From contig NZ_AUHX01000006.1 in assembly GCF_000423405.1 (NCBI RefSeq), forward strand, positions 1 through 64,000: DNA of 64,000 bases, written 5' to 3'. Position 1 is the stretch's first letter, and every line of letters starts with the position of its first letter. Positions 1 to 64,000 of the stretch are shown piece by piece. The notes beneath the pieces are model-generated. The model did not search any database and had not been told where the DNA came from. It saw only the letters and a list, made by a program, of their open reading frames with translations. Source of the stretch: Mesonia mobilis DSM 19841 (lineage in GTDB: Bacteria; Bacteroidota; Bacteroidia; Flavobacteriales; Flavobacteriaceae). The translations under genes were made by a program, and so were the position numbers.

Positions 1-88
1 CCGTCACCCTGAACTTGATTCAGGGTCTCATCTGATAAGCTTTGATTTTTAGCATTATATGAGATTCTGAAATAAATTCAGAATGACG
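1..88. repeat. Nested palindromic intergenic repeat
   Basis: Two short hairpins (CCTGAA..TTCAGG type near 7-26 and ATTCTGAA..TTCAGAAT near 63-84) are joined by TCTCAT at about 27-32 and ATGAGA at about 58-63, with outer GTCA/TGAC ends, so the whole segment can fold as one nested cruciform. The same architecture recurs at 16332-16411 and, as a single hairpin, at 39239-39259. It lies in non-coding DNA at the window edge. The remaining non-coding stretch to 203 shows nothing else recognisable. Confidence 0.7.
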
Positions 89-203
89 CAGAAATTAATT
101 ATTACAAATAACGGATAATCAAAAAGAATTTATTTCAACAGAATCATCAAATAAATAATAACTCAATTGAGTTTGTTCAATTCAGTTAAAAAAATAGGAA
201 AGC

Positions 204-509
204 TTAAACAGCCGGCGGAGGTTTGTTGTAAATAAGACAGAAAGGAGTTTTTTCTGTCGCTACAGAAGAATAATTACTAATTATAAAATGATGCTCTTGA
301 AGAAAGGGTTCTTCAATTTCAAAAATATATGACGAGGGTATTAGCGGAGTTTTTTCATCAGTTCCTGCTAAATGACACCAAATACAATCTTGCGTATCGT
401 CAACATCATCTGAATGAACTATACCGTGTAAGCCTGCAACTTTAATAAGTATAAAGGCAGTAAGAAATACCCAAGAGAGGTTATTTTTTACACGATTAGC
501 TAACATCAT
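204..509 (-). CDS. Small secreted or membrane-anchored Cys/His protein, unknown function
   Basis: This 101-residue protein has one N-terminal hydrophobic segment (about residues 11-30) that is either a signal anchor or a signal peptide. After it comes a short acidic stretch with His32 and a C42-I-W-C45-H46 motif that looks able to bind metal, and the protein ends in PPPAV. I do not recognise a named family; small proteins of this layout with a proline-rich end are common in Flavobacteriia. Two adjacent ATG codons (509 and 506) begin only about 5 nt after a good -7 box (TAGCTTTG, 515-522 on the minus strand), so the mRNA would be almost leaderless. The gene lies downstream of the asd terminator and so appears to be its own unit. 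The function is unknown. Confidence 0.6.
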   Translation of the reverse strand: MMLANRVKNNLSWVFLTAFILIKVAGLHGIVHSDDVDDTQDCIWCHLAGTDEKTPLIPSSYIFEIEEPFLQEHHFIISNYSSVATEKTPFCLIYNKPPPAV

Positions 510-514
510 AAGCG

Positions 515-522
515 CAAAGCTA
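515..522 (-). promoter_or_regulatory. Bacteroidota -7 promoter box, start-proximal
   Basis: TAGCTTTG on the minus strand matches the TAnnTTTG consensus and ends 5 nt before the ATG at 509. No well-spaced TTG -33 element is visible because the asd terminator occupies that position, so the assignment rests on the -7 box alone. Confidence 0.45.
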
Positions 523-525
523 TAA

Positions 526-572
526 AAGAAAACCTCAACCTAGTGTTAAAATTCTTAAAACTTGGTTGAGGT
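526..572 (-). terminator. Rho-independent terminator of asd
   Basis: On the minus strand, ACCTCAACC (564-572) pairs with GGTTGAGGTT (531-540) around an A/T-rich loop that can itself pair, followed by TTTTCTTTTA. It lies about 55 nt past the asd stop codon. Confidence 0.7.
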
Positions 573-625
573 AACTTCTAATTTCTATGTAAAACCAAGA
601 GTTTCTTGGTTTGAAAAGCTTAGCT

Positions 626-1612
626 TTAAGCTTCTTGCTTTACCAAATATTCTGCAATTTGTACAGCATTTGTTGCAGCACCTTTTCTTAAGTTATCGGC
701 AACGATCCACATATTTAAAGCACGTGGATGCGAGTGATCTTTACGAATTCTTCCTATAAAAACATCGTTTTTTCCTTCAGCATAAATTGGCATCGGGTAG
801 GTGTTTACATCTGGATTGTCTTGTAAAGTAATACCCGGAAAATCTTTTAAAACCGCTTTTACTTCATCAACTTCAAAATCTTTTTCAAACTCGATGTTTA
901 CCGATTCACTATGACCGCCAACTACCGGAATTCTGACCGCAGTGGCAGAAACCAACACGGCATCATCGTTTAAGATCTTCTTGGTTTCGTGCGTTAGTTT
1001 CATTTCTTCTTTGGTGTAATCGTTCTCTAAAAACGCATCGCAATGTGGGATTGCATTTTTATGAATTGGGTAAGGGTAAGCCATTTCACCTTTTTCACCC
1101 TTGTATTCATTTTCTAATTGTTGTACCGCTTTTACACCCGTACCGGTGATCGATTGGTAGGTAGAAACAATTACTCTTTTTATACCAAATTTATCGTGAA
1201 GTGGCTTTAGGGCTAACACTAATTGAATGGTCGAGCAGTTTGGGTTTGCAATAATTTTATCTTCTTCGGTTAAACTATCGGCATTAATTTCTGGAACTAC
1301 CAATTTTTTGGTAGGATCCATTCGCCAAGCAGAAGAGTTATCGATCACGGTAGTCCCTGCTTCTGCAAATTTAGGAGCCCATTCTAAAGAAGTGTCTCCT
1401 CCGGCAGAAAACAAAGCGATCTCAGGTTTTCGTTTTACTGCTGTTTCTAAGTTAACTACTTCGAACTTTTTTCCGTTAAATTCAATTTCTTTACCAACAG
1501 ATCTTTCTGAGGCAACAGGAATTAATTCGGTTACAGGAAAATTTCTTTCTGCTAAAACGTTTAGCATCACTTGGCCAACCATACCGGTGGCACCAACAAC
1601 AGCTACTTTCAT
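626..1612 (-). CDS. asd: Aspartate-semialdehyde dehydrogenase
   Basis: Asd reduces L-aspartyl phosphate to aspartate semialdehyde with NADPH, the branch point to lysine/diaminopimelate, threonine and methionine; it is cytosolic. The 328-residue protein has the usual family length. The N-terminal Rossmann motif GATGMVG is at 7-13, the catalytic cysteine is Cys126 in NPNCST, the conserved segment DNSSAWRMD starts at 91, and the acid/base histidine is His234 in GGHSES. The ATG start follows a clear TAnnTTTG promoter box at 1666-1673 and the gene ends with its own terminator, so it appears monocistronic. It is neighboured by mscL, with no functional link evident. Identification is secure. Confidence 0.97.
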   Translation of the reverse strand: MKVAVVGATGMVGQVMLNVLAERNFPVTELIPVASERSVGKEIEFNGKKFEVVNLETAVKRKPEIALFSAGGDTSLEWAPKFAEAGTTVIDNSSAWRMDPTKKLVVPEINADSLTEEDKIIANPNCSTIQLVLALKPLHDKFGIKRVIVSTYQSITGTGVKAVQQLENEYKGEKGEMAYPYPIHKNAIPHCDAFLENDYTKEEMKLTHETKKILNDDAVLVSATAVRIPVVGGHSESVNIEFEKDFEVDEVKAVLKDFPGITLQDNPDVNTYPMPIYAEGKNDVFIGRIRKDHSHPRALNMWIVADNLRKGAATNAVQIAEYLVKQEA

Positions 1613-1665
1613 TTTGTACTGAGATCTAAAATTAAATTAATATGAACGGCCTTTTTGACCGGCTG

Positions 1666-1673
1666 CAAAGATA
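1666..1673 (-). promoter_or_regulatory. -7 promoter box of asd
   Basis: TATCTTTG on the minus strand matches the Bacteroidota -7 consensus TAnnTTTG, 53 nt upstream of the asd ATG. No convincing TTG -33 box was found at the expected spacing. Confidence 0.6.
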
Positions 1674-1751
1674 GTAGAGATTTTTGAATTTGAATATCGA
1701 TTACTTACAGAAAATAAAGCATTTACTCGCTAAAAAATGCTAGTGATAAGC

Positions 1752-1780
1752 AAAAAAAGACCCTGCCTTTAGAGCAGGGT
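1752..1780 (-). terminator. Rho-independent terminator of mscL
   Basis: On the minus strand ACCCTGC (1774-1780) pairs with GCAGGGT (1760-1766), followed by CTTTTTTT. It is placed about 45 nt downstream of the mscL stop. Confidence 0.85.
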
Positions 1781-1823
1781 TTAAGTTTAAAAAAATGAAT
1801 AGTGTAGCGGTTACTACGAATCT

Positions 1824-2252
1824 TTATTTGTTTTGTTTTTTTAGCTCATCTCTAATTTCTGCCAATAATTCTTCTTGCGTTGGTCCTTTTGGAGCTGCAA
1901 CCGGTTTTGGATCTTCTTTTTTCTTGGTTTTTTCATAGGCTCTTAAGAATAAGAAAATAAATAAACCAACGATCACAAAATTGATCATTGCCTGTATTAA
2001 ATTACCGTAAGTAATCACTGCGGCTTTTGCTTCTCTAGCAGCTTCTAAACTAGCATAAGTTTCACCATCTAGAGAAATAAACTTCTTGGTAAAATCTACT
2101 CCGCCGGTCAATAAACCAATTATGGGAGTAATAACATCTTTTACTACAGAATCGACAATAGTTTTAAAAGCAGCACCAATAACCACTGCAGTAGCGAGGG
2201 CAACAATATCACCCTTCATTAAAAATTTTTTAAAATCTGAAAAGAAACTCAT
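1824..2252 (-). CDS. mscL: Large-conductance mechanosensitive channel MscL
   Basis: MscL is a homopentameric inner-membrane channel that opens under membrane tension and releases solutes during hypo-osmotic shock. The 142-residue protein has the family layout: an amphipathic N-terminal helix ([14 protein letters not shown], about 7-20), TM1 at about 17-45 containing the pore-lining Gly/Ala-rich stretch, a periplasmic loop of about 40 residues, TM2 at about 85-104, a charged linker, and a C-terminal helix (126-140) that forms the cytoplasmic bundle. The start is supported by a TATCTTTA -7 box at 2280-2287. It has its own terminator. Confidence 0.96.
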
Positions 2253-2279
2253 ATATCAGTGAGATTAGTTAGTATGCTC

Positions 2280-2287
2280 TAAAGATA
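2280..2287 (-). promoter_or_regulatory. -7 promoter box of mscL
   Basis: TATCTTTA on the minus strand matches TAnnTTTG in seven of eight positions and lies 27 nt upstream of the mscL ATG. Confidence 0.5.
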
Positions 2288-2314
2288 ATAAAAGTTTTTA
2301 TTGAGGATTAAATT

Positions 2315-4183
2315 TTATTTAATAAGAGAAAAATGGCCTTTAACGGTTGACATTCCTTCGATGTTTACGATAAACCAATATTCATTTGAAGGTAAACCTT
2401 TACCATTATAAGAACCATCCCAAAAGAAACGTTTTCCAGTTTGTTGAAATAGTAATTTACCAAAACGATCAAAAATCAGCAATTCTGAAGCGTTAAAATA
2501 CTCGATGCCTTTTAGCTGAAAAACATCATTTTTTCCATCTTCATTTGGCGTGATAAATTTAGGGTAAAGCAAGACAGGAAATTCTCTTGTCGCTACTCTA
2601 CAAGCTTCAGTATCTTTCACATAAGCCTTATAAACGCCACCTTCATTTACTTGAAACTCGTTTGAATATTGAAAATTAATTCCGTCTAACGAATAAAGAA
2701 AATCGCCGACTTGTGTGGTTATAATTTGAATAAATCCGTTTTCAACCAGAACTTCACTAATTTCGGGTTCTTCTGTAAATTGTACCGTGAATATCTTAGT
2801 TGCAGTACAACCGTCGCTATTGGTTACGGTTAACGTATAGTTGCCTTCTTCATTAACACTAATTGTTGAAGTTTCTTCACCGGTCGACCAATCGTAAATC
2901 ACGCCGCTAATATTGGCTGAAAGCGTAACTGTTTCTCCCTGGCAGATCTCTATGATTTCATCTGAAGAAAGTTGCGGACTATCATATAAATTATAATTCA
3001 GTTGAATTCTTGGTCCCGCCGCACAAGGAGAATCTGGTAAATAAGCTTCAGCAAAATAAGCACCATTTTCAGACGGAGTAAAAGTTTCGGTATCACTGGC
3101 AATTGATGTGGTTGAGGTAGAAGCATCATACCAATTTACTTCGTAAGGTGAAGGAACACTTACCGAAAGTTGTGGCGGAGTACCATCTTCACAACTAAAT
3201 ACATCTCCGTTACTGGTTGGTGTTGGTGGAGCAGGGATCACTTCCACATAAAAAGCTTCAGAAAAGGTACTGCACAAATTATCGTCTAAGTTTACCGGAT
3301 CTTCTGCTACCTGAACTCTAAAATAGGTGTCTGTGGAAATACTACTTGTTGAAAATTGTGCTTGATTTGCTCCGGGAATATCGTTCCACGTTTCTCCATC
3401 GTTGCTTCGTTGCCATTGATAATAATGATCTGAATAAATCGAAAAATCGGGGTTCGCTTCTAAATTTATGGTTTGTGGTAAGCTTTCTTCACAAATGCTA
3501 ATTTCATTTTCTGAAGAATTTATAGGAGAAATGGTCGTTAAATCTCCACACGATCTAAAAATAATATCATCGATGGCAAGATCGTTTCCGCAGCCACCAT
3601 CAGAATTATTAAACATTTTAAGAATAATAGAATTTTGTCCGGGTTGCGACTGAAAAGTCATGGCATATTGTTCCCAAAAAGCATTAGAACTTCCCGCAAT
3701 GTCGCCGGTGCTTCCTTGCTTAAGAAGTTGCGTGTCGGTGGCATTCCAAATCTCAAAACGAACATTTATCGGGATTCCCGTTCCCGGACAAGCACCGCTG
3801 GACGAATCGAAAATATTCATTAAATACGCAGAAAATTCATACGAAGCATTTTCACATAAACCAGAAATGGGTGTTTGGTAAAACAAACCTGCGGTATAAT
3901 CTGCATTTACCACCAAAGCACGTCCGTTAGATTCTGTAGTGTTTGGCAAAGCATTGTGCCAAGTATTAATTTGCTGTGAGATCTGATCAGAAATCGTGTA
4001 TTGCCCGTCTTGCGGGTCGCCAACCACGTAGGTGTAATTGGTAACACCGGCTGCCAGCGGATTTCCGGTTCCGTTGCCGCTACCAAAATCTTCCTGAAAA
4101 ATAGGATCCCCTTTACTACCGCTACAAAACCCCAATTGCGCCTTAATCGTTTTAGTGAAAAAGATAAAAAAGCAAACACTCAC
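2315..4183 (-). CDS. T9SS type B sorted surface protein with Ig-like modules
   Basis: This is a large secreted adhesin-like protein of about 622 residues. The N-terminus is a hydrophobic signal peptide ending KAQ. A Cys-rich lectin/jelly-roll-like region follows (about 17-215), then Ig/PKD-like modules with paired cysteines (about 225-520, including YYQWQRSNDG and ISGVIYDWSTGEE motifs). The C-terminus carries the gliding-associated type B sorting domain, starting near TPNEDGKNDVF and ending KGHFSLIK, which directs export through T9SS and attachment to the cell surface. The assigned start is GTG at 4183 and gives a signal peptide without a basic n-region. The open frame extends 17 codons further upstream without ATG, GTG or TTG and adds a lysine, so the true start is uncertain. 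It lies about 40 nt after alr and may be co-transcribed with it. The ligand is unknown. Confidence 0.85.
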   Translation of the reverse strand: MSVCFFIFFTKTIKAQLGFCSGSKGDPIFQEDFGSGNGTGNPLAAGVTNYTYVVGDPQDGQYTISDQISQQINTWHNALPNTTESNGRALVVNADYTAGLFYQTPISGLCENASYEFSAYLMNIFDSSSGACPGTGIPINVRFEIWNATDTQLLKQGSTGDIAGSSNAFWEQYAMTFQSQPGQNSIILKMFNNSDGGCGNDLAIDDIIFRSCGDLTTISPINSSENEISICEESLPQTINLEANPDFSIYSDHYYQWQRSNDGETWNDIPGANQAQFSTSSISTDTYFRVQVAEDPVNLDDNLCSTFSEAFYVEVIPAPPTPTSNGDVFSCEDGTPPQLSVSVPSPYEVNWYDASTSTTSIASDTETFTPSENGAYFAEAYLPDSPCAAGPRIQLNYNLYDSPQLSSDEIIEICQGETVTLSANISGVIYDWSTGEETSTISVNEEGNYTLTVTNSDGCTATKIFTVQFTEEPEISEVLVENGFIQIITTQVGDFLYSLDGINFQYSNEFQVNEGGVYKAYVKDTEACRVATREFPVLLYPKFITPNEDGKNDVFQLKGIEYFNASELLIFDRFGKLLFQQTGKRFFWDGSYNGKGLPSNEYWFIVNIEGMSTVKGHFSLIK

Positions 4184-4221
4184 AACGAGTTTGACAGTAT
4201 TTATATTTTTTGTCTCGATTA

Positions 4222-5328
4222 TTAGTTGATTAATTTTCGCTTAACGCGTTGTGAAATTGAAGTAATTAATTCATAAGAAATAGTACCGGCATTATGAGCA
4301 AATTCTTCTGCGCTTTTTTCTTTTCCGAAGAGAATAACTTCATCTCCTTCTTTACAATCGATGCCGCTAATATCGATCATCAACATATCCATACAAACAT
4401 TTCCGATAATCGGCGCGTGATAACCATTTACGAGAACACCGGTTTTTTCTTTTCCGTAAATACGGTTGATGCCATCGGCGTGACCTAAAGGCAAAGTAGC
4501 TGTTTTAGTTGCAGAAGCTGCTTTAAAGCCACGATTGTATCCCACGCTTTCTCCTTTTTTAATATGATGAATTTGAGAAATAATGGTTTTTAACGTTCCT
4601 ACCGGTTTTAGTTTTTTATCTTCTTCAGCACAATTTCCAAAACCGTATAAACCAATTCCTGTGCGAACCATATCGTAATGTGCTTCAGGATAATTAATAA
4701 TTCCTGATGTATTGCATAAATGTCGAATAGGAGGGAAGTCTAGCTGAGGCAAAAGCGTATCGAGGGCTTTTTGGTAATTTTCGATTTGGTACTTGGTAAA
4801 ATCTCGTTCAGCTTCATCTTCACTAGCTGCTAAGTGAGAAAAAATGCCTTCTACTTTTACACTTTCTGTGGAAGCAAGCGTTTCTGCGATCCAATTCATT
4901 TCATCGAGATCAAAACCTAGTCGGTTTAATCCGGTATTAATTTTTAAATGAATCGGGTATTTTTTTAGCTGAAGTTTTTCCGCAGTTTCAATAAAAGCCT
5001 CTAGCGTAAATTTACTGTAAATATTAGGCAGTAAATCATTTTCGATCACCTCTTCAAAATTAGTCGATTGCGGGTGGAGCACCAAAATAGGTTTTTGAAT
5101 TCCGCCTTTTCTAAGGGCAATCCCTTCTCGTGTGTAAGCGACCGCGAAATAATCGATCCCAATTTTGGATAATCGTTTAGCAATAGCCACAGAATCGCTT
5201 CCGTAGGCAAAAGCTTTAACAACTCCCAACATTTTAGTGTTAGGTGAAAGTTTAGATCGTAAATAATTATAGTTGTGTTCTAAGGCCGATAAATCGATCT
5301 CAAGAACGGTTTCTGATGTTTGTGACAT
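4222..5328 (-). CDS. alr: Alanine racemase
   Basis: Alr is a PLP enzyme that interconverts L- and D-alanine for peptidoglycan. The 368-residue protein shows the N-terminal TIM-barrel PLP lysine Lys38 in VVKAFAYG, Arg136 in NTGLNRLGF that contacts the cofactor, and Tyr264 in SVGYNRGF as the second catalytic base. CMDMLMIDIS in the C-terminal beta domain closes the active site. It starts 2 nt after the tdk stop codon, so the two genes are an operon and probably translationally coupled. It is a stand-alone racemase, not fused to a MurF domain as in some Bacteroidota. Confidence 0.96.
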   Translation of the reverse strand: MSQTSETVLEIDLSALEHNYNYLRSKLSPNTKMLGVVKAFAYGSDSVAIAKRLSKIGIDYFAVAYTREGIALRKGGIQKPILVLHPQSTNFEEVIENDLLPNIYSKFTLEAFIETAEKLQLKKYPIHLKINTGLNRLGFDLDEMNWIAETLASTESVKVEGIFSHLAASEDEAERDFTKYQIENYQKALDTLLPQLDFPPIRHLCNTSGIINYPEAHYDMVRTGIGLYGFGNCAEEDKKLKPVGTLKTIISQIHHIKKGESVGYNRGFKAASATKTATLPLGHADGINRIYGKEKTGVLVNGYHAPIIGNVCMDMLMIDISGIDCKEGDEVILFGKEKSAEEFAHNAGTISYELITSISQRVKRKLIN

Positions 5329-5330
5329 AG

Positions 5331-5966
5331 CTATTTTTTGTTGTTGGTAATTTCTTCCATACCATCAACATCTATTTTTCTTACTTTTTCATTCAACATT
5401 GCCTTGTAATAGGCGCCTCTGCTCAACGGTTCGTATTCTTCCGTTTCTCCCAGTAAAACTAAATCTCGGTTAGCCGATTTTCTAAAACTGTATTGTGCTA
5501 AATTTCCTGTTCGAGTACAAACTGCGTGCACTTTGGTAACATATTCTGCGGTTGCCATTAAATTAGGCATCGGTCCAAATGGGTTTCCTTTAAAATCCAT
5601 ATCGAGGCCGGCAACAATTACCCGAATGCCTTTATTGGCCAAATCGTTACAAACGCTCACAATTTCTTCATCAAAAAATTGCGCCTCGTCAATACCAACC
5701 ACATCACAATCGTCTGCTAGTAATCTAATATTAGCCGCCGCAGGAACAGGTGTAGATCTAATCTCGTTTGCATCGTGAGAAACCACCATTTCTTCATCAT
5801 AGCGTTTATCTAATGCGGGTTTAAAAATTTCTACTTTCTGTTTTGCAAATTGGGCACGTTTTAACCGGCGGATGAGCTCTTCGGTTTTGCCGGAGAACAT
5901 ACTTCCACAAATTACTTCGATCCATCCAAATTGCTCTTCGTGATTTACGGTATTTTCGAGAAACAT
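5331..5966 (-). CDS. tdk: Thymidine kinase (TK1/type II family), zinc-site cysteines lost
   Basis: Tdk phosphorylates thymidine with ATP in nucleoside salvage. The 211-residue protein has a Walker A loop GSMFSGKT (21-28), the Walker B/catalytic segment GIDEAQFF with Glu94, and a lasso region around [17 protein letters not shown] (128-143). TK1-type enzymes normally hold a structural zinc with two Cys pairs. Here only Cys150 (VCTRTG) remains: the second Cys of that pair is replaced, and the C-terminal pair is absent, with AYYKAM in its place. The zinc ribbon is therefore probably non-metallated. It forms an operon with alr (2 nt gap). Family assignment is secure. Confidence 0.95.
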
Positions 5967-6068
5967 TTTGTAATTTTCAGCATTAAAAACAGAAATATCC
6001 TGTTTACGTTTTAAGCAAGGTAAATTTAGTAAAAATACACCCGTACCAAAAAAGTTAATGATAAAGTT

Positions 6069-7202
6069 ATGAAGAAGTCCCTAGAAGCCGAACTAATAAG
6101 CATAGCGCACAGAATATTACAGCTAAAAAATAAAGAAGATATTCACGAGCTTAAAGCCATTACTGCGGTATTGTATGAAAAATTAACGGTGTTATCTTTT
6201 GCTGAAAAGCATTTTGACGGGGTGCGACCAACCATAGGATTGCAAGATGTAAAAGATAAAATAGCAGAAAGTAAAGAAGAAAAAGAAGAAGTTGTTGAAA
6301 GTACGACTGCTGAAGATTCTAAAACGCCAAGCGGATTAGAACATAACACCGAAGGTATTATTGAGCTAAATACCGATATTCTGAAGAGTATTTTAGCTGA
6401 AATGCCGATGGAAAAAATACAAGCGCTCAAAGAAAAAGCGCGCCCAGACGGGTTGCAATACAACAAAGAGGCGATTACCGAACCGCATACCGAAATTATA
6501 AAAGATATGGTGGCGCAAATGTTTCCGGAAGGAGAACAGATCGACGAGGTGATTGAAAATATGAATATGCAACCTACAGAAACTCCGCCAGAAAGTTCTA
6601 ATTCTGAACAGAACTTTGGAGTTCATTTTGACGATCTACCCCAATTTGAACCGGTAAAACCTAAAGAAAACAATTCGCCTGCAACAGAAGAAACTCCGAA
6701 ACAAGAAGAAAAGCCAGCACCAATACCAGATGCTGAGCGAGAAAAGGCGCGTCGAGAAATTGAAGAAAAACTGAATAACACGACTCAAGAACCAACGAAA
6801 GAAGAAACTTCAAAAGAACCGGAAGTAAAATCGGAAGAACTTCCGCAGGAAAAAGAAGAACCAGCTGCTCACGATTTATTTCAGAATTATAAAACTCCGG
6901 AGTTTGAACCTAAAGAGAATTCCACAAAAAATGATTTAGGCGGAGAGCGTAGATCGTTAAACGATCGTTTAAAAAAGGGAATTAATATTGGGCTAAACGA
7001 TCGCTTAGCATACATTAAACACCTTTTTGATGGAAATGCTGCCGATTATAACCGTGTACTTTCGCAATTAAATACCATTGAAACTTTTGCTGAAGCGCAT
7101 CAATTTATTCAGCAGCAAATAAAACCAGATTATAACAACTGGGAAAACAAAGAAGTTTACGAAGCGCGCTTTTTACAAGCCATCGAAAATAAATATGACT
7201 AA
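6069..7202 (+). CDS. Conserved acidic protein with internal repeat, unknown function
   Basis: This is a 377-residue cytosolic protein without signal or membrane segment. Residues 1-70 are predicted helical. Two related ~30-residue units follow, [20 protein letters not shown] (from about residue 89) and [20 protein letters not shown] (from about 126), which look like a tandem duplication. A long Pro/Glu/Lys-rich disordered stretch (about 160-285) leads to a compact C-terminal domain (about 290-377) that contains two NDRL motifs and looks helical. I do not recognise a named family; the pairing with rsmI suggests a conserved flavobacterial protein of that operon. Its TAA stop overlaps the rsmI ATG by one base, so the two are coupled. 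A role linked to the ribosome or envelope would be a guess. Confidence 0.8.
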
Positions 7203-7873
7203 TGGCGAAGCTATTTTTGGTGCCAACACCCATTGGTAATTTAGAAGATATGACGTTTAGAGCGGTAAAAGTTTTAAATGAAGTAGACTTTATTTTAGCG
7301 GAAGACACAAGAACCAGCGGTAAATTATTAAAGCATTTTGAGATCAATACGCCCATGCATAGTCACCATATGCATAATGAACATAAAACGGTCGATTTAA
7401 TTTTGAAGCGACTACAAAATGGTGAAAATGCCGCGTTAATTAGCGATGCAGGAACACCGGCCATTTCTGATCCCGGTTTTTTATTGACCAGAGCTTGTGT
7501 GGAAAATAACATTGAAGTCGATTGCTTGCCGGGCGCGACTGCTTTTGTACCGGCATTAGTCAATAGTGGTTTGCCTAACGATAAATTTATTTTTGAAGGT
7601 TTTCTGCCTGTAAAAAAAGGAAGACAAACGCGATTAAAGATTTTAGCTGAAGAAACACGAACGATGATTTTTTACGAATCGCCCCATAAGCTTTTAAAAA
7701 CACTTGCGCATTTTGCTAAATTTTTTGGTGAAGCGCGTAAAGTTTCCGTTTCCAGAGAAATTAGCAAACTTCACGAAGAAACCATTCGTGGTTCTGTAAC
7801 AGAAGTGCTGCAGCATTTTGAACAAAAAGCTCCGAAAGGTGAAATTGTTGTGATTGTTGAAGGCAAAAACTAA
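7202..7873 (+). CDS. rsmI: 16S rRNA (cytidine-1402 2'-O)-methyltransferase
   Basis: RsmI methylates the ribose of C1402 in the 16S rRNA decoding centre, using S-adenosylmethionine. The tetrapyrrole-methylase fold is shown by VPTPIGNLEDMT (7-18), the AEDTRTSG segment (33-40) and the SAM-loop motif SDAGTPAISDPG (81-92), followed by FEGFLP and YESPHKL. At 223 residues it lacks the C-terminal extension of E. coli RsmI (about 286), which is usual for the short bacteroidotal form. The ATG overlaps the TAA of the preceding gene by one nucleotide. A strong bidirectional terminator follows directly. Confidence 0.95.
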   Translation: MAKLFLVPTPIGNLEDMTFRAVKVLNEVDFILAEDTRTSGKLLKHFEINTPMHSHHMHNEHKTVDLILKRLQNGENAALISDAGTPAISDPGFLLTRACVENNIEVDCLPGATAFVPALVNSGLPNDKFIFEGFLPVKKGRQTRLKILAEETRTMIFYESPHKLLKTLAHFAKFFGEARKVSVSREISKLHEETIRGSVTEVLQHFEQKAPKGEIVVIVEGKN

Positions 7874-7910
7874 AAAAAAACGGCTTATTCAATTAGAATA
7901 AGCCGTTTTT
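7874..7910. terminator. Bidirectional terminator between rsmI and the ankyrin gene
   Basis: CGGCTTATTC (7881-7890) pairs perfectly with GAATAAGCCG (7896-7905), with an A-run before and a T-run after, so it can stop both convergent transcripts. Confidence 0.9.
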
Positions 7911-7932
7911 AATTCGGTATAAATTCAGAAAA

Positions 7933-8328
7933 TTATTGCTCTAAAGAGTTTAAGTAAGCTAAAGCTTCTTTAGCGTTCGAAAGTTCAGCAAACTTTTTGG
8001 CGGTATATCTATCGCCGTCAGATTTGATCGATAAATCGGCTCCTTTAGCAACCAGAAGTTTTAAAACCTCAACCTTATTGTAACGTGCAGCATACATTGC
8101 CGGTGTTTTTCCTAAAGACTTTGCGTTTACATCTTCACCAATTTCGATAAGTTGCTTTACCATTTCTAGGTTGCCTTTCATAATGGCTTTGCAAAAAGAA
8201 CTAAGGTCTGCATTTTTCTCCCAATTAACTTCTGTAGAAACATTTTCTGGGTTTACTTCATAACTGTTGTGCGCGAATGTAACAAAGCTGATTAATGCTA
8301 ATGCTACGGTAATGATTGTTTTTTTCAT
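7933..8328 (-). CDS. Exported ankyrin-repeat protein
   Basis: This 131-residue protein has a Sec signal peptide (basic MKK, hydrophobic core, likely cleavage after FAHN/TFA near residue 19). About three ankyrin units follow: GNLEMVKQLIEIGEDVNAKS, then LGKTPAMYAARYNKVEVLKLLVAKGADL in motif terms (TPAMYAA and VEVLKLLVAKGA), and a degenerate last unit. Periplasmic single-domain ankyrin proteins are frequent in Flavobacteriia and usually have no assigned partner. The gene is monocistronic and convergent with rsmI. The function is unknown beyond probable protein binding. Confidence 0.85.
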   Translation of the reverse strand: MKKTIITVALALISFVTFAHNSYEVNPENVSTEVNWEKNADLSSFCKAIMKGNLEMVKQLIEIGEDVNAKSLGKTPAMYAARYNKVEVLKLLVAKGADLSIKSDGDRYTAKKFAELSNAKEALAYLNSLEQ

Positions 8329-8463
8329 GATGAATGATTTTGATTAATGAATTAGTTTTGAGCAAGTTGCTCTATTATATAAGACTAATTTAATTTGAAA
8401 ATGTTACACAAAATCATTTAAAATTTTAAAAAATCATCAAGAGAATATTATTAAAATTTCTAT

Positions 8464-9738
8464 TTAATCTAAGTTTATAAGTTCTTGGCTGTTTACTTCA
8501 AAGCCGTGTGCGCGCCAAGTACTCCCGTCATTTTGATATTTCCAACCGATTTCTCCACCAGGAGTGACTTCCCAAATGCCGAAATCCCCCTCACAAATAA
8601 GTGTGTTGCCATTAGAAAGCCTATATGCACTCGAAATTCTATCGTAGTATAGATCTGGATTGGAGTAGCTCCAAACTATTTCAGGTTGTTCATCAAAAGA
8701 TAATATTTCTGGTAGTTTAAATTCATATATTATAGAAAAAGGATGTTCATTATTACCATTCATATAAATTAAAAAATTTCCTTCACCCGGATAATTATCT
8801 GGGATAATATTTGGTGAGTGTGTTCTGTAAAAATATTTTTCTCCAGATTGATTTGAGGCTGATGGATTCCCGAATCTGTAAATTAAATCACCTCCTTTAT
8901 TATAGTTACCTCCTGAAGAAGTTGCTGCTTCGGTTTGAGTTGTGCTATGATCGATAACCCAAACTTCATCATATTGCAAAATACTTAAAAATATGACATC
9001 TCTTTTTTCATCATAAAACAGTCCGTTACAGTGCATGATGTTACCATTGGTAACCTTAGGATCTGAAGTTTGTAAATTATAATTAAAGTCAATTTTTTGA
9101 GGATTATCAGCGATAACTCCGAAAGTTTCGGTTTTTGAGCTATCTAAATTTTGAATTATATGGTCAAAACTATTCCACTTCCAAACAATTTCGTTTGTTT
9201 CGGGATTAACTTCAATAATCGTTTCGGGAAATATATCTTGATCGGTATTTACGCCTAAAGCTATAGCGTCTTCTTTAGTAATTCTATTCCAAGCCGCAAA
9301 AAGAATATTTCCATTATCTAAATATTCTACATCATGATGTGATAAGTGATTATTATCAGCATAAGTATAGTTCCATAACTCATCGCCATCAAAATTTAAC
9401 ATTTTAAACATTCCGCCGCCGCCACCAAAATTAAAAGCTTGATCCTCAACTTGAAAAGCTCCTAGTAAATTTGAATTTGGAAGAATCTTTAACTCCATTC
9501 CTAAAGAGTTTTCAAATTCCCATTCTTTAACTTTTTCTCCTTTTTTGTTGATTATAGATGCATAGTTTTCGCTTAACGGAGTATTTAGAATTAAATCATC
9601 ACTAATTAATTCTTCATTATAAGTTAAAACATTATCATCTAAAACTAGCTCTTCTTGTTTTTCATTAGAATCATCACCTGAGCAGCTAATAATTGATATT
9701 GAGATAATACTTAATAAGTAGTAATGCAGTCTTCTCAT
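8464..9738 (-). CDS. Arylsulfotransferase (ASST)-like lipoprotein
   Basis: A 424-residue lipoprotein: signal peptide with lipobox SIISC (Cys19) followed by GDDS. The body resembles the six-bladed propeller of bacterial aryl-sulfate sulfotransferases and their relatives, with blade motifs such as LSHHDVEYLDNGNILFAAW (134 onwards), PETNEIVWKWNSFDHI, NIMHCNGLFYDEKRDVIFLS and the late RAHGFEV. The conserved histidines in these motifs correspond in type to the ASST active-site histidines, but I cannot align them here. Its ATG overlaps by 4 nt (ATGA) the stop of the upstream gene, so the two are coupled. If active it would transfer sulfate between phenolic compounds in the periplasm; a non-catalytic propeller is also possible. 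Confidence 0.75.
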   Translation of the reverse strand: MRRLHYYLLSIISISIISCSGDDSNEKQEELVLDDNVLTYNEELISDDLILNTPLSENYASIINKKGEKVKEWEFENSLGMELKILPNSNLLGAFQVEDQAFNFGGGGGMFKMLNFDGDELWNYTYADNNHLSHHDVEYLDNGNILFAAWNRITKEDAIALGVNTDQDIFPETIIEVNPETNEIVWKWNSFDHIIQNLDSSKTETFGVIADNPQKIDFNYNLQTSDPKVTNGNIMHCNGLFYDEKRDVIFLSILQYDEVWVIDHSTTQTEAATSSGGNYNKGGDLIYRFGNPSASNQSGEKYFYRTHSPNIIPDNYPGEGNFLIYMNGNNEHPFSIIYEFKLPEILSFDEQPEIVWSYSNPDLYYDRISSAYRLSNGNTLICEGDFGIWEVTPGGEIGWKYQNDGSTWRAHGFEVNSQELINLD

Positions 9739-10154
9739 TTATTTTTATTAATTTGAATTATGTTATTTATTAAATCCCTAAACTCTTCAATAGCATTCTC
9801 GCTATAGTTGTCGAGTTCAATGGTAGCTTCTTGATTTTGATTAAGTTGGACAATCAAAGCCTGTTCTTGTTGTTTAACGCCTGCTACTTCATCTACTTTT
9901 AAACGCTTAGTAGGTTCGTTATTCAATTTATATTTAATAAAAACCGCATCGTAGATCACTTGGTTTTTCTTTACCTGACTGGTTATTAGAACGTAAAGTA
10001 CTAAAACATTGGCAAGAACGATGAGGTAAAAATAAGAGAATATTTCTGTCCAATAATAAGCGATAAAACCAATGACCAATAACACAATACCCACGAGTAG
10101 AATAATTAGGTTTTGTAAAGTGTTTCTATATTTTATCGTAAGTTCTTGTTTCAT
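9735..10154 (-). CDS. Small two-helix membrane protein, unknown
   Basis: The 139-residue protein has two adjacent transmembrane helices (about 15-33 and 39-58). A soluble, charged C-terminal half of about 80 residues follows that looks alpha/beta. No family is recognised. The layout resembles small PH-like membrane proteins (two helices followed by a compact domain), but that is only an impression. It is the first gene of a two-gene unit with the ASST-like lipoprotein, with 4-nt overlap. Confidence 0.75.
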   Translation of the reverse strand: MKQELTIKYRNTLQNLIILLVGIVLLVIGFIAYYWTEIFSYFYLIVLANVLVLYVLITSQVKKNQVIYDAVFIKYKLNNEPTKRLKVDEVAGVKQQEQALIVQLNQNQEATIELDNYSENAIEEFRDLINNIIQINKNK

Positions 10155-10266
10155 TCTATTCTAATTTCATCACGAAATTAAAGAAAACCAATCACTAGAG
10201 AATTGTTTTAATAGGAAAATTCCCAGAAATTACGTAAATTAATAGTTTCAACTAATACTTACGAAA

Positions 10267-10539
10267 ATGGGATTTGGAGGAGCGGCATTGGCTGCAATCA
10301 CCAGCTTGAAAAATAACTCAAGACGTGGTGATCGAACTAATTATTTTAAAAAAGGGAACGATAAATCTTCAGGGGAAAGTACGGGAATTCCTGTCGTTAA
10401 AATTTCTGAAGAAAAACGCAAAGCCGTGCGAGATCGGCTTATCGCTGAAAATAAACAACATCAACGTAAATTCATGTTGATATTCATAACTTCATTAGTC
10501 GTGATATTTTCAATAATTGCGTATTTTTTATTCTTTTAA
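10267..10539 (+). CDS. Small tail-anchored membrane protein, unknown
   Basis: This is a 90-residue protein with a Gly/Ala-rich start (MGFGGAALAAITSLKNN), a charged middle containing ISEEKRKAVRDRL, and a single C-terminal transmembrane helix (about 69-88). The topology is that of a tail-anchored protein with a cytoplasmic basic domain. It lies 12 nt before the uracil-DNA glycosylase-like gene and is probably co-transcribed with it. No function is known to me. Confidence 0.75.
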   Translation: MGFGGAALAAITSLKNNSRRGDRTNYFKKGNDKSSGESTGIPVVKISEEKRKAVRDRLIAENKQHQRKFMLIFITSLVVIFSIIAYFLFF

Positions 10540-10551
10540 AAGAGCTTTTTA

Positions 10552-11124
10552 TTGAAAGATTTATTGCAAGAAGTTAGACAATGTACGTTTTGTGAACCTC
10601 ATTTACCTTTGGGAGCAAACCCAATTGTAAGCGGAAACGAAAATTCAAAAATAATTTTAATCAGTCAGGCACCTGGTCGAGTTGTACACGAGTCGGGAAT
10701 CGCATGGCAAGACCAAAGCGGTAAAAAATTACGAGAATGGTTAGGCGTTGATACGACAACCTTTTATAATGAAGATCATTTTGCTGTTTTACCCATGGGT
10801 TTTTGTTATCCCGGTAAAGCCAAAACGGGAGATTTGCCACCCAGAAAAGAATGTGCTCCTATGTGGCATCAAACGGTTTTAGAACATTTTAAAAATGTTC
10901 AGTTAATTATTTTGATTGGAGCTTATGCCAATAAATATTACCTTTCTAAAAATGAAAAGCTAACCGATTTGGTAAAAAACTACCAAGACGCTCTACCAAA
11001 ATATTTCCCATTGCCACATCCTTCTCCGGTGAATCGATTTTGGCGAATGAAGAATTTATGGTTTGAAGAAGAAGTTGTTCCGCAATTACAGAAAAAGGTA
11101 AAAGAGATTTTAGATGAAGTTTGA
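10552..11124 (+). CDS. Uracil-DNA glycosylase superfamily protein with predicted 4Fe-4S site
   Basis: This 190-residue protein has the UDG fold signatures: SQAPGRVVHESG (38-49) in the position of the glycosylase motif A loop, and PHPSPVNRFW near the C-terminus as the HPS motif B. Cys11 and Cys14 (CTFC), Cys85 (GFC) and Cys101 (KEC) have nearly the spacing of the iron-sulfur ligands of family 4 UDG (in the Thermus enzyme also a C-x2-C and two cysteines 16 residues apart), so a 4Fe-4S cluster is likely. Motif A differs from the family 4 GEAPG..ED form, so substrate and catalytic mechanism are open. It initiates at TTG, 12 nt after the upstream small gene. It probably acts in base-excision repair in the cytosol. 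Confidence 0.8.
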   Translation: MKDLLQEVRQCTFCEPHLPLGANPIVSGNENSKIILISQAPGRVVHESGIAWQDQSGKKLREWLGVDTTTFYNEDHFAVLPMGFCYPGKAKTGDLPPRKECAPMWHQTVLEHFKNVQLIILIGAYANKYYLSKNEKLTDLVKNYQDALPKYFPLPHPSPVNRFWRMKNLWFEEEVVPQLQKKVKEILDEV

Positions 11125-11152
11125 TTTAGCTAGTCAAACCCAATTATATTTG
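11121..11152 (+). promoter_or_regulatory. Promoter of recJ
   Basis: TTG (11121-11123), a 21-nt spacer and TATATTTG (11145-11152) match the Bacteroidota sigma consensus. It overlaps the last codons of the UDG-like gene and lies 16 nt upstream of the recJ ATG. Confidence 0.75.
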
Positions 11153-11168
11153 CACAAAAATAAAACGT

Positions 11169-12860
11169 ATGCGCTGGACCGTTAAACCCATACCAAATCC
11201 TGAAAAAGTACAAAACCTGCAACAAGCTTTAGGCGTAGAAAAAGCCATTGCGACGTTGTTGGTTCAGCGTGGGATTGAAACGTTTGAAGAAGCCAAAAAA
11301 TTTTTCCGTCCAAGTTTAAAAGACTTGCACGATCCGTTTCTTATGAAAGATATGGATAAGGCGGTGGCAAGAATCGAGCAAGCTTTAGCCGAGGAAGAAA
11401 ACATTTTGGTTTATGGCGATTACGATGTCGACGGTACGACGAGTGTTGCCTTGATGAGTTCGTACTTAAAAACCAGAACTCCGCAAATTGCTACCTACAT
11501 TCCCGATCGTTATGCCGAAGGTTACGGCGTTTCTTACCAAGGGATCGATTATGCCGCCGATAACGACATCACCCTAATTATAGCTTTAGACTGCGGAATC
11601 AAAGCCATTGAAAAAGTAGCTTATGCCAAAGAAAAAGGAGTCGATTTTGTGATTTGCGATCACCACCGGCCGGGCAAAAAAATTCCTAATGCCGTAGCCG
11701 TTTTAGACCCGAAAAGAGAAGATTGCGAATACCCTTATAAAGAACTTTGCGGTTGTGGTGTTGGGTTTAAATTAATTCAGGCATTAGAAGAAAAATTAGG
11801 AAATCCTGTAGAAACTTTAATGCCGTTTTTCGATTTGGTGGCAACCGCAATTGGTGCAGATATTGTCCCGATCACCGGTGAAAATAGAGTGTTGGCCTAT
11901 CACGGTTTACACGTGATCAATACTTTACCGCGAAGTGGTTTTAAAGCGATTCTCAATCAGGTAAAAAAAGAAACCTTAACGATCACCGATGTGGTGTTTA
12001 TCATCGCTCCGAGAATTAACGCCGCCGGAAGAATGAAGCACGGTTTACACGCCGTACAATTATTGGTCGAAGAAGATGAAAAATTAGCTGAAAAATATGC
12101 AGCAGAAATTGAAGCTTATAACGCCGAGCGTAAAGATGCCGATCGCACAATAACCGAAGAAGCCTTACAATTAATAGAAGAATTAAAAGAGCAAGAACGC
12201 TTCACTACCGTGGTTTATGGCGAACATTGGCATAAAGGCGTGATTGGGATCGTTGCTTCTCGCCTTACCGAAACCTATTATCGACCAACCCTCGTTTTTA
12301 CCAAAAGCGGAAATAAATTGGCAGCATCAGCACGATCGGTGAAAGGTTTTGATGTCTACAATGCGCTGGAAGCTTGCACAGAACATATCGAGCAATTTGG
12401 CGGACATAAATACGCGGCCGGTTTAACCCTAGATGAAAGTTGTTACGAAGCCTTCAAAAATAAGTTTGAAGAAGTCGTAAGCCAAAGTATCGACCAAAAA
12501 TTACTAACTCCGGAAATTAACGCCGATCTAGAATTAAATTTAAAGGAGATCACACCTAAATTTTATCGTATTCTCAAGCAATTTGCGCCCTTTGGTCCGG
12601 GAAATATGACGCCCGTTTTCTTAACTCAACATTTAACCGATACCGGTTACGGCAAAGCGGTGGGCCAAACACAAAATCATTTAAAATGCAGCGTTCAGCA
12701 ATTACCAGATAAGAATTTTATTGGCGCTATTGGTTTTAATTTGGGAGATAAATTGCCGTTAATTCAGCATAAAAAACCATTTGATGCCGTCTATTCTATC
12801 GATGAAAACGAATGGAACGGGAATGTATCGCTACAATTAAAATTGAGAGATATTCGGTAA
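11169..12860 (+). CDS. recJ: Single-stranded-DNA-specific 5'-3' exonuclease RecJ
   Basis: RecJ degrades single-stranded DNA 5' to 3' in recombination, mismatch and base-excision repair. The 563-residue protein carries the DHH-family metal motifs in order: YGDYDVDGTTS (82-92), ALDCG (139-143) and CDHHRPG (163-169), then FDLVATAIGADIV. The DHHA1 domain holds GGHKYAAGL, and the C-terminal OB-type region binds ssDNA. Length is normal for the family. The promoter is within the end of the upstream gene. Copy A of the structured repeat element starts 8 nt after its stop codon. Confidence 0.96.
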   Translation: MRWTVKPIPNPEKVQNLQQALGVEKAIATLLVQRGIETFEEAKKFFRPSLKDLHDPFLMKDMDKAVARIEQALAEEENILVYGDYDVDGTTSVALMSSYLKTRTPQIATYIPDRYAEGYGVSYQGIDYAADNDITLIIALDCGIKAIEKVAYAKEKGVDFVICDHHRPGKKIPNAVAVLDPKREDCEYPYKELCGCGVGFKLIQALEEKLGNPVETLMPFFDLVATAIGADIVPITGENRVLAYHGLHVINTLPRSGFKAILNQVKKETLTITDVVFIIAPRINAAGRMKHGLHAVQLLVEEDEKLAEKYAAEIEAYNAERKDADRTITEEALQLIEELKEQERFTTVVYGEHWHKGVIGIVASRLTETYYRPTLVFTKSGNKLAASARSVKGFDVYNALEACTEHIEQFGGHKYAAGLTLDESCYEAFKNKFEEVVSQSIDQKLLTPEINADLELNLKEITPKFYRILKQFAPFGPGNMTPVFLTQHLTDTGYGKAVGQTQNHLKCSVQQLPDKNFIGAIGFNLGDKLPLIQHKKPFDAVYSIDENEWNGNVSLQLKLRDIR

Positions 12861-12867
12861 ATAATTT

Positions 12868-12973
12868 GGGCAATCCTTTCGCTTTAACAAGCTCAGGTCG
12901 GGCTATTCACTGCAATCTTTTTATTTTTAAAAAGCAAAAAATAAAAAAGGATTTTCGTTGCTATCCCTTTTGC
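12868..12973 (+). repeat. Structured 3'-end repeat element, copy A (behind recJ)
   Basis: Degenerate copy of the element seen at 14898-14991, 38932-39030 and 47121-47223. It keeps the internal block TCGGGCTATTC, the A/T-rich central hairpin starting ATCTTTTT and ending AAAAAAGGAT (12915-12952), and the CTATCCCT block near the 3' end. The outer pair is GCAA (12870-12873) with TTGC (12970-12973), where the other copies have GCGTT with AACGC, that is a compensatory change. It is oriented with its 5' end toward the preceding stop codon. Confidence 0.75.
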
Positions 12974-13008
12974 AATTTTTATCACTAAGTTAGCATCAAT
13001 TAGAAAAT

Positions 13009-13410
13009 ATGAAATCAGTATTACTTTTTATATACATCGCATCTATTTTGGGATTAGTTAATTCAAATATCAATTGTTCTGAATTTAAAGAAGGGAGATA
13101 TATTTATTTGAACAAGGAAGAAAATCAATTTGACCAGACTCATATTGCAATAAGGACAACTAACAAACAAATCTATATTGATTCGGAAAAAGGAGACACT
13201 CTGATTTACGATTTAAACTGGATTTCAAACTGTGAATATGAATTGATATACACTAAATCTAATTTGAAAAAAGAAGGATTAGTAAAAATTGGTGACACAT
13301 TTACGATTACTATGGTTCCAATTGACAAAACGTCTTATAATTATACATCTAAAATAATGAAGAATGGTTTAGAGAGAGAATTTAAAGGAACGATGAAAAA
13401 AATAGAATAA
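13009..13410 (+). CDS. Small exported protein, unknown, possibly transferred
   Basis: A 133-residue protein with a Sec signal peptide (MKSVLLFIYIASILGLVNS) and a mature part rich in Lys, Asn, Tyr and Thr that looks all-beta, including two cysteines (Cys23 and the SNCEYE motif). Its sequence is AT-richer than the flanking housekeeping genes. It lies between repeat copy A and a 270-nt non-coding stretch with a cassette-like tail, so it may be an inserted gene. No family is recognised. It resembles in size the small DNA-topoisomerase-like or lipocalin-like secreted orphans found scattered in Flavobacteriia, without a firm match. Confidence 0.65.
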   Translation: MKSVLLFIYIASILGLVNSNINCSEFKEGRYIYLNKEENQFDQTHIAIRTTNKQIYIDSEKGDTLIYDLNWISNCEYELIYTKSNLKKEGLVKIGDTFTITMVPIDKTSYNYTSKIMKNGLEREFKGTMKKIE

Positions 13411-13625
13411 AATGATGCTAACACTTTATATAGCAAGTAGGACGTTCAGTGGTTTATGAAAATTCAGTGCTATTTACAAACATCACCAAATCGTTGATGT
13501 GGCTTTTAAGAATGAATGAGTTAAAACAAAATACAACGCTTTGGCTCAGTGCAAACTTAAAAGGTTATTTCTTTTAAATGCTCTACTCGCCGTATACTAA
13601 ACAATAAAATCAAATAAAGAAAACA
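13411..13625. other. Non-coding tail behind the small exported gene
   Basis: About 215 nt follow the stop codon without a credible ORF. They begin CTAACACTTTATATAGCAAG and contain ACAACGCTTTGGC near 13534-13546, segments of a type I associate with the tails of single-gene cassettes in Flavobacteriia. No internal symmetry strong enough to define ends was found. Confidence 0.35.
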
Positions 13626-13629
13626 TTTG

Positions 13630-13646
13630 TTTAGAACAATTCTAAA
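13630..13646. promoter_or_regulatory. Fur-like operator
   Basis: TTTAGAACAATTCTAAA is a perfect 7-base inverted repeat around a 3-base centre. It lies between a TTTG (13626-13629) and the -7 box TATCTTTG (13655-13662), the usual site for repression. An almost identical palindrome lies upstream of the AraC-type gene at 61168-61184. Fur assignment is inference from symmetry and haem/iron context. Confidence 0.55.
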
Positions 13647-13654
13647 TAATTAAT

Positions 13655-13662
13655 TATCTTTG
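13655..13662 (+). promoter_or_regulatory. -7 promoter box of the Cys-rich small gene
   Basis: TATCTTTG exactly matches TAnnTTTG, 17 nt before the ATG at 13680. The -33 candidate TTTG ends 25 nt upstream, slightly longer than the usual spacer. Confidence 0.6.
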
Positions 13663-13679
13663 ATAAGATATTTAGGCTT

Positions 13680-14018
13680 ATGAAAGATATTGAGATCATT
13701 TATAAAAACGAATTCGGAATTTCATTTCAATGGAAAAGCAAGCGAGAAAAAGTTCAGGTGGTTTTTAAAGACACCGGGTTTTTACTGAGTTTAGAAGAGA
13801 TTAAAATCTTTCAGAAAAATGTACTTCAAGTAGAAGCAGAGCAATGCTGCCAAAACTGTGAATATTCTCGATCTTGTAGAAGTTTATTATTAAAAACGCC
13901 TTCGCAAAAAATAGATCTAGCCGTGAGCTTAGATGAACTCGATCAAATTAATGAATTACTGGGCGCTACGATTTTTAAGTTAGAAACAAAAGCTTATGTA
14001 GCCCACAGCTTTAATTAA
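13680..14018 (+). CDS. Conserved Cys-cluster protein, probably iron-regulated
   Basis: This 112-residue cytosolic protein has no signal peptide. The N-terminal half looks like a small beta domain (ISFQWKSKREKVQVVFKD), then a compact cysteine cluster Cys56, Cys57, Cys60 and Cys66 (CCQNCEYSRSC), and a C-terminal helix (LDELDQINELLG). The cysteine spacing suggests metal or Fe-S binding. The Fur-like operator overlapping its promoter suggests derepression under iron limitation. I recall proteins of this type as conserved but uncharacterised in Flavobacteriia; the function is unknown. Confidence 0.75.
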   Translation: MKDIEIIYKNEFGISFQWKSKREKVQVVFKDTGFLLSLEEIKIFQKNVLQVEAEQCCQNCEYSRSCRSLLLKTPSQKIDLAVSLDELDQINELLGATIFKLETKAYVAHSFN

Positions 14019-14088
14019 TAAAAATTTATCTTTTAAATAAGATTTTTAGTGTAGTATGAGGTTCTGAATCATGTCTAGAGTGAAAAAA

Positions 14089-14847
14089 TTATTTTTTATA
14101 CTCTTTTAATTCAAATTTTTCTCCGTCGAAAACTCCGTAGGTGTAAAAATTAATCCAATCGCCGAGATTAAAATAGGTTGAATTTTTACCGACTTTAATT
14201 TCCATCGGTAAATGGCGATGTCCAAAAATAAAGTAATCGTAATGTTTACTTTCTAGTTTTCGTTTGGCGTATTGCGCTAACCATTCATTTTCTTCGCCTA
14301 AAAACTTGGCATCCTCATCACCGGAAATGAGTTTGTTTTTTACCGAAAGATGTTGCGCTAACGGCACGCCAAGATCGGGATGCAACCATCGGTATAACCA
14401 TTTAGAAAACGGATTGGTAAACACTTTTTTCATGCGTTTATAACCCTTATCGCCTGGACCTAAACCGTCACCGTGACCTACCAAAAAAGTTTTATGGTTA
14501 AAGCTGAATTCTTTTGGGCGATGATACACAGGAATGCCTAGTTCTTGCTCAAAATAATCATCCATCCATAAATCGTGATTACCCACAAAGAAATAAATAG
14601 GAATGCCGCTGTCTTTAATTTCAGCAAGTTTTCCTAAAACACGTACAAAACCTTTAGGAACTACGTGTTTGTACTCAAACCAAAAATCGAATAGATCTCC
14701 CAATAAAAAGATCGCTGCAGCATCGTGTTTTACCTCGTCTAACCAAGCTACAAATTTAGCTTCTCGTGGCTTGCTAAATTGTTGGTTGGGCGCACCTAAG
14801 TGGTTATCGCTCGAGAAGTAAACTTTTTTTCCTGTAGGGAGTTGCAT
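14089..14847 (-). CDS. lpxH: UDP-2,3-diacylglucosamine diphosphatase (LpxH-type)
   Basis: LpxH hydrolyses UDP-2,3-diacylglucosamine to lipid X in lipid A synthesis at the inner-membrane surface. The 252-residue calcineurin-like phosphoesterase shows the metal motifs in order: SSDNHLG (Asp14, His16), GDLFD (50-54), GNHD (89-92), VGHGD and FGHRHLP. Length and motif order fit LpxH better than a generic phosphodiesterase, and no other lpxH is in view. It is followed by convergent spacing to the Cys-cluster gene and has its own start 144 nt from the queD element. Confidence 0.88.
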   Translation of the reverse strand: MQLPTGKKVYFSSDNHLGAPNQQFSKPREAKFVAWLDEVKHDAAAIFLLGDLFDFWFEYKHVVPKGFVRVLGKLAEIKDSGIPIYFFVGNHDLWMDDYFEQELGIPVYHRPKEFSFNHKTFLVGHGDGLGPGDKGYKRMKKVFTNPFSKWLYRWLHPDLGVPLAQHLSVKNKLISGDEDAKFLGEENEWLAQYAKRKLESKHYDYFIFGHRHLPMEIKVGKNSTYFNLGDWINFYTYGVFDGEKFELKEYKK

Positions 14848-14897
14848 AGGTTATTTTGTGATTGCTAAATATACTTATTTCTGTAAAAGTTGTTTTT

Positions 14898-14991
14898 GCG
14901 TTAGGGATTGAATGGCATGTTTGAGCTCTTTTAATTTTTTTTGAAAATTAAAAAGCGAGTAATGAAAGCCCGACCCGATAGGGAAACGCCC
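14898..14991 (-). repeat. Structured 3'-end repeat element, copy B (behind queD)
   Basis: Read on the minus strand it starts GGGCGTTTCCCTATCGGGTC and ends ATCCCTAACGC. The outer stem is GCGTT (14985-14989) with AACGC (14898-14902). The central hairpin CTTTTTAATTTT pairs with AAATTAAAAGAG. The last base of the queD stop codon TAG is the first G of the element, so the AATTAG end of the repeat provides the termination codon. Confidence 0.85.
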
Positions 14992-15440
14992 TAATTATCG
15001 CTAGCAAACCATTCGGCAAAACTGGTTTCGGTCTCTTGAAGTCTTAATGAAAACAGTTGAATATTTTCCGGCAAACGGCTTTTTATTTTTTCTGCAAAAT
15101 CGATCACCATCATTTCTGAAGTTGGTTGATAATCGACCAAGATCACGTTATGGTCACGTTTCTGAAGTTCTTTTGCCAACTCAACGTGCGGCGTATTTTT
15201 ATTAAAAACGGTGGCGTGATCAAATTTATCGACAATTTCTTCTTTTACGATTTTTTTTAGGTCGCCAAAATCGATCACCATCCCAAATTTAACGTGATCG
15301 GCATCGTCGATAGGTTGCCCGATTACCGTTACGTTAAGCTTGTAACTGTGGCCGTGAACGTTTTTGCATTTTCCGTCGTAACCGTAAAGGGCGTGACCGG
15401 TTTCAAAATTAAATTGCTTAGTGATGCGAATGTTGCTCAT
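14991..15440 (-). CDS. queD: 6-carboxytetrahydropterin synthase QueD family
   Basis: QueD converts dihydroneopterin triphosphate to 6-carboxy-5,6,7,8-tetrahydropterin for queuosine and related deazapurines. The 149-residue protein has the zinc ligands His16 (ETGHAL), His29 and His31 (NVHGHSY), the catalytic Cys25 (GKCKNVHG), the motif VIDFGDLK, and a late Glu in LRLQETETS. A 6-pyruvoyl-tetrahydropterin synthase is the alternative, but the C-x3-H-G-H form and bacterial context favour QueD. Its ATG overlaps the TGA of an upstream 32-residue membrane peptide. Its stop codon is fused to repeat element copy B. Confidence 0.9.
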   Translation of the reverse strand: MSNIRITKQFNFETGHALYGYDGKCKNVHGHSYKLNVTVIGQPIDDADHVKFGMVIDFGDLKKIVKEEIVDKFDHATVFNKNTPHVELAKELQKRDHNVILVDYQPTSEMMVIDFAEKIKSRLPENIQLFSLRLQETETSFAEWFASDN

Positions 15441-15535
15441 CGGTTTCTAAATTTGTTAACTAACACGACTACGATTAACACGACGGCCAGTAAAAGAAAA
15501 AGTCCGTTACCGCTAAAAAACTGTAAAATATCCAC
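15437..15535 (-). CDS. 32-residue single-pass membrane peptide coupled to queD
   Basis: A short frame starting at GTG (15533-15535) encodes MDILQFFSGNG, then a strongly hydrophobic stretch LFLLLAVVLIVVVLV (12-26), and a basic tail NKFRNR. An in-frame stop lies four codons upstream, which fixes the start region. The TGA stop overlaps the queD ATG (ATGA), a usual sign of translational coupling. The N-out/C-in orientation follows from the basic tail. It is too short for routine gene calling. The function is unknown, and it could also act as a leader peptide that controls queD translation. Confidence 0.55.
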   Translation of the reverse strand: MDILQFFSGNGLFLLLAVVLIVVVLVNKFRNR

Positions 15536-15601
15536 TTCGATTTATTTTTAAATAGGCTACAAAGTTAAGCAATTAAGTTTCTAACGCGAGAATGAAATTT
15601 T

Positions 15602-15634
15602 TTGTATTTCGAATGGATTTACAATTTATATTTG
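15602..15634 (+). promoter_or_regulatory. Promoter of the 2OG-Fe(II) oxygenase gene
   Basis: TTG (15602-15604), a 22-nt spacer and TATATTTG (15627-15634) match the Bacteroidota promoter consensus, 19 nt before the ATG. Confidence 0.75.
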
Positions 15635-15653
15635 TCGCGCATTTTTATGAATT

Positions 15654-16298
15654 ATGAAAGAACTTTTTGATCAAGTAGAATTTGTTGAAAATCCTCTATA
15701 TGAAAGTATTATCGAGGATTTGTTACAACGTAAATACAGCGTTATCGATAACTTTTATTCTGCGGAAGAAGTTGAAGTTTTAAGAAACGGACTGCTGGCA
15801 AAATACGAAGAAGATCAATTTAAAAAATCTGCCATTGGTAATAAAACCAACGAATTGGTTGAAAAAGAAATTCGGGGCGATTTTATTTTATGGCTGAATG
15901 AAGCGGAAGCAGGAACTGCGGAAAACGTATTTTTTAACCGTGTAAATAACCTAGTTGATTACTTGAATAAAACTTGCTTTATGGGCATTTTGCATAAAGA
16001 ATTTCATTACGCAGTTTACCCGGAAGGTACTTTTTATAAACGACATTTAGATACATTTCAGAACGATGGCAGGAGAAAACTTTCTGTGGTTTGTTATTTA
16101 AATGATGAAACTTGGTTAGAAGAAAACGGCGGCGAATTAACGATTTATGTGGATGAAAACGGAGAAGAAAAGGCGGTCGACCTTTATCCGTTTCCCGGGC
16201 GTGTGGTGATTTTTGAAAGTCAAGAACTAGAACACGAAGTACAACGTGTGAAGCATTCTAAACGATTTAGTATAACCGGTTGGTTGAAAACTAGATAA
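15654..16298 (+). CDS. 2-oxoglutarate/Fe(II)-dependent oxygenase (prolyl-4-hydroxylase-like)
   Basis: The 214-residue protein has the double-stranded beta-helix iron site His131-x-Asp133 (KRHLDTF), the distal His194 (ELEHEV) and the 2-oxoglutarate-binding Arg204 (KRFSITGW). Between these lies the typical LSVVCYLN strand and the NGGELTIY motif of the P4H/SM-20 group. It is cytosolic and probably hydroxylates a protein or small-molecule substrate; the substrate cannot be read from the sequence. It has its own promoter and is followed by the nested inverted repeat, so it is monocistronic. Confidence 0.88.
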   Translation: MKELFDQVEFVENPLYESIIEDLLQRKYSVIDNFYSAEEVEVLRNGLLAKYEEDQFKKSAIGNKTNELVEKEIRGDFILWLNEAEAGTAENVFFNRVNNLVDYLNKTCFMGILHKEFHYAVYPEGTFYKRHLDTFQNDGRRKLSVVCYLNDETWLEENGGELTIYVDENGEEKAVDLYPFPGRVVIFESQELEHEVQRVKHSKRFSITGWLKTR

Positions 16299-16300
16299 TT

Positions 16301-16441
16301 AAAAAGAGGCTGTCTAAAAAAATTAAAAAAGCGTCATTCTGAATTTATTTCAGAATCTCATATTACTGAAAGACAAATCAGTATGAGAACCTGAATCAAG
16401 TTCAGGTTGACAAATGTAGACTTTTTAGACAACCTCTTTTT
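16301..16441. repeat. 141-bp nested inverted repeat, MITE-like
   Basis: The outer arms AAAAAGAGGCTGTCTAAAAA (16301-16320) and its near-complement (16422-16441) enclose a second palindromic element. The latter has hairpin ATTCTGAA/TTCAGAAT, a middle stem TCTCAT/ATGAGA and hairpin CCTGAA/TTCAGG, with the same design as 1-88. It lies between convergent genes, so it may also act as a bidirectional terminator. No ORF is inside. Confidence 0.8.
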
Positions 16442-16454
16442 GTTGATGTTCTTT

Positions 16455-17918
16455 TTACAGATTATTGATGTAATTTCCGTAGAGATCTTGAAACTGAATT
16501 CCTTTTGAGAATCGGTGTTTGCTAAGTTTGTTGTAAGCCGTTAATCCCCAGAGCAAAAATTCAGCTAAAAAATAGCGGTCTTCTTCGCTAACTTCCGGTT
16601 GGTATTTTGAGATCAGATCTTGAAGCGGTTTTATGTTTTTTAGCGTTTCTTGATATTCTTTTTCGCTAAGATCATCGGGTAATTCTACTCCGCTCGATTC
16701 AAAAAACCACTGCGTAACTTCATCATAAGGATTGGCTTCATTTTGCTTTTCAAGCTTTTCTATCTTCGGAAATAATTCTGGGAAAATCGTTTTAATTGAA
16801 TTCTCTATGAGGTGTTGAGCCACAAACGCAGCACCTTCTTGTTCACCTTCATAAACTAATTCAACCTTACCCGTAATAGCAGGAATTACGCCCATAAAAT
16901 CACCCAATCGAAGCGTAGTTTCTTGATCTCCATTTTTTAAAGCGCGACGCTCTGCGGTACTCAATAAATTCTGAAAAGCAGTAATACTCATTCGAGCGCT
17001 AATCCCGCTTTTTTCATCTACATATTCGCTTTCTCGTGCTTCAAAACTAATTTGCTCTAAAATTTCTCGCGCTAGATCGGGTACTTTTACGTGTTCTTTT
17101 TGGTTGCTCTCTAAATTAGCTTCCTGCTCGGTAATGGTTTTTGCAATTTCTACAGTTTTTGGATAATGCGTTAAAATTTGCGAACCAATTCTATCTTTCA
17201 ACGGAGTCACAATGCTACCACGGTTGGTATAATCTTCAGGATTTGCCGTAAAAATAAATTGAAGATCTAGTGGTATTCTTAATTTAAAACCTCGAATTTG
17301 AATATCGCCTTCTTGCAAAATATTGAATAATGCTACCTGAATTCTCGCTTGTAAATCGGGCAACTCATTAATCACAAAAATACAACGGTTTGCTCGCGGA
17401 ATCATCCCAAAATGAATCACGCGATCATCGGCATAACTCAGTTTTAAGTTTGCCGCTTTTATCGGGTCTACATCACCAATTAAATCGGCTACGGTCACAT
17501 CGGGTGTCGCCAGCTTTTCTGAAAAACGCTCGTCTCGATGTAACCAAGAAATAGGGGTTTCATCTCCCTTTTCTTTTAAAGTTTCTTGAGCATATCTTGA
17601 AATAGGATGAAAAGGATCATCATTAATTTCTGAACCTTCCACCACGGGAATATATTCATCTAAAAGCTTCACCATTAACCGGGCAAGACGTGTTTTTGCT
17701 TGTCCGCGTAAACCGAGTAAATTAATGTTATGTTTTGAAAGAATTGCACGTTCTAGTTCCGGAATTACGGTGTCTTCATAACCGTGAACGCCTTCAAAAA
17801 CCGTTTCGTTATTTTTTATTTTTTCAATTAAATTTTGGCGTAATTCTTCTTTGATGCTTTTACTTTCGTAACCTGCCTTTTTAAGTTCGCCAAAAGTTTT
17901 TATTTCTGTTAAGTTCAT
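16455..17918 (-). CDS. MoxR/Mg-chelatase-like AAA+ ATPase
   Basis: A 487-residue AAA+ protein related to the BchI/ChlI and MoxR groups. The Walker A loop is GLRGQAKT (69-76), Walker B is IFVINELPDL, sensor 1 lies in FIFTANPEDY, and the C-terminal part is a helical lid extension. An open frame extends 33 codons upstream to 18017, but that stretch is the translation of the CCCTCCC hairpin repeat, so the ATG at 17918 is preferred. Next upstream on this strand, after the GIY-YIG gene, is a VWA-domain protein. AAA+/VWA pairs usually work together as a chaperone for metal insertion or complex assembly. The client is unknown. It is not a chlorophyll enzyme in this setting. Confidence 0.88.
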   Translation of the reverse strand: MNLTEIKTFGELKKAGYESKSIKEELRQNLIEKIKNNETVFEGVHGYEDTVIPELERAILSKHNINLLGLRGQAKTRLARLMVKLLDEYIPVVEGSEINDDPFHPISRYAQETLKEKGDETPISWLHRDERFSEKLATPDVTVADLIGDVDPIKAANLKLSYADDRVIHFGMIPRANRCIFVINELPDLQARIQVALFNILQEGDIQIRGFKLRIPLDLQFIFTANPEDYTNRGSIVTPLKDRIGSQILTHYPKTVEIAKTITEQEANLESNQKEHVKVPDLAREILEQISFEARESEYVDEKSGISARMSITAFQNLLSTAERRALKNGDQETTLRLGDFMGVIPAITGKVELVYEGEQEGAAFVAQHLIENSIKTIFPELFPKIEKLEKQNEANPYDEVTQWFFESSGVELPDDLSEKEYQETLKNIKPLQDLISKYQPEVSEEDRYFLAEFLLWGLTAYNKLSKHRFSKGIQFQDLYGNYINNL

Positions 17919-17935
17919 AGCTTTTTTTATTTTAC

Positions 17936-18011
17936 ATCCCTCCCCAGCCCTCCCTTCGAAGGGAGGGAACTTTTTACTTCCCTTTTTTGAAGGGGGAACG
18001 AGGGGGATGTT
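17936..18011. repeat. CCCTCCC palindromic repeat
   Basis: It contains the perfect 20-nt palindrome CCCTCCCTTCGAAGGGAGGG (17948-17967), followed by a C/G-rich imperfect mirror ending GAGGGGGATG. A related short hairpin (CCCCTCT..AGAGGGG) lies at 54950-54967. It forms part of the leader of the AAA+ gene. Confidence 0.65.
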
Positions 18012-18079
18012 ATACACTTTTCTTAATTATTTTACGTTTATAATTTTTTCGATTTCATTTAAGTTAACATTTGATTTTA

Positions 18080-18104
18080 TGTCAGGTCGAGCGGAGTCGA
18101 GACC
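18080..18104 (+). repeat. Palindromic repeat, left flank of GIY-YIG gene
   Basis: TGTCAGGTCGAGCGGAGTCG and the following AGACC form a hairpin (GGTCGA/TCGAGACC). The right flank at 18446-18470 is the same repeat in opposite orientation. Confidence 0.75.
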
Positions 18105-18110
18105 TATTTA

Positions 18111-18422
18111 TTATTCTTTATATTTTGAATGACTTTCATTGTTGCATTCAGATAAAATTTTCAAGGTGTCAAAATCACCATCAATTAATGCTCTTTTTTT
18201 CTTTGCACTCCATTTTTTTATTTTCTTTTCAAATAAAATAGCTTGCTTTATATCATTAAAATCTTGTTGAAACACTAATTGTAATGGGCGTCTTTTGAAA
18301 GTAAAACATGTTGGGTTTAGACCTTCATTGTGTTCTTCTAATCTTCTTGAAATATTGTTTGTAACACCGACGTAATACAATTCGTCTGAACATTTAAGTA
18401 TATAAACATAATAGCTTTTCAT
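18111..18422 (-). CDS. GIY-YIG nuclease family protein
   Basis: A 103-residue single-domain nuclease of the UvrC-N/URI type. The motif pair is YYVYILKC (4-11) and ELYYVGVTNNISRRLEEH (15-31), which gives the two Tyr-containing strands and the catalytic Arg. The metal-binding Glu is in AILFEKKIKKWSAKKK (about 62-76). No DNA-recognition domain is attached. The gene splits the AAA+/VWA pair and is bracketed by an inverted pair of 25-bp palindromes, so it appears as an inserted unit. The biological role of this family (repair, mobility or RNA processing) is not established. Confidence 0.92.
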   Translation of the reverse strand: MKSYYVYILKCSDELYYVGVTNNISRRLEEHNEGLNPTCFTFKRRPLQLVFQQDFNDIKQAILFEKKIKKWSAKKKRALIDGDFDTLKILSECNNESHSKYKE

Positions 18423-18445
18423 CTATGTAAGTGACTTTAAAAAAA

Positions 18446-18470
18446 CCTCTCGACTCCGCTCGAGGTGACA
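18446..18470 (-). repeat. Palindromic repeat, right flank of GIY-YIG gene
   Basis: Minus-strand reading is TGTCACCTCGAGCGGAGTCG plus AGAGG, nearly the same as the left flank (18080-18104), in inverted orientation, with internal stem CTCGA/TCGAG. Confidence 0.75.
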
Positions 18471-18517
18471 TCCTTGATTCTTTAGATAGGTCAACTGATT
18501 AAATTTAAAAGATGCTA

Positions 18518-19639
18518 CTATCGTATCCTTTTTTTTCTGTTCGATTCGTAATCTTCAAAAATCATTTCACCCAAACCGCCGAGTCCGGTGTAATACGCTT
18601 TTCCTTGGTTAGACTCGGTAAATTCATCTACAAATTGCTGTAAATAAGGGTCTGAGGTGATCATAAATGTTGTAATGGGAATATTTAGCTTTCGGGCTTG
18701 TGCTGCCATATTGTAACATTTATTGGTGATGTAAGGATCGAGTCCCATCGAGTTTTTATAATAGGTTCCGTCGGGCATTCTAAGACAACTCGGCTTCCCG
18801 TCGGTAATCATAAAAATTTGCTTATTGGCGTTTCGTTTTCTACGTAAAATATCCATCGCTAATTGCATTCCGGCAACGGTGTTGGTATGAAACGGACCGA
18901 CCTGCAAATACGGCAGATCTTTAATCTGGATAGGCCAAGCGTCATTTCCGAAGACAATAATATCGAGCGTATCTTTTGGGTAACGCGTTAAAATTAATTC
19001 TGAAAGCGCCATTGCCACTTTTTTGGCAGGAGTAATTCGATCTTCGCCATAGAGAATCATACTGTGACTAATATCGATCATTAGCACCGTACTCATTTGC
19101 GATTTAAACTGACTGTCTTCTACGACCAGATCATTTTCTGAGAGATTAAAATTCCCGATACCATGATTAATCTGAGCGTTTTTTAAACTCTCGGTCATCG
19201 AAATTCTGTCGAGACCGTCACCGTATTGGTAATTTCTAAATTCACCGGTACTTTCGTCGCTATTGCCACTGTGTTTAGTTTTGTGATTACCCGAATTTCC
19301 CTTTCGCATTTTACCAAAAATCTGGTTTAACGCGCGTTGTCTAATGGCTTTTTCGGTTTTTGAAGTAATTTCCATTCCGCCTTTACCGTCAGGTTTTACG
19401 CGTTCTTGAATGTAACCTTTTGCTTTCAGGTCTTCAATAAAATCGTCGATGGTGTAATCGGGTGTGGTGAGTTCGTATTCTTTATCTAACTGGCGCAACC
19501 AGTCGATCGCTTCATCAAAATCTCCCGAGGTGTAGGTGATCAGCTCTTTAAAAATTTCAAACAACTTTTCGAAAGGAGTTTGATGGGGTGCCTCATAGCT
19601 TTTAAAAATAAAACCTCTGCTAACTTCATCTCTTTTCAT
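18518..19639 (-). CDS. VWA-domain protein, partner of the AAA+ ATPase
   Basis: A 373-residue cytosolic protein. The N-terminal ~100 residues are helical and include a winged-helix-like segment; a Gly/Ser/His-rich linker follows (110-135). The von Willebrand A domain has the MIDAS motif DISHS (189-193), the Thr in HTNTVAGMQ and the Asp in MITDGKPS. BchD/CoxE-type proteins with this layout pair with MoxR-like ATPases. The partner lies about 600 nt downstream on the same strand, separated by the inserted GIY-YIG gene. The substrate complex is unknown. Confidence 0.88.
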   Translation of the reverse strand: MKRDEVSRGFIFKSYEAPHQTPFEKLFEIFKELITYTSGDFDEAIDWLRQLDKEYELTTPDYTIDDFIEDLKAKGYIQERVKPDGKGGMEITSKTEKAIRQRALNQIFGKMRKGNSGNHKTKHSGNSDESTGEFRNYQYGDGLDRISMTESLKNAQINHGIGNFNLSENDLVVEDSQFKSQMSTVLMIDISHSMILYGEDRITPAKKVAMALSELILTRYPKDTLDIIVFGNDAWPIQIKDLPYLQVGPFHTNTVAGMQLAMDILRRKRNANKQIFMITDGKPSCLRMPDGTYYKNSMGLDPYITNKCYNMAAQARKLNIPITTFMITSDPYLQQFVDEFTESNQGKAYYTGLGGLGEMIFEDYESNRKKRIR

Positions 19640-19703
19640 AGCTTAAAATTACGACAATTTTGAAGCAATTTTAAATAGACAGATGTTAAACTGAAATTAA
19701 TAA

Positions 19704-20858
19704 TTATTCTTTTAAAGGTATAAAAGACTCTTTAGCTAACATTTGTATTATTCCCCTAATTAGAAAATTATTTGCAAAGTTTATGTAATATTTTCTAGAG
19801 TTATTTTTTTCTGATTGTACCATATTCTTTTCTTTTAGTTCTCTAATCATCCTAGAAATAGCTGGAGATAGTTTTTTAGGAAAAATTTCTTGGATATCAG
19901 AATTCTGAAATGACTGCAATTCAATTGCTTTGTGTAAAATTTTGAATTCTTGCTTATTAATATATTTCATTTCTAATGAATATTTAATTGCTGGAATTAA
20001 AATTTTATCTTTCAGGTAAGAATAGTCACTTAGATTATCAATTTTATCAATTTCATTTTTTAAGCCTTCTAAAACATAGGTACACCATTTTTCGACATCT
20101 TTATAATTGCCTGAATCTGCTAAAGAAAGATTGGTGTTGTATAAATTCCTATCAAAACAAAATACAGCAGTTGGATTAAGAATTCTACCTATATTTACAT
20201 TAAATCCTTGTTTTAATAACATTGCATACGTAAACAATCTTCCTGTTCTACCATTGCCATTGCTAAATGGATGAATCCACATAAATCTATGATGCGCTAA
20301 AGCTACTTTTAATAAATCATACTTAGGAGGATCATCATTATTTACAAAGTCTATTAGATTCTCCATATATTCTTTTACTTGAAAATTTGTTTCTGGTGGA
20401 ATATGTTTAGCCCCATTTATATAAACTTTATAGTTTCTGAAAGAGCCGGGTGTTGAGTCCCCTTCTCCTTTTGGTGGAGGTGAAAGCTTGTTCACAATTT
20501 TTGAATGAATATCTTTAATTAAATCTAATGTAACACCTCTTTCTTTTACATACTCATCTACATATTGCATTGCTAATTCTATATTTCTAATCTCCTGGAT
20601 ATTTTCATTAGCAATAGGTCTATTTTCAATTTTAGTTTCAATAAATTCAGAAATTGTGGTATTATTTCCTTCAATTCTTGCAGAACCTATACTTTCTAGG
20701 GTGTGAAATATATTTTTTAATTGAAAGAATATTTCTGGATGTGTTGAGCCAGATAGAGTCTTTCTTCTTAAATGCTCTAATTCAACTACCAAATCTATTA
20801 AAGGCGAGTCAAATGTTGGCTCGATAACTTTCAATTCTAAATGTTTAAAATCAGCCAT
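19704..20858 (-). CDS. Fic family protein (class II AMPylase-like)
   Basis: The 384-residue protein has the Fic active site HPFSNGNGRTGR (196-207) in which His196 is the catalytic base, and the N-terminal inhibitory helix motif SARIEG (59-64, consensus S/T-x3-E-G/N) placed as in self-inhibited class II enzymes. A C-terminal winged-helix region (about 310-384) probably binds DNA or regulates the enzyme. It should transfer AMP to Ser/Thr/Tyr of a target protein. The open frame runs 48 codons further, but that is low-complexity leader; ATG at 20858 begins MADFKHLELK. The beta-hairpin region contains PPPKGEGDSTPG (127-138), which reads like a translated repeat. Confidence 0.92.
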   Translation of the reverse strand: MADFKHLELKVIEPTFDSPLIDLVVELEHLRRKTLSGSTHPEIFFQLKNIFHTLESIGSARIEGNNTTISEFIETKIENRPIANENIQEIRNIELAMQYVDEYVKERGVTLDLIKDIHSKIVNKLSPPPKGEGDSTPGSFRNYKVYINGAKHIPPETNFQVKEYMENLIDFVNNDDPPKYDLLKVALAHHRFMWIHPFSNGNGRTGRLFTYAMLLKQGFNVNIGRILNPTAVFCFDRNLYNTNLSLADSGNYKDVEKWCTYVLEGLKNEIDKIDNLSDYSYLKDKILIPAIKYSLEMKYINKQEFKILHKAIELQSFQNSDIQEIFPKKLSPAISRMIRELKEKNMVQSEKNNSRKYYINFANNFLIRGIIQMLAKESFIPLKE

Positions 20859-21054
20859 GTTTATTAACATAAGTTGTTGAAAAATATAACGAGTAATGTT
20901 TGGTAAATGTAACAAAAAAAGCCTTAAATAACTGTTTACTATTAGTGTATAAAGGTTAATGATTTTTAAAAAGTAACAAATGTGAAAATTGTAAAGTAAC
21001 AATTACTGCTTTAAAAACATAACAGAGGAAAAGAAATTCTCTTCGGTAAAATGT

Positions 21055-22383
21055 TTAATTTTTTAAATATTTTCTTCGGAATTTGATCACTAAGGTTGAA
21101 CTTCTTATAAGCATCCATACTAAGAAACCTAACCAAATGGCATAAAGCTTTAGACCAAAATAATCGGCAATTAGCAAAGTTGGAGTAAAACCCAAAAAGG
21201 TAGCAACCAGTAAAACATTCCGCAGGTATTTAGCTTCACCTAAACCTTTAAAAATACCGTCGAACATAAAAGCGATCGCATTAATGGGTTGCATCAAAAG
21301 CACGAGCCAAAAGACAGAAGAAAATAGCGCAAGAACGGTAGCTTCTTTGTTAAATACGAGTCCGATTTCATTATAAAAAAGTGCGCAAATTCCCATTAAA
21401 ATAAAGGCAATAAACACCGCATATTTGCAAATATCTTTACTTAAATTCCATAAGCGAACATAATCTTTTGCACCGAGTAAGCGACCGCCAATCGCATTGC
21501 CGGCGTTGGCATAACCATCGATAAAGAAAGAGAAAAACAACCAAATATTCATCAAAATACTTTGAGCGGCAATGTAGTTTTTTCCGTAATCGGTGGCGTA
21601 AGCATTTGCTAAATAAATGGCGAAATTTAGTGCTGCCGTTCGTACAAATAAATTAGCAGCCATTAATAGCAAAGGCTTCATTTGCGGATTAATATTGAAA
21701 CTCAATTTTAAATGAAAAGGCGTTTTTTTGAAGAAAAAATAAAAAGCCATCACCAGCATAGTTGCTTGCGCGGCTAAACTAGCATAAGCCGCACCTTTTA
21801 GATGAAGTGGTTCAATAAAACCTTCAACACCATAAACAAGCGCGTAATCCAATCCAATATTTACGGCGGCTCCCGCTAAGCTACACTTCATTGCCCAAAG
21901 CGTATTTTGTAACCCACGAAAAATTCCGAAGATAGCGAAAGTAACCAGCGTTAATGGATAACCTATGGCACGAATCGTATAATAATCCTTGGTATATTTT
22001 AAAATTAAACCATCAGCATTGTACGCACTAAAAATACTTTCAGCAAAAAAAGCAGTGGTTGCATAAATCACTAAGCTTAAAATGAGATTAAAAACAATCG
22101 CTTGCGGAATCAAAGTTTTTACTGCGTGCACTCGATTGGCTCCCAAATGCTGAGAAACAATTGCTGATATTGCAGTTTTGGTTTGCGCAACGATCCAAAT
22201 TATAGCCGATAAAAATGAACCAACTATTCCGGCTGCTGCTAAGGCTTCTACCGAGTTTTCTTCCACATTACCAATCACGGCAATATCGGTTAGGGAAATA
22301 AGTGGTTCGGCAATGCCCGCGATAATCGCCGGGATCGCAATTTTATTAATTTCTTTAAAAGAAACTTTTGGAGTTTGGGCCAT
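21055..22383 (-). CDS. MATE family efflux transporter (DinF-like)
   Basis: A 442-residue inner-membrane protein with 12 predicted helices in two related halves, beginning INKIAIPAIIAGIAEPLISL and containing AVIGNV and the second-half repeat LFVRTAALNFAIYLANAYA. This is the DinF branch of MATE, which usually exports cationic drugs or metabolites in exchange for Na+ or H+. It starts 14 nt after the thioesterase stop and is likely its operon partner. The substrate is unknown. Confidence 0.92.
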   Translation of the reverse strand: MAQTPKVSFKEINKIAIPAIIAGIAEPLISLTDIAVIGNVEENSVEALAAAGIVGSFLSAIIWIVAQTKTAISAIVSQHLGANRVHAVKTLIPQAIVFNLILSLVIYATTAFFAESIFSAYNADGLILKYTKDYYTIRAIGYPLTLVTFAIFGIFRGLQNTLWAMKCSLAGAAVNIGLDYALVYGVEGFIEPLHLKGAAYASLAAQATMLVMAFYFFFKKTPFHLKLSFNINPQMKPLLLMAANLFVRTAALNFAIYLANAYATDYGKNYIAAQSILMNIWLFFSFFIDGYANAGNAIGGRLLGAKDYVRLWNLSKDICKYAVFIAFILMGICALFYNEIGLVFNKEATVLALFSSVFWLVLLMQPINAIAFMFDGIFKGLGEAKYLRNVLLVATFLGFTPTLLIADYFGLKLYAIWLGFLVWMLIRSSTLVIKFRRKYLKN

Positions 22384-22397
22384 AGAAAATGGCGTTT

Positions 22398-22910
22398 TTA
22401 GTCCTCAAATAAGGCTTTAAGTTCAGTTGCTTCGCTAGGTTTTAATTTACCGGCAAGCACTAAACTTAGTTGTTTTCTTCGTAGAGCTGCGTCGTAACGT
22501 TCTTTTTCAATTTCGGTTTCCGGCTCAATCGCAGGCACCGGAACCGGAGCTCCAGAATCGTCTACGGCAACAAATGTATAAATAGCATCATTGGCTTTAG
22601 AGCGTAAACCGCTTTCGCGATCTTCTACCCAAACATCGATCACTACTTCCATCGAGCTTTTAAAGGCGCGAGAAAGATTAGCTTCAACAGTGACCACACT
22701 TCCTAACGGAATCATTTTTTTAAACGCTACGTGATTTACAGAAGCGGTTACTACGATTCTTCGGCTATGGCGACGCGCAGCAATACTGGCAGCACGATCC
22801 ATACGCGCTAATAATTCGCCACCAAAAAGATTATTTAACGGGTTGGTCTCACTCGGTAAAACGAGGTCGGTTAAAATAGTGCGAGATTCTTGAGGATGTT
22901 TTGGCTGCAT
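22398..22910 (-). CDS. Acyl-CoA thioesterase (YciA/BFIT-type hotdog)
   Basis: A 170-residue hot-dog enzyme that hydrolyses acyl-CoA. It carries the motif NPLNNLFGGELLARMDRAAS, in which the Asn/Gly-rich loop and Asp belong to the active site, followed by VTASVNHVAFKKMIPLG. The open frame could start at TTG 22922, but that codon lies inside the -7 promoter box, so ATG 22910 (MQPKHPQESRT) is preferred, with a leader of only a few nucleotides. It is followed by the MATE gene after 14 nt. The in vivo acyl substrate is unknown. Confidence 0.9.
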   Translation of the reverse strand: MQPKHPQESRTILTDLVLPSETNPLNNLFGGELLARMDRAASIAARRHSRRIVVTASVNHVAFKKMIPLGSVVTVEANLSRAFKSSMEVVIDVWVEDRESGLRSKANDAIYTFVAVDDSGAPVPVPAIEPETEIEKERYDAALRRKQLSLVLAGKLKPSEATELKALFED

Positions 22911-22919
22911 TTTTTTCTG

Positions 22920-22927
22920 CAAAGGTA
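22920..22927 (-). promoter_or_regulatory. -7 promoter box of the thioesterase gene
   Basis: TACCTTTG on the minus strand matches TAnnTTTG and ends 9 nt before the chosen ATG. A TTG lies 16 nt upstream of the box, slightly short for a -33 element. It decides the start codon of the gene. Confidence 0.65.
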
Positions 22928-22943
22928 AACTTTTGTGTTAAAA

Positions 22944-22976
22944 CAAAAATTGATGCTCGGTAAAAGCATCAATTTT
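22944..22976 (-). terminator. Terminator of the HU/SPOR gene
   Basis: AAAATTGATGC pairs with GCATCAATTTT (22946-22956 and 22966-22976), followed on the minus strand by a T-rich tail. It also insulates the thioesterase promoter just beyond. Confidence 0.8.
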
Positions 22977-23003
22977 AAATAAATTTTATAACTATCGAGA
23001 GTT

Positions 23004-23990
23004 TTAAAGCTCTTCTACTAGTAACCAGGCTTCACGATTTTCGTTCGACTTAATTATTCTTAACGCCTTTAAAGCCTCTAAGCGATCTTCGTAACTACTG
23101 TAAATTACCTGATGTAAACCGTATTTATTCGCACCAATTTCTCTGGCATTAAAGCCTTTTGCTTGTAATTGTTTTACCTTTTTTGCGGCGTTTGCTTGTT
23201 CTCTAAATGCACCGGCAACAATATGATAATTTCCGTTTTCTCGAGCTACTTTAAAAGTAACTTCTGGTAACGGATTGCTAATCACAAAAGTTGCTTCTTG
23301 TATTTGCGATTCAATTTGTTGCTCTGCTTTTTGTTGCTCAGCGATATTATGCGCTTTTACATCATTGCTATAATAATTAGCACCTAAAAGGCCAGATAAT
23401 CCGATAGCAATAACCCCAACGGCAGCATAGCGCCAAACCGGAGTTTTTGATTTATTTGTTTCTTCTGAATTTGAAAATTCTTCCGCTTCAGTTGAAGTGA
23501 TTTCTTCTTTTTCTGCTGAAGGCTCTTCAACTTTAGAAAGGAGAACAGTTTCTTCTTCAACAAGCTCTTCTTTTCTTTCAATTGCATTTGAAGTAAATGT
23601 TGAAAGCCCGAAAGATTCTGCCAAGTAGTTGTTGTGATAGAACGGCTGAAATAAAACTTTATCTTCAACTAAAGTAAAAGTACCAATTTCTTCTAACACA
23701 ACTTCTTTATAATGCGTTAAGGTATGAGATAGATTTTCTACAAATTCGGTTACTTTTTGGTTGGCTTCACCATAAGAAAGCCCTTCTGCTTTAGCGATGT
23801 AATTAGCTAAAATTCCGTCGTTTTCGGTAAGTTGTTTGTTAAATGAAATCACCTTTTTTGGCGGATAAAAAGCGTGGGTAGACTCATGAACTTCTGCCGG
23901 TTTACGCTTCGCCAAAAATGCCCCAAACTCAGGCATCACAACACATTCGTAACGATATAGTAATTCTTGTAAATAATTCTCTACTCTCAT
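23004..23990 (-). CDS. HU-CCDC81 / SPOR-domain membrane protein
   Basis: A 328-residue protein. The first ~125 residues form the paired HU-like (CCDC81-type) domains typical of Bacteroidota (CVVMPEFGAFLAKR, FNKQLTENDGILANYIA, LEEIGTFTL). An acidic linker (about 135-182) follows, then one transmembrane helix (about 188-206) and a periplasmic SPOR domain (about 250-328, with YHIVAGAFREQANAAKKVKQ and KYGLHQVIYSSYEDR). SPOR domains bind denuded septal peptidoglycan, and HU domains bind DNA, so the protein may link nucleoid and division site; that is inference. The start follows a -7 box by only 5 nt. It is divergent from dprA. Confidence 0.88.
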   Translation of the reverse strand: MRVENYLQELLYRYECVVMPEFGAFLAKRKPAEVHESTHAFYPPKKVISFNKQLTENDGILANYIAKAEGLSYGEANQKVTEFVENLSHTLTHYKEVVLEEIGTFTLVEDKVLFQPFYHNNYLAESFGLSTFTSNAIERKEELVEEETVLLSKVEEPSAEKEEITSTEAEEFSNSEETNKSKTPVWRYAAVGVIAIGLSGLLGANYYSNDVKAHNIAEQQKAEQQIESQIQEATFVISNPLPEVTFKVARENGNYHIVAGAFREQANAAKKVKQLQAKGFNAREIGANKYGLHQVIYSSYEDRLEALKALRIIKSNENREAWLLVEEL

Positions 23991-23995
23991 AATTT

Positions 23996-24003
23996 CAAAG
24001 TTA
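23996..24003 (-). promoter_or_regulatory. -7 promoter box of the HU/SPOR gene
   Basis: TAACTTTG on the minus strand matches TAnnTTTG; the ATG begins 5 nt after it, implying a leaderless or near-leaderless mRNA. Confidence 0.55.
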
Positions 24004-24089
24004 GTTTATTTTCAGTTTTTATGAAATATGGCTGCTGAATTTTATTAACAAATCTTTTTGGCTACATTTAAGCTTATATTTTCTTAAAA

Positions 24090-25187
24090 ATGAGCGAATC
24101 AGAGTTAATCTACCTATTAGCGCTGCAACGAATCCCGAATATTGGAGATGTTACGGCCAAGAAATTATTGCATTGTTTTGGTTCTGCGACGGCAATTTTT
24201 GAAGCCAAAAAACAAAAGATCACCGCTATTGATGGTATTGGAGAACGAACAGCAGCTTTGCTCGATTTTTCTACCTACGAACGTGAAGTGTTGCAGGAAC
24301 TTGATTTTATAAAGGAAACCGATATCAAGGTTCGGTATTTTCAAGATCAAGATTATCCCTCACATTTAAAACATTGTATCGATGCGCCCATTTTACTTTT
24401 TGAACGAGGAAATATAGACCTTCAGCAAAAGAAAATCATTAGTATTGTTGGTACGCGGAAAGCCACCACTCACGGGATTGCATTTTGCGAGCAACTTATT
24501 GAAGATCTAGCTCCGTTAAATCCGGTTATTGTTTCTGGTTTTGCTTACGGTATAGATATTTGTGCGCACAAAGCTGCTTTAGCAAATAACCTGCAAACTA
24601 TTGGTTGTTTAGCACACGGGTTAAATCAAATCTATCCGAAAGTTCATAAAAAATATGAAGCTGAGGTCTTGAAGAACGGAGGTTTTCTCTCAGATTTTTG
24701 GAGCGATAAAACCTTTGACCGCAAGAATTTTTTAAAACGTAACCGAGTGATTGCCGGTATTAGCGAAGCTACCATTGTGATTGAAAGTGCAGAAAAAGGC
24801 GGTTCTTTGGTTACTGCAGATATTGCCAATTCTTATAACCGAGAAGTATTTGCCGTTCCCGGGCGGGCAACCGATAGTTTGAGTAAAGGTTGTAACGAAC
24901 TTATAAAAATGCAAAAAGCACAATTGATCACTTCGGCAGCAGATCTTATTTATTATTTAGGTTGGGAGATCGAAGATAAAAAGCCACAACAAACACAATT
25001 GTTTATTGAACTTTCTGCGGAAGAAGAAAAAGTTTTACTTCAACTTAAAAACTTAGGAAAAACAGAATTAGATGTTTTAGCCTTAGCTTGCCAAATGCCC
25101 ACTTTCGAAATTACAACGTACCTACTTAATTTAGAATTAAATGGTTTGGTAAGACCGTTACCGGGCAAAATGTTTGAAGCGATTTAG
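24090..25187 (+). CDS. dprA: DNA-processing protein DprA
   Basis: DprA loads RecA onto incoming single-stranded DNA in natural transformation. The 365-residue protein has an N-terminal helix-hairpin-helix region (LQRIPNIGDVTAKKLLHCFG), the Rossmann-like core with SIVGTRKATTHG, SGFAYGIDICAHKAAL, GCLAHGLNQIYPKVH, and the later GGSLVTADIANSYNREVFAVPG. A C-terminal winged-helix domain follows. Length is normal. It has its own start opposite the HU/SPOR gene. Presence of DprA alone does not prove competence. Confidence 0.96.
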   Translation: MSESELIYLLALQRIPNIGDVTAKKLLHCFGSATAIFEAKKQKITAIDGIGERTAALLDFSTYEREVLQELDFIKETDIKVRYFQDQDYPSHLKHCIDAPILLFERGNIDLQQKKIISIVGTRKATTHGIAFCEQLIEDLAPLNPVIVSGFAYGIDICAHKAALANNLQTIGCLAHGLNQIYPKVHKKYEAEVLKNGGFLSDFWSDKTFDRKNFLKRNRVIAGISEATIVIESAEKGGSLVTADIANSYNREVFAVPGRATDSLSKGCNELIKMQKAQLITSAADLIYYLGWEIEDKKPQQTQLFIELSAEEEKVLLQLKNLGKTELDVLALACQMPTFEITTYLLNLELNGLVRPLPGKMFEAI

Positions 25188-25202
25188 ATATATGTATAAA
25201 CG

Positions 25203-25232
25203 TTGTTTACTTCGGAAGAAAATCTATATTTG
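25203..25232 (+). promoter_or_regulatory. Promoter of the outer-membrane protein gene
   Basis: TTG (25203-25205), 19-nt spacer and TATATTTG (25225-25232) match the Bacteroidota consensus; the ATG is 21 nt downstream. Confidence 0.8.
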
Positions 25233-25253
25233 TGTTGCTAAAATTTTATAGAA

Positions 25254-25838
25254 ATGAAGTGGTTTTTAATTGTATTCTTTTGTGTAATTGGGTTTGGTAT
25301 TCAGGCGCAAGAATCACAACAAGCAAGTGTAGAAAAAGAAGTTTATGGAGTGCAAGTTGGTCTTGGCTTTTGGGCTCATTACGAACTAGGTTTATCGAAT
25401 ACCATCGCATTGAGAGGAGAACTTGGTTTCAATCCATATATTACTGAGCCGGGATTTATAATTAATGAAAAAACTCATTTCGGTTTTATGCCAATTGTTA
25501 GAGTAGAACCTCGTTGGTATTTCAACTTAAAAAAACGCTTAAGAGAAGATAGAAATATTAGTAAAAACTCCGGTAACTTTCTAAGTCTTAATGTTGCTTT
25601 TACTCCAAACTCATTCACTATTTTTGATAATAGTGATTACGATGTAGAAACAATAAATCAATTAAGTGTGATACCGACTTGGGGAATGCGAAGAACTTAT
25701 TGGGAGCATTTTACATTAGAAACCGGTGCCGGTTTAGGATATGTTCGAAGTTTTCAAAGTGATGATTATTATTTAAATCCTGATAAAGAACATCTAGTCG
25801 GGTTAAAAATATATTTTAGATTGGGATATACTTTCTAA
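25254..25838 (+). CDS. Predicted outer-membrane beta-barrel protein
   Basis: A 194-residue protein with a signal peptide (MKWFLIVFFCVIGFGIQA, cleavage before QESQ). The remaining sequence alternates polar and hydrophobic residues in about eight strands (VGLGFWAHYELGL, IALRGELGFNPY, and final LVGLKIYFRLGYTF) and ends in an aromatic residue, as outer-membrane barrels do. It resembles small OmpW/OmpA-type porin-like proteins; the function is unknown. It has its own promoter and terminator, so it is monocistronic. Confidence 0.8.
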   Translation: MKWFLIVFFCVIGFGIQAQESQQASVEKEVYGVQVGLGFWAHYELGLSNTIALRGELGFNPYITEPGFIINEKTHFGFMPIVRVEPRWYFNLKKRLREDRNISKNSGNFLSLNVAFTPNSFTIFDNSDYDVETINQLSVIPTWGMRRTYWEHFTLETGAGLGYVRSFQSDDYYLNPDKEHLVGLKIYFRLGYTF

Positions 25839-25840
25839 AC

Positions 25841-25872
25841 AAAAAAGTCAGCTTTTAAAAGCTGACTTTTTT
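25841..25872. terminator. Bidirectional terminator
   Basis: AAAAAAGTCAGCTTTT and AAAAGCTGACTTTTTT form a perfect hairpin between the convergent barrel-protein gene and trpS, with A- and T-runs on both sides. Confidence 0.9.
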
Positions 25873-25877
25873 GTTTT

Positions 25878-26849
25878 CTAGTAACCTAATTTTGTTCGAA
25901 CTCGGTCTAAAACTTCATTCGATACTTTTCTGGCTTTTTCAGCCCCTTTTTCTAAAGCAGCATCGACCTCGTGAAGATTATTCATATAATAATGATAAGC
26001 TTCTCTTTCTTTTGCATATTTTTCAACTAAAAGTTCATATAAAGCTTGTTTCGCGTGACCGTAACCGTAATTTCCGCCTAAGTAGTTTTTACGCATCTCT
26101 GCGGTTTGTGCTTCGGTAGCGATAATTTTATAAAGGTTGAAAACATTACAAGTATCTGGATCTTTAGGTTCTTCAAGCGGAGTGCTATCGGTTTGAATGC
26201 CCATCACTTGTTTTCTTAATTTTTTATCGGGTAAAAATAAATTGATATAGTTATCACGAGATTTACTCATTTTCTCTCCGTCGGTTCCCGGGATGTATTT
26301 TGAATTTTCTTCAATTTTAGCTTCCGGCAAAACAAAAACATCTTCACCCATTTGTGCATGAAAACGAGCAGCTACATCACGCGTCATTTCGATATGTTGT
26401 AATTGATCTTTACCTACCGGAACAAATTCTGCATCGTAAGCCAAAATATCTGCAGCCATTAACATTGGGTACGTAAAAAGCCCCGAGTTTACATCGGCTA
26501 AACGATCTGCTTTATCTTTAAATGAGTGTGCAAGCGTTAATCGCTGGTAAGGGAAAAAGCAACTTAAATACCAAGAAAGTTCGGTTACTTGTGGTACATC
26601 ACTTTGTCTGTAAAAAACTGTTTTCTCGATGTCTAAACCAAAAGCCAGCCAAGTTGCCGCCACAGAGTAGGTGTTTTCTCTTAAAGTGGGAGCGTCTTTT
26701 ATTTGCGTTAGCGTGTGCAAATTTGCAATAAATAAAAAAGATTCGTTATTAGAATCGTTTGCCATGTTGATGGCAGGAATAATTGCTCCTAGTAAGTTTC
26801 CTAAATGTGGAGTTCCTGTACTTTGTACTCCGGTTAGTATTCTTGACAT
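25878..26849 (-). CDS. trpS: Tryptophanyl-tRNA synthetase
   Basis: TrpS charges tRNA-Trp. The 323-residue class I synthetase has TGVQSTGTPHLGN (6-18) with the HIGH-like PHLGN, the amino-acid pocket motif around YQRLTLAHSFKDKA, PMLMAADILAY, and the KMSKS loop GEKMSKSRDN. Length is normal for bacterial TrpS. The start is supported by a -7 box at 26867-26874. It is divergent from plsC. Confidence 0.97.
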   Translation of the reverse strand: MSRILTGVQSTGTPHLGNLLGAIIPAINMANDSNNESFLFIANLHTLTQIKDAPTLRENTYSVAATWLAFGLDIEKTVFYRQSDVPQVTELSWYLSCFFPYQRLTLAHSFKDKADRLADVNSGLFTYPMLMAADILAYDAEFVPVGKDQLQHIEMTRDVAARFHAQMGEDVFVLPEAKIEENSKYIPGTDGEKMSKSRDNYINLFLPDKKLRKQVMGIQTDSTPLEEPKDPDTCNVFNLYKIIATEAQTAEMRKNYLGGNYGYGHAKQALYELLVEKYAKEREAYHYYMNNLHEVDAALEKGAEKARKVSNEVLDRVRTKLGY

Positions 26850-26866
26850 TTTAAATAATTTTTTTG

Positions 26867-26874
26867 TAAAGGTA
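26867..26874 (-). promoter_or_regulatory. -7 promoter box of trpS
   Basis: TACCTTTA on the minus strand matches TAnnTTTG in seven of eight positions, 17 nt upstream of the ATG. Confidence 0.5.
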
Positions 26875-26907
26875 AATGTTTTATCATTTTCAATGCATAC
26901 ATTTTAT

Positions 26908-26915
26908 TACTTTTG
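26908..26915 (+). promoter_or_regulatory. -7 promoter box of the plsC-like gene
   Basis: TACTTTTG matches TAnnTTTG and ends 7 nt before the ATG at 26923, again implying a very short or absent leader. Confidence 0.5.
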
Positions 26916-26922
26916 AAAGTAT

Positions 26923-27669
26923 ATGAGCTTTTTTAGAAAAATTCTAATCACCCTTTGGCGGGTTTGGTTTTACATACTAATTGCGGTGCCAATTATTATC
27001 ATGTTTCCTTTTTTGTTGTTATTCACTTCAAAAGAAAAGTATTACCCGCAGTTTTTCTTTTTAGCTCGAGTTTGGGCGAAGATCATTTTATACGGAATGG
27101 GTTTTTACCCGATCGTCAAAAAACTTGAAACTCCGCAAAAAGGGAAAAGCTATATGTTTGTGGCAAATCATACATCGATGACCGATATTATGTTAATGTT
27201 GAGCATTGTGAAAAATCCGTTTGTGTTTGTAGGGAAAAAGGAACTGGCAAAATTTCCGATGTTTGGCTTCTTTTACAAACGAACTTGTATTTTGGTAGAT
27301 CGCGGAAATGTAAAAAGCAGGCAAGAAGTTTTTCAGCAAGCGCAACGAAGATTAAACCAAGGCGTTAGTATTTGTATTTTTCCGGAAGGTGGCGTGCCAG
27401 ATGACGAATCTGTCTTGTTAGATACGTTTAAAGATGGTGCTTTTCGATTAGCTATTGATCATCAAATACCTATTGTTCCACTGGTGTTTTTCGATAATAA
27501 AAAGCGTTTTTCTTATACTTTTTTTAGTGGTTCTGTTGGGAAAATGAGAGCGAAAATACTTCCGTTTTTTTCAACAGAAAATTTAGATCAATCTCATAAA
27601 CGAGTATTAAAAGAAAAAGTGAGAGCTGCAATTTATACCGAGCTTGAGCAAAAAGAAACTTCAGCATAA
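26923..27669 (+). CDS. plsC: 1-acyl-sn-glycerol-3-phosphate acyltransferase
   Basis: PlsC-type enzymes acylate lysophosphatidic acid to phosphatidic acid at the inner membrane. The 248-residue protein has an N-terminal hydrophobic segment (about 10-34), the catalytic block NHTSMTDIM with His83 and Asp88 (H-x4-D), the RGNVKSRQE block, and FPEGGVPDDE (motif III). Related acyltransferases with other acceptors share these motifs, so the exact substrate is inferred. It is monocistronic with a terminator behind. Confidence 0.88.
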   Translation: MSFFRKILITLWRVWFYILIAVPIIIMFPFLLLFTSKEKYYPQFFFLARVWAKIILYGMGFYPIVKKLETPQKGKSYMFVANHTSMTDIMLMLSIVKNPFVFVGKKELAKFPMFGFFYKRTCILVDRGNVKSRQEVFQQAQRRLNQGVSICIFPEGGVPDDESVLLDTFKDGAFRLAIDHQIPIVPLVFFDNKKRFSYTFFSGSVGKMRAKILPFFSTENLDQSHKRVLKEKVRAAIYTELEQKETSA

Positions 27670-27673
27670 AAAG

Positions 27674-27703
27674 AAAAGGAGCCAAAACCATTTGACTCCC
27701 TTT
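27674..27703. terminator. Bidirectional terminator
   Basis: AAAAGGAGCCAAAAC pairs imperfectly with TTTGACTCCCTTT between the convergent plsC-like and barrel-protein genes, with A- and T-runs on each side. Confidence 0.65.
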
Positions 27704-27735
27704 GCTCATCATCGCTTTATAAAAAACTAACTTAA

Positions 27736-29319
27736 CTAAAACTTAAAACTAAAACCGGTATAAACCCCAAAATAGTAAGGTCTAAAATCGTTGATATTAT
27801 TATTGTAGGTGTTAAGCTGATACTTAAATGTTGGTTCTAAATTAACATCAAACTTTTTGCTTAATTGATAATCAAAACCAAGTCCCACGTTTGTAGTAAA
27901 ACTTACGCTATTTAAATTATTAGCTTCACCAATAGATAAATGACCGTTTTCTGAATTGATAGAAATATCGTTATCATCTAAAAATAAAGTACTCGCACCA
28001 CCGATCACATTAATCCCAAAACGCTTGTCGAGTAAGGCATATTCAACTTCTAAAGGAACTTCTAAATAACCCAATTGTTGATTTAGAACACCTTCGGTAG
28101 TAGGGGCGATAGTCGCTCGGTTGACTTCTCTAAAAGTTGCTGGTTGACTATTATTTACACTCATAATCTCTACCGTTTGGGTTTGAGAATTATTAGTTAC
28201 CCCTTGCAGGTTTACGGCATTAACATCGGTAGAATAGGCAATGTTATTTACATTATAGCTCATATTTACTTTACTAATACCAGATCTTACTTTTAGTTTA
28301 TCTGAAATAGCATACGCAAAATTAACCCCGTATGCCATCGTAACATCGCTTTCGCTGCTGTTGCTCGCTAGCGATTGGTCAATATTATTACTGCCATTTA
28401 AACTACCGTAGTAAATAGGAGAAACATTCGGTTTAATAAGCCATTTGGATAATTGAGGCTCATTTTTATCTTCATTTTCATTATTTTCTTCTTCTTCCAT
28501 TTCTTTCGCAACTTCAACTAAAGATTTTGTTTTTTCGTCACTTTCTTCTTCCTCAACATCGGCAATCGTATTTTCATCTTCGATTGTTTCTTTAGGATCG
28601 CTAAATTTTTCTTCTGAAGTTGAAGTGTTTTCAGCTAATTGATCTGTTGTTGAGGTTGAAGAATTCGTTGTTTTATCGATTGCTGAAGAATTTTCTTCTG
28701 CGCTAGTTTCATTGCCAACTTTAGAATTAATGGCTTGTTCTTGATAAGCTAAAGCAGCATTTTCTGAATTTTCTTTTTCTGCGGAAGATGTGTTTAAATG
28801 ACTTTCTTCTTTGTTGGAAGTTGAAGCAAGTCCTCCATTTTTCACGGAGGAACTTTTTTCAACAGAAGAACCATTTACAATACGGTTTGAATTAGCCTTT
28901 ACACCAGTGTTTGTAGTGTTTGTTTCGTCTTGTAAATTATTCTTCTCAGGGTTTGGGGTAATCGGATTATCTTTAGTTGAACTGTTTACAACTGCTTCAT
29001 TCGTGTTAGAAGAGCTATTGTTGTTCTGATTAGTAAACGGTTCGTTATTCGTTCTAATTTCTGGCTGTAGCGTTTCCTTCTTGTTGGTATTCACTACTTT
29101 TTGCTGTGGCTGATTCATAAAGAAATTACCAATTAAAAACGCAGCAATTAACAATGCAGCAACGCCGGCGATTCTGTACCACCAGATCGGAATTACTTTA
29201 GGTTTTTTATTTTCTTGTAATTCGCTGGCAATAGTAGACCAAACGTGATCTTTAGGAGAAGCTTCAAAGTCTTTGAACTTTTCCTGAAATAATCGATCTA
29301 TATTTTTTTTCTCTTTCAT
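27736..29319 (-). CDS. Inner-membrane-anchored protein with C-terminal outer-membrane barrel, sigma-factor partner
   Basis: A 527-residue protein with a layout that spans the envelope. A cytoplasmic helical part (IDRLFQEKFKDFEASP and DHVWSTIASEL, 7-34) leads to one transmembrane helix (about 46-67), then a ~220-residue low-complexity spacer of Ser, Asn, Thr and Glu (70-290). A C-terminal region of alternating strands (YGVNFAYAISDKLKVRSGI, VGLGFDYQLSKKFDVNLEP) ends YFGVYTGFSFKF, as outer-membrane barrels do. It overlaps the ECF sigma gene by 4 nt (ATGA). The N-terminal segment is therefore a candidate anti-sigma region, but the zinc anti-sigma motif is absent, so that role is inference. Confidence 0.8.
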   Translation of the reverse strand: MKEKKNIDRLFQEKFKDFEASPKDHVWSTIASELQENKKPKVIPIWWYRIAGVAALLIAAFLIGNFFMNQPQQKVVNTNKKETLQPEIRTNNEPFTNQNNNSSSNTNEAVVNSSTKDNPITPNPEKNNLQDETNTTNTGVKANSNRIVNGSSVEKSSSVKNGGLASTSNKEESHLNTSSAEKENSENAALAYQEQAINSKVGNETSAEENSSAIDKTTNSSTSTTDQLAENTSTSEEKFSDPKETIEDENTIADVEEEESDEKTKSLVEVAKEMEEEENNENEDKNEPQLSKWLIKPNVSPIYYGSLNGSNNIDQSLASNSSESDVTMAYGVNFAYAISDKLKVRSGISKVNMSYNVNNIAYSTDVNAVNLQGVTNNSQTQTVEIMSVNNSQPATFREVNRATIAPTTEGVLNQQLGYLEVPLEVEYALLDKRFGINVIGGASTLFLDDNDISINSENGHLSIGEANNLNSVSFTTNVGLGFDYQLSKKFDVNLEPTFKYQLNTYNNNINDFRPYYFGVYTGFSFKF

Positions 29320-29861
29320 TGTGCCGAACTTGCATTATTGTTATCGGAGTGTTCTTCAACTTTACTTTTTAATATCTTTCTTGCACGTGCTAAGTTAGAT
29401 TTTGAGGTTCCCGTAGAAATATTCATCATCTCTGCTATTTCTTTATGCGAAAAACCATCTAAAGCATAGAGGTTAAAAACCATTCGATAACGATCTGGTA
29501 ATTCTTGAATAATTTGAAGCAAAAAAGGGAGCGACAACTCTTCTTCGTTTACTTCAACTTCAGGTTCTTTAATAGATTCTTCATCGATAATCTGAAAAAC
29601 ATCTTGTTTTCGATAGCGTTGTAAAGCGGTATTGATCACAATACGTTTCATCCAACCTTCAAAAGAACCTTTGTTTTTGTACTGAGCAATTTTTTTTAAA
29701 ATGGTTAAAAAAGCATCTTGTAGATTGTCTTCTGCTTCTTCGTAGTTTCGAGAATATTTAAGACTTACCGCAAAGAGTTTATTAGCATATAGCTTGTATA
29801 ATTGCTCTTGCGATTTTAAATCTTGCTTTTTGCATTTTTGTATGAGTTGCTCAATGCTCAA
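29316..29861 (-). CDS. ECF RNA polymerase sigma factor
   Basis: A 181-residue sigma-70 family protein with region 2 (LYKLYANKLFAVSLKYSRN and EEAEDNLQDAFLTILKKIAQY, about 21-65) and region 4 with the helix-turn-helix (LPDRYRMVFNLYALDGFSHKEIAEMMNISTGTSKS, quoted in motif terms: GFSHKEIAEMMNIS near 131-144). Regions 1 and 3 are absent, as expected for ECF. Its stop overlaps the ATG of the membrane-barrel protein. The target regulon and signal are unknown. It is preceded by a lipoprotein gene only 1 nt away on the same strand. Confidence 0.93.
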   Translation of the reverse strand: MSIEQLIQKCKKQDLKSQEQLYKLYANKLFAVSLKYSRNYEEAEDNLQDAFLTILKKIAQYKNKGSFEGWMKRIVINTALQRYRKQDVFQIIDEESIKEPEVEVNEEELSLPFLLQIIQELPDRYRMVFNLYALDGFSHKEIAEMMNISTGTSKSNLARARKILKSKVEEHSDNNNASSAQ

Positions 29862-29862
29862 A

Positions 29863-30273
29863 TTATTCTGTTCTTACAGGAACTTCTTTTGTGATAAATG
29901 TATCTTCTCCCTGTTGATTTTGTCCAGTCCAAAACTTAAATATATAATAATCATCACGAACAACATCAAATGGTAGTTCTTGAGTTATAACTTCATTTAC
30001 AGGTTCACAATCATTAAAATAAATTCTATCAACAACACCAATAGTCCTAGCGTTGGTATCAATTGTATAATCGTATCCTTCAAAAGATTGACAACTTGAA
30101 GTTCTGGTATAATAAACATTAAAAATATAAGATTCTTCGAAATCTAAAGTGTCTGGTACATTAATACTATCTATAGGAGTTAGTTCGAAAGTATAGGACG
30201 GGGAAACATCATCATCTAATGCACAACTATAAATAGTTAAAGAAATCAACAATAGTAAAAATAAATTCTTCAT
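29863..30273 (-). CDS. Small lipoprotein, unknown
   Basis: A 136-residue lipoprotein: signal peptide MKNLFLLLLISLTIYSC with lipid-anchored Cys17 followed by ALDDD, an export signal context used in Bacteroidota for surface lipoproteins. The mature part looks all-beta (FELTPIDSINVPDTLDFEES, VGVVDRIYFND) with two cysteines that may pair. It lies one base upstream of the sigma-factor gene and is probably co-transcribed, so it may belong to the same envelope-response unit. No family is recognised. Confidence 0.8.
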   Translation of the reverse strand: MKNLFLLLLISLTIYSCALDDDVSPSYTFELTPIDSINVPDTLDFEESYIFNVYYTRTSSCQSFEGYDYTIDTNARTIGVVDRIYFNDCEPVNEVITQELPFDVVRDDYYIFKFWTGQNQQGEDTFITKEVPVRTE

Positions 30274-30340
30274 GATAATTAAGGGGTATTTGTATTTTAT
30301 TGTTTAGATGCAGTAATTGTAAATTGGTTGCGTAAGAAGC

Positions 30341-30367
30341 AAAAAAAATCCTGCAACGCAGGATTTT
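30341..30367 (-). terminator. Rho-independent terminator of recA
   Basis: AAAATCCTGC pairs with GCAGGATTTT around AAC, followed on the minus strand by a run of eight T. It lies about 25 nt beyond the recA stop. Confidence 0.9.
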
Positions 30368-30393
30368 AGATACTATTTTAAGATTAAAATTGT

Positions 30394-31407
30394 TTACGAT
30401 TTTGCAATTTTAATGGCTTCTGTAATTTTGGTTTCAAGTTCTTCCATTAATTCAGGGTTATCACGAAGTAAGGTTTTTACCGCATCACGACCTTGACCTA
30501 ATTTGGTGTCTTCGTAGCTAAACCAAGAACCACTTTTCTTTACAATTTCGTAGTCAACACCAATATCGATAATTTCTCCTACTTTAGAAACTCCTTCACC
30601 GTACATAATGTCGAATTCAGCCATCTTAAATGGTGGTGCCACTTTATTTTTCACCACTTTTACACGAGTCTTGTTACCCATAACATCACTATTGCTGTTC
30701 TTAATTTGAGTAGATCTTCTAATATCTAATCGAACAGAAGCATAAAACTTAAGCGCGTTACCACCGGTTGTCGTTTCTGGGTTACCAAACATTACTCCAA
30801 TTTTCTCACGTAACTGGTTAATGAAAATTACCGTACAATTAGTTTTACTTATCGACGAGGTTAACTTTCTTAAGGCTTGAGACATTAAACGAGCATGAAG
30901 TCCCATTTTAGAGTCTCCCATTTCTCCTTCAATCTCACTTTTTGGAGTTAATGCCGCTACAGAATCGACTACAATAATATCGATCGCTCCAGATCTAATT
31001 AAGTTATCGGCAATTTCTAGGGCTTGCTCTCCGTGATCGGGTTGCGAGATAATTAAATTTTCAATATCTACACCTAGCTTTTCAGCATAAAAACGGTCAA
31101 AAGCATGTTCTGCATCAATAAATGCAGCAATACCTCCGGCTTTTTGAGCTTCAGCAATTGCGTGTAAAGTAAGCGTAGTTTTACCGGAAGATTCTGGGCC
31201 ATAAATCTCAATTACTCTTCCTCTTGGGTAACCGCCAACGCCTAACGCTAAGTCTAAACCTAAAGATCCAGACGGGATCGCATCTACATCTTGCACCGCC
31301 TGGTCACTCATTTTCATGACCGTACCTTTACCGTAAGTTTTATCTAATTTATCTAGCGTTAGTTTTAACGCCTTTAATTTTGCATCTTTCTCGTTATCTT
31401 TACTCAT
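30394..31407 (-). CDS. recA: Recombinase RecA
   Basis: RecA forms ATP-dependent filaments on ssDNA for strand exchange and SOS induction. The 337-residue protein has Walker A GPESSGKT (70-77), the catalytic Glu in [10 protein letters not shown], Walker [12 protein letters not shown], loop L1 [11 protein letters not shown] and loop L2 region [20 protein letters not shown]. Length is normal. It has its own terminator. No LexA-type box was recognised upstream. Confidence 0.98.
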
Positions 31408-31541
31408 AATCTTAATTAAAAAGGCTTTCTAAATTTCTTTTCTGAAGAGCTGCTAAAATACTATAACTTTTTGTGATTACCATGATCCACGCAACCTTTT
31501 TTATTTTTTAGCATCTATTAAAAAAAGCAAGAGAACATAGC
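31408..31541. other. Divergent intergenic region, recA side
   Basis: This holds the recA leader on the minus strand and, on the plus strand, a possible -7 box TAACTTTT (31463-31470) for the small ORF that follows. No strong regulatory palindrome is seen. Confidence 0.35.
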
Positions 31542-31634
31542 ATGAGATTTCTCAAAAGAAAAATTATTTTGAATTTCATGAGCTGCGCAATTACAGTGAG
31601 TTATGCCTGTGATTGCAAGGTTGATGGCGGCTAG
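31542..31634 (+). CDS. Possible 30-residue exported peptide
   Basis: ATG at 31542 opens a short frame encoding MRFLKRKIILNFMSCAITVS and then YACDCKVDGG. The product has a basic start, a hydrophobic core and a cysteine pair, like a signal peptide or tiny lipoprotein. AAGAGA lies 8-13 nt before the ATG, and a strong terminator follows at 31695-31733 with no other gene between, so a separate short transcript is likely. It may instead be a leader peptide for trhO or part of a small RNA. Not a known gene to me. Confidence 0.4.
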   Translation: MRFLKRKIILNFMSCAITVSYACDCKVDGG

Positions 31635-31694
31635 CGTTATTAATAAATTTGATGTAAAAGTTAAAGAAAATTAATAACGAATTAGCCATTCGAA

Positions 31695-31733
31695 AAAATG
31701 CCCGAAAAGAATAATTTTCGGGCATTTTTTTAT
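31695..31733 (+). terminator. Strong rho-independent terminator upstream of trhO
   Basis: AAAAAATGCCCGAAAA pairs with TTTTCGGGCATTTTTT. There is no annotated gene on the plus strand before it except the 30-residue frame at 31542-31634, which argues that this region is transcribed. Confidence 0.85.
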
Positions 31734-31744
31734 ATATAAAGTTT

Positions 31745-31752
31745 TACCTTTG
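31745..31752 (+). promoter_or_regulatory. -7 promoter box of trhO
   Basis: TACCTTTG matches TAnnTTTG, 37 nt upstream of the trhO ATG and 12 nt after the preceding terminator. Confidence 0.65.
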
Positions 31753-31789
31753 CACCTTAACTTTTGTTTAACTTATAAATTAGTATAGC

Positions 31790-32821
31790 ATGCAACTGTA
31801 CAACAAACTAAGTGCAAAAGAAAGAGAAGCTCTTTTAGAAGAAGCGGGAGAAGACAGGTTAACCATCTCTTTCTATCAATACGCCAAAATTGGAAATCCT
31901 GAACTTTTTAGAAACCATTTATTTATAGCTTGGGACGAGCTAGAAATTTTAGGAAGAATTTATGTTGCTCACGAAGGCATCAATGCTCAGCTTTCTGTGC
32001 CTGCAAAAAAATTCAACGCTTTTAAAGGATTTTTAGACGGAATTTATTTCTTGAAAGATATTCGCTTAAATATAGCGATAGAGCAAGATCTAAAATCGTT
32101 TTTAAAGCTAAAAGTAAAAGTGAGATCTAAAATTTTGGCAGATGGTTTAAATGATGCCACCTTCGATGTAACCAAAAAAGGAGAACACGTAAATGCTGAA
32201 AAATTTAATCAGTTAATTAGTGATCCTAACACCATTTTGGTCGATATGCGTAATCATTATGAGAGCGAAATAGGTCATTTTCAAGGAGCAATTACTCCAG
32301 ATGTAGATACTTTTAGAGATTCGTTAGATATTATTGAAGAAGATCTAAAAGAACACAAAGAAGATAAAAACTTAGTGATGTATTGTACCGGCGGAATTCG
32401 ATGTGAAAAAGCCAGTGCTTATTACAAACATAAAGGATTTAAAAACGTTTTTCAGTTAGAAGGCGGGATTATTGAATATACCCGACAAGTACGTGATAAC
32501 GAATTAGAAAATAAATTTATTGGTAAGAATTTCGTATTCGATCATCGTCGTGCCGAAAAAATTTCAGAAGATGTGATCGCGCAATGTCACCAATGTGGTA
32601 AACCTTGCGATACGCACGTAAATTGTGCTAACGAAGCTTGCCATTTATTGTTTATTCAATGTGAAGAATGCGCAGCAAAAATGGATAACTGTTGTTCAGA
32701 TCATTGTAAAGAAGTAAACGCTTTGCCTTACGAAGAGCAGAAAGCTTTGCGAAGAGGAAAGAAAAATAGCAATAAGATTTTCAAAAAAGGAAGATCAGAA
32801 GTTTTAAAATTTAAAGTTTAA
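31790..32821 (+). CDS. trhO: tRNA uridine(34) hydroxylase TrhO (YceA, rhodanese-like)
   Basis: TrhO hydroxylates uridine 34 of certain tRNAs with molecular oxygen, a step to 5-methoxy/5-carboxymethoxy-uridine. The 343-residue protein has an N-terminal acylphosphatase-like domain (HEGINAQLSVP, 61-71), the rhodanese domain with active Cys199 in MYCTGGIRCEKA, and a C-terminal Cys-rich tail (CHQCGKPC, CANEACH, CEECAAKMDNCCSDHC) that probably binds zinc. Length is normal. It precedes a small membrane protein gene by 7 nt. Confidence 0.94.
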   Translation: MQLYNKLSAKEREALLEEAGEDRLTISFYQYAKIGNPELFRNHLFIAWDELEILGRIYVAHEGINAQLSVPAKKFNAFKGFLDGIYFLKDIRLNIAIEQDLKSFLKLKVKVRSKILADGLNDATFDVTKKGEHVNAEKFNQLISDPNTILVDMRNHYESEIGHFQGAITPDVDTFRDSLDIIEEDLKEHKEDKNLVMYCTGGIRCEKASAYYKHKGFKNVFQLEGGIIEYTRQVRDNELENKFIGKNFVFDHRRAEKISEDVIAQCHQCGKPCDTHVNCANEACHLLFIQCEECAAKMDNCCSDHCKEVNALPYEEQKALRRGKKNSNKIFKKGRSEVLKFKV

Positions 32822-32828
32822 TTAGCAC

Positions 32829-33176
32829 TTGATAACTTCAGAACAAATAACAGAAAGACAAAAAAGTAAAATAAGACTGCTCGCTTTTATGGTGGGTTGT
32901 TTTATTTTACTAGTGTCTTTTTTTAATATGGCGGTTTGGTTCTATAAGTTTGACCATTTGGGCTCACTTATAGAAACTAAGCGAAGTTACTTACACCATT
33001 TTCCTTATTTTCTTCGTAATCCTAGTATTATAAATGCAATTGCATTAACTGCTTTTGTATTTGCAGTTTTCTTTTTTAGACTTTCAGCAAAACAAGATGA
33101 GCTTCGCTTTTTAAGTATTTTAGGAATTATGGGGAATTTTATTTTTATTGGCGCCAGCATTTATCTTATGCTTTAA
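32829..33176 (+). CDS. Small integral membrane protein, unknown
   Basis: A 115-residue protein with three predicted transmembrane helices (about 16-37, 60-80 and 92-113) and few charged residues between them. It appears to start at TTG (32829), 7 nt after trhO, because no ATG precedes the first helix. It is likely co-transcribed with trhO. No family is recognised. Confidence 0.65.
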   Translation: MITSEQITERQKSKIRLLAFMVGCFILLVSFFNMAVWFYKFDHLGSLIETKRSYLHHFPYFLRNPSIINAIALTAFVFAVFFFRLSAKQDELRFLSILGIMGNFIFIGASIYLML

Positions 33177-33360
33177 TAAGTCGCTCAAAATCAAATTCTA
33201 TACTTCAAATTTATTGTAATTAGGTTTATTAAGAATTTTTCTCGATAAATCATTTTCATTTCTCCTCACAATAAATTGGTATATTTACCCTTTAAATAAG
33301 AATAGTAATTTATCAATACAAAAGTTTAACTGCTTTTAGTATTTCAATATATATAATTTT

Positions 33361-34539
33361 ATGGCGTGTGGAAGTTGCTCGACCGGTAAAGACGGTCAGC
33401 CAAAAGGATGTAAGAATAATGGTACTTGTGGCACCGATAGCTGCAATAAATTAAGTGTTTTCGATTGGTTATCAAATATGTCGCTACCCGGTGGCGTAGA
33501 ACCTTTTAATTATGTAGAAATTCGGTTTAAAAACGGAAGAAAACACTTTTTTAAAAATACAGAAAATCTAACTTTAGCGATAGGCGACGTTGTTGCTACA
33601 GAAGCTTCTCCCGGCCACGATGTGGGTGTGGTTACTTTAACCGGTGAATTGGTAAAGGTGCAGATGAAGCGAAAAAAAGTAAAAAAAGACAGCGATGAGG
33701 TAAAGAAAATTTACCGAAAGGCCAGTCAAAAAGATATCGATGTTTGGCAATCGTGTCGCGAGCGTGAAGAACCTATGAAGGTGACCGCTCGCGAAATTGC
33801 GATCAAGCTGAATTTAAAAATGAAAATTAGCGATATCGAATTTCAAGGTGATGGTTCTAAGGCTACTTTTTATTATACCGCAGAAGATCGTGTAGATTTT
33901 AGACAGCTTATTAAAGAGTTTGCTCGTGAGTTTAAAACCAGGATTGAAATGCGCCAGATCGGCTTCCGTCAAGAAGCAGCACGATTAGGAGGTATTGGTT
34001 CTTGTGGTCGAGAGCTATGTTGTTCAACTTGGTTAACAGATTTTAGATCGGTAACTACTTCCGCAGCAAGATATCAGCAATTATCATTAAATCCGCAAAA
34101 ATTAGCCGGGCAATGTGGTAAACTAAAATGCTGTTTAAATTATGAGCTCGATGCTTATTTAGATGCGTTGAAAGAATTCCCGCGGCAAGATGTGAAGTTG
34201 CAAACGCAAAAAGGAACTGCCGTCTGCCAGAAAATAGATATTTTTAAAGGCAGTCTTTGGTATGCTTACGAAGGCGAATGGATGAACTGGCACGAGTTAA
34301 CTACAAAGCAAGTTCATGAAATTATAAAAGCTGCCAAAGCTAAAAAGCCAGTGGCAAGTTTAGAAGAATTCTCTGCAGAACTGCAAAAAACAGAAAGTAC
34401 AGATTTTGGTAATGTTGTTGGTCAAGATAGCCTAACAAGGTTTGATAAGCCTAAAAAAGGAAACCATAACAACAAGAAAAGAAGACGTAAAAAAAGAAAC
34501 CATAAACCAAGAGGTAAAAAGCCTAATAAAAATGCATAA
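33361..34539 (+). CDS. ricT: RicT/YaaT-like PSP1-domain protein
   Basis: A 392-residue homologue of RicT (YaaT), which in Bacillus forms an Fe-S complex with RicA and RicF that affects mRNA maturation. The N-terminus is a Cys-rich extension (MACGSCSTGKDG, GCKNNGTCGTDSC) not present in the Bacillus protein. The PSP1 domain follows (about 50-270), with CGRELCCSTWL (about 218-228) and CGKLKCCLNYELDAY, the conserved cysteine pairs of the family. A very basic Lys/Arg tail closes the protein. It overlaps the gldH start by 8 nt, a common order in Flavobacteriia. The function in this group is not established. Confidence 0.9.
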   Translation: MACGSCSTGKDGQPKGCKNNGTCGTDSCNKLSVFDWLSNMSLPGGVEPFNYVEIRFKNGRKHFFKNTENLTLAIGDVVATEASPGHDVGVVTLTGELVKVQMKRKKVKKDSDEVKKIYRKASQKDIDVWQSCREREEPMKVTAREIAIKLNLKMKISDIEFQGDGSKATFYYTAEDRVDFRQLIKEFAREFKTRIEMRQIGFRQEAARLGGIGSCGRELCCSTWLTDFRSVTTSAARYQQLSLNPQKLAGQCGKLKCCLNYELDAYLDALKEFPRQDVKLQTQKGTAVCQKIDIFKGSLWYAYEGEWMNWHELTTKQVHEIIKAAKAKKPVASLEEFSAELQKTESTDFGNVVGQDSLTRFDKPKKGNHNNKKRRRKKRNHKPRGKKPNKNA

Positions 34540-35014
34540 AGCACTGGTATATTCTTTGCTGCTAATTATTTGTCTAGTTTCTTGTGATGCTAAACGAGAG
34601 TACGATGAGTATAAGTCGCTACCAGAAAACGGTTGGAGTAAAGACAGTACGATCACTTTTAAAGTAAACGAGATAGATACGGTAAACGCTTACAACTTGT
34701 TTATTAATTTAAGAAATAACAGTAATTACAATTACAACAATATTTATTTGATTACTGAAATGAATTTCCCTAACGGAAAAGTAATTTCAGATACCCTAGA
34801 ATATGAAATGGCTTACCCAAATGGCGATTGGATGGGCGTTGGCTTCGGCGAAATAAAAGAAAGCAAACTTTGGTATAAATCTGGAGTGCATTTTCCTGAA
34901 GAAGGCGTTTACCAATTCAAAATTAGGCAAGCAATGCGTAAAAGCGGAAATGTAGACGGTGTTCAAACCTTAGAAGGAATAACCGATGTTGGTTTTAGAA
35001 TCGAAAAACCATAA
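34532..35014 (+). CDS. gldH: Gliding motility lipoprotein GldH
   Basis: GldH is a lipoprotein needed for flavobacterial gliding and T9SS function. The 160-residue protein starts at ATG 34532 inside the end of ricT; an upstream in-frame ATG at 34442 would add 30 lysine-rich residues that are the antisense of nothing useful and do not look like a signal peptide. The lipobox is CLVSC (Cys18). The mature part contains DEYKSLPENGWSKDSTITF, NLRNNSNYNYNNIYL and SGVHFPEEGVYQFKIRQAMR, typical of GldH. It precedes the penicillin-binding protein gene by 23 nt. Confidence 0.92.
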   Translation: MHKALVYSLLLIICLVSCDAKREYDEYKSLPENGWSKDSTITFKVNEIDTVNAYNLFINLRNNSNYNYNNIYLITEMNFPNGKVISDTLEYEMAYPNGDWMGVGFGEIKESKLWYKSGVHFPEEGVYQFKIRQAMRKSGNVDGVQTLEGITDVGFRIEKP

Positions 35015-35037
35015 ATTTTTAATCTATAAGAATTAGC

Positions 35038-37383
35038 GTGGCAACAAAAAAAGCAAAAAGCGAAGCAAAGAAAACTTCATTCAAAAAATACATCCTTTGG
35101 TTTTGGGGATTGTTTACAGCAGGTGTTTTACTCTTAGTTTTATTATTCTTATTAGCTGGTTGGGGAGTTTTTGGTAAAATGCCAGAAGTAGACCAATTAG
35201 AAAATCCGGAAACCAATTTAGCGACCGAAGTATTTTCTTCCGACGGGCAAACTTTAGGGAAATACTACAACGAAAACAGAACACCGATCAAGTACGAAGA
35301 TTTACCAGATAATCTTATTAATGCGCTTGTGGCTACAGAAGATATTCGGTACTACGATCACTCTGGGATCGATGCTTTTGGTACGCTAAGAGCTGTTACG
35401 TATTTAGGAACCAAAGGTGGAGCCAGTACGTTATCGCAGCAGTTAGCTAAACAATTATTTCACGGCGAAGGCTCTCAAAATATTATTGCGAGAATTAGCC
35501 AAAAAATGAAAGAATGGATCATTGCCGTAAGACTTGAAAGAAGCTATACCAAAGAAGAGATCTTAGCGATGTATTTCAACGTTTACGATTTCAACAATAA
35601 TGCGGTAGGTGTGCGTTCAGCCTCTAGAATTTACTTCGGAAAGGAACCCGATGAATTAAAAATTGAGGAAGCAGCTGTTTTAGCAGGAATGTTCAAAAAC
35701 TCATCGCTTTACAATCCTAGAAGAAATCCGGAAGGCGTTACCAATAGAAGAAATGTGGTTTTACTTCAGATGAAAAAAGCCAATTATATTTCAGAAAAAG
35801 AAAAAGACTCCTTACAAGCCATTCCGTTAAAAATAGATTACCATCCTGAGAGTCACCAATCAGGTTTAGCAACTTATTTTAGAATGTACTTAAGAGACTT
35901 TCTAAAAGATTGGGCTAAAGAGAATCCAAAACCGGAAGGCGGAACTTACAATATCTATCGTGATGGTCTAAAAGTTTATACCAGTATCGACTCTAGAATG
36001 CAGAAATATGCAGAATCTGCGGTAGAGCGTCATATGAAAAACTTACAAGCCAAATTCGACGAGCAAAACAAGAAAAATAACACTGCGCCATTTAGAGGGG
36101 TTTCAGAAGGAGATATCAAAAGAATCATCGATCGTGCGATGAAAAACAGTGATCGCTGGCGCCAAATGAAAGCAAAAGACATCGATGAAGAAAAGATCAT
36201 AGCCTCTTTCGATAAAAAAACAGATATGCGCGTTTTCTCTTGGAAAAGTGAAACCGATATCGATACCACAATGACACCTAGAGATTCTATTCTTTATTAC
36301 AAATCGTTTTTAAATGCCGGTATGATGTCGATGACGCCGCAAACCGGAGAAGTAAGAGCTTGGGTTGGAGGTATTAATTTTAAACATTTTAAATATGAGC
36401 ACGTTAAGCAAGCGAGAAGGCAAGTAGGTTCAACATTTAAACCTTTCTTGTATGCAACGGCTATCGATCAGTTGCATTTATCTCCTTGCTATGAGCAACC
36501 TAATACTTTACATACTATTCCTGCAGGGAAACATGGGGTGACGCAAGATTGGACGCCCAAAAACTCGAATGGTAAATATGGCGGGATGGTTACCTTAAAA
36601 AATGCCTTGGCCAACTCTTTAAATACCATCAGCGCTAGGTTAATGGATAAAGTAGGGCCAGAACCCGTTATCGATCTTATCGATAAACTTGGGGTAGATA
36701 CAGAAAATATAGATCCCGTTGCTGCAATTGCATTAGGTTCGGTAGATCTAAGTGTTTTCGAAATGGTTTCTGCTTATAGTACGTTTGCCAATAAAGGGGT
36801 TTATGTAAAACCGGTTATCGTAACTCGTATTGAAGATAAAAACGGAACCATTCTATACCAACACGTACCAGAAAGCCGCGATGTAATGAGTGAAGAAGCC
36901 GCTTATGTAACCCTTAATTTAATGGAAGGTGTAACGCAAGGAGGTTCAGGAACGAGATTAAGAACTACTTGGTCTCCGGCGTACTATAAAAATGTAGTTA
37001 CCGGGCATCCGTATGAATTTAAAAATGCGATTGCCGGTAAAACAGGAACCACGCAAAACCAAAGTGATGGTTGGTTTATGGGTATTGTGCCAAATTTAGT
37101 GACCGGCGTTTGGGTTGGTGGTGAAGATAGATCGGTTCACTTCCCGGGCATTCGTTACGGGCAAGGAGCAACAATGGCATTACCAATTTGGGGCTTATAT
37201 ATGAAAGACGTTTATGATGATGAAGAGTTAGAAGTTTCTAAAGAAGACTTTGAACGACCAGAAAACTTAAGCATCGAAGTAGACTGTAGCGGTTACGAAG
37301 AAGGAGATGAAGATAAAACCGAAGAAGAGCTAGCAAAAGAACGTGAAGAAGAAGAAATGATGGAAAGTCTAGGCGGACTTTAA
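35038..37383 (+). CDS. Class A penicillin-binding protein (PBP1A type)
   Basis: A bifunctional peptidoglycan glycosyltransferase/transpeptidase of 781 residues. A short basic cytoplasmic start precedes one transmembrane helix (about 20-43). The GT51 domain has catalytic Glu101 in EDIRYYDHSG and GGASTLSQQLAKQLF. The transpeptidase domain has Ser465-x-x-Lys468 (GSTFKPF), the SLN motif (527-529) and KTG at 668-670 (GKTGTTQ). The C-terminus is an acidic tail. The start is GTG, 23 nt after gldH. It is probably in one transcript with ricT and gldH. Confidence 0.95.
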   Translation: MATKKAKSEAKKTSFKKYILWFWGLFTAGVLLLVLLFLLAGWGVFGKMPEVDQLENPETNLATEVFSSDGQTLGKYYNENRTPIKYEDLPDNLINALVATEDIRYYDHSGIDAFGTLRAVTYLGTKGGASTLSQQLAKQLFHGEGSQNIIARISQKMKEWIIAVRLERSYTKEEILAMYFNVYDFNNNAVGVRSASRIYFGKEPDELKIEEAAVLAGMFKNSSLYNPRRNPEGVTNRRNVVLLQMKKANYISEKEKDSLQAIPLKIDYHPESHQSGLATYFRMYLRDFLKDWAKENPKPEGGTYNIYRDGLKVYTSIDSRMQKYAESAVERHMKNLQAKFDEQNKKNNTAPFRGVSEGDIKRIIDRAMKNSDRWRQMKAKDIDEEKIIASFDKKTDMRVFSWKSETDIDTTMTPRDSILYYKSFLNAGMMSMTPQTGEVRAWVGGINFKHFKYEHVKQARRQVGSTFKPFLYATAIDQLHLSPCYEQPNTLHTIPAGKHGVTQDWTPKNSNGKYGGMVTLKNALANSLNTISARLMDKVGPEPVIDLIDKLGVDTENIDPVAAIALGSVDLSVFEMVSAYSTFANKGVYVKPVIVTRIEDKNGTILYQHVPESRDVMSEEAAYVTLNLMEGVTQGGSGTRLRTTWSPAYYKNVVTGHPYEFKNAIAGKTGTTQNQSDGWFMGIVPNLVTGVWVGGEDRSVHFPGIRYGQGATMALPIWGLYMKDVYDDEELEVSKEDFERPENLSIEVDCSGYEEGDEDKTEEELAKEREEEEMMESLGGL

Positions 37384-37406
37384 AAAAGCTTCATTTTTCA
37401 ACCTAT

Positions 37407-37444
37407 AAGAACCCATTATTAAATTATTGATAATGGGTTCTTTT
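37407..37444 (+). terminator. Terminator behind the PBP1A gene
   Basis: AAGAACCCATTAT pairs with ATAATGGGTTCTT around an A/T-rich loop, followed by TTTT, in the 110-nt gap before scoA. Confidence 0.85.
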
Positions 37445-37493
37445 ATTGTGGTAATCTTGTAAATTTCCTATTTTTAGAGAAAATATTTAGCAA

Positions 37494-38195
37494 ATGATTA
37501 AAAAAACGGTGAATAACGTTCAAGAAGCTATTGAAGGTGTTCAAGATGGGATGACGTTTATGTTAGGAGGTTTTGGCCTCTGCGGAATTCCGGAAAACGC
37601 CATCACAGCACTTGTTCAAAAAAATATACGAGACATTACCTGTATTTCTAACAATGCAGGCGTCGACGATTTTGGTTTGGGTTTATTACTTCAGAAAAAA
37701 CAGATCAAAAAAATGATCTCCTCTTACGTAGGTGAAAATGCAGAATTCGAACGCCAGATGCTTAGCGAAGAATTGGAGGTAGAATTAACTCCACAAGGTA
37801 CATTAGCAGCCAAGTGCCAAGCCGCGCAACAAGGTTTTCCAGCCATTTATACACCTGCTGGTTACGGGACCGAAGTTTCGATGGGTAAAGAAACTCGAGA
37901 ATTTGACGGTAAAATGTACGTGTTAGAAGAAGCTTATAAAGCCGATTTTGCTTTTGTAAAAGCTTGGAAAGGCGACGAAGCCGGAAACTTAATTTTTAAA
38001 GGAACCGCTAGAAACTTTAATCCGTGTATGTGTGGCGCTGCAAAAGTGACTGTTGTTGAGGTTGAAGAATTAGTACCTGCCGGTGAGTTAGATCCTAATC
38101 AAATTCATATTCCGGGGATTTTTGTACAACGCATTTTTCAAGGAAAAGATTACGAAAAACGAATTGAACAACGAACCGTTAGACCAAAAAGTTAG
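37494..38195 (+). CDS. scoA: 3-oxoacid CoA-transferase subunit A
   Basis: ScoA and ScoB transfer CoA from succinyl-CoA to acetoacetate (ketone body or branched amino acid use). The 233-residue subunit has the family start [19 protein letters not shown] (about 19-37), the glycine-rich GYGTEVSMG region and ETREFDGK. It pairs with scoB 73 nt downstream. Between the two is a short repeat of the AGTTATCAGTT type (38203-38222), which begins right after its stop codon. Assignment to other family I CoA-transferases (for example acetate type) is less likely given the sequence. Confidence 0.92.
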
Positions 38196-38222
38196 CAGTT
38201 ATCAGTTAAAAGTAAGCAGTAA
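38196..38222. repeat. Short AGTTATCAGTT-type repeat, empty copy
   Basis: GCAGTTATCAGTTAAAAGTA lies directly after the scoA stop codon. It resembles the repeats that flank the four-helix-bundle gene at 52073-52104 and 52478-52509, but no gene is present here. Confidence 0.5.
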
Positions 38223-38268
38223 TTTTTCTGTGTAACAAATAACACATCATCAAATCAACACATTAATT

Positions 38269-38922
38269 ATGTTAGATAAAAACGGAATTGCACAACGCAT
38301 CGCCAAAGAAGTAAAAGACGGCTTTTACGTAAATCTCGGTATCGGGATTCCCACTTTGGTGGCCAACTTTGTGCGCGACGATATAGAAGTAGAATTTCAG
38401 AGTGAAAACGGAATTTTAGGAATGGGACCTTTCCCTTTCGAAGGCGAAGAAGATGCAGATCTCATTAACGCCGGTAAACAAACCATTACCGCATTACCAG
38501 GCGCAAGTTTCTTCGATTCTGCCACCAGTTTCGGGATGATTCGCGGTCAACACGTAGATCTTACCATTTTGGGTGCCATGGAAGTTGCCGAAAACGGAGA
38601 TATCGCCAATTGGAAGATCCCCGGGAAAATGGTAAAAGGTATGGGCGGCGCGATGGATTTGGTGGCTTCCGCAGAAAATATCATTGTCGCGATGATGCAT
38701 ACCAACAAAGCCGGAGATTCCAAATTATTAAAAAAATGCACCTTGCCCTTAACCGGTGTAGGCTGTGTAACCAAGATCGTTACCAATCTTGCCGTGATCG
38801 AGGTAACGCAAGACGGTTTTAAACTTTTAGAACGCGCTCCGGGCGTAAGTGTCGAAGAGATCGAAAAAGCAACCGAAGGTAAATTGATCATCGAAGGAGA
38901 AATCCCAGAAATGGTTTTATAA
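38269..38922 (+). CDS. scoB: 3-oxoacid CoA-transferase subunit B
   Basis: The 217-residue partner of ScoA. The catalytic glutamate that forms the enzyme-CoA thioester is Glu46 in [20 protein letters not shown] (24-34) and [11 protein letters not shown] are the other family blocks. It completes the heterotetrameric transferase. Its ATG is 73 nt behind scoA, so the pair is one operon. Repeat element copy C starts 10 nt after its stop codon. Confidence 0.93.
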
Positions 38923-38931
38923 AATAGTGAT

Positions 38932-39030
38932 GGCGTTTCCCGATTGAAAAAATCGGGACCGCGCTATCCGTTAAATCTTTTTTTGCCACTTATCAAAGCA
39001 AAAAAAGGATACCACTGCTATCGCTAACGC
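38932..39030 (+). repeat. Structured 3'-end repeat element, copy C (behind scoB)
   Basis: It starts GGCGTTTCCCGATTG and ends ATCGCTAACGC. The outer stem is GCGTT (38933-38937) with AACGC (39026-39030). A CCCGAT/ATCGGG hairpin and the central stem TTTTTTTGC/GCAAAAAAA are clear. The orientation is the same, relative to the upstream gene, as in the other three copies. Confidence 0.85.
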
Positions 39031-39374
39031 AGTCCCAAACCGATAAATATTTCAGAAATCATTCTCGAGTAAAAAACCTCATTTTGAACCGAGTCAAAGT
39101 GTTATTTCAGCATCAGATCAAACTCTTCAAAATTTTAAGACTCCTGGGAATTTTTTTCTAACATCGTAAGTATGATTTAAACAGTAAAACATGTGTGGTT
39201 TACTAAAACTTCAGGAATGTGCAGTTCAATCCTTCGTCATGCTGAATTTATTTCAGCATCACATCACCCACTTTTCAGCATTAAAATAGAAGCGTAGATT
39301 GAGAATTTAATTTATCGAGTTTTTTTGGTGGAAACAACTTTTTCTAATGCTAATTTCTTCAGTAACAACAAAAC
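39031..39374. other. Gene-free stretch with degenerate repeats
   Basis: About 340 nt between repeat copy C and the sterol-desaturase-like gene. It holds the palindrome ATGCTGAA..TTCAGCAT (39239-39259, family of 1-88) and a degenerate half copy near 39085-39120 (CATTTTGAACCGAG, TTTCAGCATCAGATC). No ORF of credible composition or RNA gene was seen. Confidence 0.5.
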
Positions 39375-40241
39375 TTACTCTACTTTTTTATCTTTATACA
39401 AAGCATCAGGCGGCTGAAACAATAACTTCACCGCTTTAATTGGATTTTTAGTTTTTCCCATTTTTCTAAAAATATCTCCCCAAACGTGAAAAACCAATTT
39501 CACCGGATTGTAATGTTTCGGTTGGTCTAAAATTCCATAAATCGCTTGTTCATCTTCCGGCTGAAACGTACCAAACATACGATCCCAAATAATAAAGGTA
39601 GAGCCATAATTTTTATCGAGGTAATGCGCATTTTTTCCGTGGTGAACACGGTGATGAGAAGGCGTTACAAAAATATAGCTGATCCATTTTGGCAATTTTC
39701 TAATATATTCGGTATGAATCCAGAATTGATATAATACCGCGATCTGGTGACAGATAAAGAACACCACCGGATGAAAGCCCATTAAACTAATCGGTAAGAA
39801 AAACACCACTTTAATTTGCTGCGTCCAAGACAGACGAAACGAAGTCGATAAATTATATTTTTCAGAGTTATGATGGGTAACGTGAGTAGCCCAAAACAAA
39901 CTAGTTTCATGTCCAAATCTATGCGCCCAATACCTGAAAAAATCGAGTGCTACAAAACATAAAATGGTAGTCCACCAAGTGACAGGAATGCTCCACGGGA
40001 CAATATTGTAGAACCAAATTACCGATCCAAATAAGATCGATTTAATCAATAAATTTTGGAAAACAGAAACCAAACCAATGCTTAACGAAGCCAGGAAATC
40101 TTTTTTCTCGTAAAGTTCTTTTTTCTGTTTCCAACTAAAATAAAATTCGAGCAAGGCTAAACCTATCATAATAGGAGCAGCATATAGAATTAAATCTGGA
40201 GCGTTAGATAATACGTCGTCTAGGCTTATCTTTTGTTTCAT
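39375..40241 (-). CDS. Sterol desaturase / fatty-acid hydroxylase superfamily protein
   Basis: A 288-residue integral membrane di-iron enzyme with about four helices. The histidine boxes are HRFGH (107-111), HVTHH (120-124) and the late HHRVHH in TPSHHRVHHGKN, in the order used by the family. It would hydroxylate or desaturate a lipid using oxygen; substrate and product are unknown. Flavobacterial members are often linked to carotenoid or ornithine-lipid modification, but nothing in the neighbourhood supports either. It is divergent from the SRPBCC gene. Confidence 0.88.
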   Translation of the reverse strand: MKQKISLDDVLSNAPDLILYAAPIMIGLALLEFYFSWKQKKELYEKKDFLASLSIGLVSVFQNLLIKSILFGSVIWFYNIVPWSIPVTWWTTILCFVALDFFRYWAHRFGHETSLFWATHVTHHNSEKYNLSTSFRLSWTQQIKVVFFLPISLMGFHPVVFFICHQIAVLYQFWIHTEYIRKLPKWISYIFVTPSHHRVHHGKNAHYLDKNYGSTFIIWDRMFGTFQPEDEQAIYGILDQPKHYNPVKLVFHVWGDIFRKMGKTKNPIKAVKLLFQPPDALYKDKKVE

Positions 40242-40334
40242 AAGTAATCATTATAACAAAATTAAATCACATAGAAAATTTATGAGGTATTAAATTTTAA
40301 TTATTAAATTGGTAAAATCTATAAAGATCAAGAT

Positions 40335-40814
40335 TTGCCCACTATTCGACTCAAAACCACGATCAATGCTCCGCAAGAACGGGTGTTTAATTTATCGAGA
40401 AGTTTAGATCTTCATATCGCTTCAGCAGCAAAAACGAAAGAGAAAGTTATTTCAGTAAAGCAAACGGGTTTATTAGAATTAAATGAAGAAGTTACTTGGC
40501 GAGCAAAGCATTTAGGCGTTTATCAAAACCTTACTTCAAAAATCACTCAATTTAATTTTCCACATTCTTTTACCGATGAGATGCAAAAGGGCGCTTTTAA
40601 AAGTTTTTCTCATCAGCATTTATTTGAAAAAATTTCCGAAGAAAAAACCCAACTCATCGATGTATTTGAATATGAATCTCCAATGGGAATTCTAGGAAAA
40701 CTTGCCGATAAGTTATTTTTAAAATCTTATATGAAGCGTTTTCTTCTAGAGCGAAACCAAGTGATTAAAACGACCGCTGAATCTGAAAATTATAAAAAGT
40801 ATATTTCCACTTAA
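40335..40814 (+). CDS. SRPBCC-fold (polyketide cyclase/START-like) protein
   Basis: A 159-residue soluble protein beginning TTG 40335 (PTIRLKTTINAPQERVFNLS). The pattern of an initial strand, the APxxRVF motif, a long C-terminal helix, and hydrophobic strands between is the START/SRPBCC fold, which binds hydrophobic ligands. No catalytic residues are assigned. It is convergent with the peptide ABC gene. A TTG start is unusual but no ATG lies nearby. Confidence 0.75.
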   Translation: MPTIRLKTTINAPQERVFNLSRSLDLHIASAAKTKEKVISVKQTGLLELNEEVTWRAKHLGVYQNLTSKITQFNFPHSFTDEMQKGAFKSFSHQHLFEKISEEKTQLIDVFEYESPMGILGKLADKLFLKSYMKRFLLERNQVIKTTAESENYKKYIST

Positions 40815-40822
40815 TAAGATAT

Positions 40823-42508
40823 TTAAATCCCTTTCGGGATGGCATCAATTAATTTTTGTGTGTATTCTTTTTCCGGATTGGCATAAATTTGATCTGCATC
40901 GCCTTGTTCAACAATTTTACCTTGATTCATCACCAATAATTGATCGGCCATATATTTTACGACCGCCAAATCGTGCGAAATAAAAATATAGGTAAAGCCA
41001 AACTTGTCTTTTAACTCGTTCAATAAATTCAGCACTTGCGCTTGTACAGAAATATCTAGCGCAGAAACCGACTCGTCACAAACAATTAATTTAGGCTCAA
41101 CGGCAATAGTTCTCGCAATCCCGATACGTTGACGTTGTCCGCCGCTAAACTCGTGCGGATATCGATTAAAATGACTCTCATTTAAACCAACGCGATGTAA
41201 TAATTCTAAGGTTTTTTGTTTTCGCTCCTTGTTGTTTTTATAAAGATGATGCACTTCCATCGGTTCCATAATCGCTTTTCCCACGGGAATACGCGGATTT
41301 AATGACGAAAATGGATCTTGAAAAATTAATTGTATTTCTTTCCGAAGTTTTCGCAATGCTGTTTTTGATATTTTCGTAATGTCATTTCCTCGATATAAAA
41401 CTTTTCCGGCAGTAGCTTTATCGAGTTGAAGAATTACATTTCCTAAAGTCGATTTTCCGCAGCCCGATTCGCCTACCAAGCCTAAAGTTTCTCCTTCATA
41501 AATTTTAAAACTCACATCGTTCACCGCTTTTACTGATGTTTTCGGTTGAAACAATCCTGGATTGCTCACAAATTCTTTTTCAACATTTACCACTTCCAGT
41601 AAAGGAGATTGCGCATAAATTTCTTGGTGACGCTTTTCTCGCTCGCTTTTGGTTTCAACTACATTTGAAATGGTATTTTCTAAGAAATTTTTGACGGTAG
41701 GTAGTTTTTTTAATCGCTCGGTAGTCGAAGGTTTGGAAGCCAGAAGTGCTTTGGTATAGGTTTCTTTAGGTTGAAGAAATAATTCTTTTGCTGAATTTTG
41801 TTCCACTATCTTTCCTTGATACATCACGACCACCCGATCAGATATTTCTGAAACCAATGCCAAATCGTGTGAAATAAAAATGATACTCATTTCTGTTTCC
41901 TGCTGAAGCGATTTCAGCAATAATAAGATCTCTTTTTGCACTGTTACATCGAGCGCGGTGGTAGGTTCATCGGCAATTAAAATTTTAGGTTTACAAGCAA
42001 TCGCCATTGCGATCATTACCCGCTGTTTTTGTCCGCCGCTAATTTGGTGCGGATAAACATCATAAATGCTTTCTGGTCTTGGGAGCTTTACTTTCTCAAA
42101 CAATCGAAGCGTTTCTGCTATGGCTTCTTTTTTAGAAAGCGTGGTGTGTTCTAGTAAAATTTCGGTCACTTGTGGTCCGCATTTCATCGAAGGGTTGAGC
42201 GAGCTCATCGGTTCTTGAAAGATCATCGAGATTTCTTTACCTCTAATTTTTCGAAGTTGTTTGGTAGAAAGTTTAGAAAGATCTTCTCCTTTATATAAAA
42301 TCTCTCCTTCCGTAATTTTTGCTGAAGAAGGTAATAATCTTAAAACCGCCAGCGAGGTAAGTGACTTTCCGGAACCGGATTCCCCAACAATGCCTAGAAT
42401 CTCATTTTTATAAAGTTGAAAATCAATTTGTTGAAGTGTTTCTCTAAAGCCGTTATCGGTTTGAAAGCCGATCGATAATTGATGAATATGAAGAAGAGGA
42501 TGACTCAT
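40823..42508 (-). CDS. Peptide ABC transporter ATPase, two nucleotide-binding domains fused
   Basis: A 561-residue protein with two complete ABC ATPase modules. The first has Walker A GESGSGKS (about 40-47), signature SGGQKQR and Walker [13 protein letters not shown]; the second has [15 protein letters not shown] and [11 protein letters not shown]. Each ends with the OppD/OppF C-terminal extension. It corresponds to a DppD-DppF fusion that powers oligopeptide or dipeptide uptake. Permease and binding-protein genes are not in the window, so partners are encoded elsewhere. A strong inverted repeat lies upstream at 42549-42583. Confidence 0.92.
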
Positions 42509-42548
42509 TAAATGTTAAAATTTTAGGGCGTTCATCGAAAATATAGCT

Positions 42549-42583
42549 TTTAATCGATAAAAAGTTTGCGTTTATCGATTAAA
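42549..42583. promoter_or_regulatory. 13-bp inverted repeat, candidate operator
   Basis: TTTAATCGATAAA (42549-42561) and TTTATCGATTAAA (42571-42583) form a perfect inverted repeat around 9 nt. A third half-site-like copy, TTAAATCGATAAA, lies at 42618-42630. The position between divergent genes suits an operator; the regulator is unknown. Confidence 0.55.
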
Positions 42584-42953
42584 TTTAATTATTTAGATGA
42601 AAATTGATAAAAACAGATTAAATCGATAAAAAATTACAATATATGTTATCAACTTTTAAAAGTGTTTACGACTTCATTAAAAATGAAGAGCGTAATGTAA
42701 AACAACCGCCAAAGCTAGTAAGGCTAAAATTAGCCAACTTTTTTCAGAATACCTTCAATTACTATTTTTATTCCTGTAAAACGAGCTTAACCCATTCTTG
42801 TAATTATTTCTTATCCACGCTCTCGTTTTTCAACTTTACTACATTTAGACATCGATTTTATTGGCAAGCTTAGCTAAACATAGATCGTAATCTTTCTTAT
42901 TGACTTATTTAGAGTCTTCAAAACAAACAATTTTAATCTTTAAATTTTTTGCA
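42584..42953. other. Long leader region of the subtilase gene
   Basis: About 370 nt with no firm gene. It contains a third ATCGATAAA half-site, and an open frame at 42643-42873 whose first ~35 codons are plausible (MLSTFKSVYDFIKNEERN) but whose rest is Phe/Ser/Tyr-rich nonsense. A hairpin GGCTA/TAGCC followed by six T lies at 42719-42743, like an internal terminator or attenuator. Confidence 0.4.
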
Positions 42954-45900
42954 ATGGTTCACAACTATTTCAGCAAAAAGAGAATATTGCTATGTTCTTT
43001 TTTGCTAACGGCTGGTGTTGCTTTTTCGCAAACCGAAGCGCAGAAACAAGAAATTACAAGTCGGTACAATCAACAGGAGTTAGATGCACTTCAAAAACGA
43101 TTGGTTACCAAAAATCAACATCAAAAACAAGAAATCAACAATTTAGCGACTCAACGTGGTTTGCAGAAAAGAGTGGTGTTAGCCGATGGTGGTGTTGCAG
43201 AACTGCAGTACATCGCAGATGATGGCAGTCCCATTTATTACCGAACCTTTAATGTAAACGCAGCAAAATCTACACGTGCCGATTATTTAAATTCTGGCGG
43301 AGGTCTAGGTTTAAATATAGACGGTCAAAATATGACGGCTTATGTTTGGGACGGTGGTCACGCTCGTGTTTCTCATCAAGAATATGATGGAGCAGGAGGT
43401 AGCAATCGAGTTTCTGTAGAAGATGCAGCCTCAGAAGGTGGTACTCAACTTAATTACCACGCAGCGCACGTTACGGGAACTATTGCCGCATCTGGTGTGC
43501 AAGCCAATGCAAAAGGAATGGCACCGCAATCTAGAGTTCGCGGTTATATGTGGAATAACGATATTGCTGAAGCTACATCGGCAGCAGCAAATGGAATGTT
43601 ACTTTCTAATCATAGTTACGGTTATCGTTCTGATATGGTTCCCGATTATTATTTTGGAGCTTACATTCAAGAATCTAGAGATTGGGACGAATTAATGTAC
43701 GATGCTCCATTTTATTTAATGGTTGTTGCTGCAGGAAATGACGGAAATAATAATAGTTATAACGGTTCTCCTTTAAACGGAAATTCTTCCTACGATAAAC
43801 TTACCGGGCATTCGACTTCTAAAAATAATTTGGTGGTTGCCAATGCACAAGATGCAAATATCGATTCGAACGGAAACTTAGTAAGCGTAAGTATAAACAG
43901 TTCAAGTAGTGAAGGGCCAACCGACGATCTGAGAATAAAACCAGACATTACCGGTAACGGGACATCGGTCACTTCTACCTACGATTCTAGTGATTCTGCT
44001 TACGGTACGATTACAGGAACATCAATGGCTTCTCCTAACGTGACAGGAACTTTATTACTGCTTCAACAGCATTACAATAATTTAAACGGAAGTTTTATGC
44101 GCGCGGCAACTTTAAAAGGTTTAGCCTTACATACGGCAGACGATGCAGGGCCTACTGGACCAGATGCTGTTTATGGTTGGGGACTTTTAAATGCAAAACG
44201 CGCGGCAGAAACGATTTCTGCGGAAGGGACTTCAGCAAAAATTGAAGAGTTAACCCTTAACAGCGGTCAGACTTACGAAATAACGGTAAATGCCGATGGA
44301 GTAAACGATTTGATCGCTTCCATTTCTTGGACAGACCTTCCTGGTACGGCAACCACACAAACTAATTCTTCAACAGCAAGATTAGTAAACGATTTGGATA
44401 TTCGAGTTACACAAAGCGGAAGCACATTTTACCCTTACCGATTAACTTCAATTACTTCTAACGGAACCGGTGATAATTCAGTAGATCCTTATGAAAGAGT
44501 GAATGTTGCTAATGCATCAGGAAGTTATACGATTACAATTTCTCATAAAGGTTCTTTAAGTTCTGGAAGTCAAAATTACAGTTTAATTTTAACAGGGATC
44601 ACTGAAGAAGCGGTGGTTTGTGAAGCTACTACACCTGCGAATGTTAGTGTTTCTGGCGTAGGGTCGACTTCAGCAATTGTGAGTTATGATGCTGTAACCG
44701 GAGCTACCTACGAGTTACGTTACCGAGAAAGCGGAACTTCTTCGTGGACTGTGCAAAGTGCTTCAGGAACTTCGGCGACGCTTACCGGTTTAACTTCAGA
44801 AACAAGTTATGAAGTTCAAGTTAGAAGCGTGTGTAATGATGGAAGTACTTCAAATTATTCTTCAACAGAAACATTTACCACAAGCGAAATTCAACTTAAT
44901 TATTGTGGATCACAAGGTAATAGTGTAAATGACGAATATATTAGCCGAGTTCAGTTAGGAAGTATTGACAATAGTTCTGGCGCCGGAAATGGATATTCAG
45001 ACTTTACCAATTTAAGTACTAGTTTGAGCAAGAATGTTTCTTCAACGATAAGTATTACGCCAACTTGGACGGGAACACAGTATAATGAAGCTTATTCTGT
45101 TTGGATCGATTACAACCAAGATGGCGATTTTAATGATACGGGAGAGCAGGTATTTACACGTTCAGCAACTCAAAATTCTCCGGTAAGCGGTAGTTTTACC
45201 GTACCGAGTTCTGCTTTAGAAGGGGCGACGAGAATGCGAGTTTCGATGAAATATAACGGTATACCGACAGCTTGCGAAAGCTTTTCTTATGGTGAAGTAG
45301 AAGATTATACGGTGACGATCTCGGGCGGTACTGCAGATACTGAAGCGCCAAGTGCTCCGACAAATCTTTCAGCAAATAATGTAACCGAAACAACGGTAGA
45401 TCTTTCTTGGAGTGCTTCTACAGATAATGTAGGAGTAACCGGTTACGATGTTTATCAAGGTTCTAGTTTATTAGGTTCTGTTACCGGAACTACCACTCAA
45501 ATCACCGGTTTAACCGCTAACACATCTTACAGTTTTTATGTAGAAGCTAAAGATGCTGAAGGAAATATTTCAGCAGCATCAAATACGGTAAGCGTGACTA
45601 CTTCTGGAGCTCCGGCAGTAAATTATTGCGCGAGCCAAGGAAATAACTCTTCTTATGAGTGGATAGATCTTGTAGCCTTAAACGGAATGAGCAATGCTAC
45701 CGGAGACGATGGTGGTTATGCAGATTATACGAACCAAGTTACAAGTTTACCTTATGGGTCGAACACCGTAAATATTAGTGCAGGTTTTTCGGGTTCTAGT
45801 TATACTGAATATTGGAAAATCTGGATAGACTATAACAAAAATGGAATGTTTGAATCATCAGAATTAATGGTGAGTGGCTCGAGCAGCAGTAGCGCCACTT

Positions 45901-46337
45901 TAAGTGGAACTTTTACGGTACCAACTTCAGCACTTGCAGGAACTACAAGAATGCGAGTTTCGATGAAATATAATGCTGCACAAACAGCCTGCGAAAGTTT
46001 TTCTTATGGTGAAGTGGAAGATTATACTGTAAATATTGGTCAGTCTGTTAATGCAATAGCAACAACAACTCAAGAAGGACAAGAATTAGGTAATGAAACA
46101 ATCGCTTCTTTTGAAGCAAAATTATACCCAAATCCGGTTTCTGGGAATATTTTAAATGTGCGTATGAACGATGCAAGAGAAACGGCCTATCAAATATTTG
46201 ATATGATGGGTAAAAAAGTACTACAAGGAAATTTATCGAGTAGTACAATTCAAGTGAATGGCTTATCAAGCGGTGTTTACTTGCTAAAACTAAATGACGG
46301 TCAAAAAGAGATCGTGAAGAAGTTTATTAAGCAGTAA
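42954..46337 (+). CDS. Secreted S8 subtilisin-like protease, T9SS type A substrate
   Basis: A 1127-residue exported protease. The signal peptide ends AFSQ (about residue 26). The S8 catalytic triad is Asp133 (VWDGG), His172 (AAHVTGT) and Ser357 (GTSMASP). A jelly-roll P-like domain (about 430-540), a fibronectin III module, a GEVED domain, a second fibronectin III and a second GEVED follow. The C-terminus is a T9SS type A sorting domain (YPNPVSGN, VYLLKLNDGQKEIVKKFIKQ). The start was set at ATG 42954, because the upstream 18 residues from TTG 42900 would bury the signal peptide. The two GEVED modules share an almost identical stretch in DNA and protein. It should degrade extracellular protein. 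Confidence 0.93.
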   Translation: MVHNYFSKKRILLCSFLLTAGVAFSQTEAQKQEITSRYNQQELDALQKRLVTKNQHQKQEINNLATQRGLQKRVVLADGGVAELQYIADDGSPIYYRTFNVNAAKSTRADYLNSGGGLGLNIDGQNMTAYVWDGGHARVSHQEYDGAGGSNRVSVEDAASEGGTQLNYHAAHVTGTIAASGVQANAKGMAPQSRVRGYMWNNDIAEATSAAANGMLLSNHSYGYRSDMVPDYYFGAYIQESRDWDELMYDAPFYLMVVAAGNDGNNNSYNGSPLNGNSSYDKLTGHSTSKNNLVVANAQDANIDSNGNLVSVSINSSSSEGPTDDLRIKPDITGNGTSVTSTYDSSDSAYGTITGTSMASPNVTGTLLLLQQHYNNLNGSFMRAATLKGLALHTADDAGPTGPDAVYGWGLLNAKRAAETISAEGTSAKIEELTLNSGQTYEITVNADGVNDLIASISWTDLPGTATTQTNSSTARLVNDLDIRVTQSGSTFYPYRLTSITSNGTGDNSVDPYERVNVANASGSYTITISHKGSLSSGSQNYSLILTGITEEAVVCEATTPANVSVSGVGSTSAIVSYDAVTGATYELRYRESGTSSWTVQSASGTSATLTGLTSETSYEVQVRSVCNDGSTSNYSSTETFTTSEIQLNYCGSQGNSVNDEYISRVQLGSIDNSSGAGNGYSDFTNLSTSLSKNVSSTISITPTWTGTQYNEAYSVWIDYNQDGDFNDTGEQVFTRSATQNSPVSGSFTVPSSALEGATRMRVSMKYNGIPTACESFSYGEVEDYTVTISGGTADTEAPSAPTNLSANNVTETTVDLSWSASTDNVGVTGYDVYQGSSLLGSVTGTTTQITGLTANTSYSFYVEAKDAEGNISAASNTVSVTTSGAPAVNYCASQGNNSSYEWIDLVALNGMSNATGDDGGYADYTNQVTSLPYGSNTVNISAGFSGSSYTEYWKIWIDYNKNGMFESSELMVSGSSSSSATLSGTFTVPTSALAGTTRMRVSMKYNAAQTACESFSYGEVEDYTVNIGQSVNAIATTTQEGQELGNETIASFEAKLYPNPVSGNILNVRMNDARETAYQIFDMMGKKVLQGNLSSSTIQVNGLSSGVYLLKLNDGQKEIVKKFIKQ

Positions 46338-46361
46338 GCATTATTTTTTTTCATTGGGGTT

Positions 46362-46394
46362 GAAGTCCGGGAGAGATCTCGGGCTTCTTTTTTT
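46362..46394 (+). terminator. Terminator of the subtilase gene
   Basis: GAAGTCCGGGAGA pairs with TCTCGGGCTTC, followed by seven T. It can also serve the convergent exonuclease gene. Confidence 0.8.
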
Positions 46395-47106
46395 AAACCG
46401 AAACAATCTCATTTTCGGTTAATAATTTTTCTTGTCTAAATTTTAAAATTATTTGAGCAATGGCAACTACATCTCTTTCGCAATAAGAGATGATTCGGTT
46501 AAGATTATTGTCGTGATAAAAAACATCACGAACCTGCGAGCCGTCGATATCTTCTTTTGGTGAAGGAATGCCTAAAATATGAGTGAGAAGTTTTAAAGAA
46601 GTAAAGTTTTTATAATCACCAAACTTCCATAATTCTAAGGTGTCTAGATGTGGAACTTCCCAAGGTTTTTTGCCGAAAAGATTTAGTTTGCTAGGTAATT
46701 CTATACCGTGAATGAGCATTCGGCGAGCAATAAAAGGAAAGTCAAATTCTTTACCGTTATGTGCGCAAAGTAAATGTTTAGGTTTATTAAAATATTCGTT
46801 TAGGAGTTTTTTAAATTCGGTTAATAAGGTTGATTCATTGCCTTGAAAAGATGTTGTTCTAAAGGTTCTCTCATCATTTTTAAAGGTGAAATAGCCTACC
46901 GAAATGCACACGATCTTACCAAATTCTGCCCAAATACCAGCACGATCGTAAAACTCTGCAGCCGTAAAATCTTCTTTTCGTTGGTATTTAGATTTATCTT
47001 CCCAAAGTAATTTTTTCTCTTCGCTTAATTCTTGAAACGATTCAAACTCCGGTACGGTCTCGATATCTAGAAAAAGAATGTTTTCTAATTTTAGTTTTTT
47101 TAGCAT
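46393..47106 (-). CDS. DNA polymerase B-like 3'-5' exonuclease
   Basis: A 237-residue DEDDy-type exonuclease of the stand-alone PolB-exo group. The metal-binding motifs are Exo I FLDIETVPE (about 12-20), Exo II AHNGKEFDFPF, and Exo III with SYCERDVVA. The frame upstream of ATG 47106 is the translation of repeat element copy D, so the first ATG after it is preferred. It may act in repair or RNA processing; no partner polymerase is nearby. Confidence 0.88.
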   Translation of the reverse strand: MLKKLKLENILFLDIETVPEFESFQELSEEKKLLWEDKSKYQRKEDFTAAEFYDRAGIWAEFGKIVCISVGYFTFKNDERTFRTTSFQGNESTLLTEFKKLLNEYFNKPKHLLCAHNGKEFDFPFIARRMLIHGIELPSKLNLFGKKPWEVPHLDTLELWKFGDYKNFTSLKLLTHILGIPSPKEDIDGSQVRDVFYHDNNLNRIISYCERDVVAIAQIILKFRQEKLLTENEIVSV

Positions 47107-47120
47107 CACACAGTTTTTTT

Positions 47121-47223
47121 GCGTTAGGGATGGCAGTGGCATCCTTTTTTGTTGTGCTTCGACAAGCTCAGCATGACAACAAAAAAGATATAACGAACAG
47201 CCCGACCCGATAGGGGAACGCCC
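47121..47223 (-). repeat. Structured 3'-end repeat element, copy D (behind a serine hydrolase)
   Basis: Minus-strand reading starts GGGCGTTCCCCTATCGGGTC and ends CATCCCTAACGC. The outer stem is GCGTT (47217-47221) with AACGC (47121-47125). The central stem TTTTTTGTTG/CAACAAAAAA has a TGAGCTTGTCGAAG-type repeat inserted in its loop (47157-47176). As at copy B, the stop codon TAG of the upstream gene ends in the first G of the element. Confidence 0.85.
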
Positions 47224-48365
47224 TAATTTAAATTCATCATTTTACAACTCTCTCGAATATAAGTATAAAAATCTTTAGTAAACTTTTTATCTGCCAATCT
47301 TTCGCCGCGTTGGTGACCTAAACGAACAATAATTACCTTGTCTCTGGGAATACTGATCACGTATTGCCCCAAAATACCTCGCATCACCACAATTTTTTTA
47401 TTCATGAAGTTGCTGAGCCAAAAACCGTAACCGTAAAATGGGGTTTCGGCAAAACGAGGCTCGATAGACTTTTTTACAAAGCTGGAATCTAACAATTGCT
47501 TGCCTCTAAAATTACCTTGATGAGCGTAAAGCTGCCCAAATTTAGCGAAATCTCTTGCGTTGCTAGCGAGACAGCAAAAGGCTTTTTCCATTCCGTTTTC
47601 TTCGCTATCGAGTTGCCAAAGGGCATCTTCGTGCATACCGAGCGGTTGCCAAAAACTTTCTGATAAATAATTAGAAAGTGATTTTTGAGTTGCTTTTTCG
47701 ATCACCATCCCAAGTAATTCGGTGTTTCCGCTGAGGTATTTAAATTTTTCTCCGGGTTGCTCGACGACTTTTAAATCACGAATGATTTTACGAATATTTT
47801 CATCAAGATAACTTTGTGCGGTCATCCCGAACGGATTGTAATAATCTTCCTGCCAATTGAGTCCGCTAGCCATTGAAGAAAGATCGCCAACGGTTAATCT
47901 TTTATCAAACTGTGGAAAAAAATCTGCCACCGGTTGCTCTAAATTTTTGATATATCCGTCTCGAATGGCTTTGCCAAGTAAGGCCGAAGTGACACTTTTC
48001 GCCATCGAAAAGGAATTGGTTTTGGATGTTGCCGAATAACCTTCAGCATAATTTTCATGCCAAATACTATCGTTTTTAATGATTAAAAAAGCCACCGTGC
48101 CCAAGTCTTCGTTGGTTTGTTGTAGTTTTTGTGTAGCTTGAACAGAATTATAGGCTGAATGTTCTGGCCAAGCTTGCGGTTTTCCTGCTTCAATGGTTCT
48201 ATTATCAAAGTTTGGATAGTCGTCGATATAAGCGGTTTTGTGGCCTTTTAAATAGGTAATGCGAATGCCTTTGAGTAAATAATCTTTATTGAAAAGGTAT
48301 AACAATCCGACACTAAGAATGATCAAGCCAAGAAAGGTGAGGAGAATTTTTTTAAGAAGCTTCAT
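47223..48365 (-). CDS. Serine hydrolase of the beta-lactamase/DD-peptidase fold
   Basis: A 380-residue protein with one N-terminal transmembrane helix or signal anchor (about 6-26). Ser120-x-x-Lys123 (SMAK) is the nucleophile pair, YLSGNTELLG supplies the Y-x-N like motif, and a late HQRGE segment takes the place of KTG. These features suit class C-like esterases and D-amino-acid-related hydrolases; no lactam resistance is implied. It is monocistronic, and its C-terminal stop codon is part of repeat element copy D. Confidence 0.87.
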   Translation of the reverse strand: MKLLKKILLTFLGLIILSVGLLYLFNKDYLLKGIRITYLKGHKTAYIDDYPNFDNRTIEAGKPQAWPEHSAYNSVQATQKLQQTNEDLGTVAFLIIKNDSIWHENYAEGYSATSKTNSFSMAKSVTSALLGKAIRDGYIKNLEQPVADFFPQFDKRLTVGDLSSMASGLNWQEDYYNPFGMTAQSYLDENIRKIIRDLKVVEQPGEKFKYLSGNTELLGMVIEKATQKSLSNYLSESFWQPLGMHEDALWQLDSEENGMEKAFCCLASNARDFAKFGQLYAHQGNFRGKQLLDSSFVKKSIEPRFAETPFYGYGFWLSNFMNKKIVVMRGILGQYVISIPRDKVIIVRLGHQRGERLADKKFTKDFYTYIRESCKMMNLN

Positions 48366-48415
48366 GAAAAAGTTTTAGGTGTTTTAAAATTAAACATTTC
48401 ACACGAAAGAGGTTT

Positions 48416-48889
48416 CTAAAAAAGTGATTGTTGTGGTGATGGGTTTTCGTGTTCAAGTAACCACTTTTTACGCCATAGTCCGCCGGCGTAACCTGTGAGC
48501 GAACCATCGCTGCCAATTACTCGGTGACAGGGAACCACGACCCATAACGGATTTTTACCATTAGCTGCGGCAACTGCCCGAATGGCTTTTACATCTCCTA
48601 ATTGTTTAGAAAGTTCTAGGTAAGAAGTGGTTTTACCAAAAGGTATTTTTAATAAGGCTTGCCAAACTTTTTGTTGAAAATCTGTTCCTTTTGGGTTTAA
48701 TTTAAAGCTGAATTCTTTTCGTTTTCCTTCGAAATATTCCTGTAATTGAAGGGTAGCTTCTTTTAATGCTGAAGGGATTTCGGTAGAAAAAACTTCAGCA
48801 TCTTCTTCCACAGAAATTTTTGAGATCCCGTTCGTGTCGCCTTCAATTAACGCAACTCCTAATGGCGTTTTAACTCGTGCTTTTTTCAT
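48416..48889 (-). CDS. ogt: Methylated-DNA-protein cysteine methyltransferase (Ogt/MGMT)
   Basis: A suicide repair protein that removes the alkyl group from O6-alkylguanine. The 157-residue protein has the active-site PCHRV motif (about Cys126) followed by IGSDGSLTGYAGGLWRKKWLL, and the helix-turn-helix QQKVWQALLKIPFGKTTSY. ATG 48889 is preferred; an in-frame ATG at 48916 would enlarge the overlap with the CorC-like gene from 20 to 47 nt. Both genes read on the same strand and are probably coupled. Confidence 0.93.
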   Translation of the reverse strand: MKKARVKTPLGVALIEGDTNGISKISVEEDAEVFSTEIPSALKEATLQLQEYFEGKRKEFSFKLNPKGTDFQQKVWQALLKIPFGKTTSYLELSKQLGDVKAIRAVAAANGKNPLWVVVPCHRVIGSDGSLTGYAGGLWRKKWLLEHENPSPQQSLF

Positions 48890-49982
48890 CTGAATTTGTA
48901 GATGGCTTTTCTTCACTTTCTTCCGGATGAGAAATTATTCCGAGGCGCTTGGCTCTTCGTTCCCAGTTTTTTCGGGCTAAATGTTGCATGTCGGCAATGC
49001 TATCGCTTTCGTCCATAATTTCAAGTCCGAGTAAAGTTTCAATTAAATCTTCCATCGTAATCACGCCAACGGTGTTCCCAAACTCATCGGTTACCACAGC
49101 GATATGAGCTCTTTTCTCGATAAGAATATTAAATAAATGCTGAATAGAGGTTTGAGCTTCTGTAATAAGTAATTCTCTTTTTAAGCTTGAAAGCGGTTGG
49201 CCTCCATTATCGTTTATAATTTCTTCTAGAAAATCGTCTTTTAAAATAAAACCGGTAATATTATTAGGTCGGTCTTTGTAGATAGGAATTCGGGAGAATT
49301 TTAAATTTTTATGTTGATCGTAAAATTGCTGAATTGAAATGTTTTCTTCAGCAGTTACTGCAACCGAAAATGGCGTCATCACATCCTTTGCTAAGATCGA
49401 TTTATAAAACATTAGGTTTTTAATGAATTTAGATTCATTTTCTTCGAAAACACCCTCTTTTTCTGCAGCCTCAGTTAGCGCTACAAATTCTTCTTTACTC
49501 ATCTGGTTAGCGTGCGCAGAACCGCCAATAAGTTTAGTAAATAACATTAACACCCATAAAATACCGGTATAACGCAGAGGAATAAGAATAAAGGTTAAGA
49601 TTTTGGCGGTGAAATTCCCTAAATTCTTCCAGTACTTGGCGCCGATCGTTTTCGGAATAATTTCAGATAAAACCAAGATCAATATCGTCATAATTGTAGA
49701 GACAATACCTACGGCATTATTACCGTTACCAAATGTTTTTTCTGCTTGAACCCCTACTAAAATGGCACCAACCGTATGAGCAATGGTATTTAAACTTAAA
49801 ATAGCAATTAAAGGTTTATCAATATCTTGTTTGAACTTGGTAAGTGTTTTTGCATACGATTTTCCTTCTTTGGTTTTAATTTTTATGTAGGTAGGAGTAA
49901 CACTTAATAATGCTGCTTCGAGTACCGAACACATAAATGAAATACCAATTGAAAGTAAGGCGTAAACAATTAAAAGGGTCAT
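48870..49982 (-). CDS. DUF21/CBS-pair membrane protein (CNNM/CorC family)
   Basis: A 370-residue membrane protein. The DUF21 domain (about 1-160) has three or four helices. A tandem CBS domain (about 200-330) begins VMTPFSVAVTAEENISI and contains HIAVVTDEFGNTVGVITMED. This family exports Mg2+ or Co2+, or regulates Na+/Mg2+ exchange. The C-terminal transporter-associated domain of longer CorC proteins is missing or very short, ending in an acidic Ser-rich tail. It is coupled to ogt. Confidence 0.9.
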   Translation of the reverse strand: MTLLIVYALLSIGISFMCSVLEAALLSVTPTYIKIKTKEGKSYAKTLTKFKQDIDKPLIAILSLNTIAHTVGAILVGVQAEKTFGNGNNAVGIVSTIMTILILVLSEIIPKTIGAKYWKNLGNFTAKILTFILIPLRYTGILWVLMLFTKLIGGSAHANQMSKEEFVALTEAAEKEGVFEENESKFIKNLMFYKSILAKDVMTPFSVAVTAEENISIQQFYDQHKNLKFSRIPIYKDRPNNITGFILKDDFLEEIINDNGGQPLSSLKRELLITEAQTSIQHLFNILIEKRAHIAVVTDEFGNTVGVITMEDLIETLLGLEIMDESDSIADMQHLARKNWERRAKRLGIISHPEESEEKPSTNSDEKSTS

Positions 49983-50073
49983 TTGGCTTGTTTAGATTAG
50001 TTGAACAAGTTAAAGATTAATTGAAAACCCTTCTCTTAAAAAGAAACTAAAATTTAGAGGAAAGCAAATAGCA

Positions 50074-50098
50074 CTCCCCGCGTGGGGTAATCGGGGAG
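50074..50098. terminator. GC-rich hairpin, possible terminator
   Basis: CTCCCCG pairs with CGGGGAG, with an alternative inner CCCC/GGGG. It lies just beyond the stop of the small membrane protein gene but lacks a T-run, so it may be a repeat instead. Confidence 0.4.
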
Positions 50099-50108
50099 AC
50101 TATTCAAG

Positions 50109-50558
50109 TTAAGCTTTTTGTATATAGCTCAACCATTTTTTTGCAGTATATAGATGCACTGCAGCGTCTGCTGTTATATCGGCTTCATCTTTATAAAATG
50201 ATATCTCTTTGACTCCGAAATTTCCAGAAAGTTTAATGGTAATATCTTTTGTTTTAGAAATATGTTCATCGTCCAGTATTATTTTTGAATGTTGAATGTC
50301 AGGGATCGATAAACTCTGTATGTTTTCAGGAGTGTTTGTTGCTCCAAAAGCTAATATTTTTTGATTTTGATCTATTCCTAAAAAAGACCAATGATTAACT
50401 TCTAACTCATCAAAATTTATTTGATGTTCACGACCAAAATTCTTGATCTTATGACTGTATTTTTTTTGAAAGCTGAATTGTTTATACGTAATCCAAGCTA
50501 GGGGAAAGATAAAAAGTAACAGAAAGAAAACCCCAATTAATACAGATGCTGTATCCAT
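50109..50558 (-). CDS. Single-pass membrane protein, unknown
   Basis: A 149-residue protein from ATG 50558 (MDTASVLIGVFF); an ATG 11 codons upstream at 50591 is also possible. One transmembrane helix (about 5-26) is followed by a soluble domain of alternating strands and helices with the motif LGIDQNQKILAFGA. No family recognised. The 14-bp palindrome TGTTAGCGCTAACA at 50619-50632 lies upstream and may be its operator. Confidence 0.7.
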   Translation of the reverse strand: MDTASVLIGVFFLLLFIFPLAWITYKQFSFQKKYSHKIKNFGREHQINFDELEVNHWSFLGIDQNQKILAFGATNTPENIQSLSIPDIQHSKIILDDEHISKTKDITIKLSGNFGVKEISFYKDEADITADAAVHLYTAKKWLSYIQKA

Positions 50559-50618
50559 AATATAAGTTTTGCTCAGTTTTTTTAAAAACATTGAGCTTGA
50601 TTATTAAATAATAAAAGG

Positions 50619-50632
50619 TGTTAGCGCTAACA
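50619..50632. promoter_or_regulatory. Perfect 14-bp palindrome, LacI-type candidate operator
   Basis: TGTTAGCGCTAACA is perfectly self-complementary with a central CG, the shape of LacI/GalR-family operators. It lies between two minus-strand genes. No LacI-family gene is in the window. Confidence 0.45.
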
Positions 50633-50666
50633 GGCTAAAGGTGTTTTAAAATGAAATAAACTTTCT

Positions 50667-51023
50667 TTAAAAGAAAAAATGGAAGGGGAAAAGCTGCTGA
50701 AGGATCTTTTGTTTACGATCGACAGCTTTAGAAGAGAGATATTTTGTTGGTAAACAACGGTAATTTTTTAAGCATTGAAAATTATAATTATTTGATAAAA
50801 AGGAATCGAAATCTAGCTGCGGAATTTCTTCCCCAGTAGAAAAACTTACGCTAACATCTTCTAAGAATAAAGTTTGCTGAAAGTGTTGTGCAGAAAATTC
50901 GTAATTATCTTTATTGGTATCGGTAAAACTAACCGATGAGTATTCTGGAGTGGTCGCAAAACTGCTGAACCACCACAAGAAACTCATCGAATATAAAAGC
51001 CAATATTTAATTGAATTTTTCAA
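50667..51023 (-). CDS. Small exported protein, unknown
   Basis: A 118-residue protein with a likely signal peptide (MKNSIKYWLLYSMSFLWWFSSFA). The mature part is rich in Phe, Ser and Gln, has two cysteines in QCLKNYRC, and ends in PFHFFF, an aromatic end of the type found in outer-membrane or surface proteins. No family is recognised. It is adjacent to, but not clearly part of, the haem gene run. Confidence 0.6.
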   Translation of the reverse strand: MKNSIKYWLLYSMSFLWWFSSFATTPEYSSVSFTDTNKDNYEFSAQHFQQTLFLEDVSVSFSTGEEIPQLDFDSFLSNNYNFQCLKNYRCLPTKYLSSKAVDRKQKILQQLFPFHFFF

Positions 51024-51067
51024 CTAATAATTTTTAGAATGCTAAATCTAATCTTATGCCATTTTGA

Positions 51068-52057
51068 TTATGAAAGTAATTTGGCAGCATATTTAGCAAA
51101 ATAAGTCGACACAAAGTCAGCTCCGGCACGTTTAATGGCAGTAAGTTGCTCTAGCACAACCGCATCGTGATCTAGCCAACCTTTTTCTGCTGCTGCTTTA
51201 ATCATCGCATATTCACCGCTTACCTGATAAACTGCCACAGGAACATCGACTGCGTTTTTAATATCTCTAACAATATCTAAATAGCATAATCCCGGTTTTA
51301 CCATCACAATATCGGCGCCTTCTTCAATATCCATCAAGGTTTCTTTAATGGCTTCTTCACGGTTGGCAGGATCCATCTGGTAAGTTTTTTTATCTTTCGG
51401 GATGTCTTGCGCATCGACCGGAGCAGAATCTAAGGCATCTCGAAACGGACCGTAAAATGCAGAAGCATATTTGGCGCTATAACTCATAATCCCGGTGTTT
51501 ATAAAACCTTCACTTTCTAAAAGTTGGCGCATAGCTAAAATTCTGCCATCCATCATATCGCTTGGTGCTACAAAATCGGCTCCGGCTTGAGCGTGAGAAA
51601 GTGCCATTTTAGCCAAAGCTTCTACAGATTCATCGTTCAAGACTTTTCCGTTTTCGATGATGCCGTCGTGACCATAAATTGAATAGGGATCTAACGCCAC
51701 ATCGGTCATCACGATCATTTCCGGTACGGTATCTTTTACAGTTTTAATGGCGCGTTGCATTAATCCTTCAGCATTTACCGCTTCAGAACCTTTATTATCT
51801 TTTAGGTTTTCTTCCACCTTTACAAAAAGCAAAACCGATTTTATACCCAAGCTCCACAATTCTTTAACTTCAGCTTTTAGTAAATCTAAGCTATATCGAA
51901 AATAGCCTGGCATCGAGGCAATTTCTTCTTTTTTGTTTTCACCTTCTACGATAAACAATGGCGCCTGAAAATCGTTTGGCGTTACGATAGTTTCTCTTAC
52001 TAAACTTCGTAATGCTTCGTTGGTGCGTAATCTTCTATTTCGTTGTAATGGGAACAT
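51068..52057 (-). CDS. hemB: Delta-aminolevulinic acid dehydratase (porphobilinogen synthase)
   Basis: HemB condenses two 5-aminolevulinate molecules to porphobilinogen. The 329-residue protein has the Schiff-base lysines Lys196 (SYSAKYAS) and Lys254 (IVMVKPG). The metal-site region reads TDVALDPYSIYGHDG (118-132): the three zinc cysteines of the Zn-type enzymes are Asp/Ala, so this is the Mg2+-type or metal-independent form. SDMMDGRILAM and FYGPFRDALDSAP are present. It begins the leftmost haem run on the minus strand. Confidence 0.97.
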   Translation of the reverse strand: MFPLQRNRRLRTNEALRSLVRETIVTPNDFQAPLFIVEGENKKEEIASMPGYFRYSLDLLKAEVKELWSLGIKSVLLFVKVEENLKDNKGSEAVNAEGLMQRAIKTVKDTVPEMIVMTDVALDPYSIYGHDGIIENGKVLNDESVEALAKMALSHAQAGADFVAPSDMMDGRILAMRQLLESEGFINTGIMSYSAKYASAFYGPFRDALDSAPVDAQDIPKDKKTYQMDPANREEAIKETLMDIEEGADIVMVKPGLCYLDIVRDIKNAVDVPVAVYQVSGEYAMIKAAAEKGWLDHDAVVLEQLTAIKRAGADFVSTYFAKYAAKLLS

Positions 52058-52072
52058 ATTTTTTTATTTTTT

Positions 52073-52104
52073 AGTTAACTGTTGACAGTTTTAAGTTGAC
52101 AGTT
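52073..52104 (+). repeat. Left flanking repeat of the four-helix-bundle gene
   Basis: AGTTAACTGTTGACAGTT plus TTAAGTTGACAGTT. The core AGTTTTAAGTT reappears in inverted orientation at 52478-52509, on the other side of the gene. A similar empty copy lies at 38196-38222. Confidence 0.65.
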
Positions 52105-52117
52105 TTTGCCAAATTAT

Positions 52118-52477
52118 TTAAAGCGTTGATTTTATTTTTCGAATTAATGAAGCTAACATTTTCTTTATTTCTATAATGTCAGATAATATAGCTTCAGCTG
52201 AATTACTCTGTAAGTAATTTAAGTCTCTTGAAAGTATAATTAAATATTCTAATTCGTGTGCAGAGCCAGATGATATATACAAAAAACGTGATAACTCTTT
52301 TTGAGTTTCTCTCCCGCAGCCTTCTGCAATATTAGTAGGAATCGAAGTTGCGGCTCTATTTATTTGGGTAACTAGATTGAATTTTTCTAAATCCGGAAAG
52401 GAATTTGTTAAGTTGTATATATTTAAAACAAGAGCATGAGATTTCTGCCAAACTTTATATTTTTTGTAATCTATCAT
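52118..52477 (-). CDS. Four-helix-bundle protein (23S rRNA-intervening-sequence protein family)
   Basis: A 119-residue helical protein of the S23/IVP family, with the characteristic motifs YKVWQKSHALVLNIYNLT (about 7-24), NLVTQINRAATSIPTNIAEG (about 34-53), and FLYISSGSAHELEYLI. The family occurs in rRNA intervening sequences and as free genes in Bacteroidota; its function is unknown. Here it interrupts hemB and hemF and is bounded by an inverted pair of simple repeats, which suggests an inserted cassette. It has its own start and no clear link to haem. Confidence 0.93.
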   Translation of the reverse strand: MIDYKKYKVWQKSHALVLNIYNLTNSFPDLEKFNLVTQINRAATSIPTNIAEGCGRETQKELSRFLYISSGSAHELEYLIILSRDLNYLQSNSAEAILSDIIEIKKMLASLIRKIKSTL

Positions 52478-52509
52478 ACTGTGAACTGTTTACTGATAAC
52501 TTAAAACTA
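52478..52509 (-). repeat. Right flanking repeat of the four-helix-bundle gene
   Basis: Minus-strand reading starts AGTTTTAAGTTATCAGT and continues AAACAGTTCACAGT, paralleling the left repeat at 52073-52104. The start codon of the bundle gene abuts it. Confidence 0.65.
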
Positions 52510-53412
52510 TTAAACCCAACTTTTCGGCTCCTTCAATACCGCTAGCAATTTTGCTTCTTCGCTTCCTTCTTCCGGTGTTTGATTGTACACCCATTGTACG
52601 TGCGGCGGTAAACTCATCAGGATACTTTCTATTCTTCCGTTGGTTTTTAGTCCGAATAAAGTTCCTTTATCGTGAACTAAATTGAATTCAACATAGCGAC
52701 CTCTGCGCACTTCTTGCCAATCGCGATGTGTTTGATCATAACTTAGATCTTTTCGTTTTTCAACAATTGGGATGTAAGCTTCTAAAAAACTATTCCCAAC
52801 TTCGGTGACAAAATTATACCAGTCTTCGATGCTTTTTTCTGCTGAATCTTTTAAGTGATCAAAGAACAAACCACCAATTCCTCGTGCTTCGTGACGATGA
52901 GCATTCCAAAAATATTCGTCACATTTCTTTTTATATTCTGCATAGAAACTTTTATCGTGTTTGTCGCAAGCATTTTTAGAAACCTGATGAAAATGTTTAG
53001 CGTCTTCTTCAAACAAATAATAAGGCGTAAGATCTTGCCCGCCGCCAAACCATTGGTCGATAGTGTTGCCTTCTTGGTCGTACATTTCAAAATAACGCCA
53101 ATTAGCGTGAACCGTAGGAACCATCGGGCTTTTAGGATGAATCACTAAACTCAAACCGCACGCAAAAAAGTTGACATCGCCCACGTTAAAATACTTCTGC
53201 ATTGCCGGCGCCAACGGGCCGTGAACTGCAGAAATATTAACGCCACCTTTTTCAAACACATTTCCGTTTTCGATCACGCGTGTTCTTCCGCCGCCGCCTT
53301 CTTCACGCTTCCAAAGGTCTTCGTGAAACTTGGCTTTACCGTCAATTTCTTCGAGTTTCTGAGTAATCGTGTCTTGAAGCGTTTCTATATATTGATAAAA
53401 TTGTTCTTTCAT
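52510..53412 (-). CDS. hemF: Oxygen-dependent coproporphyrinogen III oxidase
   Basis: HemF converts coproporphyrinogen III to protoporphyrinogen IX using O2. The 300-residue protein has the family blocks FFACGLSLVIHPKSP, WFGGGQDLTPYYLFEED (about 121-137), RGIGGLFFDHL, and RRGRYVEFNLVHDKGTLFGL. It ends with LPPHVQWVYNQTPEEGS. Presence of the oxygen-using form suggests aerobic haem synthesis. The gene ends just after the right repeat of the four-helix-bundle insertion. It is followed upstream by an unknown protein 1 nt away. Confidence 0.96.
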   Translation of the reverse strand: MKEQFYQYIETLQDTITQKLEEIDGKAKFHEDLWKREEGGGGRTRVIENGNVFEKGGVNISAVHGPLAPAMQKYFNVGDVNFFACGLSLVIHPKSPMVPTVHANWRYFEMYDQEGNTIDQWFGGGQDLTPYYLFEEDAKHFHQVSKNACDKHDKSFYAEYKKKCDEYFWNAHRHEARGIGGLFFDHLKDSAEKSIEDWYNFVTEVGNSFLEAYIPIVEKRKDLSYDQTHRDWQEVRRGRYVEFNLVHDKGTLFGLKTNGRIESILMSLPPHVQWVYNQTPEEGSEEAKLLAVLKEPKSWV

Positions 53413-53413
53413 T

Positions 53414-53905
53414 TTAATTCTTTAAAGATTCGATATAAACTAATCTTTCGGGATAATTGGGTATTTCTGCAACTTGATTGACAAATTGAGCTTCTTTCAT
53501 CATTTCTTGAAGCTTTTCAATAATTTTTTTGGAAGTGATTTCTTGCTGAAATAGGCTTCTTCCTACTTCATTATTATGCAAATCCATCGTTCGTGGCAAT
53601 TCAGGATTGGGAGAAAGTTTCTCGTGTAAATCGGTAATTTCTTTAGCCCAAGCGATGGCTTTTGTTTTTTCATTTAACTGCGGAAATGATTTTTCAGCAA
53701 TAAGAAAATTCCATAACGCGTGCCGAAAAGCATTGGTTTTATTGTTTTTGTGATGCGCTTTGCCAAATAAGCGATTGCAAATCTGTACCGTTTGTCGAGT
53801 CGCTCGATATGTAGGAAAAAGTAACCCGGGCCTAAATAAAAAGGTTTTGCCTAAAATGAAAGTTTGCTTTAAATTAAGCTGTTTTATTTTGGCCCAGATT
53901 GCCAT
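53414..53905 (-). CDS. Unknown protein with conserved HALWN and MDLHNNE motifs
   Basis: A 163-residue soluble or peripheral protein. The central block NAFRHALWNFLIAE (about 58-71) and the later ITDLHEKLSPNPELPR plus TMDLHNNEVGR form a histidine- and acid-rich site typical of a small metal-dependent family (DUF6973-like). It sits within the hem run with 1 nt to both hemF and hemE, so it is part of that operon. Function not known. Confidence 0.75.
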   Translation of the reverse strand: MAIWAKIKQLNLKQTFILGKTFLFRPGLLFPTYRATRQTVQICNRLFGKAHHKNNKTNAFRHALWNFLIAEKSFPQLNEKTKAIAWAKEITDLHEKLSPNPELPRTMDLHNNEVGRSLFQQEITSKKIIEKLQEMMKEAQFVNQVAEIPNYPERLVYIESLKN

Positions 53906-54934
53906 TTATCGTGGTTGATATTCTTTTACGGCTTCTACAAAAGCTTTCGCATTTTCAACCGGAATATTTGGTAAAATACCGTGACCAAGATTTACAATGT
54001 AGCGGTCTTTACCAAACTCATCGATCATTTGGTGTACCATTGATTTAATTTCTCTTGGTGGTGAAAATAAACGAGAAGGATCGAAGTTACCTTGTAAAGT
54101 AATTTGCCCACCGCTTAAATAACGAGCGTTTCTAGCAGAACACGTCCAATCTACTCCAAGTGCCGAAGCTCCAGATTGACTCATTTCTTTTAGAGCGAAC
54201 CAGCAACCTTTACCAAAAGCGATCACAGGAACTTCATCTTTTAGCGCGTCGATGATCTGTTGAATGTATTTCCAAGAAAACTCTTGATAATCGGTTGGAG
54301 AAAGCATCCCGCCCCAAGAATCAAAAATTTGTAGTGCATCGACACCGGCTTCCACTTTTCCTTTTAGATAGGCAATGGTGGTATCGGTAATTTTTTGCAA
54401 TAAAATGTGCGCTGCCATGGGTCGCTTAAAGCAAAATTCTTTGGCTTTATCGAAGTTTTTAGAACCTTGCCCTTGTACCAAATAACAAAGGATCGTCCAC
54501 GGTGAGCCGGCAAAACCAATTAGCGGAACTTCGTCGTTCAATTCTTGCTTTGTCATTTTAATCGCTTCGTAAACGTAACCCAATTCTTCATACACATCAG
54601 GAATTACGATGTCGTTTACCTGAACCGGAGTTCTTACCGGATTAGGAAGCCAAGGACCAACGCCGGGCTTCATTTCTATTTCGATGCCCATCGCTTGCGG
54701 AACCACCAAAATATCACTGAATAAAATTGCGGCATCGGTACCTACTTGATGAATAGGCATCACGGTAATTTCGGTAGCAAGTTCCGGAGTTCTACAACGC
54801 GTGAAGAAATCGTATTTTTCTTTCAGCTTCATAAAATCTGGTAAATAACGACCTGCCTGGCGCATCATCCAAACCGGAGGACGCTCGACCGTTTCTCCTT
54901 TTAAAGCTTTTAAAAATAAATCGTTTTTAATCAT
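53906..54934 (-). CDS. hemE: Uroporphyrinogen decarboxylase
   Basis: HemE decarboxylates the four acetate side chains of uroporphyrinogen III to give coproporphyrinogen III. The 342-residue protein has [13 protein letters not shown] (20-32) with the substrate-binding arginines, [13 protein letters not shown] with the catalytic Asp, [16 protein letters not shown] and NLGHGILPN. Length is normal. It is adjacent to the unknown protein gene without a gap. The REP/RAYT insertion lies just upstream of its start. Confidence 0.97.
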
Positions 54935-54949
54935 CTTTTCTCGTTTTAT

Positions 54950-54967
54950 CCCCTCTAGAAAGAGGGG
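54950..54967. repeat. Short CCCCTCT hairpin repeat
   Basis: CCCCTCT AGAA AGAGGGG, related to the CCCTCCC palindrome at 17948-17967, just upstream of hemE. Confidence 0.5.
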
Positions 54968-54979
54968 AAGATTGTTTAT

Positions 54980-55009
54980 CCTGCAAGGTCTCGAAGACCT
55001 TGTAGGTAT
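54980..55009 (+). repeat. REP sequence, left flank of the RAYT gene
   Basis: CCTGCAAGGTCTCG and AAGACCTTGTAGGTAT form a hairpin. The same 30-mer occurs in inverted orientation at 55708-55737, beyond the transposase gene. Confidence 0.8.
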
Positions 55010-55023
55010 AGGTTTTTCTTAGA

Positions 55024-55575
55024 TTATTCTAATTTAAACTTTTCCTCTATTTCTAAATTTTTCTGTTGATGAACATATTTAAAATTTTCTTTTCCATCAA
55101 ATAATTGTAGCACATCATTTCTTTTTAATGTGGTTGGCTTATCAGATAAAATTGAAGGATATGAGGAATATTTATAACTTTCAAAATCAATATTAAAATG
55201 CTTCATTGGGTTTAAGTGAATATATAAAATAAGGTTCTGAAGATATTTTTCGTTTTTCAGTTCTATTCTTTTAAAATGTTTTTCAAATAAGCTTCCTGTT
55301 CTTTTTTGTTGTTTATTGATGGCCTTAGCATATGCATTAAATAAGTTGGAAAAAGACTGTGTGGCAATTGAAGGTTTTGTAATTATTTTTACAATAAGAT
55401 GAAAATGATTGCTCAATAAACAGTAAGCTAGTATTTCAACTTTATTTTCGAGGTATATTTTAAGTTTTGATAGAAAATAGGATTTATTGTCGTTAGAAAA
55501 GAAAATAGTATTCCCATTTATTCCACGGTTATAAATGTGATAGTATTTTTCTTGTTCTAAGGCTTCTAATTTCAT
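55024..55575 (-). CDS. REP-associated tyrosine transposase (RAYT, IS200-like Y1)
   Basis: A 183-residue Y1 HUH transposase of the REP-associated type. It has the initial YYHIYNRGINGNTIF block, the HUH metal pair in LLSNHFHLIVK (about 53-63), and the helix with the presumed catalytic tyrosine in SNLFNAYAKAINKQQKR (about 76-92), then LFEKHFKRIEL and NPMKHF. Such proteins mobilise or shape REP palindromes rather than themselves. Here it is bounded by an inverted pair of REPs with a degenerate third at 55609-55632. It interrupts hemE and hemD. It looks intact. Confidence 0.92.
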   Translation of the reverse strand: MKLEALEQEKYYHIYNRGINGNTIFFSNDNKSYFLSKLKIYLENKVEILAYCLLSNHFHLIVKIITKPSIATQSFSNLFNAYAKAINKQQKRTGSLFEKHFKRIELKNEKYLQNLILYIHLNPMKHFNIDFESYKYSSYPSILSDKPTTLKRNDVLQLFDGKENFKYVHQQKNLEIEEKFKLE

Positions 55576-55608
55576 CTTTGCTTACTTATTGTACCTACAG
55601 TTTTTGAT

Positions 55609-55632
55609 CCTACAAGGTCATTGCGAACTTGT
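55609..55632 (+). repeat. Degenerate REP copy
   Basis: CCTACAAGGTCATTGCGAAC followed by TTGTA keeps the TACAAG/CTTGTA stem and lies just upstream of the transposase start. Confidence 0.5.
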
Positions 55633-55707
55633 ATTGATTTTTAGATATTTTTTTAAAAAATAGTTATTATGCTCTTTCTTGAATTTTTTTAATTTCACTT
55701 ATTCCTC

Positions 55708-55737
55708 ATACCTACAAGATTTTAAAAACCTTGCAGG
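55708..55737 (-). repeat. REP sequence, right flank of the RAYT gene
   Basis: On the minus strand CCTGCAAGGTTTTTAAAA plus TCTTGTAGGTAT matches the left REP at both ends (CCTGCAAGGT and TTGTAGGTAT), differing only in the loop. Confidence 0.8.
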
Positions 55738-55741
55738 AAAC

Positions 55742-56389
55742 TCATTTTCTTAACTCTTTTACTACCTGAACAATTACATTTTCAACCGTGGGTTGGTTGG
55801 CTATTTTTATTGCTGAGGTATATTTTTTTGCTTCGTTTGCAGTGGTATTGCCAATGCAAAAAGCAATTTCATTTTTACTTTTGTTAAGTTGAAAAAAACT
55901 TTGTACCGCGCTCGGACTAAAAAACAAAATGCCATCGAATTCTTGATCGAATTTTTTTGGGTTCAATTTTGTTTTATAAACTTCAACCTCCTTCAATTCT
56001 ATTTGATTTTGCTGAAGTAATTTTGGCAACTCATCTCTTCTTTTATTTCCGCAGAGAAAGGTAAACGATTTTTCTGAGTGATTTTCTATAATTCGATTTG
56101 CTAAATCTTTGGCGTTATCGGCTTTTTCAATAATCGCTATATTTACTTCTTTTAATAGTTGTTCGGTTTTGCTTCCTACGACAAAAGCATTTTCAATTTT
56201 AGTATTTTTATTTATGGCAAACCAAGCATTTTTACTAGTAATAATAGCATTTTCAATAAGCTCAGGTAGTTGAATTTTTTTATGGAATTCAATTTGAATT
56301 GCGCTATAATTTACCCAAGCAATACCCGCATTAAACAGTAATGATTCTTGACTTTTCGTCAGTTTTTTAGTGGTTAGAACGCTTGGCAT
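55742..56389 (-). CDS. hemD: Uroporphyrinogen-III synthase
   Basis: HemD closes hydroxymethylbilane with inversion of ring D. The 215-residue protein has the poorly conserved two-domain fold. Supporting motifs are WVNYSAIQIE (about 26-35), the KNAWFAINKN and GSKTEQLL blocks, GNKRRDELP, and the late ILFFSPSAVQSFF and CIGNTTANEAKKY. Identification rests on these and on its position in the hem run. Its start overlaps the end of trkA by 23 nt, an odd pairing that suggests co-translation. Confidence 0.88.
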   Translation of the reverse strand: MPSVLTTKKLTKSQESLLFNAGIAWVNYSAIQIEFHKKIQLPELIENAIITSKNAWFAINKNTKIENAFVVGSKTEQLLKEVNIAIIEKADNAKDLANRIIENHSEKSFTFLCGNKRRDELPKLLQQNQIELKEVEVYKTKLNPKKFDQEFDGILFFSPSAVQSFFQLNKSKNEIAFCIGNTTANEAKKYTSAIKIANQPTVENVIVQVVKELRK

Positions 56390-57071
56390 CTTTTTCTAAA
56401 TATTTTTCGATATCGCTATTCTTTCCGAAGACAACCAGCACATCATTTTTTTGAAAAACAGTTTCTGGTTGTGGCATTCCTATCACTTCTTTTTTACTTG
56501 ATTTTCGACCAATAATATTGGTGTATTCTTTTTGCCTTAAAATAGTGATGATGTTAAGGTTGTACTTGCTTCTAAAATTAGATTCGATGAGGTCTTTGCC
56601 CACCACATCATCACAAACCGTCACTTCTGAAACTAAATAATCATCATCAATTTCAAAATTATCAATACTTCCTTTTAGGTTGATTTTTTTAGTAAGTCGC
56701 TCGGCAAATTCCTGTTCAGGATGAATGATATTATCTACGCCCATCGCTTCTAAAATTGTATCTTGAATGGGAGAAGAAGACCTTGCTACAACTCGCGCAT
56801 TGGTGATTTTTTTAATAATCGCGGTACTCATCATCGCTGCGCCATCTTTTTCGCCAATAGCTACAATCGCTAAATCGGTACTTTTTAATGGTAACGAATG
56901 GTAAGCGTTTTCGTTAGTGGCGTCTAAAGCTACGGCGTGAGAAACTTTATCTTTAATGAGTTCTATTTTCTCGATATCTCGATCTGCAGCAATCACTTCA
57001 TTTCCAGAGTCTGCCAAGTGAATGGCGAGCGCCATCCCAAAATTTCCCAGACCAATAACTACAATTTTCAT
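56367..57071 (-). CDS. trkA: Trk/Ktr potassium uptake regulatory subunit (KtrA-like)
   Basis: A 234-residue cytosolic RCK protein. The NAD/ATP-binding Rossmann motif is VIGLGNFGMAL (5-15), with AADRD as the acidic end of strand 2; RCK_C follows (about 140-225, with LIESNFRSKYNLNIITILR). It gates the TrkH channel encoded 12 nt upstream. The gene lies inside the haem run and overlaps hemD. A single RCK_N/RCK_C unit makes it KtrA-type rather than the duplicated E. coli TrkA. Confidence 0.92.
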   Translation of the reverse strand: MKIVVIGLGNFGMALAIHLADSGNEVIAADRDIEKIELIKDKVSHAVALDATNENAYHSLPLKSTDLAIVAIGEKDGAAMMSTAIIKKITNARVVARSSSPIQDTILEAMGVDNIIHPEQEFAERLTKKINLKGSIDNFEIDDDYLVSEVTVCDDVVGKDLIESNFRSKYNLNIITILRQKEYTNIIGRKSSKKEVIGMPQPETVFQKNDVLVVFGKNSDIEKYLEKDAKRSNH

Positions 57072-57083
57072 AGCTGCTAACTT

Positions 57084-58829
57084 TTAGTTAATTAAAATAT
57101 TTTCTTTAGGATAGGTATATTCTGTGGTGTTTACATTCTTCAAAATACCGATCATAAGGTTGATTAAACCAATTCTTCCGAAAAACATCAAGAAAATAAC
57201 CACATATTTTCCCGGTTCGCTAAGTTCGGGCGTAATTCCTAAGGATAAACCTACCGTGCTAAAGGCAGAAAACACTTCAAAAGCAATTTCTAAAAGTGTA
57301 AACTGCGGATTAAAAATAAGCAATAATAAAATACCTAAACCTATTGAAGCCAATGAGATCGAAATAATTGCAAAGGCTCTTAAAACCGATTCTTTGGCAA
57401 CCCTTCTTGTACCAATTTCAATATTTGATTTGTCTCTTGCTATTGAGAAAATATTTAATGTGGCAATTGCAAAAGTGGTAGTTTTAATCCCACCTCCGGT
57501 TGAAGCCGGTGAAGCCCCGATCCACATCAAGAAAATCATAAATAAAATACCGGGAACCGTAAAATTACTCATATCGATGGTGTTGAAACCAGCAGTTCTT
57601 GAAGTAACCGATGAAAACATTGCCGTGGTGAACTTTCCAAATACTGTTTTATGTTCACTTAAAAAGGTTTCTTGTTCAGAAATAAGGAAGAAACCCGTTC
57701 CTACTACGATCAATAAAATGGTCGTGTAAATCACTATTTTGGTATTGAGTGTAATTACCCTAGAAATAAATTTCTTATTGTTTTTATTGAATAAATTGTA
57801 AAAAAAGTGCTTTACATATTGAATGAAATTGGAAGCAATATTATATCCTAAACCACCCATGACAATCAGGATCATAACCACCCATTGCATATAATAATTA
57901 AAGCGAAGCGATTCATCATAAAGTCCGGTAGATGAAATTGAAAACCCGGCATTACAGTAAGCAGAAATGGCGTGAAATACTGCAAAAAAGCCACGATCTT
58001 TATAACTATCAATCCCCTGAAGTGACGAGTAAATAAACAAAGCTCCAACAGCTTCTAAAACTAACGAGAACACCACAATACTCATCGCTACACGCATAAT
58101 ACTGTTGAGGTTTTCTTGCCCCAAAATATCTTTCATATATAAGCTCTCTTTAAAAGAAGCGCCGCTTTTAAAGAAATAAGCAAAGAAAGAAGTAAAGGTT
58201 AACATCCCTAAACCGCCAATTTGAAAAAGCACCATAATGATGGTTTGCCCAAAAGGAGTAAAATCTTTAGCGGTATCTAAAACAATAAGTCCGGTTACGG
58301 CAGTTGCACTCGTGGCTGTAAATAAAGCATCGATAAAAGTGATTCCGTGAGTGGTAGCTGCGGGAAGCATTAACAAGAAAGTACCGGCTAAAGCAATAAG
58401 CGCAAAACTACCTACAAATAAAATCGCCGGATTAAAATAAATGCTATAAATACGACGCATTAAGAAGGTTAAGCGCGTAAAAAAATAGAACAGCAAACCA
58501 TATTCTATAATATACCGTTCTTTAAAAAAAGTGTCGAGAAATGAACCTTGGTAATTGGTAATGATCGAAATGATCTCTAAAACAATTAACAGCGAAAGTA
58601 AAACTAAATTTACCCGAGCTGTTTTTTTTATTTTAAGTGTGCTGTTAAAACTTCTATACTTATGAATATTAAATGCAATAAGTGATAACAATAGTACCGG
58701 AAGTGCGATAAGTTTATACGTTCTAAAATCTTTAAAATTCTGAAACCCGAAATCAAAAACCAAAAAAGCAATTAAAAACAGGTCTAGAAACCAGACAATA
58801 ATATTAGATCGGGTAAACTTTTGTTGCAT
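57084..58829 (-). CDS. trkH: Potassium uptake transmembrane protein TrkH/KtrB
   Basis: A 581-residue K+ channel-like transporter with about ten or more helices, the four P-loop repeats and the filter-like glycines: TATSATAVTGLIV (about 177-189), YCNAGFSI, TSRTAGFNTI, and FSTVGLSLG. The N-terminal four helices form an extra domain found in Bacteroidota versions. It imports K+ driven by Na+ or H+ gradient with TrkA. Its stop is 12 nt from trkA and its ATG shares a base with hemC, so it is co-transcribed with the haem genes. Confidence 0.93.
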   Translation of the reverse strand: MQQKFTRSNIIVWFLDLFLIAFLVFDFGFQNFKDFRTYKLIALPVLLLSLIAFNIHKYRSFNSTLKIKKTARVNLVLLSLLIVLEIISIITNYQGSFLDTFFKERYIIEYGLLFYFFTRLTFLMRRIYSIYFNPAILFVGSFALIALAGTFLLMLPAATTHGITFIDALFTATSATAVTGLIVLDTAKDFTPFGQTIIMVLFQIGGLGMLTFTSFFAYFFKSGASFKESLYMKDILGQENLNSIMRVAMSIVVFSLVLEAVGALFIYSSLQGIDSYKDRGFFAVFHAISAYCNAGFSISSTGLYDESLRFNYYMQWVVMILIVMGGLGYNIASNFIQYVKHFFYNLFNKNNKKFISRVITLNTKIVIYTTILLIVVGTGFFLISEQETFLSEHKTVFGKFTTAMFSSVTSRTAGFNTIDMSNFTVPGILFMIFLMWIGASPASTGGGIKTTTFAIATLNIFSIARDKSNIEIGTRRVAKESVLRAFAIISISLASIGLGILLLLIFNPQFTLLEIAFEVFSAFSTVGLSLGITPELSEPGKYVVIFLMFFGRIGLINLMIGILKNVNTTEYTYPKENILIN

Positions 58830-59743
58830 TAAGCATTCAATTTAGCTTTGATGTTGGCCATCAATTCTTTTCCGCCGTTTGAAAGTATAGCTTTTGCAGC
58901 TTTTTCGCCTTGATTTTTGTAATTATTTAAGGAAAACGAGGCTTTTTCTTCTAGTTTTGTTTTTCCGTCTAAGCTGAATAATGCTCCGGTAAATTCTACC
59001 GTTTCATTAGTAATAGTTGCTAAAGCTCCGATTGGTGCAGTACAACCACCTTCTAATACTCGAAGAAATTCGCGTTCAATTTCAACGCAAATAGCAGTGT
59101 TTTTATCGTTTAATTGGGCAACGGCTTCTTTACAAAAATCATCATTTTCTTTGGCGACAATAAGCATCGCGCCTTGTGCCGGAGCAGGAATCATCCAATC
59201 GAGATCGATAAAATTTTCCGGTTTTAGATTAATTCTTTCTAAACCGGCAGCGGCAAAAATAGCTCCGTTCCAATCGTTATCTTCTAGTTTTTGAAGACGC
59301 GTGTTTACATTTCCGCGTAAATTCTCTACTTGATGCGTTGGGTAACGATTGAGCCATTGCGCTTTTCTACGTAAACTTCCCGTAGCAATGGTTCCTTCCG
59401 CAGCAAGAAAATCTAAACCTTTATGAATAAGAATATCGCTCACATTCGCTCTTGGTAAAACGGCTCCTTGAACAATTCCGTTAGGTAATTTGGTGGGAAC
59501 ATCTTTCATCGAATGTACGGCAATATCGATTTGGTCTTTTACCATTGCGACATCTAAAGTCTTCGTGAAAATACCGGTAATGCCCATTTCGTAAAGCGGT
59601 TGATCTAAATTTAGATCGCCGGTCGATTTTACCGGAAGCAACTTGGTTTGGTAACCTAAAGCTTCTAATTTATTTTTCACGGTATTGGCTTGCCATAATG
59701 CCAATTCACTATCGCGGGTTCCTATGCGTATGGTTTTGCTCAT
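58829..59743 (-). CDS. hemC: Hydroxymethylbilane synthase (porphobilinogen deaminase)
   Basis: HemC polymerises four porphobilinogen units. The 304-residue protein has the cofactor-binding Cys234 in LEGGCTAPIGA, the catalytic Asp81 in HSMKDVP, and the TGSLRRKAQW and NLRGNVNTRL arginine blocks. Length is normal. It is one nucleotide from hemA and one base overlaps with trkH. Confidence 0.97.
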   Translation of the reverse strand: MSKTIRIGTRDSELALWQANTVKNKLEALGYQTKLLPVKSTGDLNLDQPLYEMGITGIFTKTLDVAMVKDQIDIAVHSMKDVPTKLPNGIVQGAVLPRANVSDILIHKGLDFLAAEGTIATGSLRRKAQWLNRYPTHQVENLRGNVNTRLQKLEDNDWNGAIFAAAGLERINLKPENFIDLDWMIPAPAQGAMLIVAKENDDFCKEAVAQLNDKNTAICVEIEREFLRVLEGGCTAPIGALATITNETVEFTGALFSLDGKTKLEEKASFSLNNYKNQGEKAAKAILSNGGKELMANIKAKLNA

Positions 59744-59744
59744 C

Positions 59745-61001
59745 TTATTTGGAAACTTCGTCTAATTGAAAAACCTTTTGAATAAGTTCTAGGCTTTCAT
59801 CGGTAGAATTTGAACCGTTTTTTAAGTGGCTCGCAAATTGATTCATGATTTTTTGAATAATGCGATTGCTTACAATCTCTGCATGTTCATTATTAAAATC
59901 ATTTATTTTTTTACGCTGAAAGTCTAACTCGGCATCTTTCATTTCACCAAGTTTACGTTTAAGCGCTTTTATGGTAGGTGCAAATTTTCGGGTTTCTAAC
60001 CAAGCGTTAAAATCTGCTTTTACTTCTTCAATAATTTCTTCGGCCTGCGGAATGTGTTTCTTGCGGTTTGCCAAAGTTTCATCGGTCATTCTAGAAAGAT
60101 CGTCTAAATGTACCAGCGTCACATTTTCTAATTCAGCAACATCATCGGCCACATTTTTTGGGATCGAAAGGTCTAAGATCAACAGCTCTTTTTTGCAATA
60201 AATAAGCTCTTTAGAGATGGTTGGGTTTTGCGCTCCTGTTGCAACGATTAGAATATCGGTATTTCTAATTTCGGCTTGAAGCTCTGCGTGATCTTTTACA
60301 ATTAAATTGAATTTTCCCGCAACCTTTTCTGCTTTGTCTTTCGTACGGTTAATAAGCGTGATGTGCTCATTTTGCGTATGCTTGATCAGGTTTTCGCAAG
60401 TGTTTCTTCCTATTTTTCCGGTTCCGAAGAGTAAAATGTTTTTTTCTGAAACTTTTTCAACTTCATTTAAAATATATTGAACCGATGCAAATGAAACAGA
60501 AGTTGCTCCGGAAGAGATATCAGTCTCGTTTTTAATACGTTTGCTCGCCTGAATCACAGAATTTAATAAACGTTCTAAAAGTGGCGTCGTCATCCCCAAA
60601 TTTTTAGAAAGCGTAAAGGCGTATTTTAACTGACTTATAATCTCGAAGTCTCCTAAAATCTGACTGTCTAAACCGGTTCCCACTTTAAAAATATGAGCAA
60701 TAGCGTCTTGCGATTTATAAACGTAAGCTACTTTTTCAAATTCTTCTACCGTGCCGCGTGTATGTTGGCAAAGCAGTTTAATTAGTTGAAAAGGATGCTG
60801 TGCAAAACCGTAAATTTCGGTTCGGTTACAGGTTGAAGTCACTAAAATTCCAGAAATTCCTTCTTTTTTAGCGTCTTGGATGAGCGCGTGTTTTTGCTCT
60901 TCATCTAAACTAAAATGACCTCTAACTTCGGCATCTGCTTTTTGGTAGCTTAAACCAATTGCGTAAAAAGTAGTATGTTTAGGTGTATGTCCGTTTAGCA
61001 T
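59745..61001 (-). CDS. hemA: Glutamyl-tRNA reductase
   Basis: HemA reduces Glu-tRNA to glutamate-1-semialdehyde, the first step of the C5 haem pathway, and needs NADPH. The 418-residue protein has the active-site Cys58 in TSTCNRTEIYG, a Rossmann block LLFGTGKIGRNTC (about 196-208), and a helical dimerisation tail. It is the first gene of the minus-strand haem run, with a TAAATTTG box at 61027-61034. The partner hemL is not in this window. Confidence 0.97.
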   Translation of the reverse strand: MLNGHTPKHTTFYAIGLSYQKADAEVRGHFSLDEEQKHALIQDAKKEGISGILVTSTCNRTEIYGFAQHPFQLIKLLCQHTRGTVEEFEKVAYVYKSQDAIAHIFKVGTGLDSQILGDFEIISQLKYAFTLSKNLGMTTPLLERLLNSVIQASKRIKNETDISSGATSVSFASVQYILNEVEKVSEKNILLFGTGKIGRNTCENLIKHTQNEHITLINRTKDKAEKVAGKFNLIVKDHAELQAEIRNTDILIVATGAQNPTISKELIYCKKELLILDLSIPKNVADDVAELENVTLVHLDDLSRMTDETLANRKKHIPQAEEIIEEVKADFNAWLETRKFAPTIKALKRKLGEMKDAELDFQRKKINDFNNEHAEIVSNRIIQKIMNQFASHLKNGSNSTDESLELIQKVFQLDEVSK

Positions 61002-61026
61002 TAATAAAATAGCCGTGATTCGGGTG

Positions 61027-61034
61027 CAAATTTA
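61027..61034 (-). promoter_or_regulatory. -7 promoter box of the haem run (hemA)
   Basis: TAAATTTG on the minus strand matches TAnnTTTG, 25 nt upstream of the hemA ATG. A TTTTG lies about 27 nt further upstream, longer than the usual spacing. Confidence 0.55.
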
Positions 61035-61129
61035 ATCGTTAAGGAATTCTAAAAATAACGGCAAAAGTACTTTTATTGTCGATAAAAGTTATTTTTTAGC
61101 TTAAATGTCTATTTTTGTTGGTTTTAGCC

Positions 61130-61137
61130 TATTTTTG
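61130..61137 (+). promoter_or_regulatory. -7 promoter box of the AraC-type gene
   Basis: TATTTTTG matches TAnnTTTG; a second identical octamer lies at 61110-61117. The Fur-like palindrome follows 30 nt downstream. Confidence 0.5.
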
Positions 61138-61167
61138 TAGATGTGGCAGAAGTTCTAAAAGCTTTAT

Positions 61168-61184
61168 TTTAGAACGATTCTAAA
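61168..61184. promoter_or_regulatory. Fur-like operator of the AraC-type gene
   Basis: TTTAGAACGATTCTAAA differs by one central base from the palindrome at 13630-13646. It lies downstream of the -7 box, where a bound repressor would block elongation. Fur assignment is inference. Confidence 0.55.
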
Positions 61185-61204
61185 TAAAAAAAGAGAGAAA
61201 AGAA

Positions 61205-62104
61205 ATGAGTTCAATACAAAAAAATAACGCTGAAAGTACTTTTCAAAAAGTATCGATAGAAGATAGTTTTAAGATATTAACGCACCAGAATAATACCGAT
61301 GAGGTTGAAATTTTAACCGAAGAAACCCATCGAGATTTTATTCAATTTCATTTTTGTTTAAAAGGGAGTGCAAAATTCAACTTTAATGAAGGGAGTTACT
61401 CGTTAAATTTGGGAGACGAAAAAGCTTTGTTGCTTTATAATCCTATTAAAGACTTGCCTTTACACGTTGAAGTTTCTCCAAAATCTTGGTTGGTTTGCGT
61501 ATTAGTTTCTATTCAAAAATTACACTCTTTATTTTCTGAAGAAGCAGATTATATTCATTTCTTAACTGAAGAGAATATGGGTAAAAAATATTATCAGGAA
61601 CAAAATATAAGTCCGTCGATGGCCGTGGTTTTAAGTCAGATCTTAAACTTTAACTTGCATCCTTCGGTCAAGAAAATTTATTTGAAGGGAAAAGCCTACG
61701 AATTGATTGGTTTATATTTTAACCGACCGGAAGAAGCCGATATCGAACAATGCCCGTTTTTGGTAGATGAAGAAAACGTTCGAAAAATTAGAAAAGCCAA
61801 AGAAATTGTGATCAATAGAATGGCAGAACCGCCATCGTTACAAGAACTTTCCGATGAAATTGGGTTGAGTTTAAAAAAGCTAAAAGAAGGTTTTAAAGAA
61901 ATTTATGGTGAAACGGTTTTTGGTTTTCTCTTCGATTATAAAATGGACTATGCCAGAAAACTCTTAGAAACCGGACAACATAATGTGAATGAAGTCGGGT
62001 TGCGAGTAGGTTATAGCACGGCGAGTCATTTTATCGCAGCTTTTAAAAAGAACTTTGGCACCACACCGAAAAAGTATATTCTGTCGTTACCCATTTCAAA
62101 TTAA
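61205..62104 (+). CDS. AraC-family transcription regulator (PchR-like)
   Basis: A 299-residue regulator. The N-terminal ~180 residues are a cupin-like ligand-binding part (FIQFHFCLKGSAKFNFNEG). The C-terminal AraC domain has two helix-turn-helix motifs, PSLQELSDEIGLSLKKLKEG and the typical VGLRVGYSTASHFIAAFKKNFG (motif terms: GYSTASHFIAAFKKNFG, about 273-289), ending TPKKYI. Flavobacterial genes of this kind lie between hemA and hemH. Together with the Fur-like operator upstream this suggests control of haem or iron-chelate genes. The ligand is unknown. Confidence 0.9.
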   Translation: MSSIQKNNAESTFQKVSIEDSFKILTHQNNTDEVEILTEETHRDFIQFHFCLKGSAKFNFNEGSYSLNLGDEKALLLYNPIKDLPLHVEVSPKSWLVCVLVSIQKLHSLFSEEADYIHFLTEENMGKKYYQEQNISPSMAVVLSQILNFNLHPSVKKIYLKGKAYELIGLYFNRPEEADIEQCPFLVDEENVRKIRKAKEIVINRMAEPPSLQELSDEIGLSLKKLKEGFKEIYGETVFGFLFDYKMDYARKLLETGQHNVNEVGLRVGYSTASHFIAAFKKNFGTTPKKYILSLPISN

Positions 62105-62107
62105 TTC

Positions 62108-62827
62108 ATGATGATGCGGTTTTTCTTATTCATAGTGAGTTGTTTTGTTTTCGGGATTTGCCAAGCTCAAGATGCAATATTGGTTTTTCATAAAACCGAA
62201 GGCTTTCATCACGAATCGATCGAGGCCGGTCGTGCGTTTTTTCAGCAATTAGGAAAAGACAATAATTTTGAAGTGGTCACAAGTGAAGATGCTTCAATTT
62301 TCAATAAGAAAGAACTAAAGGCTTTTAAATTGGTTGTTTTTTTGAATACCACAGGAAATATTCTTAACCGAAAACAAGAAAAAGCTTTTGAAAAATTTAT
62401 AGCTAAAGGCGGAAGTTTTCTAGGAGTTCATTCTGCAGCAGACACAGAATATGATTGGGAATGGTATGGACAATTAGTTGGCGCTTATTTTGTAAGTCAT
62501 CCGCAAGTTTGCGAAGCAGAAATTCAACTTAAAAAATCTTCTCACAAAACTGTTGAACACCTTCCGGAAGTTTGGAGACGAACCGACGAGTGGTATAATT
62601 ATAAGTTTGTAAATCCCGATATCGAAGTTTTACTAAATTTAGATGAAACCACTTACGAAGGTGGCGAGAACGGAAAATATCATCCCGTTGCTTGGTATCA
62701 AGAATTAGAAAATAATAATGTTGCCATTTATACCGGTGGCGGTCATACCCAAGAAGCTTACCAAGAATCTCATTTTAAAACCCATCTTTTACAATGCGTT
62801 TTATGGGGACTTTCGAGAAATAAATAA
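62108..62827 (+). CDS. Exported ThuA-like (trehalose utilisation fold) protein
   Basis: A 239-residue protein with a signal peptide (MMMRFFLFIVSCFVFGICQAQ). The class I glutamine-amidotransferase-like ThuA fold is shown by FHKTEGFHHESIEAGRAFF (about 28-46), NTTGNIL, GGSFLGVHSAADTEYDWEWY (about 102-121) and the late GGGHTQEAYQESHF. It starts 3 nt after the araC-like gene and is co-transcribed. ThuA proteins act on sugars in other bacteria; why one sits in a haem locus is not known. Confidence 0.88.
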   Translation: MMMRFFLFIVSCFVFGICQAQDAILVFHKTEGFHHESIEAGRAFFQQLGKDNNFEVVTSEDASIFNKKELKAFKLVVFLNTTGNILNRKQEKAFEKFIAKGGSFLGVHSAADTEYDWEWYGQLVGAYFVSHPQVCEAEIQLKKSSHKTVEHLPEVWRRTDEWYNYKFVNPDIEVLLNLDETTYEGGENGKYHPVAWYQELENNNVAIYTGGGHTQEAYQESHFKTHLLQCVLWGLSRNK

Positions 62828-62865
62828 AATTGATGAAGCTTTAATTCAAGAGAAATTTATAGTTG

Positions 62866-62873
62866 TATTTTTG
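62866..62873 (+). promoter_or_regulatory. -7 promoter box of hemH
   Basis: TATTTTTG matches TAnnTTTG, 21 nt before the hemH ATG; no clear TTG partner. Confidence 0.5.
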
Positions 62874-62894
62874 TAATCAGGAAAAAGAAAAAAT

Positions 62895-63932
62895 ATGAGT
62901 AAAGGAGTTTTACTGGTTAATTTAGGTTCACCTAAAAGTACCGATCCTAAAGACGTAAAAAAATACCTCGATCAGTTTTTAATGGATGAGCGCGTAATCG
63001 ACGTGCCTTATTTATTAAGAGCTTTTATTGTAAAAGGAATTGTCTTGAACACAAGACCTAAAAAATCTGCTGAAGCTTACCAGCGTATTTGGTGGGACGA
63101 AGGTTCACCGTTAATTGTACTTTCAGAACGTTTGCAAGAGAAAGTAGATAGTTATACCGGCGTGCCCATTGCTTTGGCCATGCGTTATGGCGAGCCTTCT
63201 ATTAAACAAGGTTTGCAAGAATTGGTCGATAAAGGTGTAGATGAAGTTTTGTTAATGCCGTTGTATCCGCAATTTGCGATGGCTACCACAGAAACCATTT
63301 TGGTGTTAGCAGAAGAATTGCAAAAAGAGTTTTTTCCGCAGATAAAATTTACCACCGTTCCGCCGTTTTACAATCATCCCGATTATATTAATGTACTTTC
63401 CAGAAGTATTGCAGAAAAGTTGGAAGGCGTAGATTACGAACATTTATTATTTAGTTATCACGGCGTTCCTGAGCGACATATTAAAAAGAGCGATGTCACC
63501 AATTCGCACTGTAAGATCGATGGTTCTTGTTGCAACACGCCATCACCGGCGCATCAATTTTGTTACCGTCATCAATGTTTAGAAACGACCAAGCAAGTAG
63601 CAAAAACCCTTCAGCTTAAAGAAGGAACGTTTAGCACTTCGTTTCAGTCTCGATTAGGTTTCGACCCGTGGTTAAAACCATACACCGACAGAACGATTGA
63701 GAATTTCGGTTTAAACGGAATGAAAAAAATGGCCATTGTTTCTCCTGCTTTTGTTTCAGATTGTTTAGAAACTCTAGAAGAATTAGGAATGGAAGGAAAA
63801 GAGATTTTTGAAGAAAATGGCGGAGAAGAATTTACACTTATTCCGTGTTTAAACGATCGTGAAGATTGGGTGAAAACCCTAAGTCGTTGGATTGACGAGT
63901 GGGCAATGCAACCAGAAACGCAAAACGCTTAA
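62895..63932 (+). CDS. hemH: Ferrochelatase
   Basis: HemH inserts Fe2+ into protoporphyrin IX, the last step of haem synthesis. The 345-residue protein has VLLVNLGSPKS (about 5-15), RYGEPSI, LLMPLYPQFAMATTE (about 113-127), FSYHGVPERHIKKSD with the metal-binding His, and SFQSRLGFDPWLKPYTD. The segment DGSCCNTPSPAHQFCYRHQC holds cysteines, perhaps for an Fe-S or structural role. Its TAA overlaps by one base the ATG of the next gene. It closes the haem locus on the plus strand. Confidence 0.97.
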   Translation: MSKGVLLVNLGSPKSTDPKDVKKYLDQFLMDERVIDVPYLLRAFIVKGIVLNTRPKKSAEAYQRIWWDEGSPLIVLSERLQEKVDSYTGVPIALAMRYGEPSIKQGLQELVDKGVDEVLLMPLYPQFAMATTETILVLAEELQKEFFPQIKFTTVPPFYNHPDYINVLSRSIAEKLEGVDYEHLLFSYHGVPERHIKKSDVTNSHCKIDGSCCNTPSPAHQFCYRHQCLETTKQVAKTLQLKEGTFSTSFQSRLGFDPWLKPYTDRTIENFGLNGMKKMAIVSPAFVSDCLETLEELGMEGKEIFEENGGEEFTLIPCLNDREDWVKTLSRWIDEWAMQPETQNA

Positions 63933-64000
63933 TGCCAAAAGTAGACTCGGCCGCTTTAGGCAAAGAATCGATAAGTAAGTTATTAGTAAAACAATCGGCA
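63932..64000 (+). CDS. 5' end of a probable MATE-type transporter (cut by window end)
   Basis: Only 23 codons are visible: MPKVDSAALGKESISKLLVK and then QSA. The pattern of a short polar start, LGKESISKLLVKQSA, resembles the N-terminus of MATE efflux proteins before the first helix. Start overlaps the hemH stop by one base. The identity is tentative because the rest is outside the window. Confidence 0.45.
   Translation, partial: MPKVDSAALGKESISKLLVKQSA

Follow-up and report, generated by a model that had tools for sequence, protein, structure and literature searches.

What are the four structured elements that stand behind gene ends in the 64,000-nucleotide stretch of Mesonia mobilis DSM 19841 analysed here (the window): RNAs, or repeats of the DNA itself? 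Four complete copies are present. With strands given as in Rfam, copy 1 occupies 12870..12973 (minus strand) behind recJ, whose stop is at 12860; copy 2, a divergent subtype, occupies 14898..14989 (plus strand) and touches the stop of a QueD-like gene (14991-15440, minus strand); copy 3 lies at 38933..39030 (minus strand), 10 nt behind scoB (38269-38922); and copy 4, at 47121..47221 (plus strand), touches the stop of a hydrolase-like gene (47223-48365, minus strand). These places and core coordinates agree with an earlier note on this DNA, and the outer stem that it described, GCGTT/AACGC with GCAA/TTGC in the recJ copy, is visible in both the sequences and the folds. Its naming of the neighbouring genes stands for recJ and scoB, which exceed their NCBIfam cut-offs, but the QueD-like gene reaches 88 bits against a cut-off of 89.25, and the supposed serine hydrolase is weakly typed as a hydrolase (best score 82 bits against a cut-off of 800).

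All four elements belong to the Flavo-1 family (Rfam RF01705). Copies 1, 3 and 4 score above the curated Rfam cut-off of 42 bits, with 61.1 (12892-12978), 53.6 and 60.9 bits respectively. Copy 2 fails it at 25.7 bits, differs from the usual type in the middle of stem P2, and is filed only as a related subtype, because an extended covariance model matches it (55.6 bits; 14896-14998, plus strand) even though it is not among the rows of that model, and because two congeners have the more usual P2 type at the same orthologous site. The extended model was built from 22 rows, with copies 1 and 4 inside (L006, L009) and copies 2 and 3 outside, and it matched all four window copies at E 3.1e-9 or better; copy 1 scored 73 bits (12861-12975, minus strand), copy 3 75.9 bits (38924-39032, minus strand) and copy 4 100.3 bits (47119-47230, plus strand), these spans including modelled flanks that the core coordinates omit. 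Genome-wide in M. mobilis, 31 matches pass the Rfam cut-off and the extended model yields 60. Other Rfam families (MIR8675, Thr_leader) match the window weakly; we put this down to chance or to a plain two-way terminator near 25838-25890. The earlier note knew of no published description; the family is already in Rfam, filed as type Gene; sRNA and catalogued without an explained function, and in a table in the accessible part of Weinberg et al. 2010 (PMC2864571). A review, in its accessible part, counts it among the most abundant small RNAs in both a section and a table, and gives no function (PMC9029176), and the accessible portions of the open literature, searched by name, accession and topic (including PMC5859164 and PMC5808330), state no function for Flavo-1.

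The fold can be drawn as a three-way junction of an outer stem, P1, a long stem, P2, containing conserved purine internal loops, and a short hairpin, P3. The element is longer than the Rfam model by the added P1, which is found in other lineages too, whereas P3 is an extra hairpin in Mesonia, a genus that we infer for the genomes compared. In copies 2 and 4, P3 reads CCCGATAGGG (14974..14983 and 47206..47215, both plus strand), in copy 2 beyond the region that pairs in the Rfam match and corresponding to helix 5 of the covariation alignment; in copy 3 the sequence has a long form, cccgatt/aatcggg in plus-strand letters (38939..38957, minus strand). The apical part of P2 in copy 4 (47144..47190, plus strand) contains a short repeat, CTTCGACAAGCTCAGCATGAC, common to several other copies.

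That pairing is preserved by compensatory change, as had been proposed from the window, is borne out by fitted, unfitted and scoB-orthologue alignments. Among 68 distinct copies, relatives included and duplicates of one copy from overlapping loci removed, 96.3% of 1480 cells pair (78.5% when shuffled) and 245 cells show two-sided changes (56.5 when shuffled), a number matched by 0 of 500 shuffles; because the structure guided this alignment, the figures lean in its favour. When 22 copies from the genome itself were aligned with MAFFT, without fitting to the structure, two-sided changes appeared in 11 of 14 predicted pairs, all of them in P2, the stem whose conservation and covariation mark Flavo-1. 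Among the scoB orthologues 25 of 264 cells are two-sided (5.1 when shuffled), further pair types do not exceed the shuffles (105 of 500 as high), and P3 varies in sequence and length with its pairing retained. Wobble pairs are scarce: G-U makes up 25 and A-C 18 of the 1480 cells (G-U 1.7%), or 25 and 8 if we remove one column of 10 A-C cells that is unpaired in one subtype. The corresponding G-U count in 17 tRNAs is 29 of 358 cells (8%; Fisher p 1e-8 on cells that are not independent). In 6S-Flavo it is 44 of 330 (13%), with 38 of the 44 in two near-fixed columns and 6 of 286 (2%) in the remainder; so much of the 6S contrast comes from those two columns that the scarcity of wobble pairs is a weaker argument than at first sight. 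An alignment of other lineages that fits the model less well (A3) has 14 G-U and 40 A-C cells, 33 of the latter in three non-pairing columns, and the G-T/A-C count in a transposase-linked palindrome, meant as a control at the DNA level, drew on 20 loose matches that were mostly noise.

Placement right behind stop codons is borne out for the M. mobilis genome: a stop codon lies within 15 nt of 25 of 54 copies and a start within 15 nt of 3, and no copy was called inside a gene, with the neighbours of 5 undefined. These 54 are the 60 model matches minus the 6 weakest (E 2.9e-4 to 0.0096); a weak Rfam-only match (L069) was left out of context counts, and a locus with no readable copy at its assumed place (L195) out of some. 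The earlier note had the elements sense-oriented behind gene ends, and of this an approximately twofold lean survives (19 stops within 15 nt in that orientation versus 8 in the opposite one, p 0.05; 22 versus 12 between co-directional genes, p 0.12), but not a strict rule, since 12 of 34 co-directional copies are reversed. The orientation is 17 versus 5 by our own tally in four other lineages (groups flavo, g22, g30 and g18) and 10 versus 7 in three single-contig genomes, one locus (L190) being counted in both sets. The covariance-model scan of flavobacterial genomes that had been suggested as a check gave the stop-codon placement in M. mobilis but not in three single-contig Flavobacterium-type genomes, where start codons within 60 nt (14 + 7) outnumber stop codons (10 + 3) and divergent genes flank 10 of 30 copies, compared to 67 of 372 background gaps (p 0.05). 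Orientation linked to replication was rejected: with replichores placed by eye from GC skew in 20 stretches per genome, the Rfam strand is the leading strand in 45 of 93 copies from three single-contig genomes (p 0.84). The promoter motif TANNTTTG occurs between element and downstream gene in 9 of 34 sense and 5 of 34 antisense cases, against a background of 29 of 72.

Predicted ordinary terminators are rarer where a gene end has Flavo-1. Using simple purpose-written scripts for gene and terminator calls, we called an intrinsic-terminator-like site at 9 of the 44 gene ends that carry the element versus 54 of 98 without it (p 0.0001), at 2 of 13 versus 19 of 26 convergent ends, and, at two stricter settings, at 8 of 44 versus 41 of 98 and 4 of 44 versus 36 of 98; for co-directional genes alone the deficit has p 0.017, 0.25 and 0.025 at the three settings. 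An ordinary terminator stands before or after the element at 9 of 44 ends, and in a sister genome one immediately precedes a copy. In the three Flavobacterium-type genomes the deficit falls short of significance (5 of 18 versus 132 of 259, p 0.09). At the four orthologous gene ends, leaving out a hydrolase match in G005 (42% identity), terminators are nearly absent either way (0 of 30 with Flavo-1, 2 of 27 without, p 0.22), and with this difference not significant we set aside terminator replacement at orthologous ends.

Some copies are kept at the same gene end across the genus, and the family as a whole is patchy. Of 16 genomes in the genus, 12 retain place and orientation behind scoB, 9 behind queD and 4 behind recJ, and 5 of 10 do so behind the hydrolase; among distant congeners the sequence past the element has diverged while the scoB and queD copies were kept. 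Copy number ranges from 0 to 38 among the 16 genomes, two copies are identical over 90 nt with unlike flanks, and orthologues at the same site can differ in the middle of P2. Outside the genus no link to scoB was found: 2 of 80 loci matched, both taken as congeners (Mesonia phycicola, and a second record equal to the G014 locus in length, place and score), leaving 0 of 78 others.

Three of the possible explanations make Flavo-1 an RNA. Rfam's strand is the complement of the one folded in the earlier note; it folds better in 33 of 41 copies, by a mean of 2.1 kcal/mol, and because unpaired GNA loops are conserved on it (62 of 68 copies on each side), we consider Rfam's strand the more likely folded one. 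The earlier interpretation in its strict form, an RNA element within the 3' untranslated region whose fold forms in the sense transcript, would account for the orientation lean within 15 nt of stops, between co-directional genes and in the four other lineages, though less so for the single-contig genomes; the reversed co-directional copies, and fold energies and GNA loops that favour the opposite strand, make it improbable. From that interpretation we retain the covariation, the stop placement, the lean and the scarcity of ordinary terminators, but not its novelty, strict orientation or folded strand. An antisense or cis-regulatory RNA read from Rfam's strand and extending into the neighbouring gene from its 3' end would suit those folding features, but in the accessible part of a Flavobacterium psychrophilum transcriptome study Flavo-1 matches are sense or antisense indistinctly, many of them outside transcribed regions (PMC9723704), and so inconsistent a strand leaves this reading similarly unlikely. 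The trans-acting small RNA implied by the Rfam type is more doubtful still, given dozens of variable copies per genome and, in the same accessible part, no consistent transcription in F. psychrophilum (PMC9723704).

Our preferred reading, held tentatively, is that Flavo-1 is a dispersed REP-like hairpin used as a putative two-way transcript boundary in Mesonia. Copies would have spread at the DNA level as REP-like repeats do, and a copy directly behind a stop codon may then act as a boundary of transcription units in both directions, either by stopping polymerase or by blocking 3' trimming of the message. Such a boundary would explain the rarer intrinsic terminators, the two orientations, the few wobble pairs and the retained copies; counting against it, a symmetric two-way device would not need GNA loops on one strand. 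Also quite possible, if somewhat less persuasive to us, is a selfish or neutral REP-like repeat without a host role, which would survive behind stops as insertions into genes and promoters are lost, nearby terminators decaying or being displaced. Spread and patchiness, both orientations, few wobble pairs, the even replichore split and the many F. psychrophilum copies outside transcribed regions in the accessible text of PMC9723704 all suit a neutral repeat, but it does not readily account for scoB and queD copies retained with compensatory changes while the sequence beyond them diverged, or for unpaired GNA loops that mere palindrome repair would not keep. A bolder form of the boundary reading, which we regard as rather unlikely, denies that Flavo-1 is an sRNA: it would be a DNA element that is mobile, can fold as a single strand, carries paired GNA loops and owes its movement to a not-yet-known enzyme, and Mesonia would have co-opted it as a two-way transcript boundary that lacks a U-tract. 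Should Flavo-1 prove to be either a transcript boundary or a hairpin that moves as DNA, many annotations are misfiled, and there would be a candidate two-way boundary of a new kind, testable in culturable flavobacteria.

REP elements are short imperfect palindromes between genes, often behind stop codons and in both orientations, and Flavo-1 resembles them as a scattered intergenic palindrome, often behind stops, in both orientations. Its dispersed intergenic palindromes, like those of REP/RAYT systems, come without target-site duplication (flank duplications are not in excess among 53 copies). Unlike the REP/RAYT of enterobacteria and pseudomonads, Flavo-1 has no linked REP-type transposase: no Y1 transposase gene flanked by the repeat was found, the genome's one Y1_Tnp match (55024-55575) being flanked by CCTRCAAGGT-type palindromes. 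At E 0.001, Y1_Tnp has no match in three copy-rich genomes (G004, G010 and G013, 34-37 copies) and one in a genome with 0 copies (G007), so that mobilisation by a RAYT is without support; no other mobilising enzyme was found. With intrinsic terminators Flavo-1 shares a location behind stop codons, and terminator-like sites are rarer where it stands. It differs from them in its branched fold, its conserved internal loops and its sequence conservation across loci, and in place of a GC-rich hairpin with an immediate U-tract, the flanks of 53 copies show no conserved U-tract on either strand and a 3' flank that is A-rich on both. Compared with RF01705 itself, stem P2 and the conserved letters are the same, but the Rfam model leaves the 5' arm of P1 unpaired and ends before its 3' arm, whereas here P1 pairs; and while RF01705 is typed as an sRNA gene, the Mesonia copies look like a dispersed boundary element.

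All four copies that the earlier note described, behind recJ, a QueD-like gene, scoB and a hydrolase-like gene (copies 1 to 4), are real and present in the window sequence. Their description as a structured element holds, but they are not undescribed: they belong to Rfam Flavo-1 (RF01705), whose match falls on the strand opposite to the one proposed, the sense of the gene that ends at the element. The window element is a variant of this known family with an extra hairpin and a frame longer than catalogued. In our three-stem model, built from 22 own-genome copies, the long stem P2 with its internal loops is the Rfam part and is recovered by unguided alignment of own copies; we added the closing stem P1 and the short hairpin P3, which stands between P2 and P1, from single folds. 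P1 reads GCGTT/AACGC, GCGCA/TGCGC, GCGTG/CACGC, GCATA/TATGC and others in own-genome copies, P3 ranges from CCCGATAGGG up to stems of at least 7 pairs, and two-sided changes occur in 5/5 P1 pairs and 3/3 P3 pairs among 68 distinct copies, relatives included. In other lineages P1 is AGC/GCT with CC or TC behind: AGC accompanies GCT in 38 of the 42 copies examined and GCT[CT]C in 35 of 42, GCT[CT]C alone occurring in 5 of 168 control stretches. Most of the other-lineage sequences displayed have a short linker instead of P3. Window copy 2 belongs to a second subtype, in which the middle of P2 differs while P1, P3 and the P2 base are unchanged; of 11 other weak copies, 8 were assigned to this subtype by eye. 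In several copies (window 47144-47190 among them) a further short repeat, GCTTCGACAAGCTCAGCATGAC or CTTCTCGACTCCGCTCGAAGTGAC, sits in the P2 tip, which looks like nesting of other repeats.

The own genome carries 40 Rfam Flavo-1 matches at E 0.01, 31 of them over the curated cut-off of 42 bits, and 60 matches to the model extended by P1 and P3. Congeneric genomes, 16 with the own one, have 0 to 38 copies each at E 1e-4; in a sample of 296 genomes from the phylum, searched with stricter filters and at most 15 matches per genome, 43 carry a match, in 36 cases above the cut-off, and 24 of these 43 genomes belong to the window's family. Two copies share 90 identical nt between unlike flanks, and Flavo-1 has probably spread at the DNA level. 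Among congeners the copy is kept in 12/16 genomes at scoB, 9/16 at queD and 4/16 at recJ, and at 5/10 hydrolase loci, and all 30 retained copies have the same orientation, with model ends placed between -4 and +8 nt relative to the stop. The second P2 pair is C-G in 11 of 12 scoB copies (G-C in one congener, G013); because this pair is uncommon elsewhere (9/68 distinct copies, those at scoB included), it is a sign of descent, not of fresh insertion. No link between scoB and Flavo-1 was seen in 78 loci outside the genus. At queD, 7 copies are of the second subtype and 2 of the usual type, with ends and gene-side flank alike, and a further orthologous site has unlike apical parts in two sister genomes, which indicates that the middle of P2 is exchanged while the ends stay.

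The window holds other repeats as well. The only Y1_Tnp match found in the genome, at 55024-55575 (minus strand), is a gene resembling REP-associated transposases (49.6 bits to NCBIfam NF047646, against a cut-off of 80), with CCTRCAAGGT/ACCTTGCAGG-like palindromes on its flanks. Three copies of a dispersed palindromic repeat of 30 nt (CGTCATTCTGAA...TTCAGAATCTCAT) stand at 2-31, 16332-16361 and 39235-39264, and a 130-nt direct repeat, 81% identical, lies at 45184-45313 and 45901-46030 inside a long ORF (42900-46337).

By our own simple gene caller, the 54 distinct own copies lie between co-directional genes (22 in the gene's sense, 12 in Rfam's), in divergent (8) or convergent (7) gaps, or beside unknown neighbours (5). 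A stop codon lies within 15 nt of 25 copies (19 stops in the gene's sense and 8 in the other, 2 copies counting in both) and a start codon within 15 nt of 3; the upstream stop is the nearer in 21 of 28 co-directional copies (p 0.013). This gene-end rule is not general, because in three single-contig genomes of another genus 10 of the 30 copies are in divergent gaps (vs 10 in the gene's and 7 in Rfam's sense between co-directional genes, 2 convergent and 1 unknown), with 21 starts vs 13 stops within 60 nt. Close neighbours in the own genome (under 2.1 kb, among 54 stronger model matches) are mutually inverted in 5/5 pairs (contigs C1, C2, C3, C5 and C6, with one pair at window 12861-14998), and 4/5 point outward on Rfam's strand.

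With a simple finder at three settings, terminator-like sites occur at 9/44, 8/44 and 4/44 Flavo-1 gene ends of the own genome, vs 54/98, 41/98 and 36/98 other ends with gaps of at least 80 (p 0.0001, 0.007 and 0.0005), each convergent element counting once per gene; the background stretches, which we chose at round coordinates, contain one Flavo-1 match. The deficit has p 0.017, 0.25 and 0.025 for co-directional genes alone and 0.0015, 0.0018 and 0.006 for convergent ends. It is not significant in the other genus (5/18, 4/18 and 4/18 vs 132/259, 101/259 and 91/259), and where orthologues of the four window genes end, the finder detected such sites in 0/30 cases with the element and 2/27 without. 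Flavo-1 in Mesonia may act as a transcript boundary, a role that can be tested.

On its 5' side the first internal loop of P2 reads G-N-A in 62/68 copies, and its 3' side does so in 62/68; the second loop varies more, with GGC or GAA vs ATA or GTA in most cases. Both RNA and DNA form paired GNA as a stable purine motif, and on the gene's strand the loop would read T-N-C. Rfam's strand gives the better fold in 33/41 copies by single-fold comparison and is probably the one that folds. Among 1480 cells (base-pair positions times copies), Flavo-1 has 25 G-U and 18 A-C pairs; 17 distinct tRNAs have 29/358 and 0/358, and 6S-Flavo RNA from overlapping genomes has 44/330 G-U. As 38 of those 44 sit in two near-fixed columns, leaving 6/286, much like Flavo-1, the low wobble of Flavo-1 is suggestive only; it would be expected if selection acts on the DNA fold or on the folds of both transcripts, and gene conversion sharing the arms could add to it. 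In line with this, the published F. psychrophilum transcriptome shows no favoured strand for Flavo-1 (PMC9723704).
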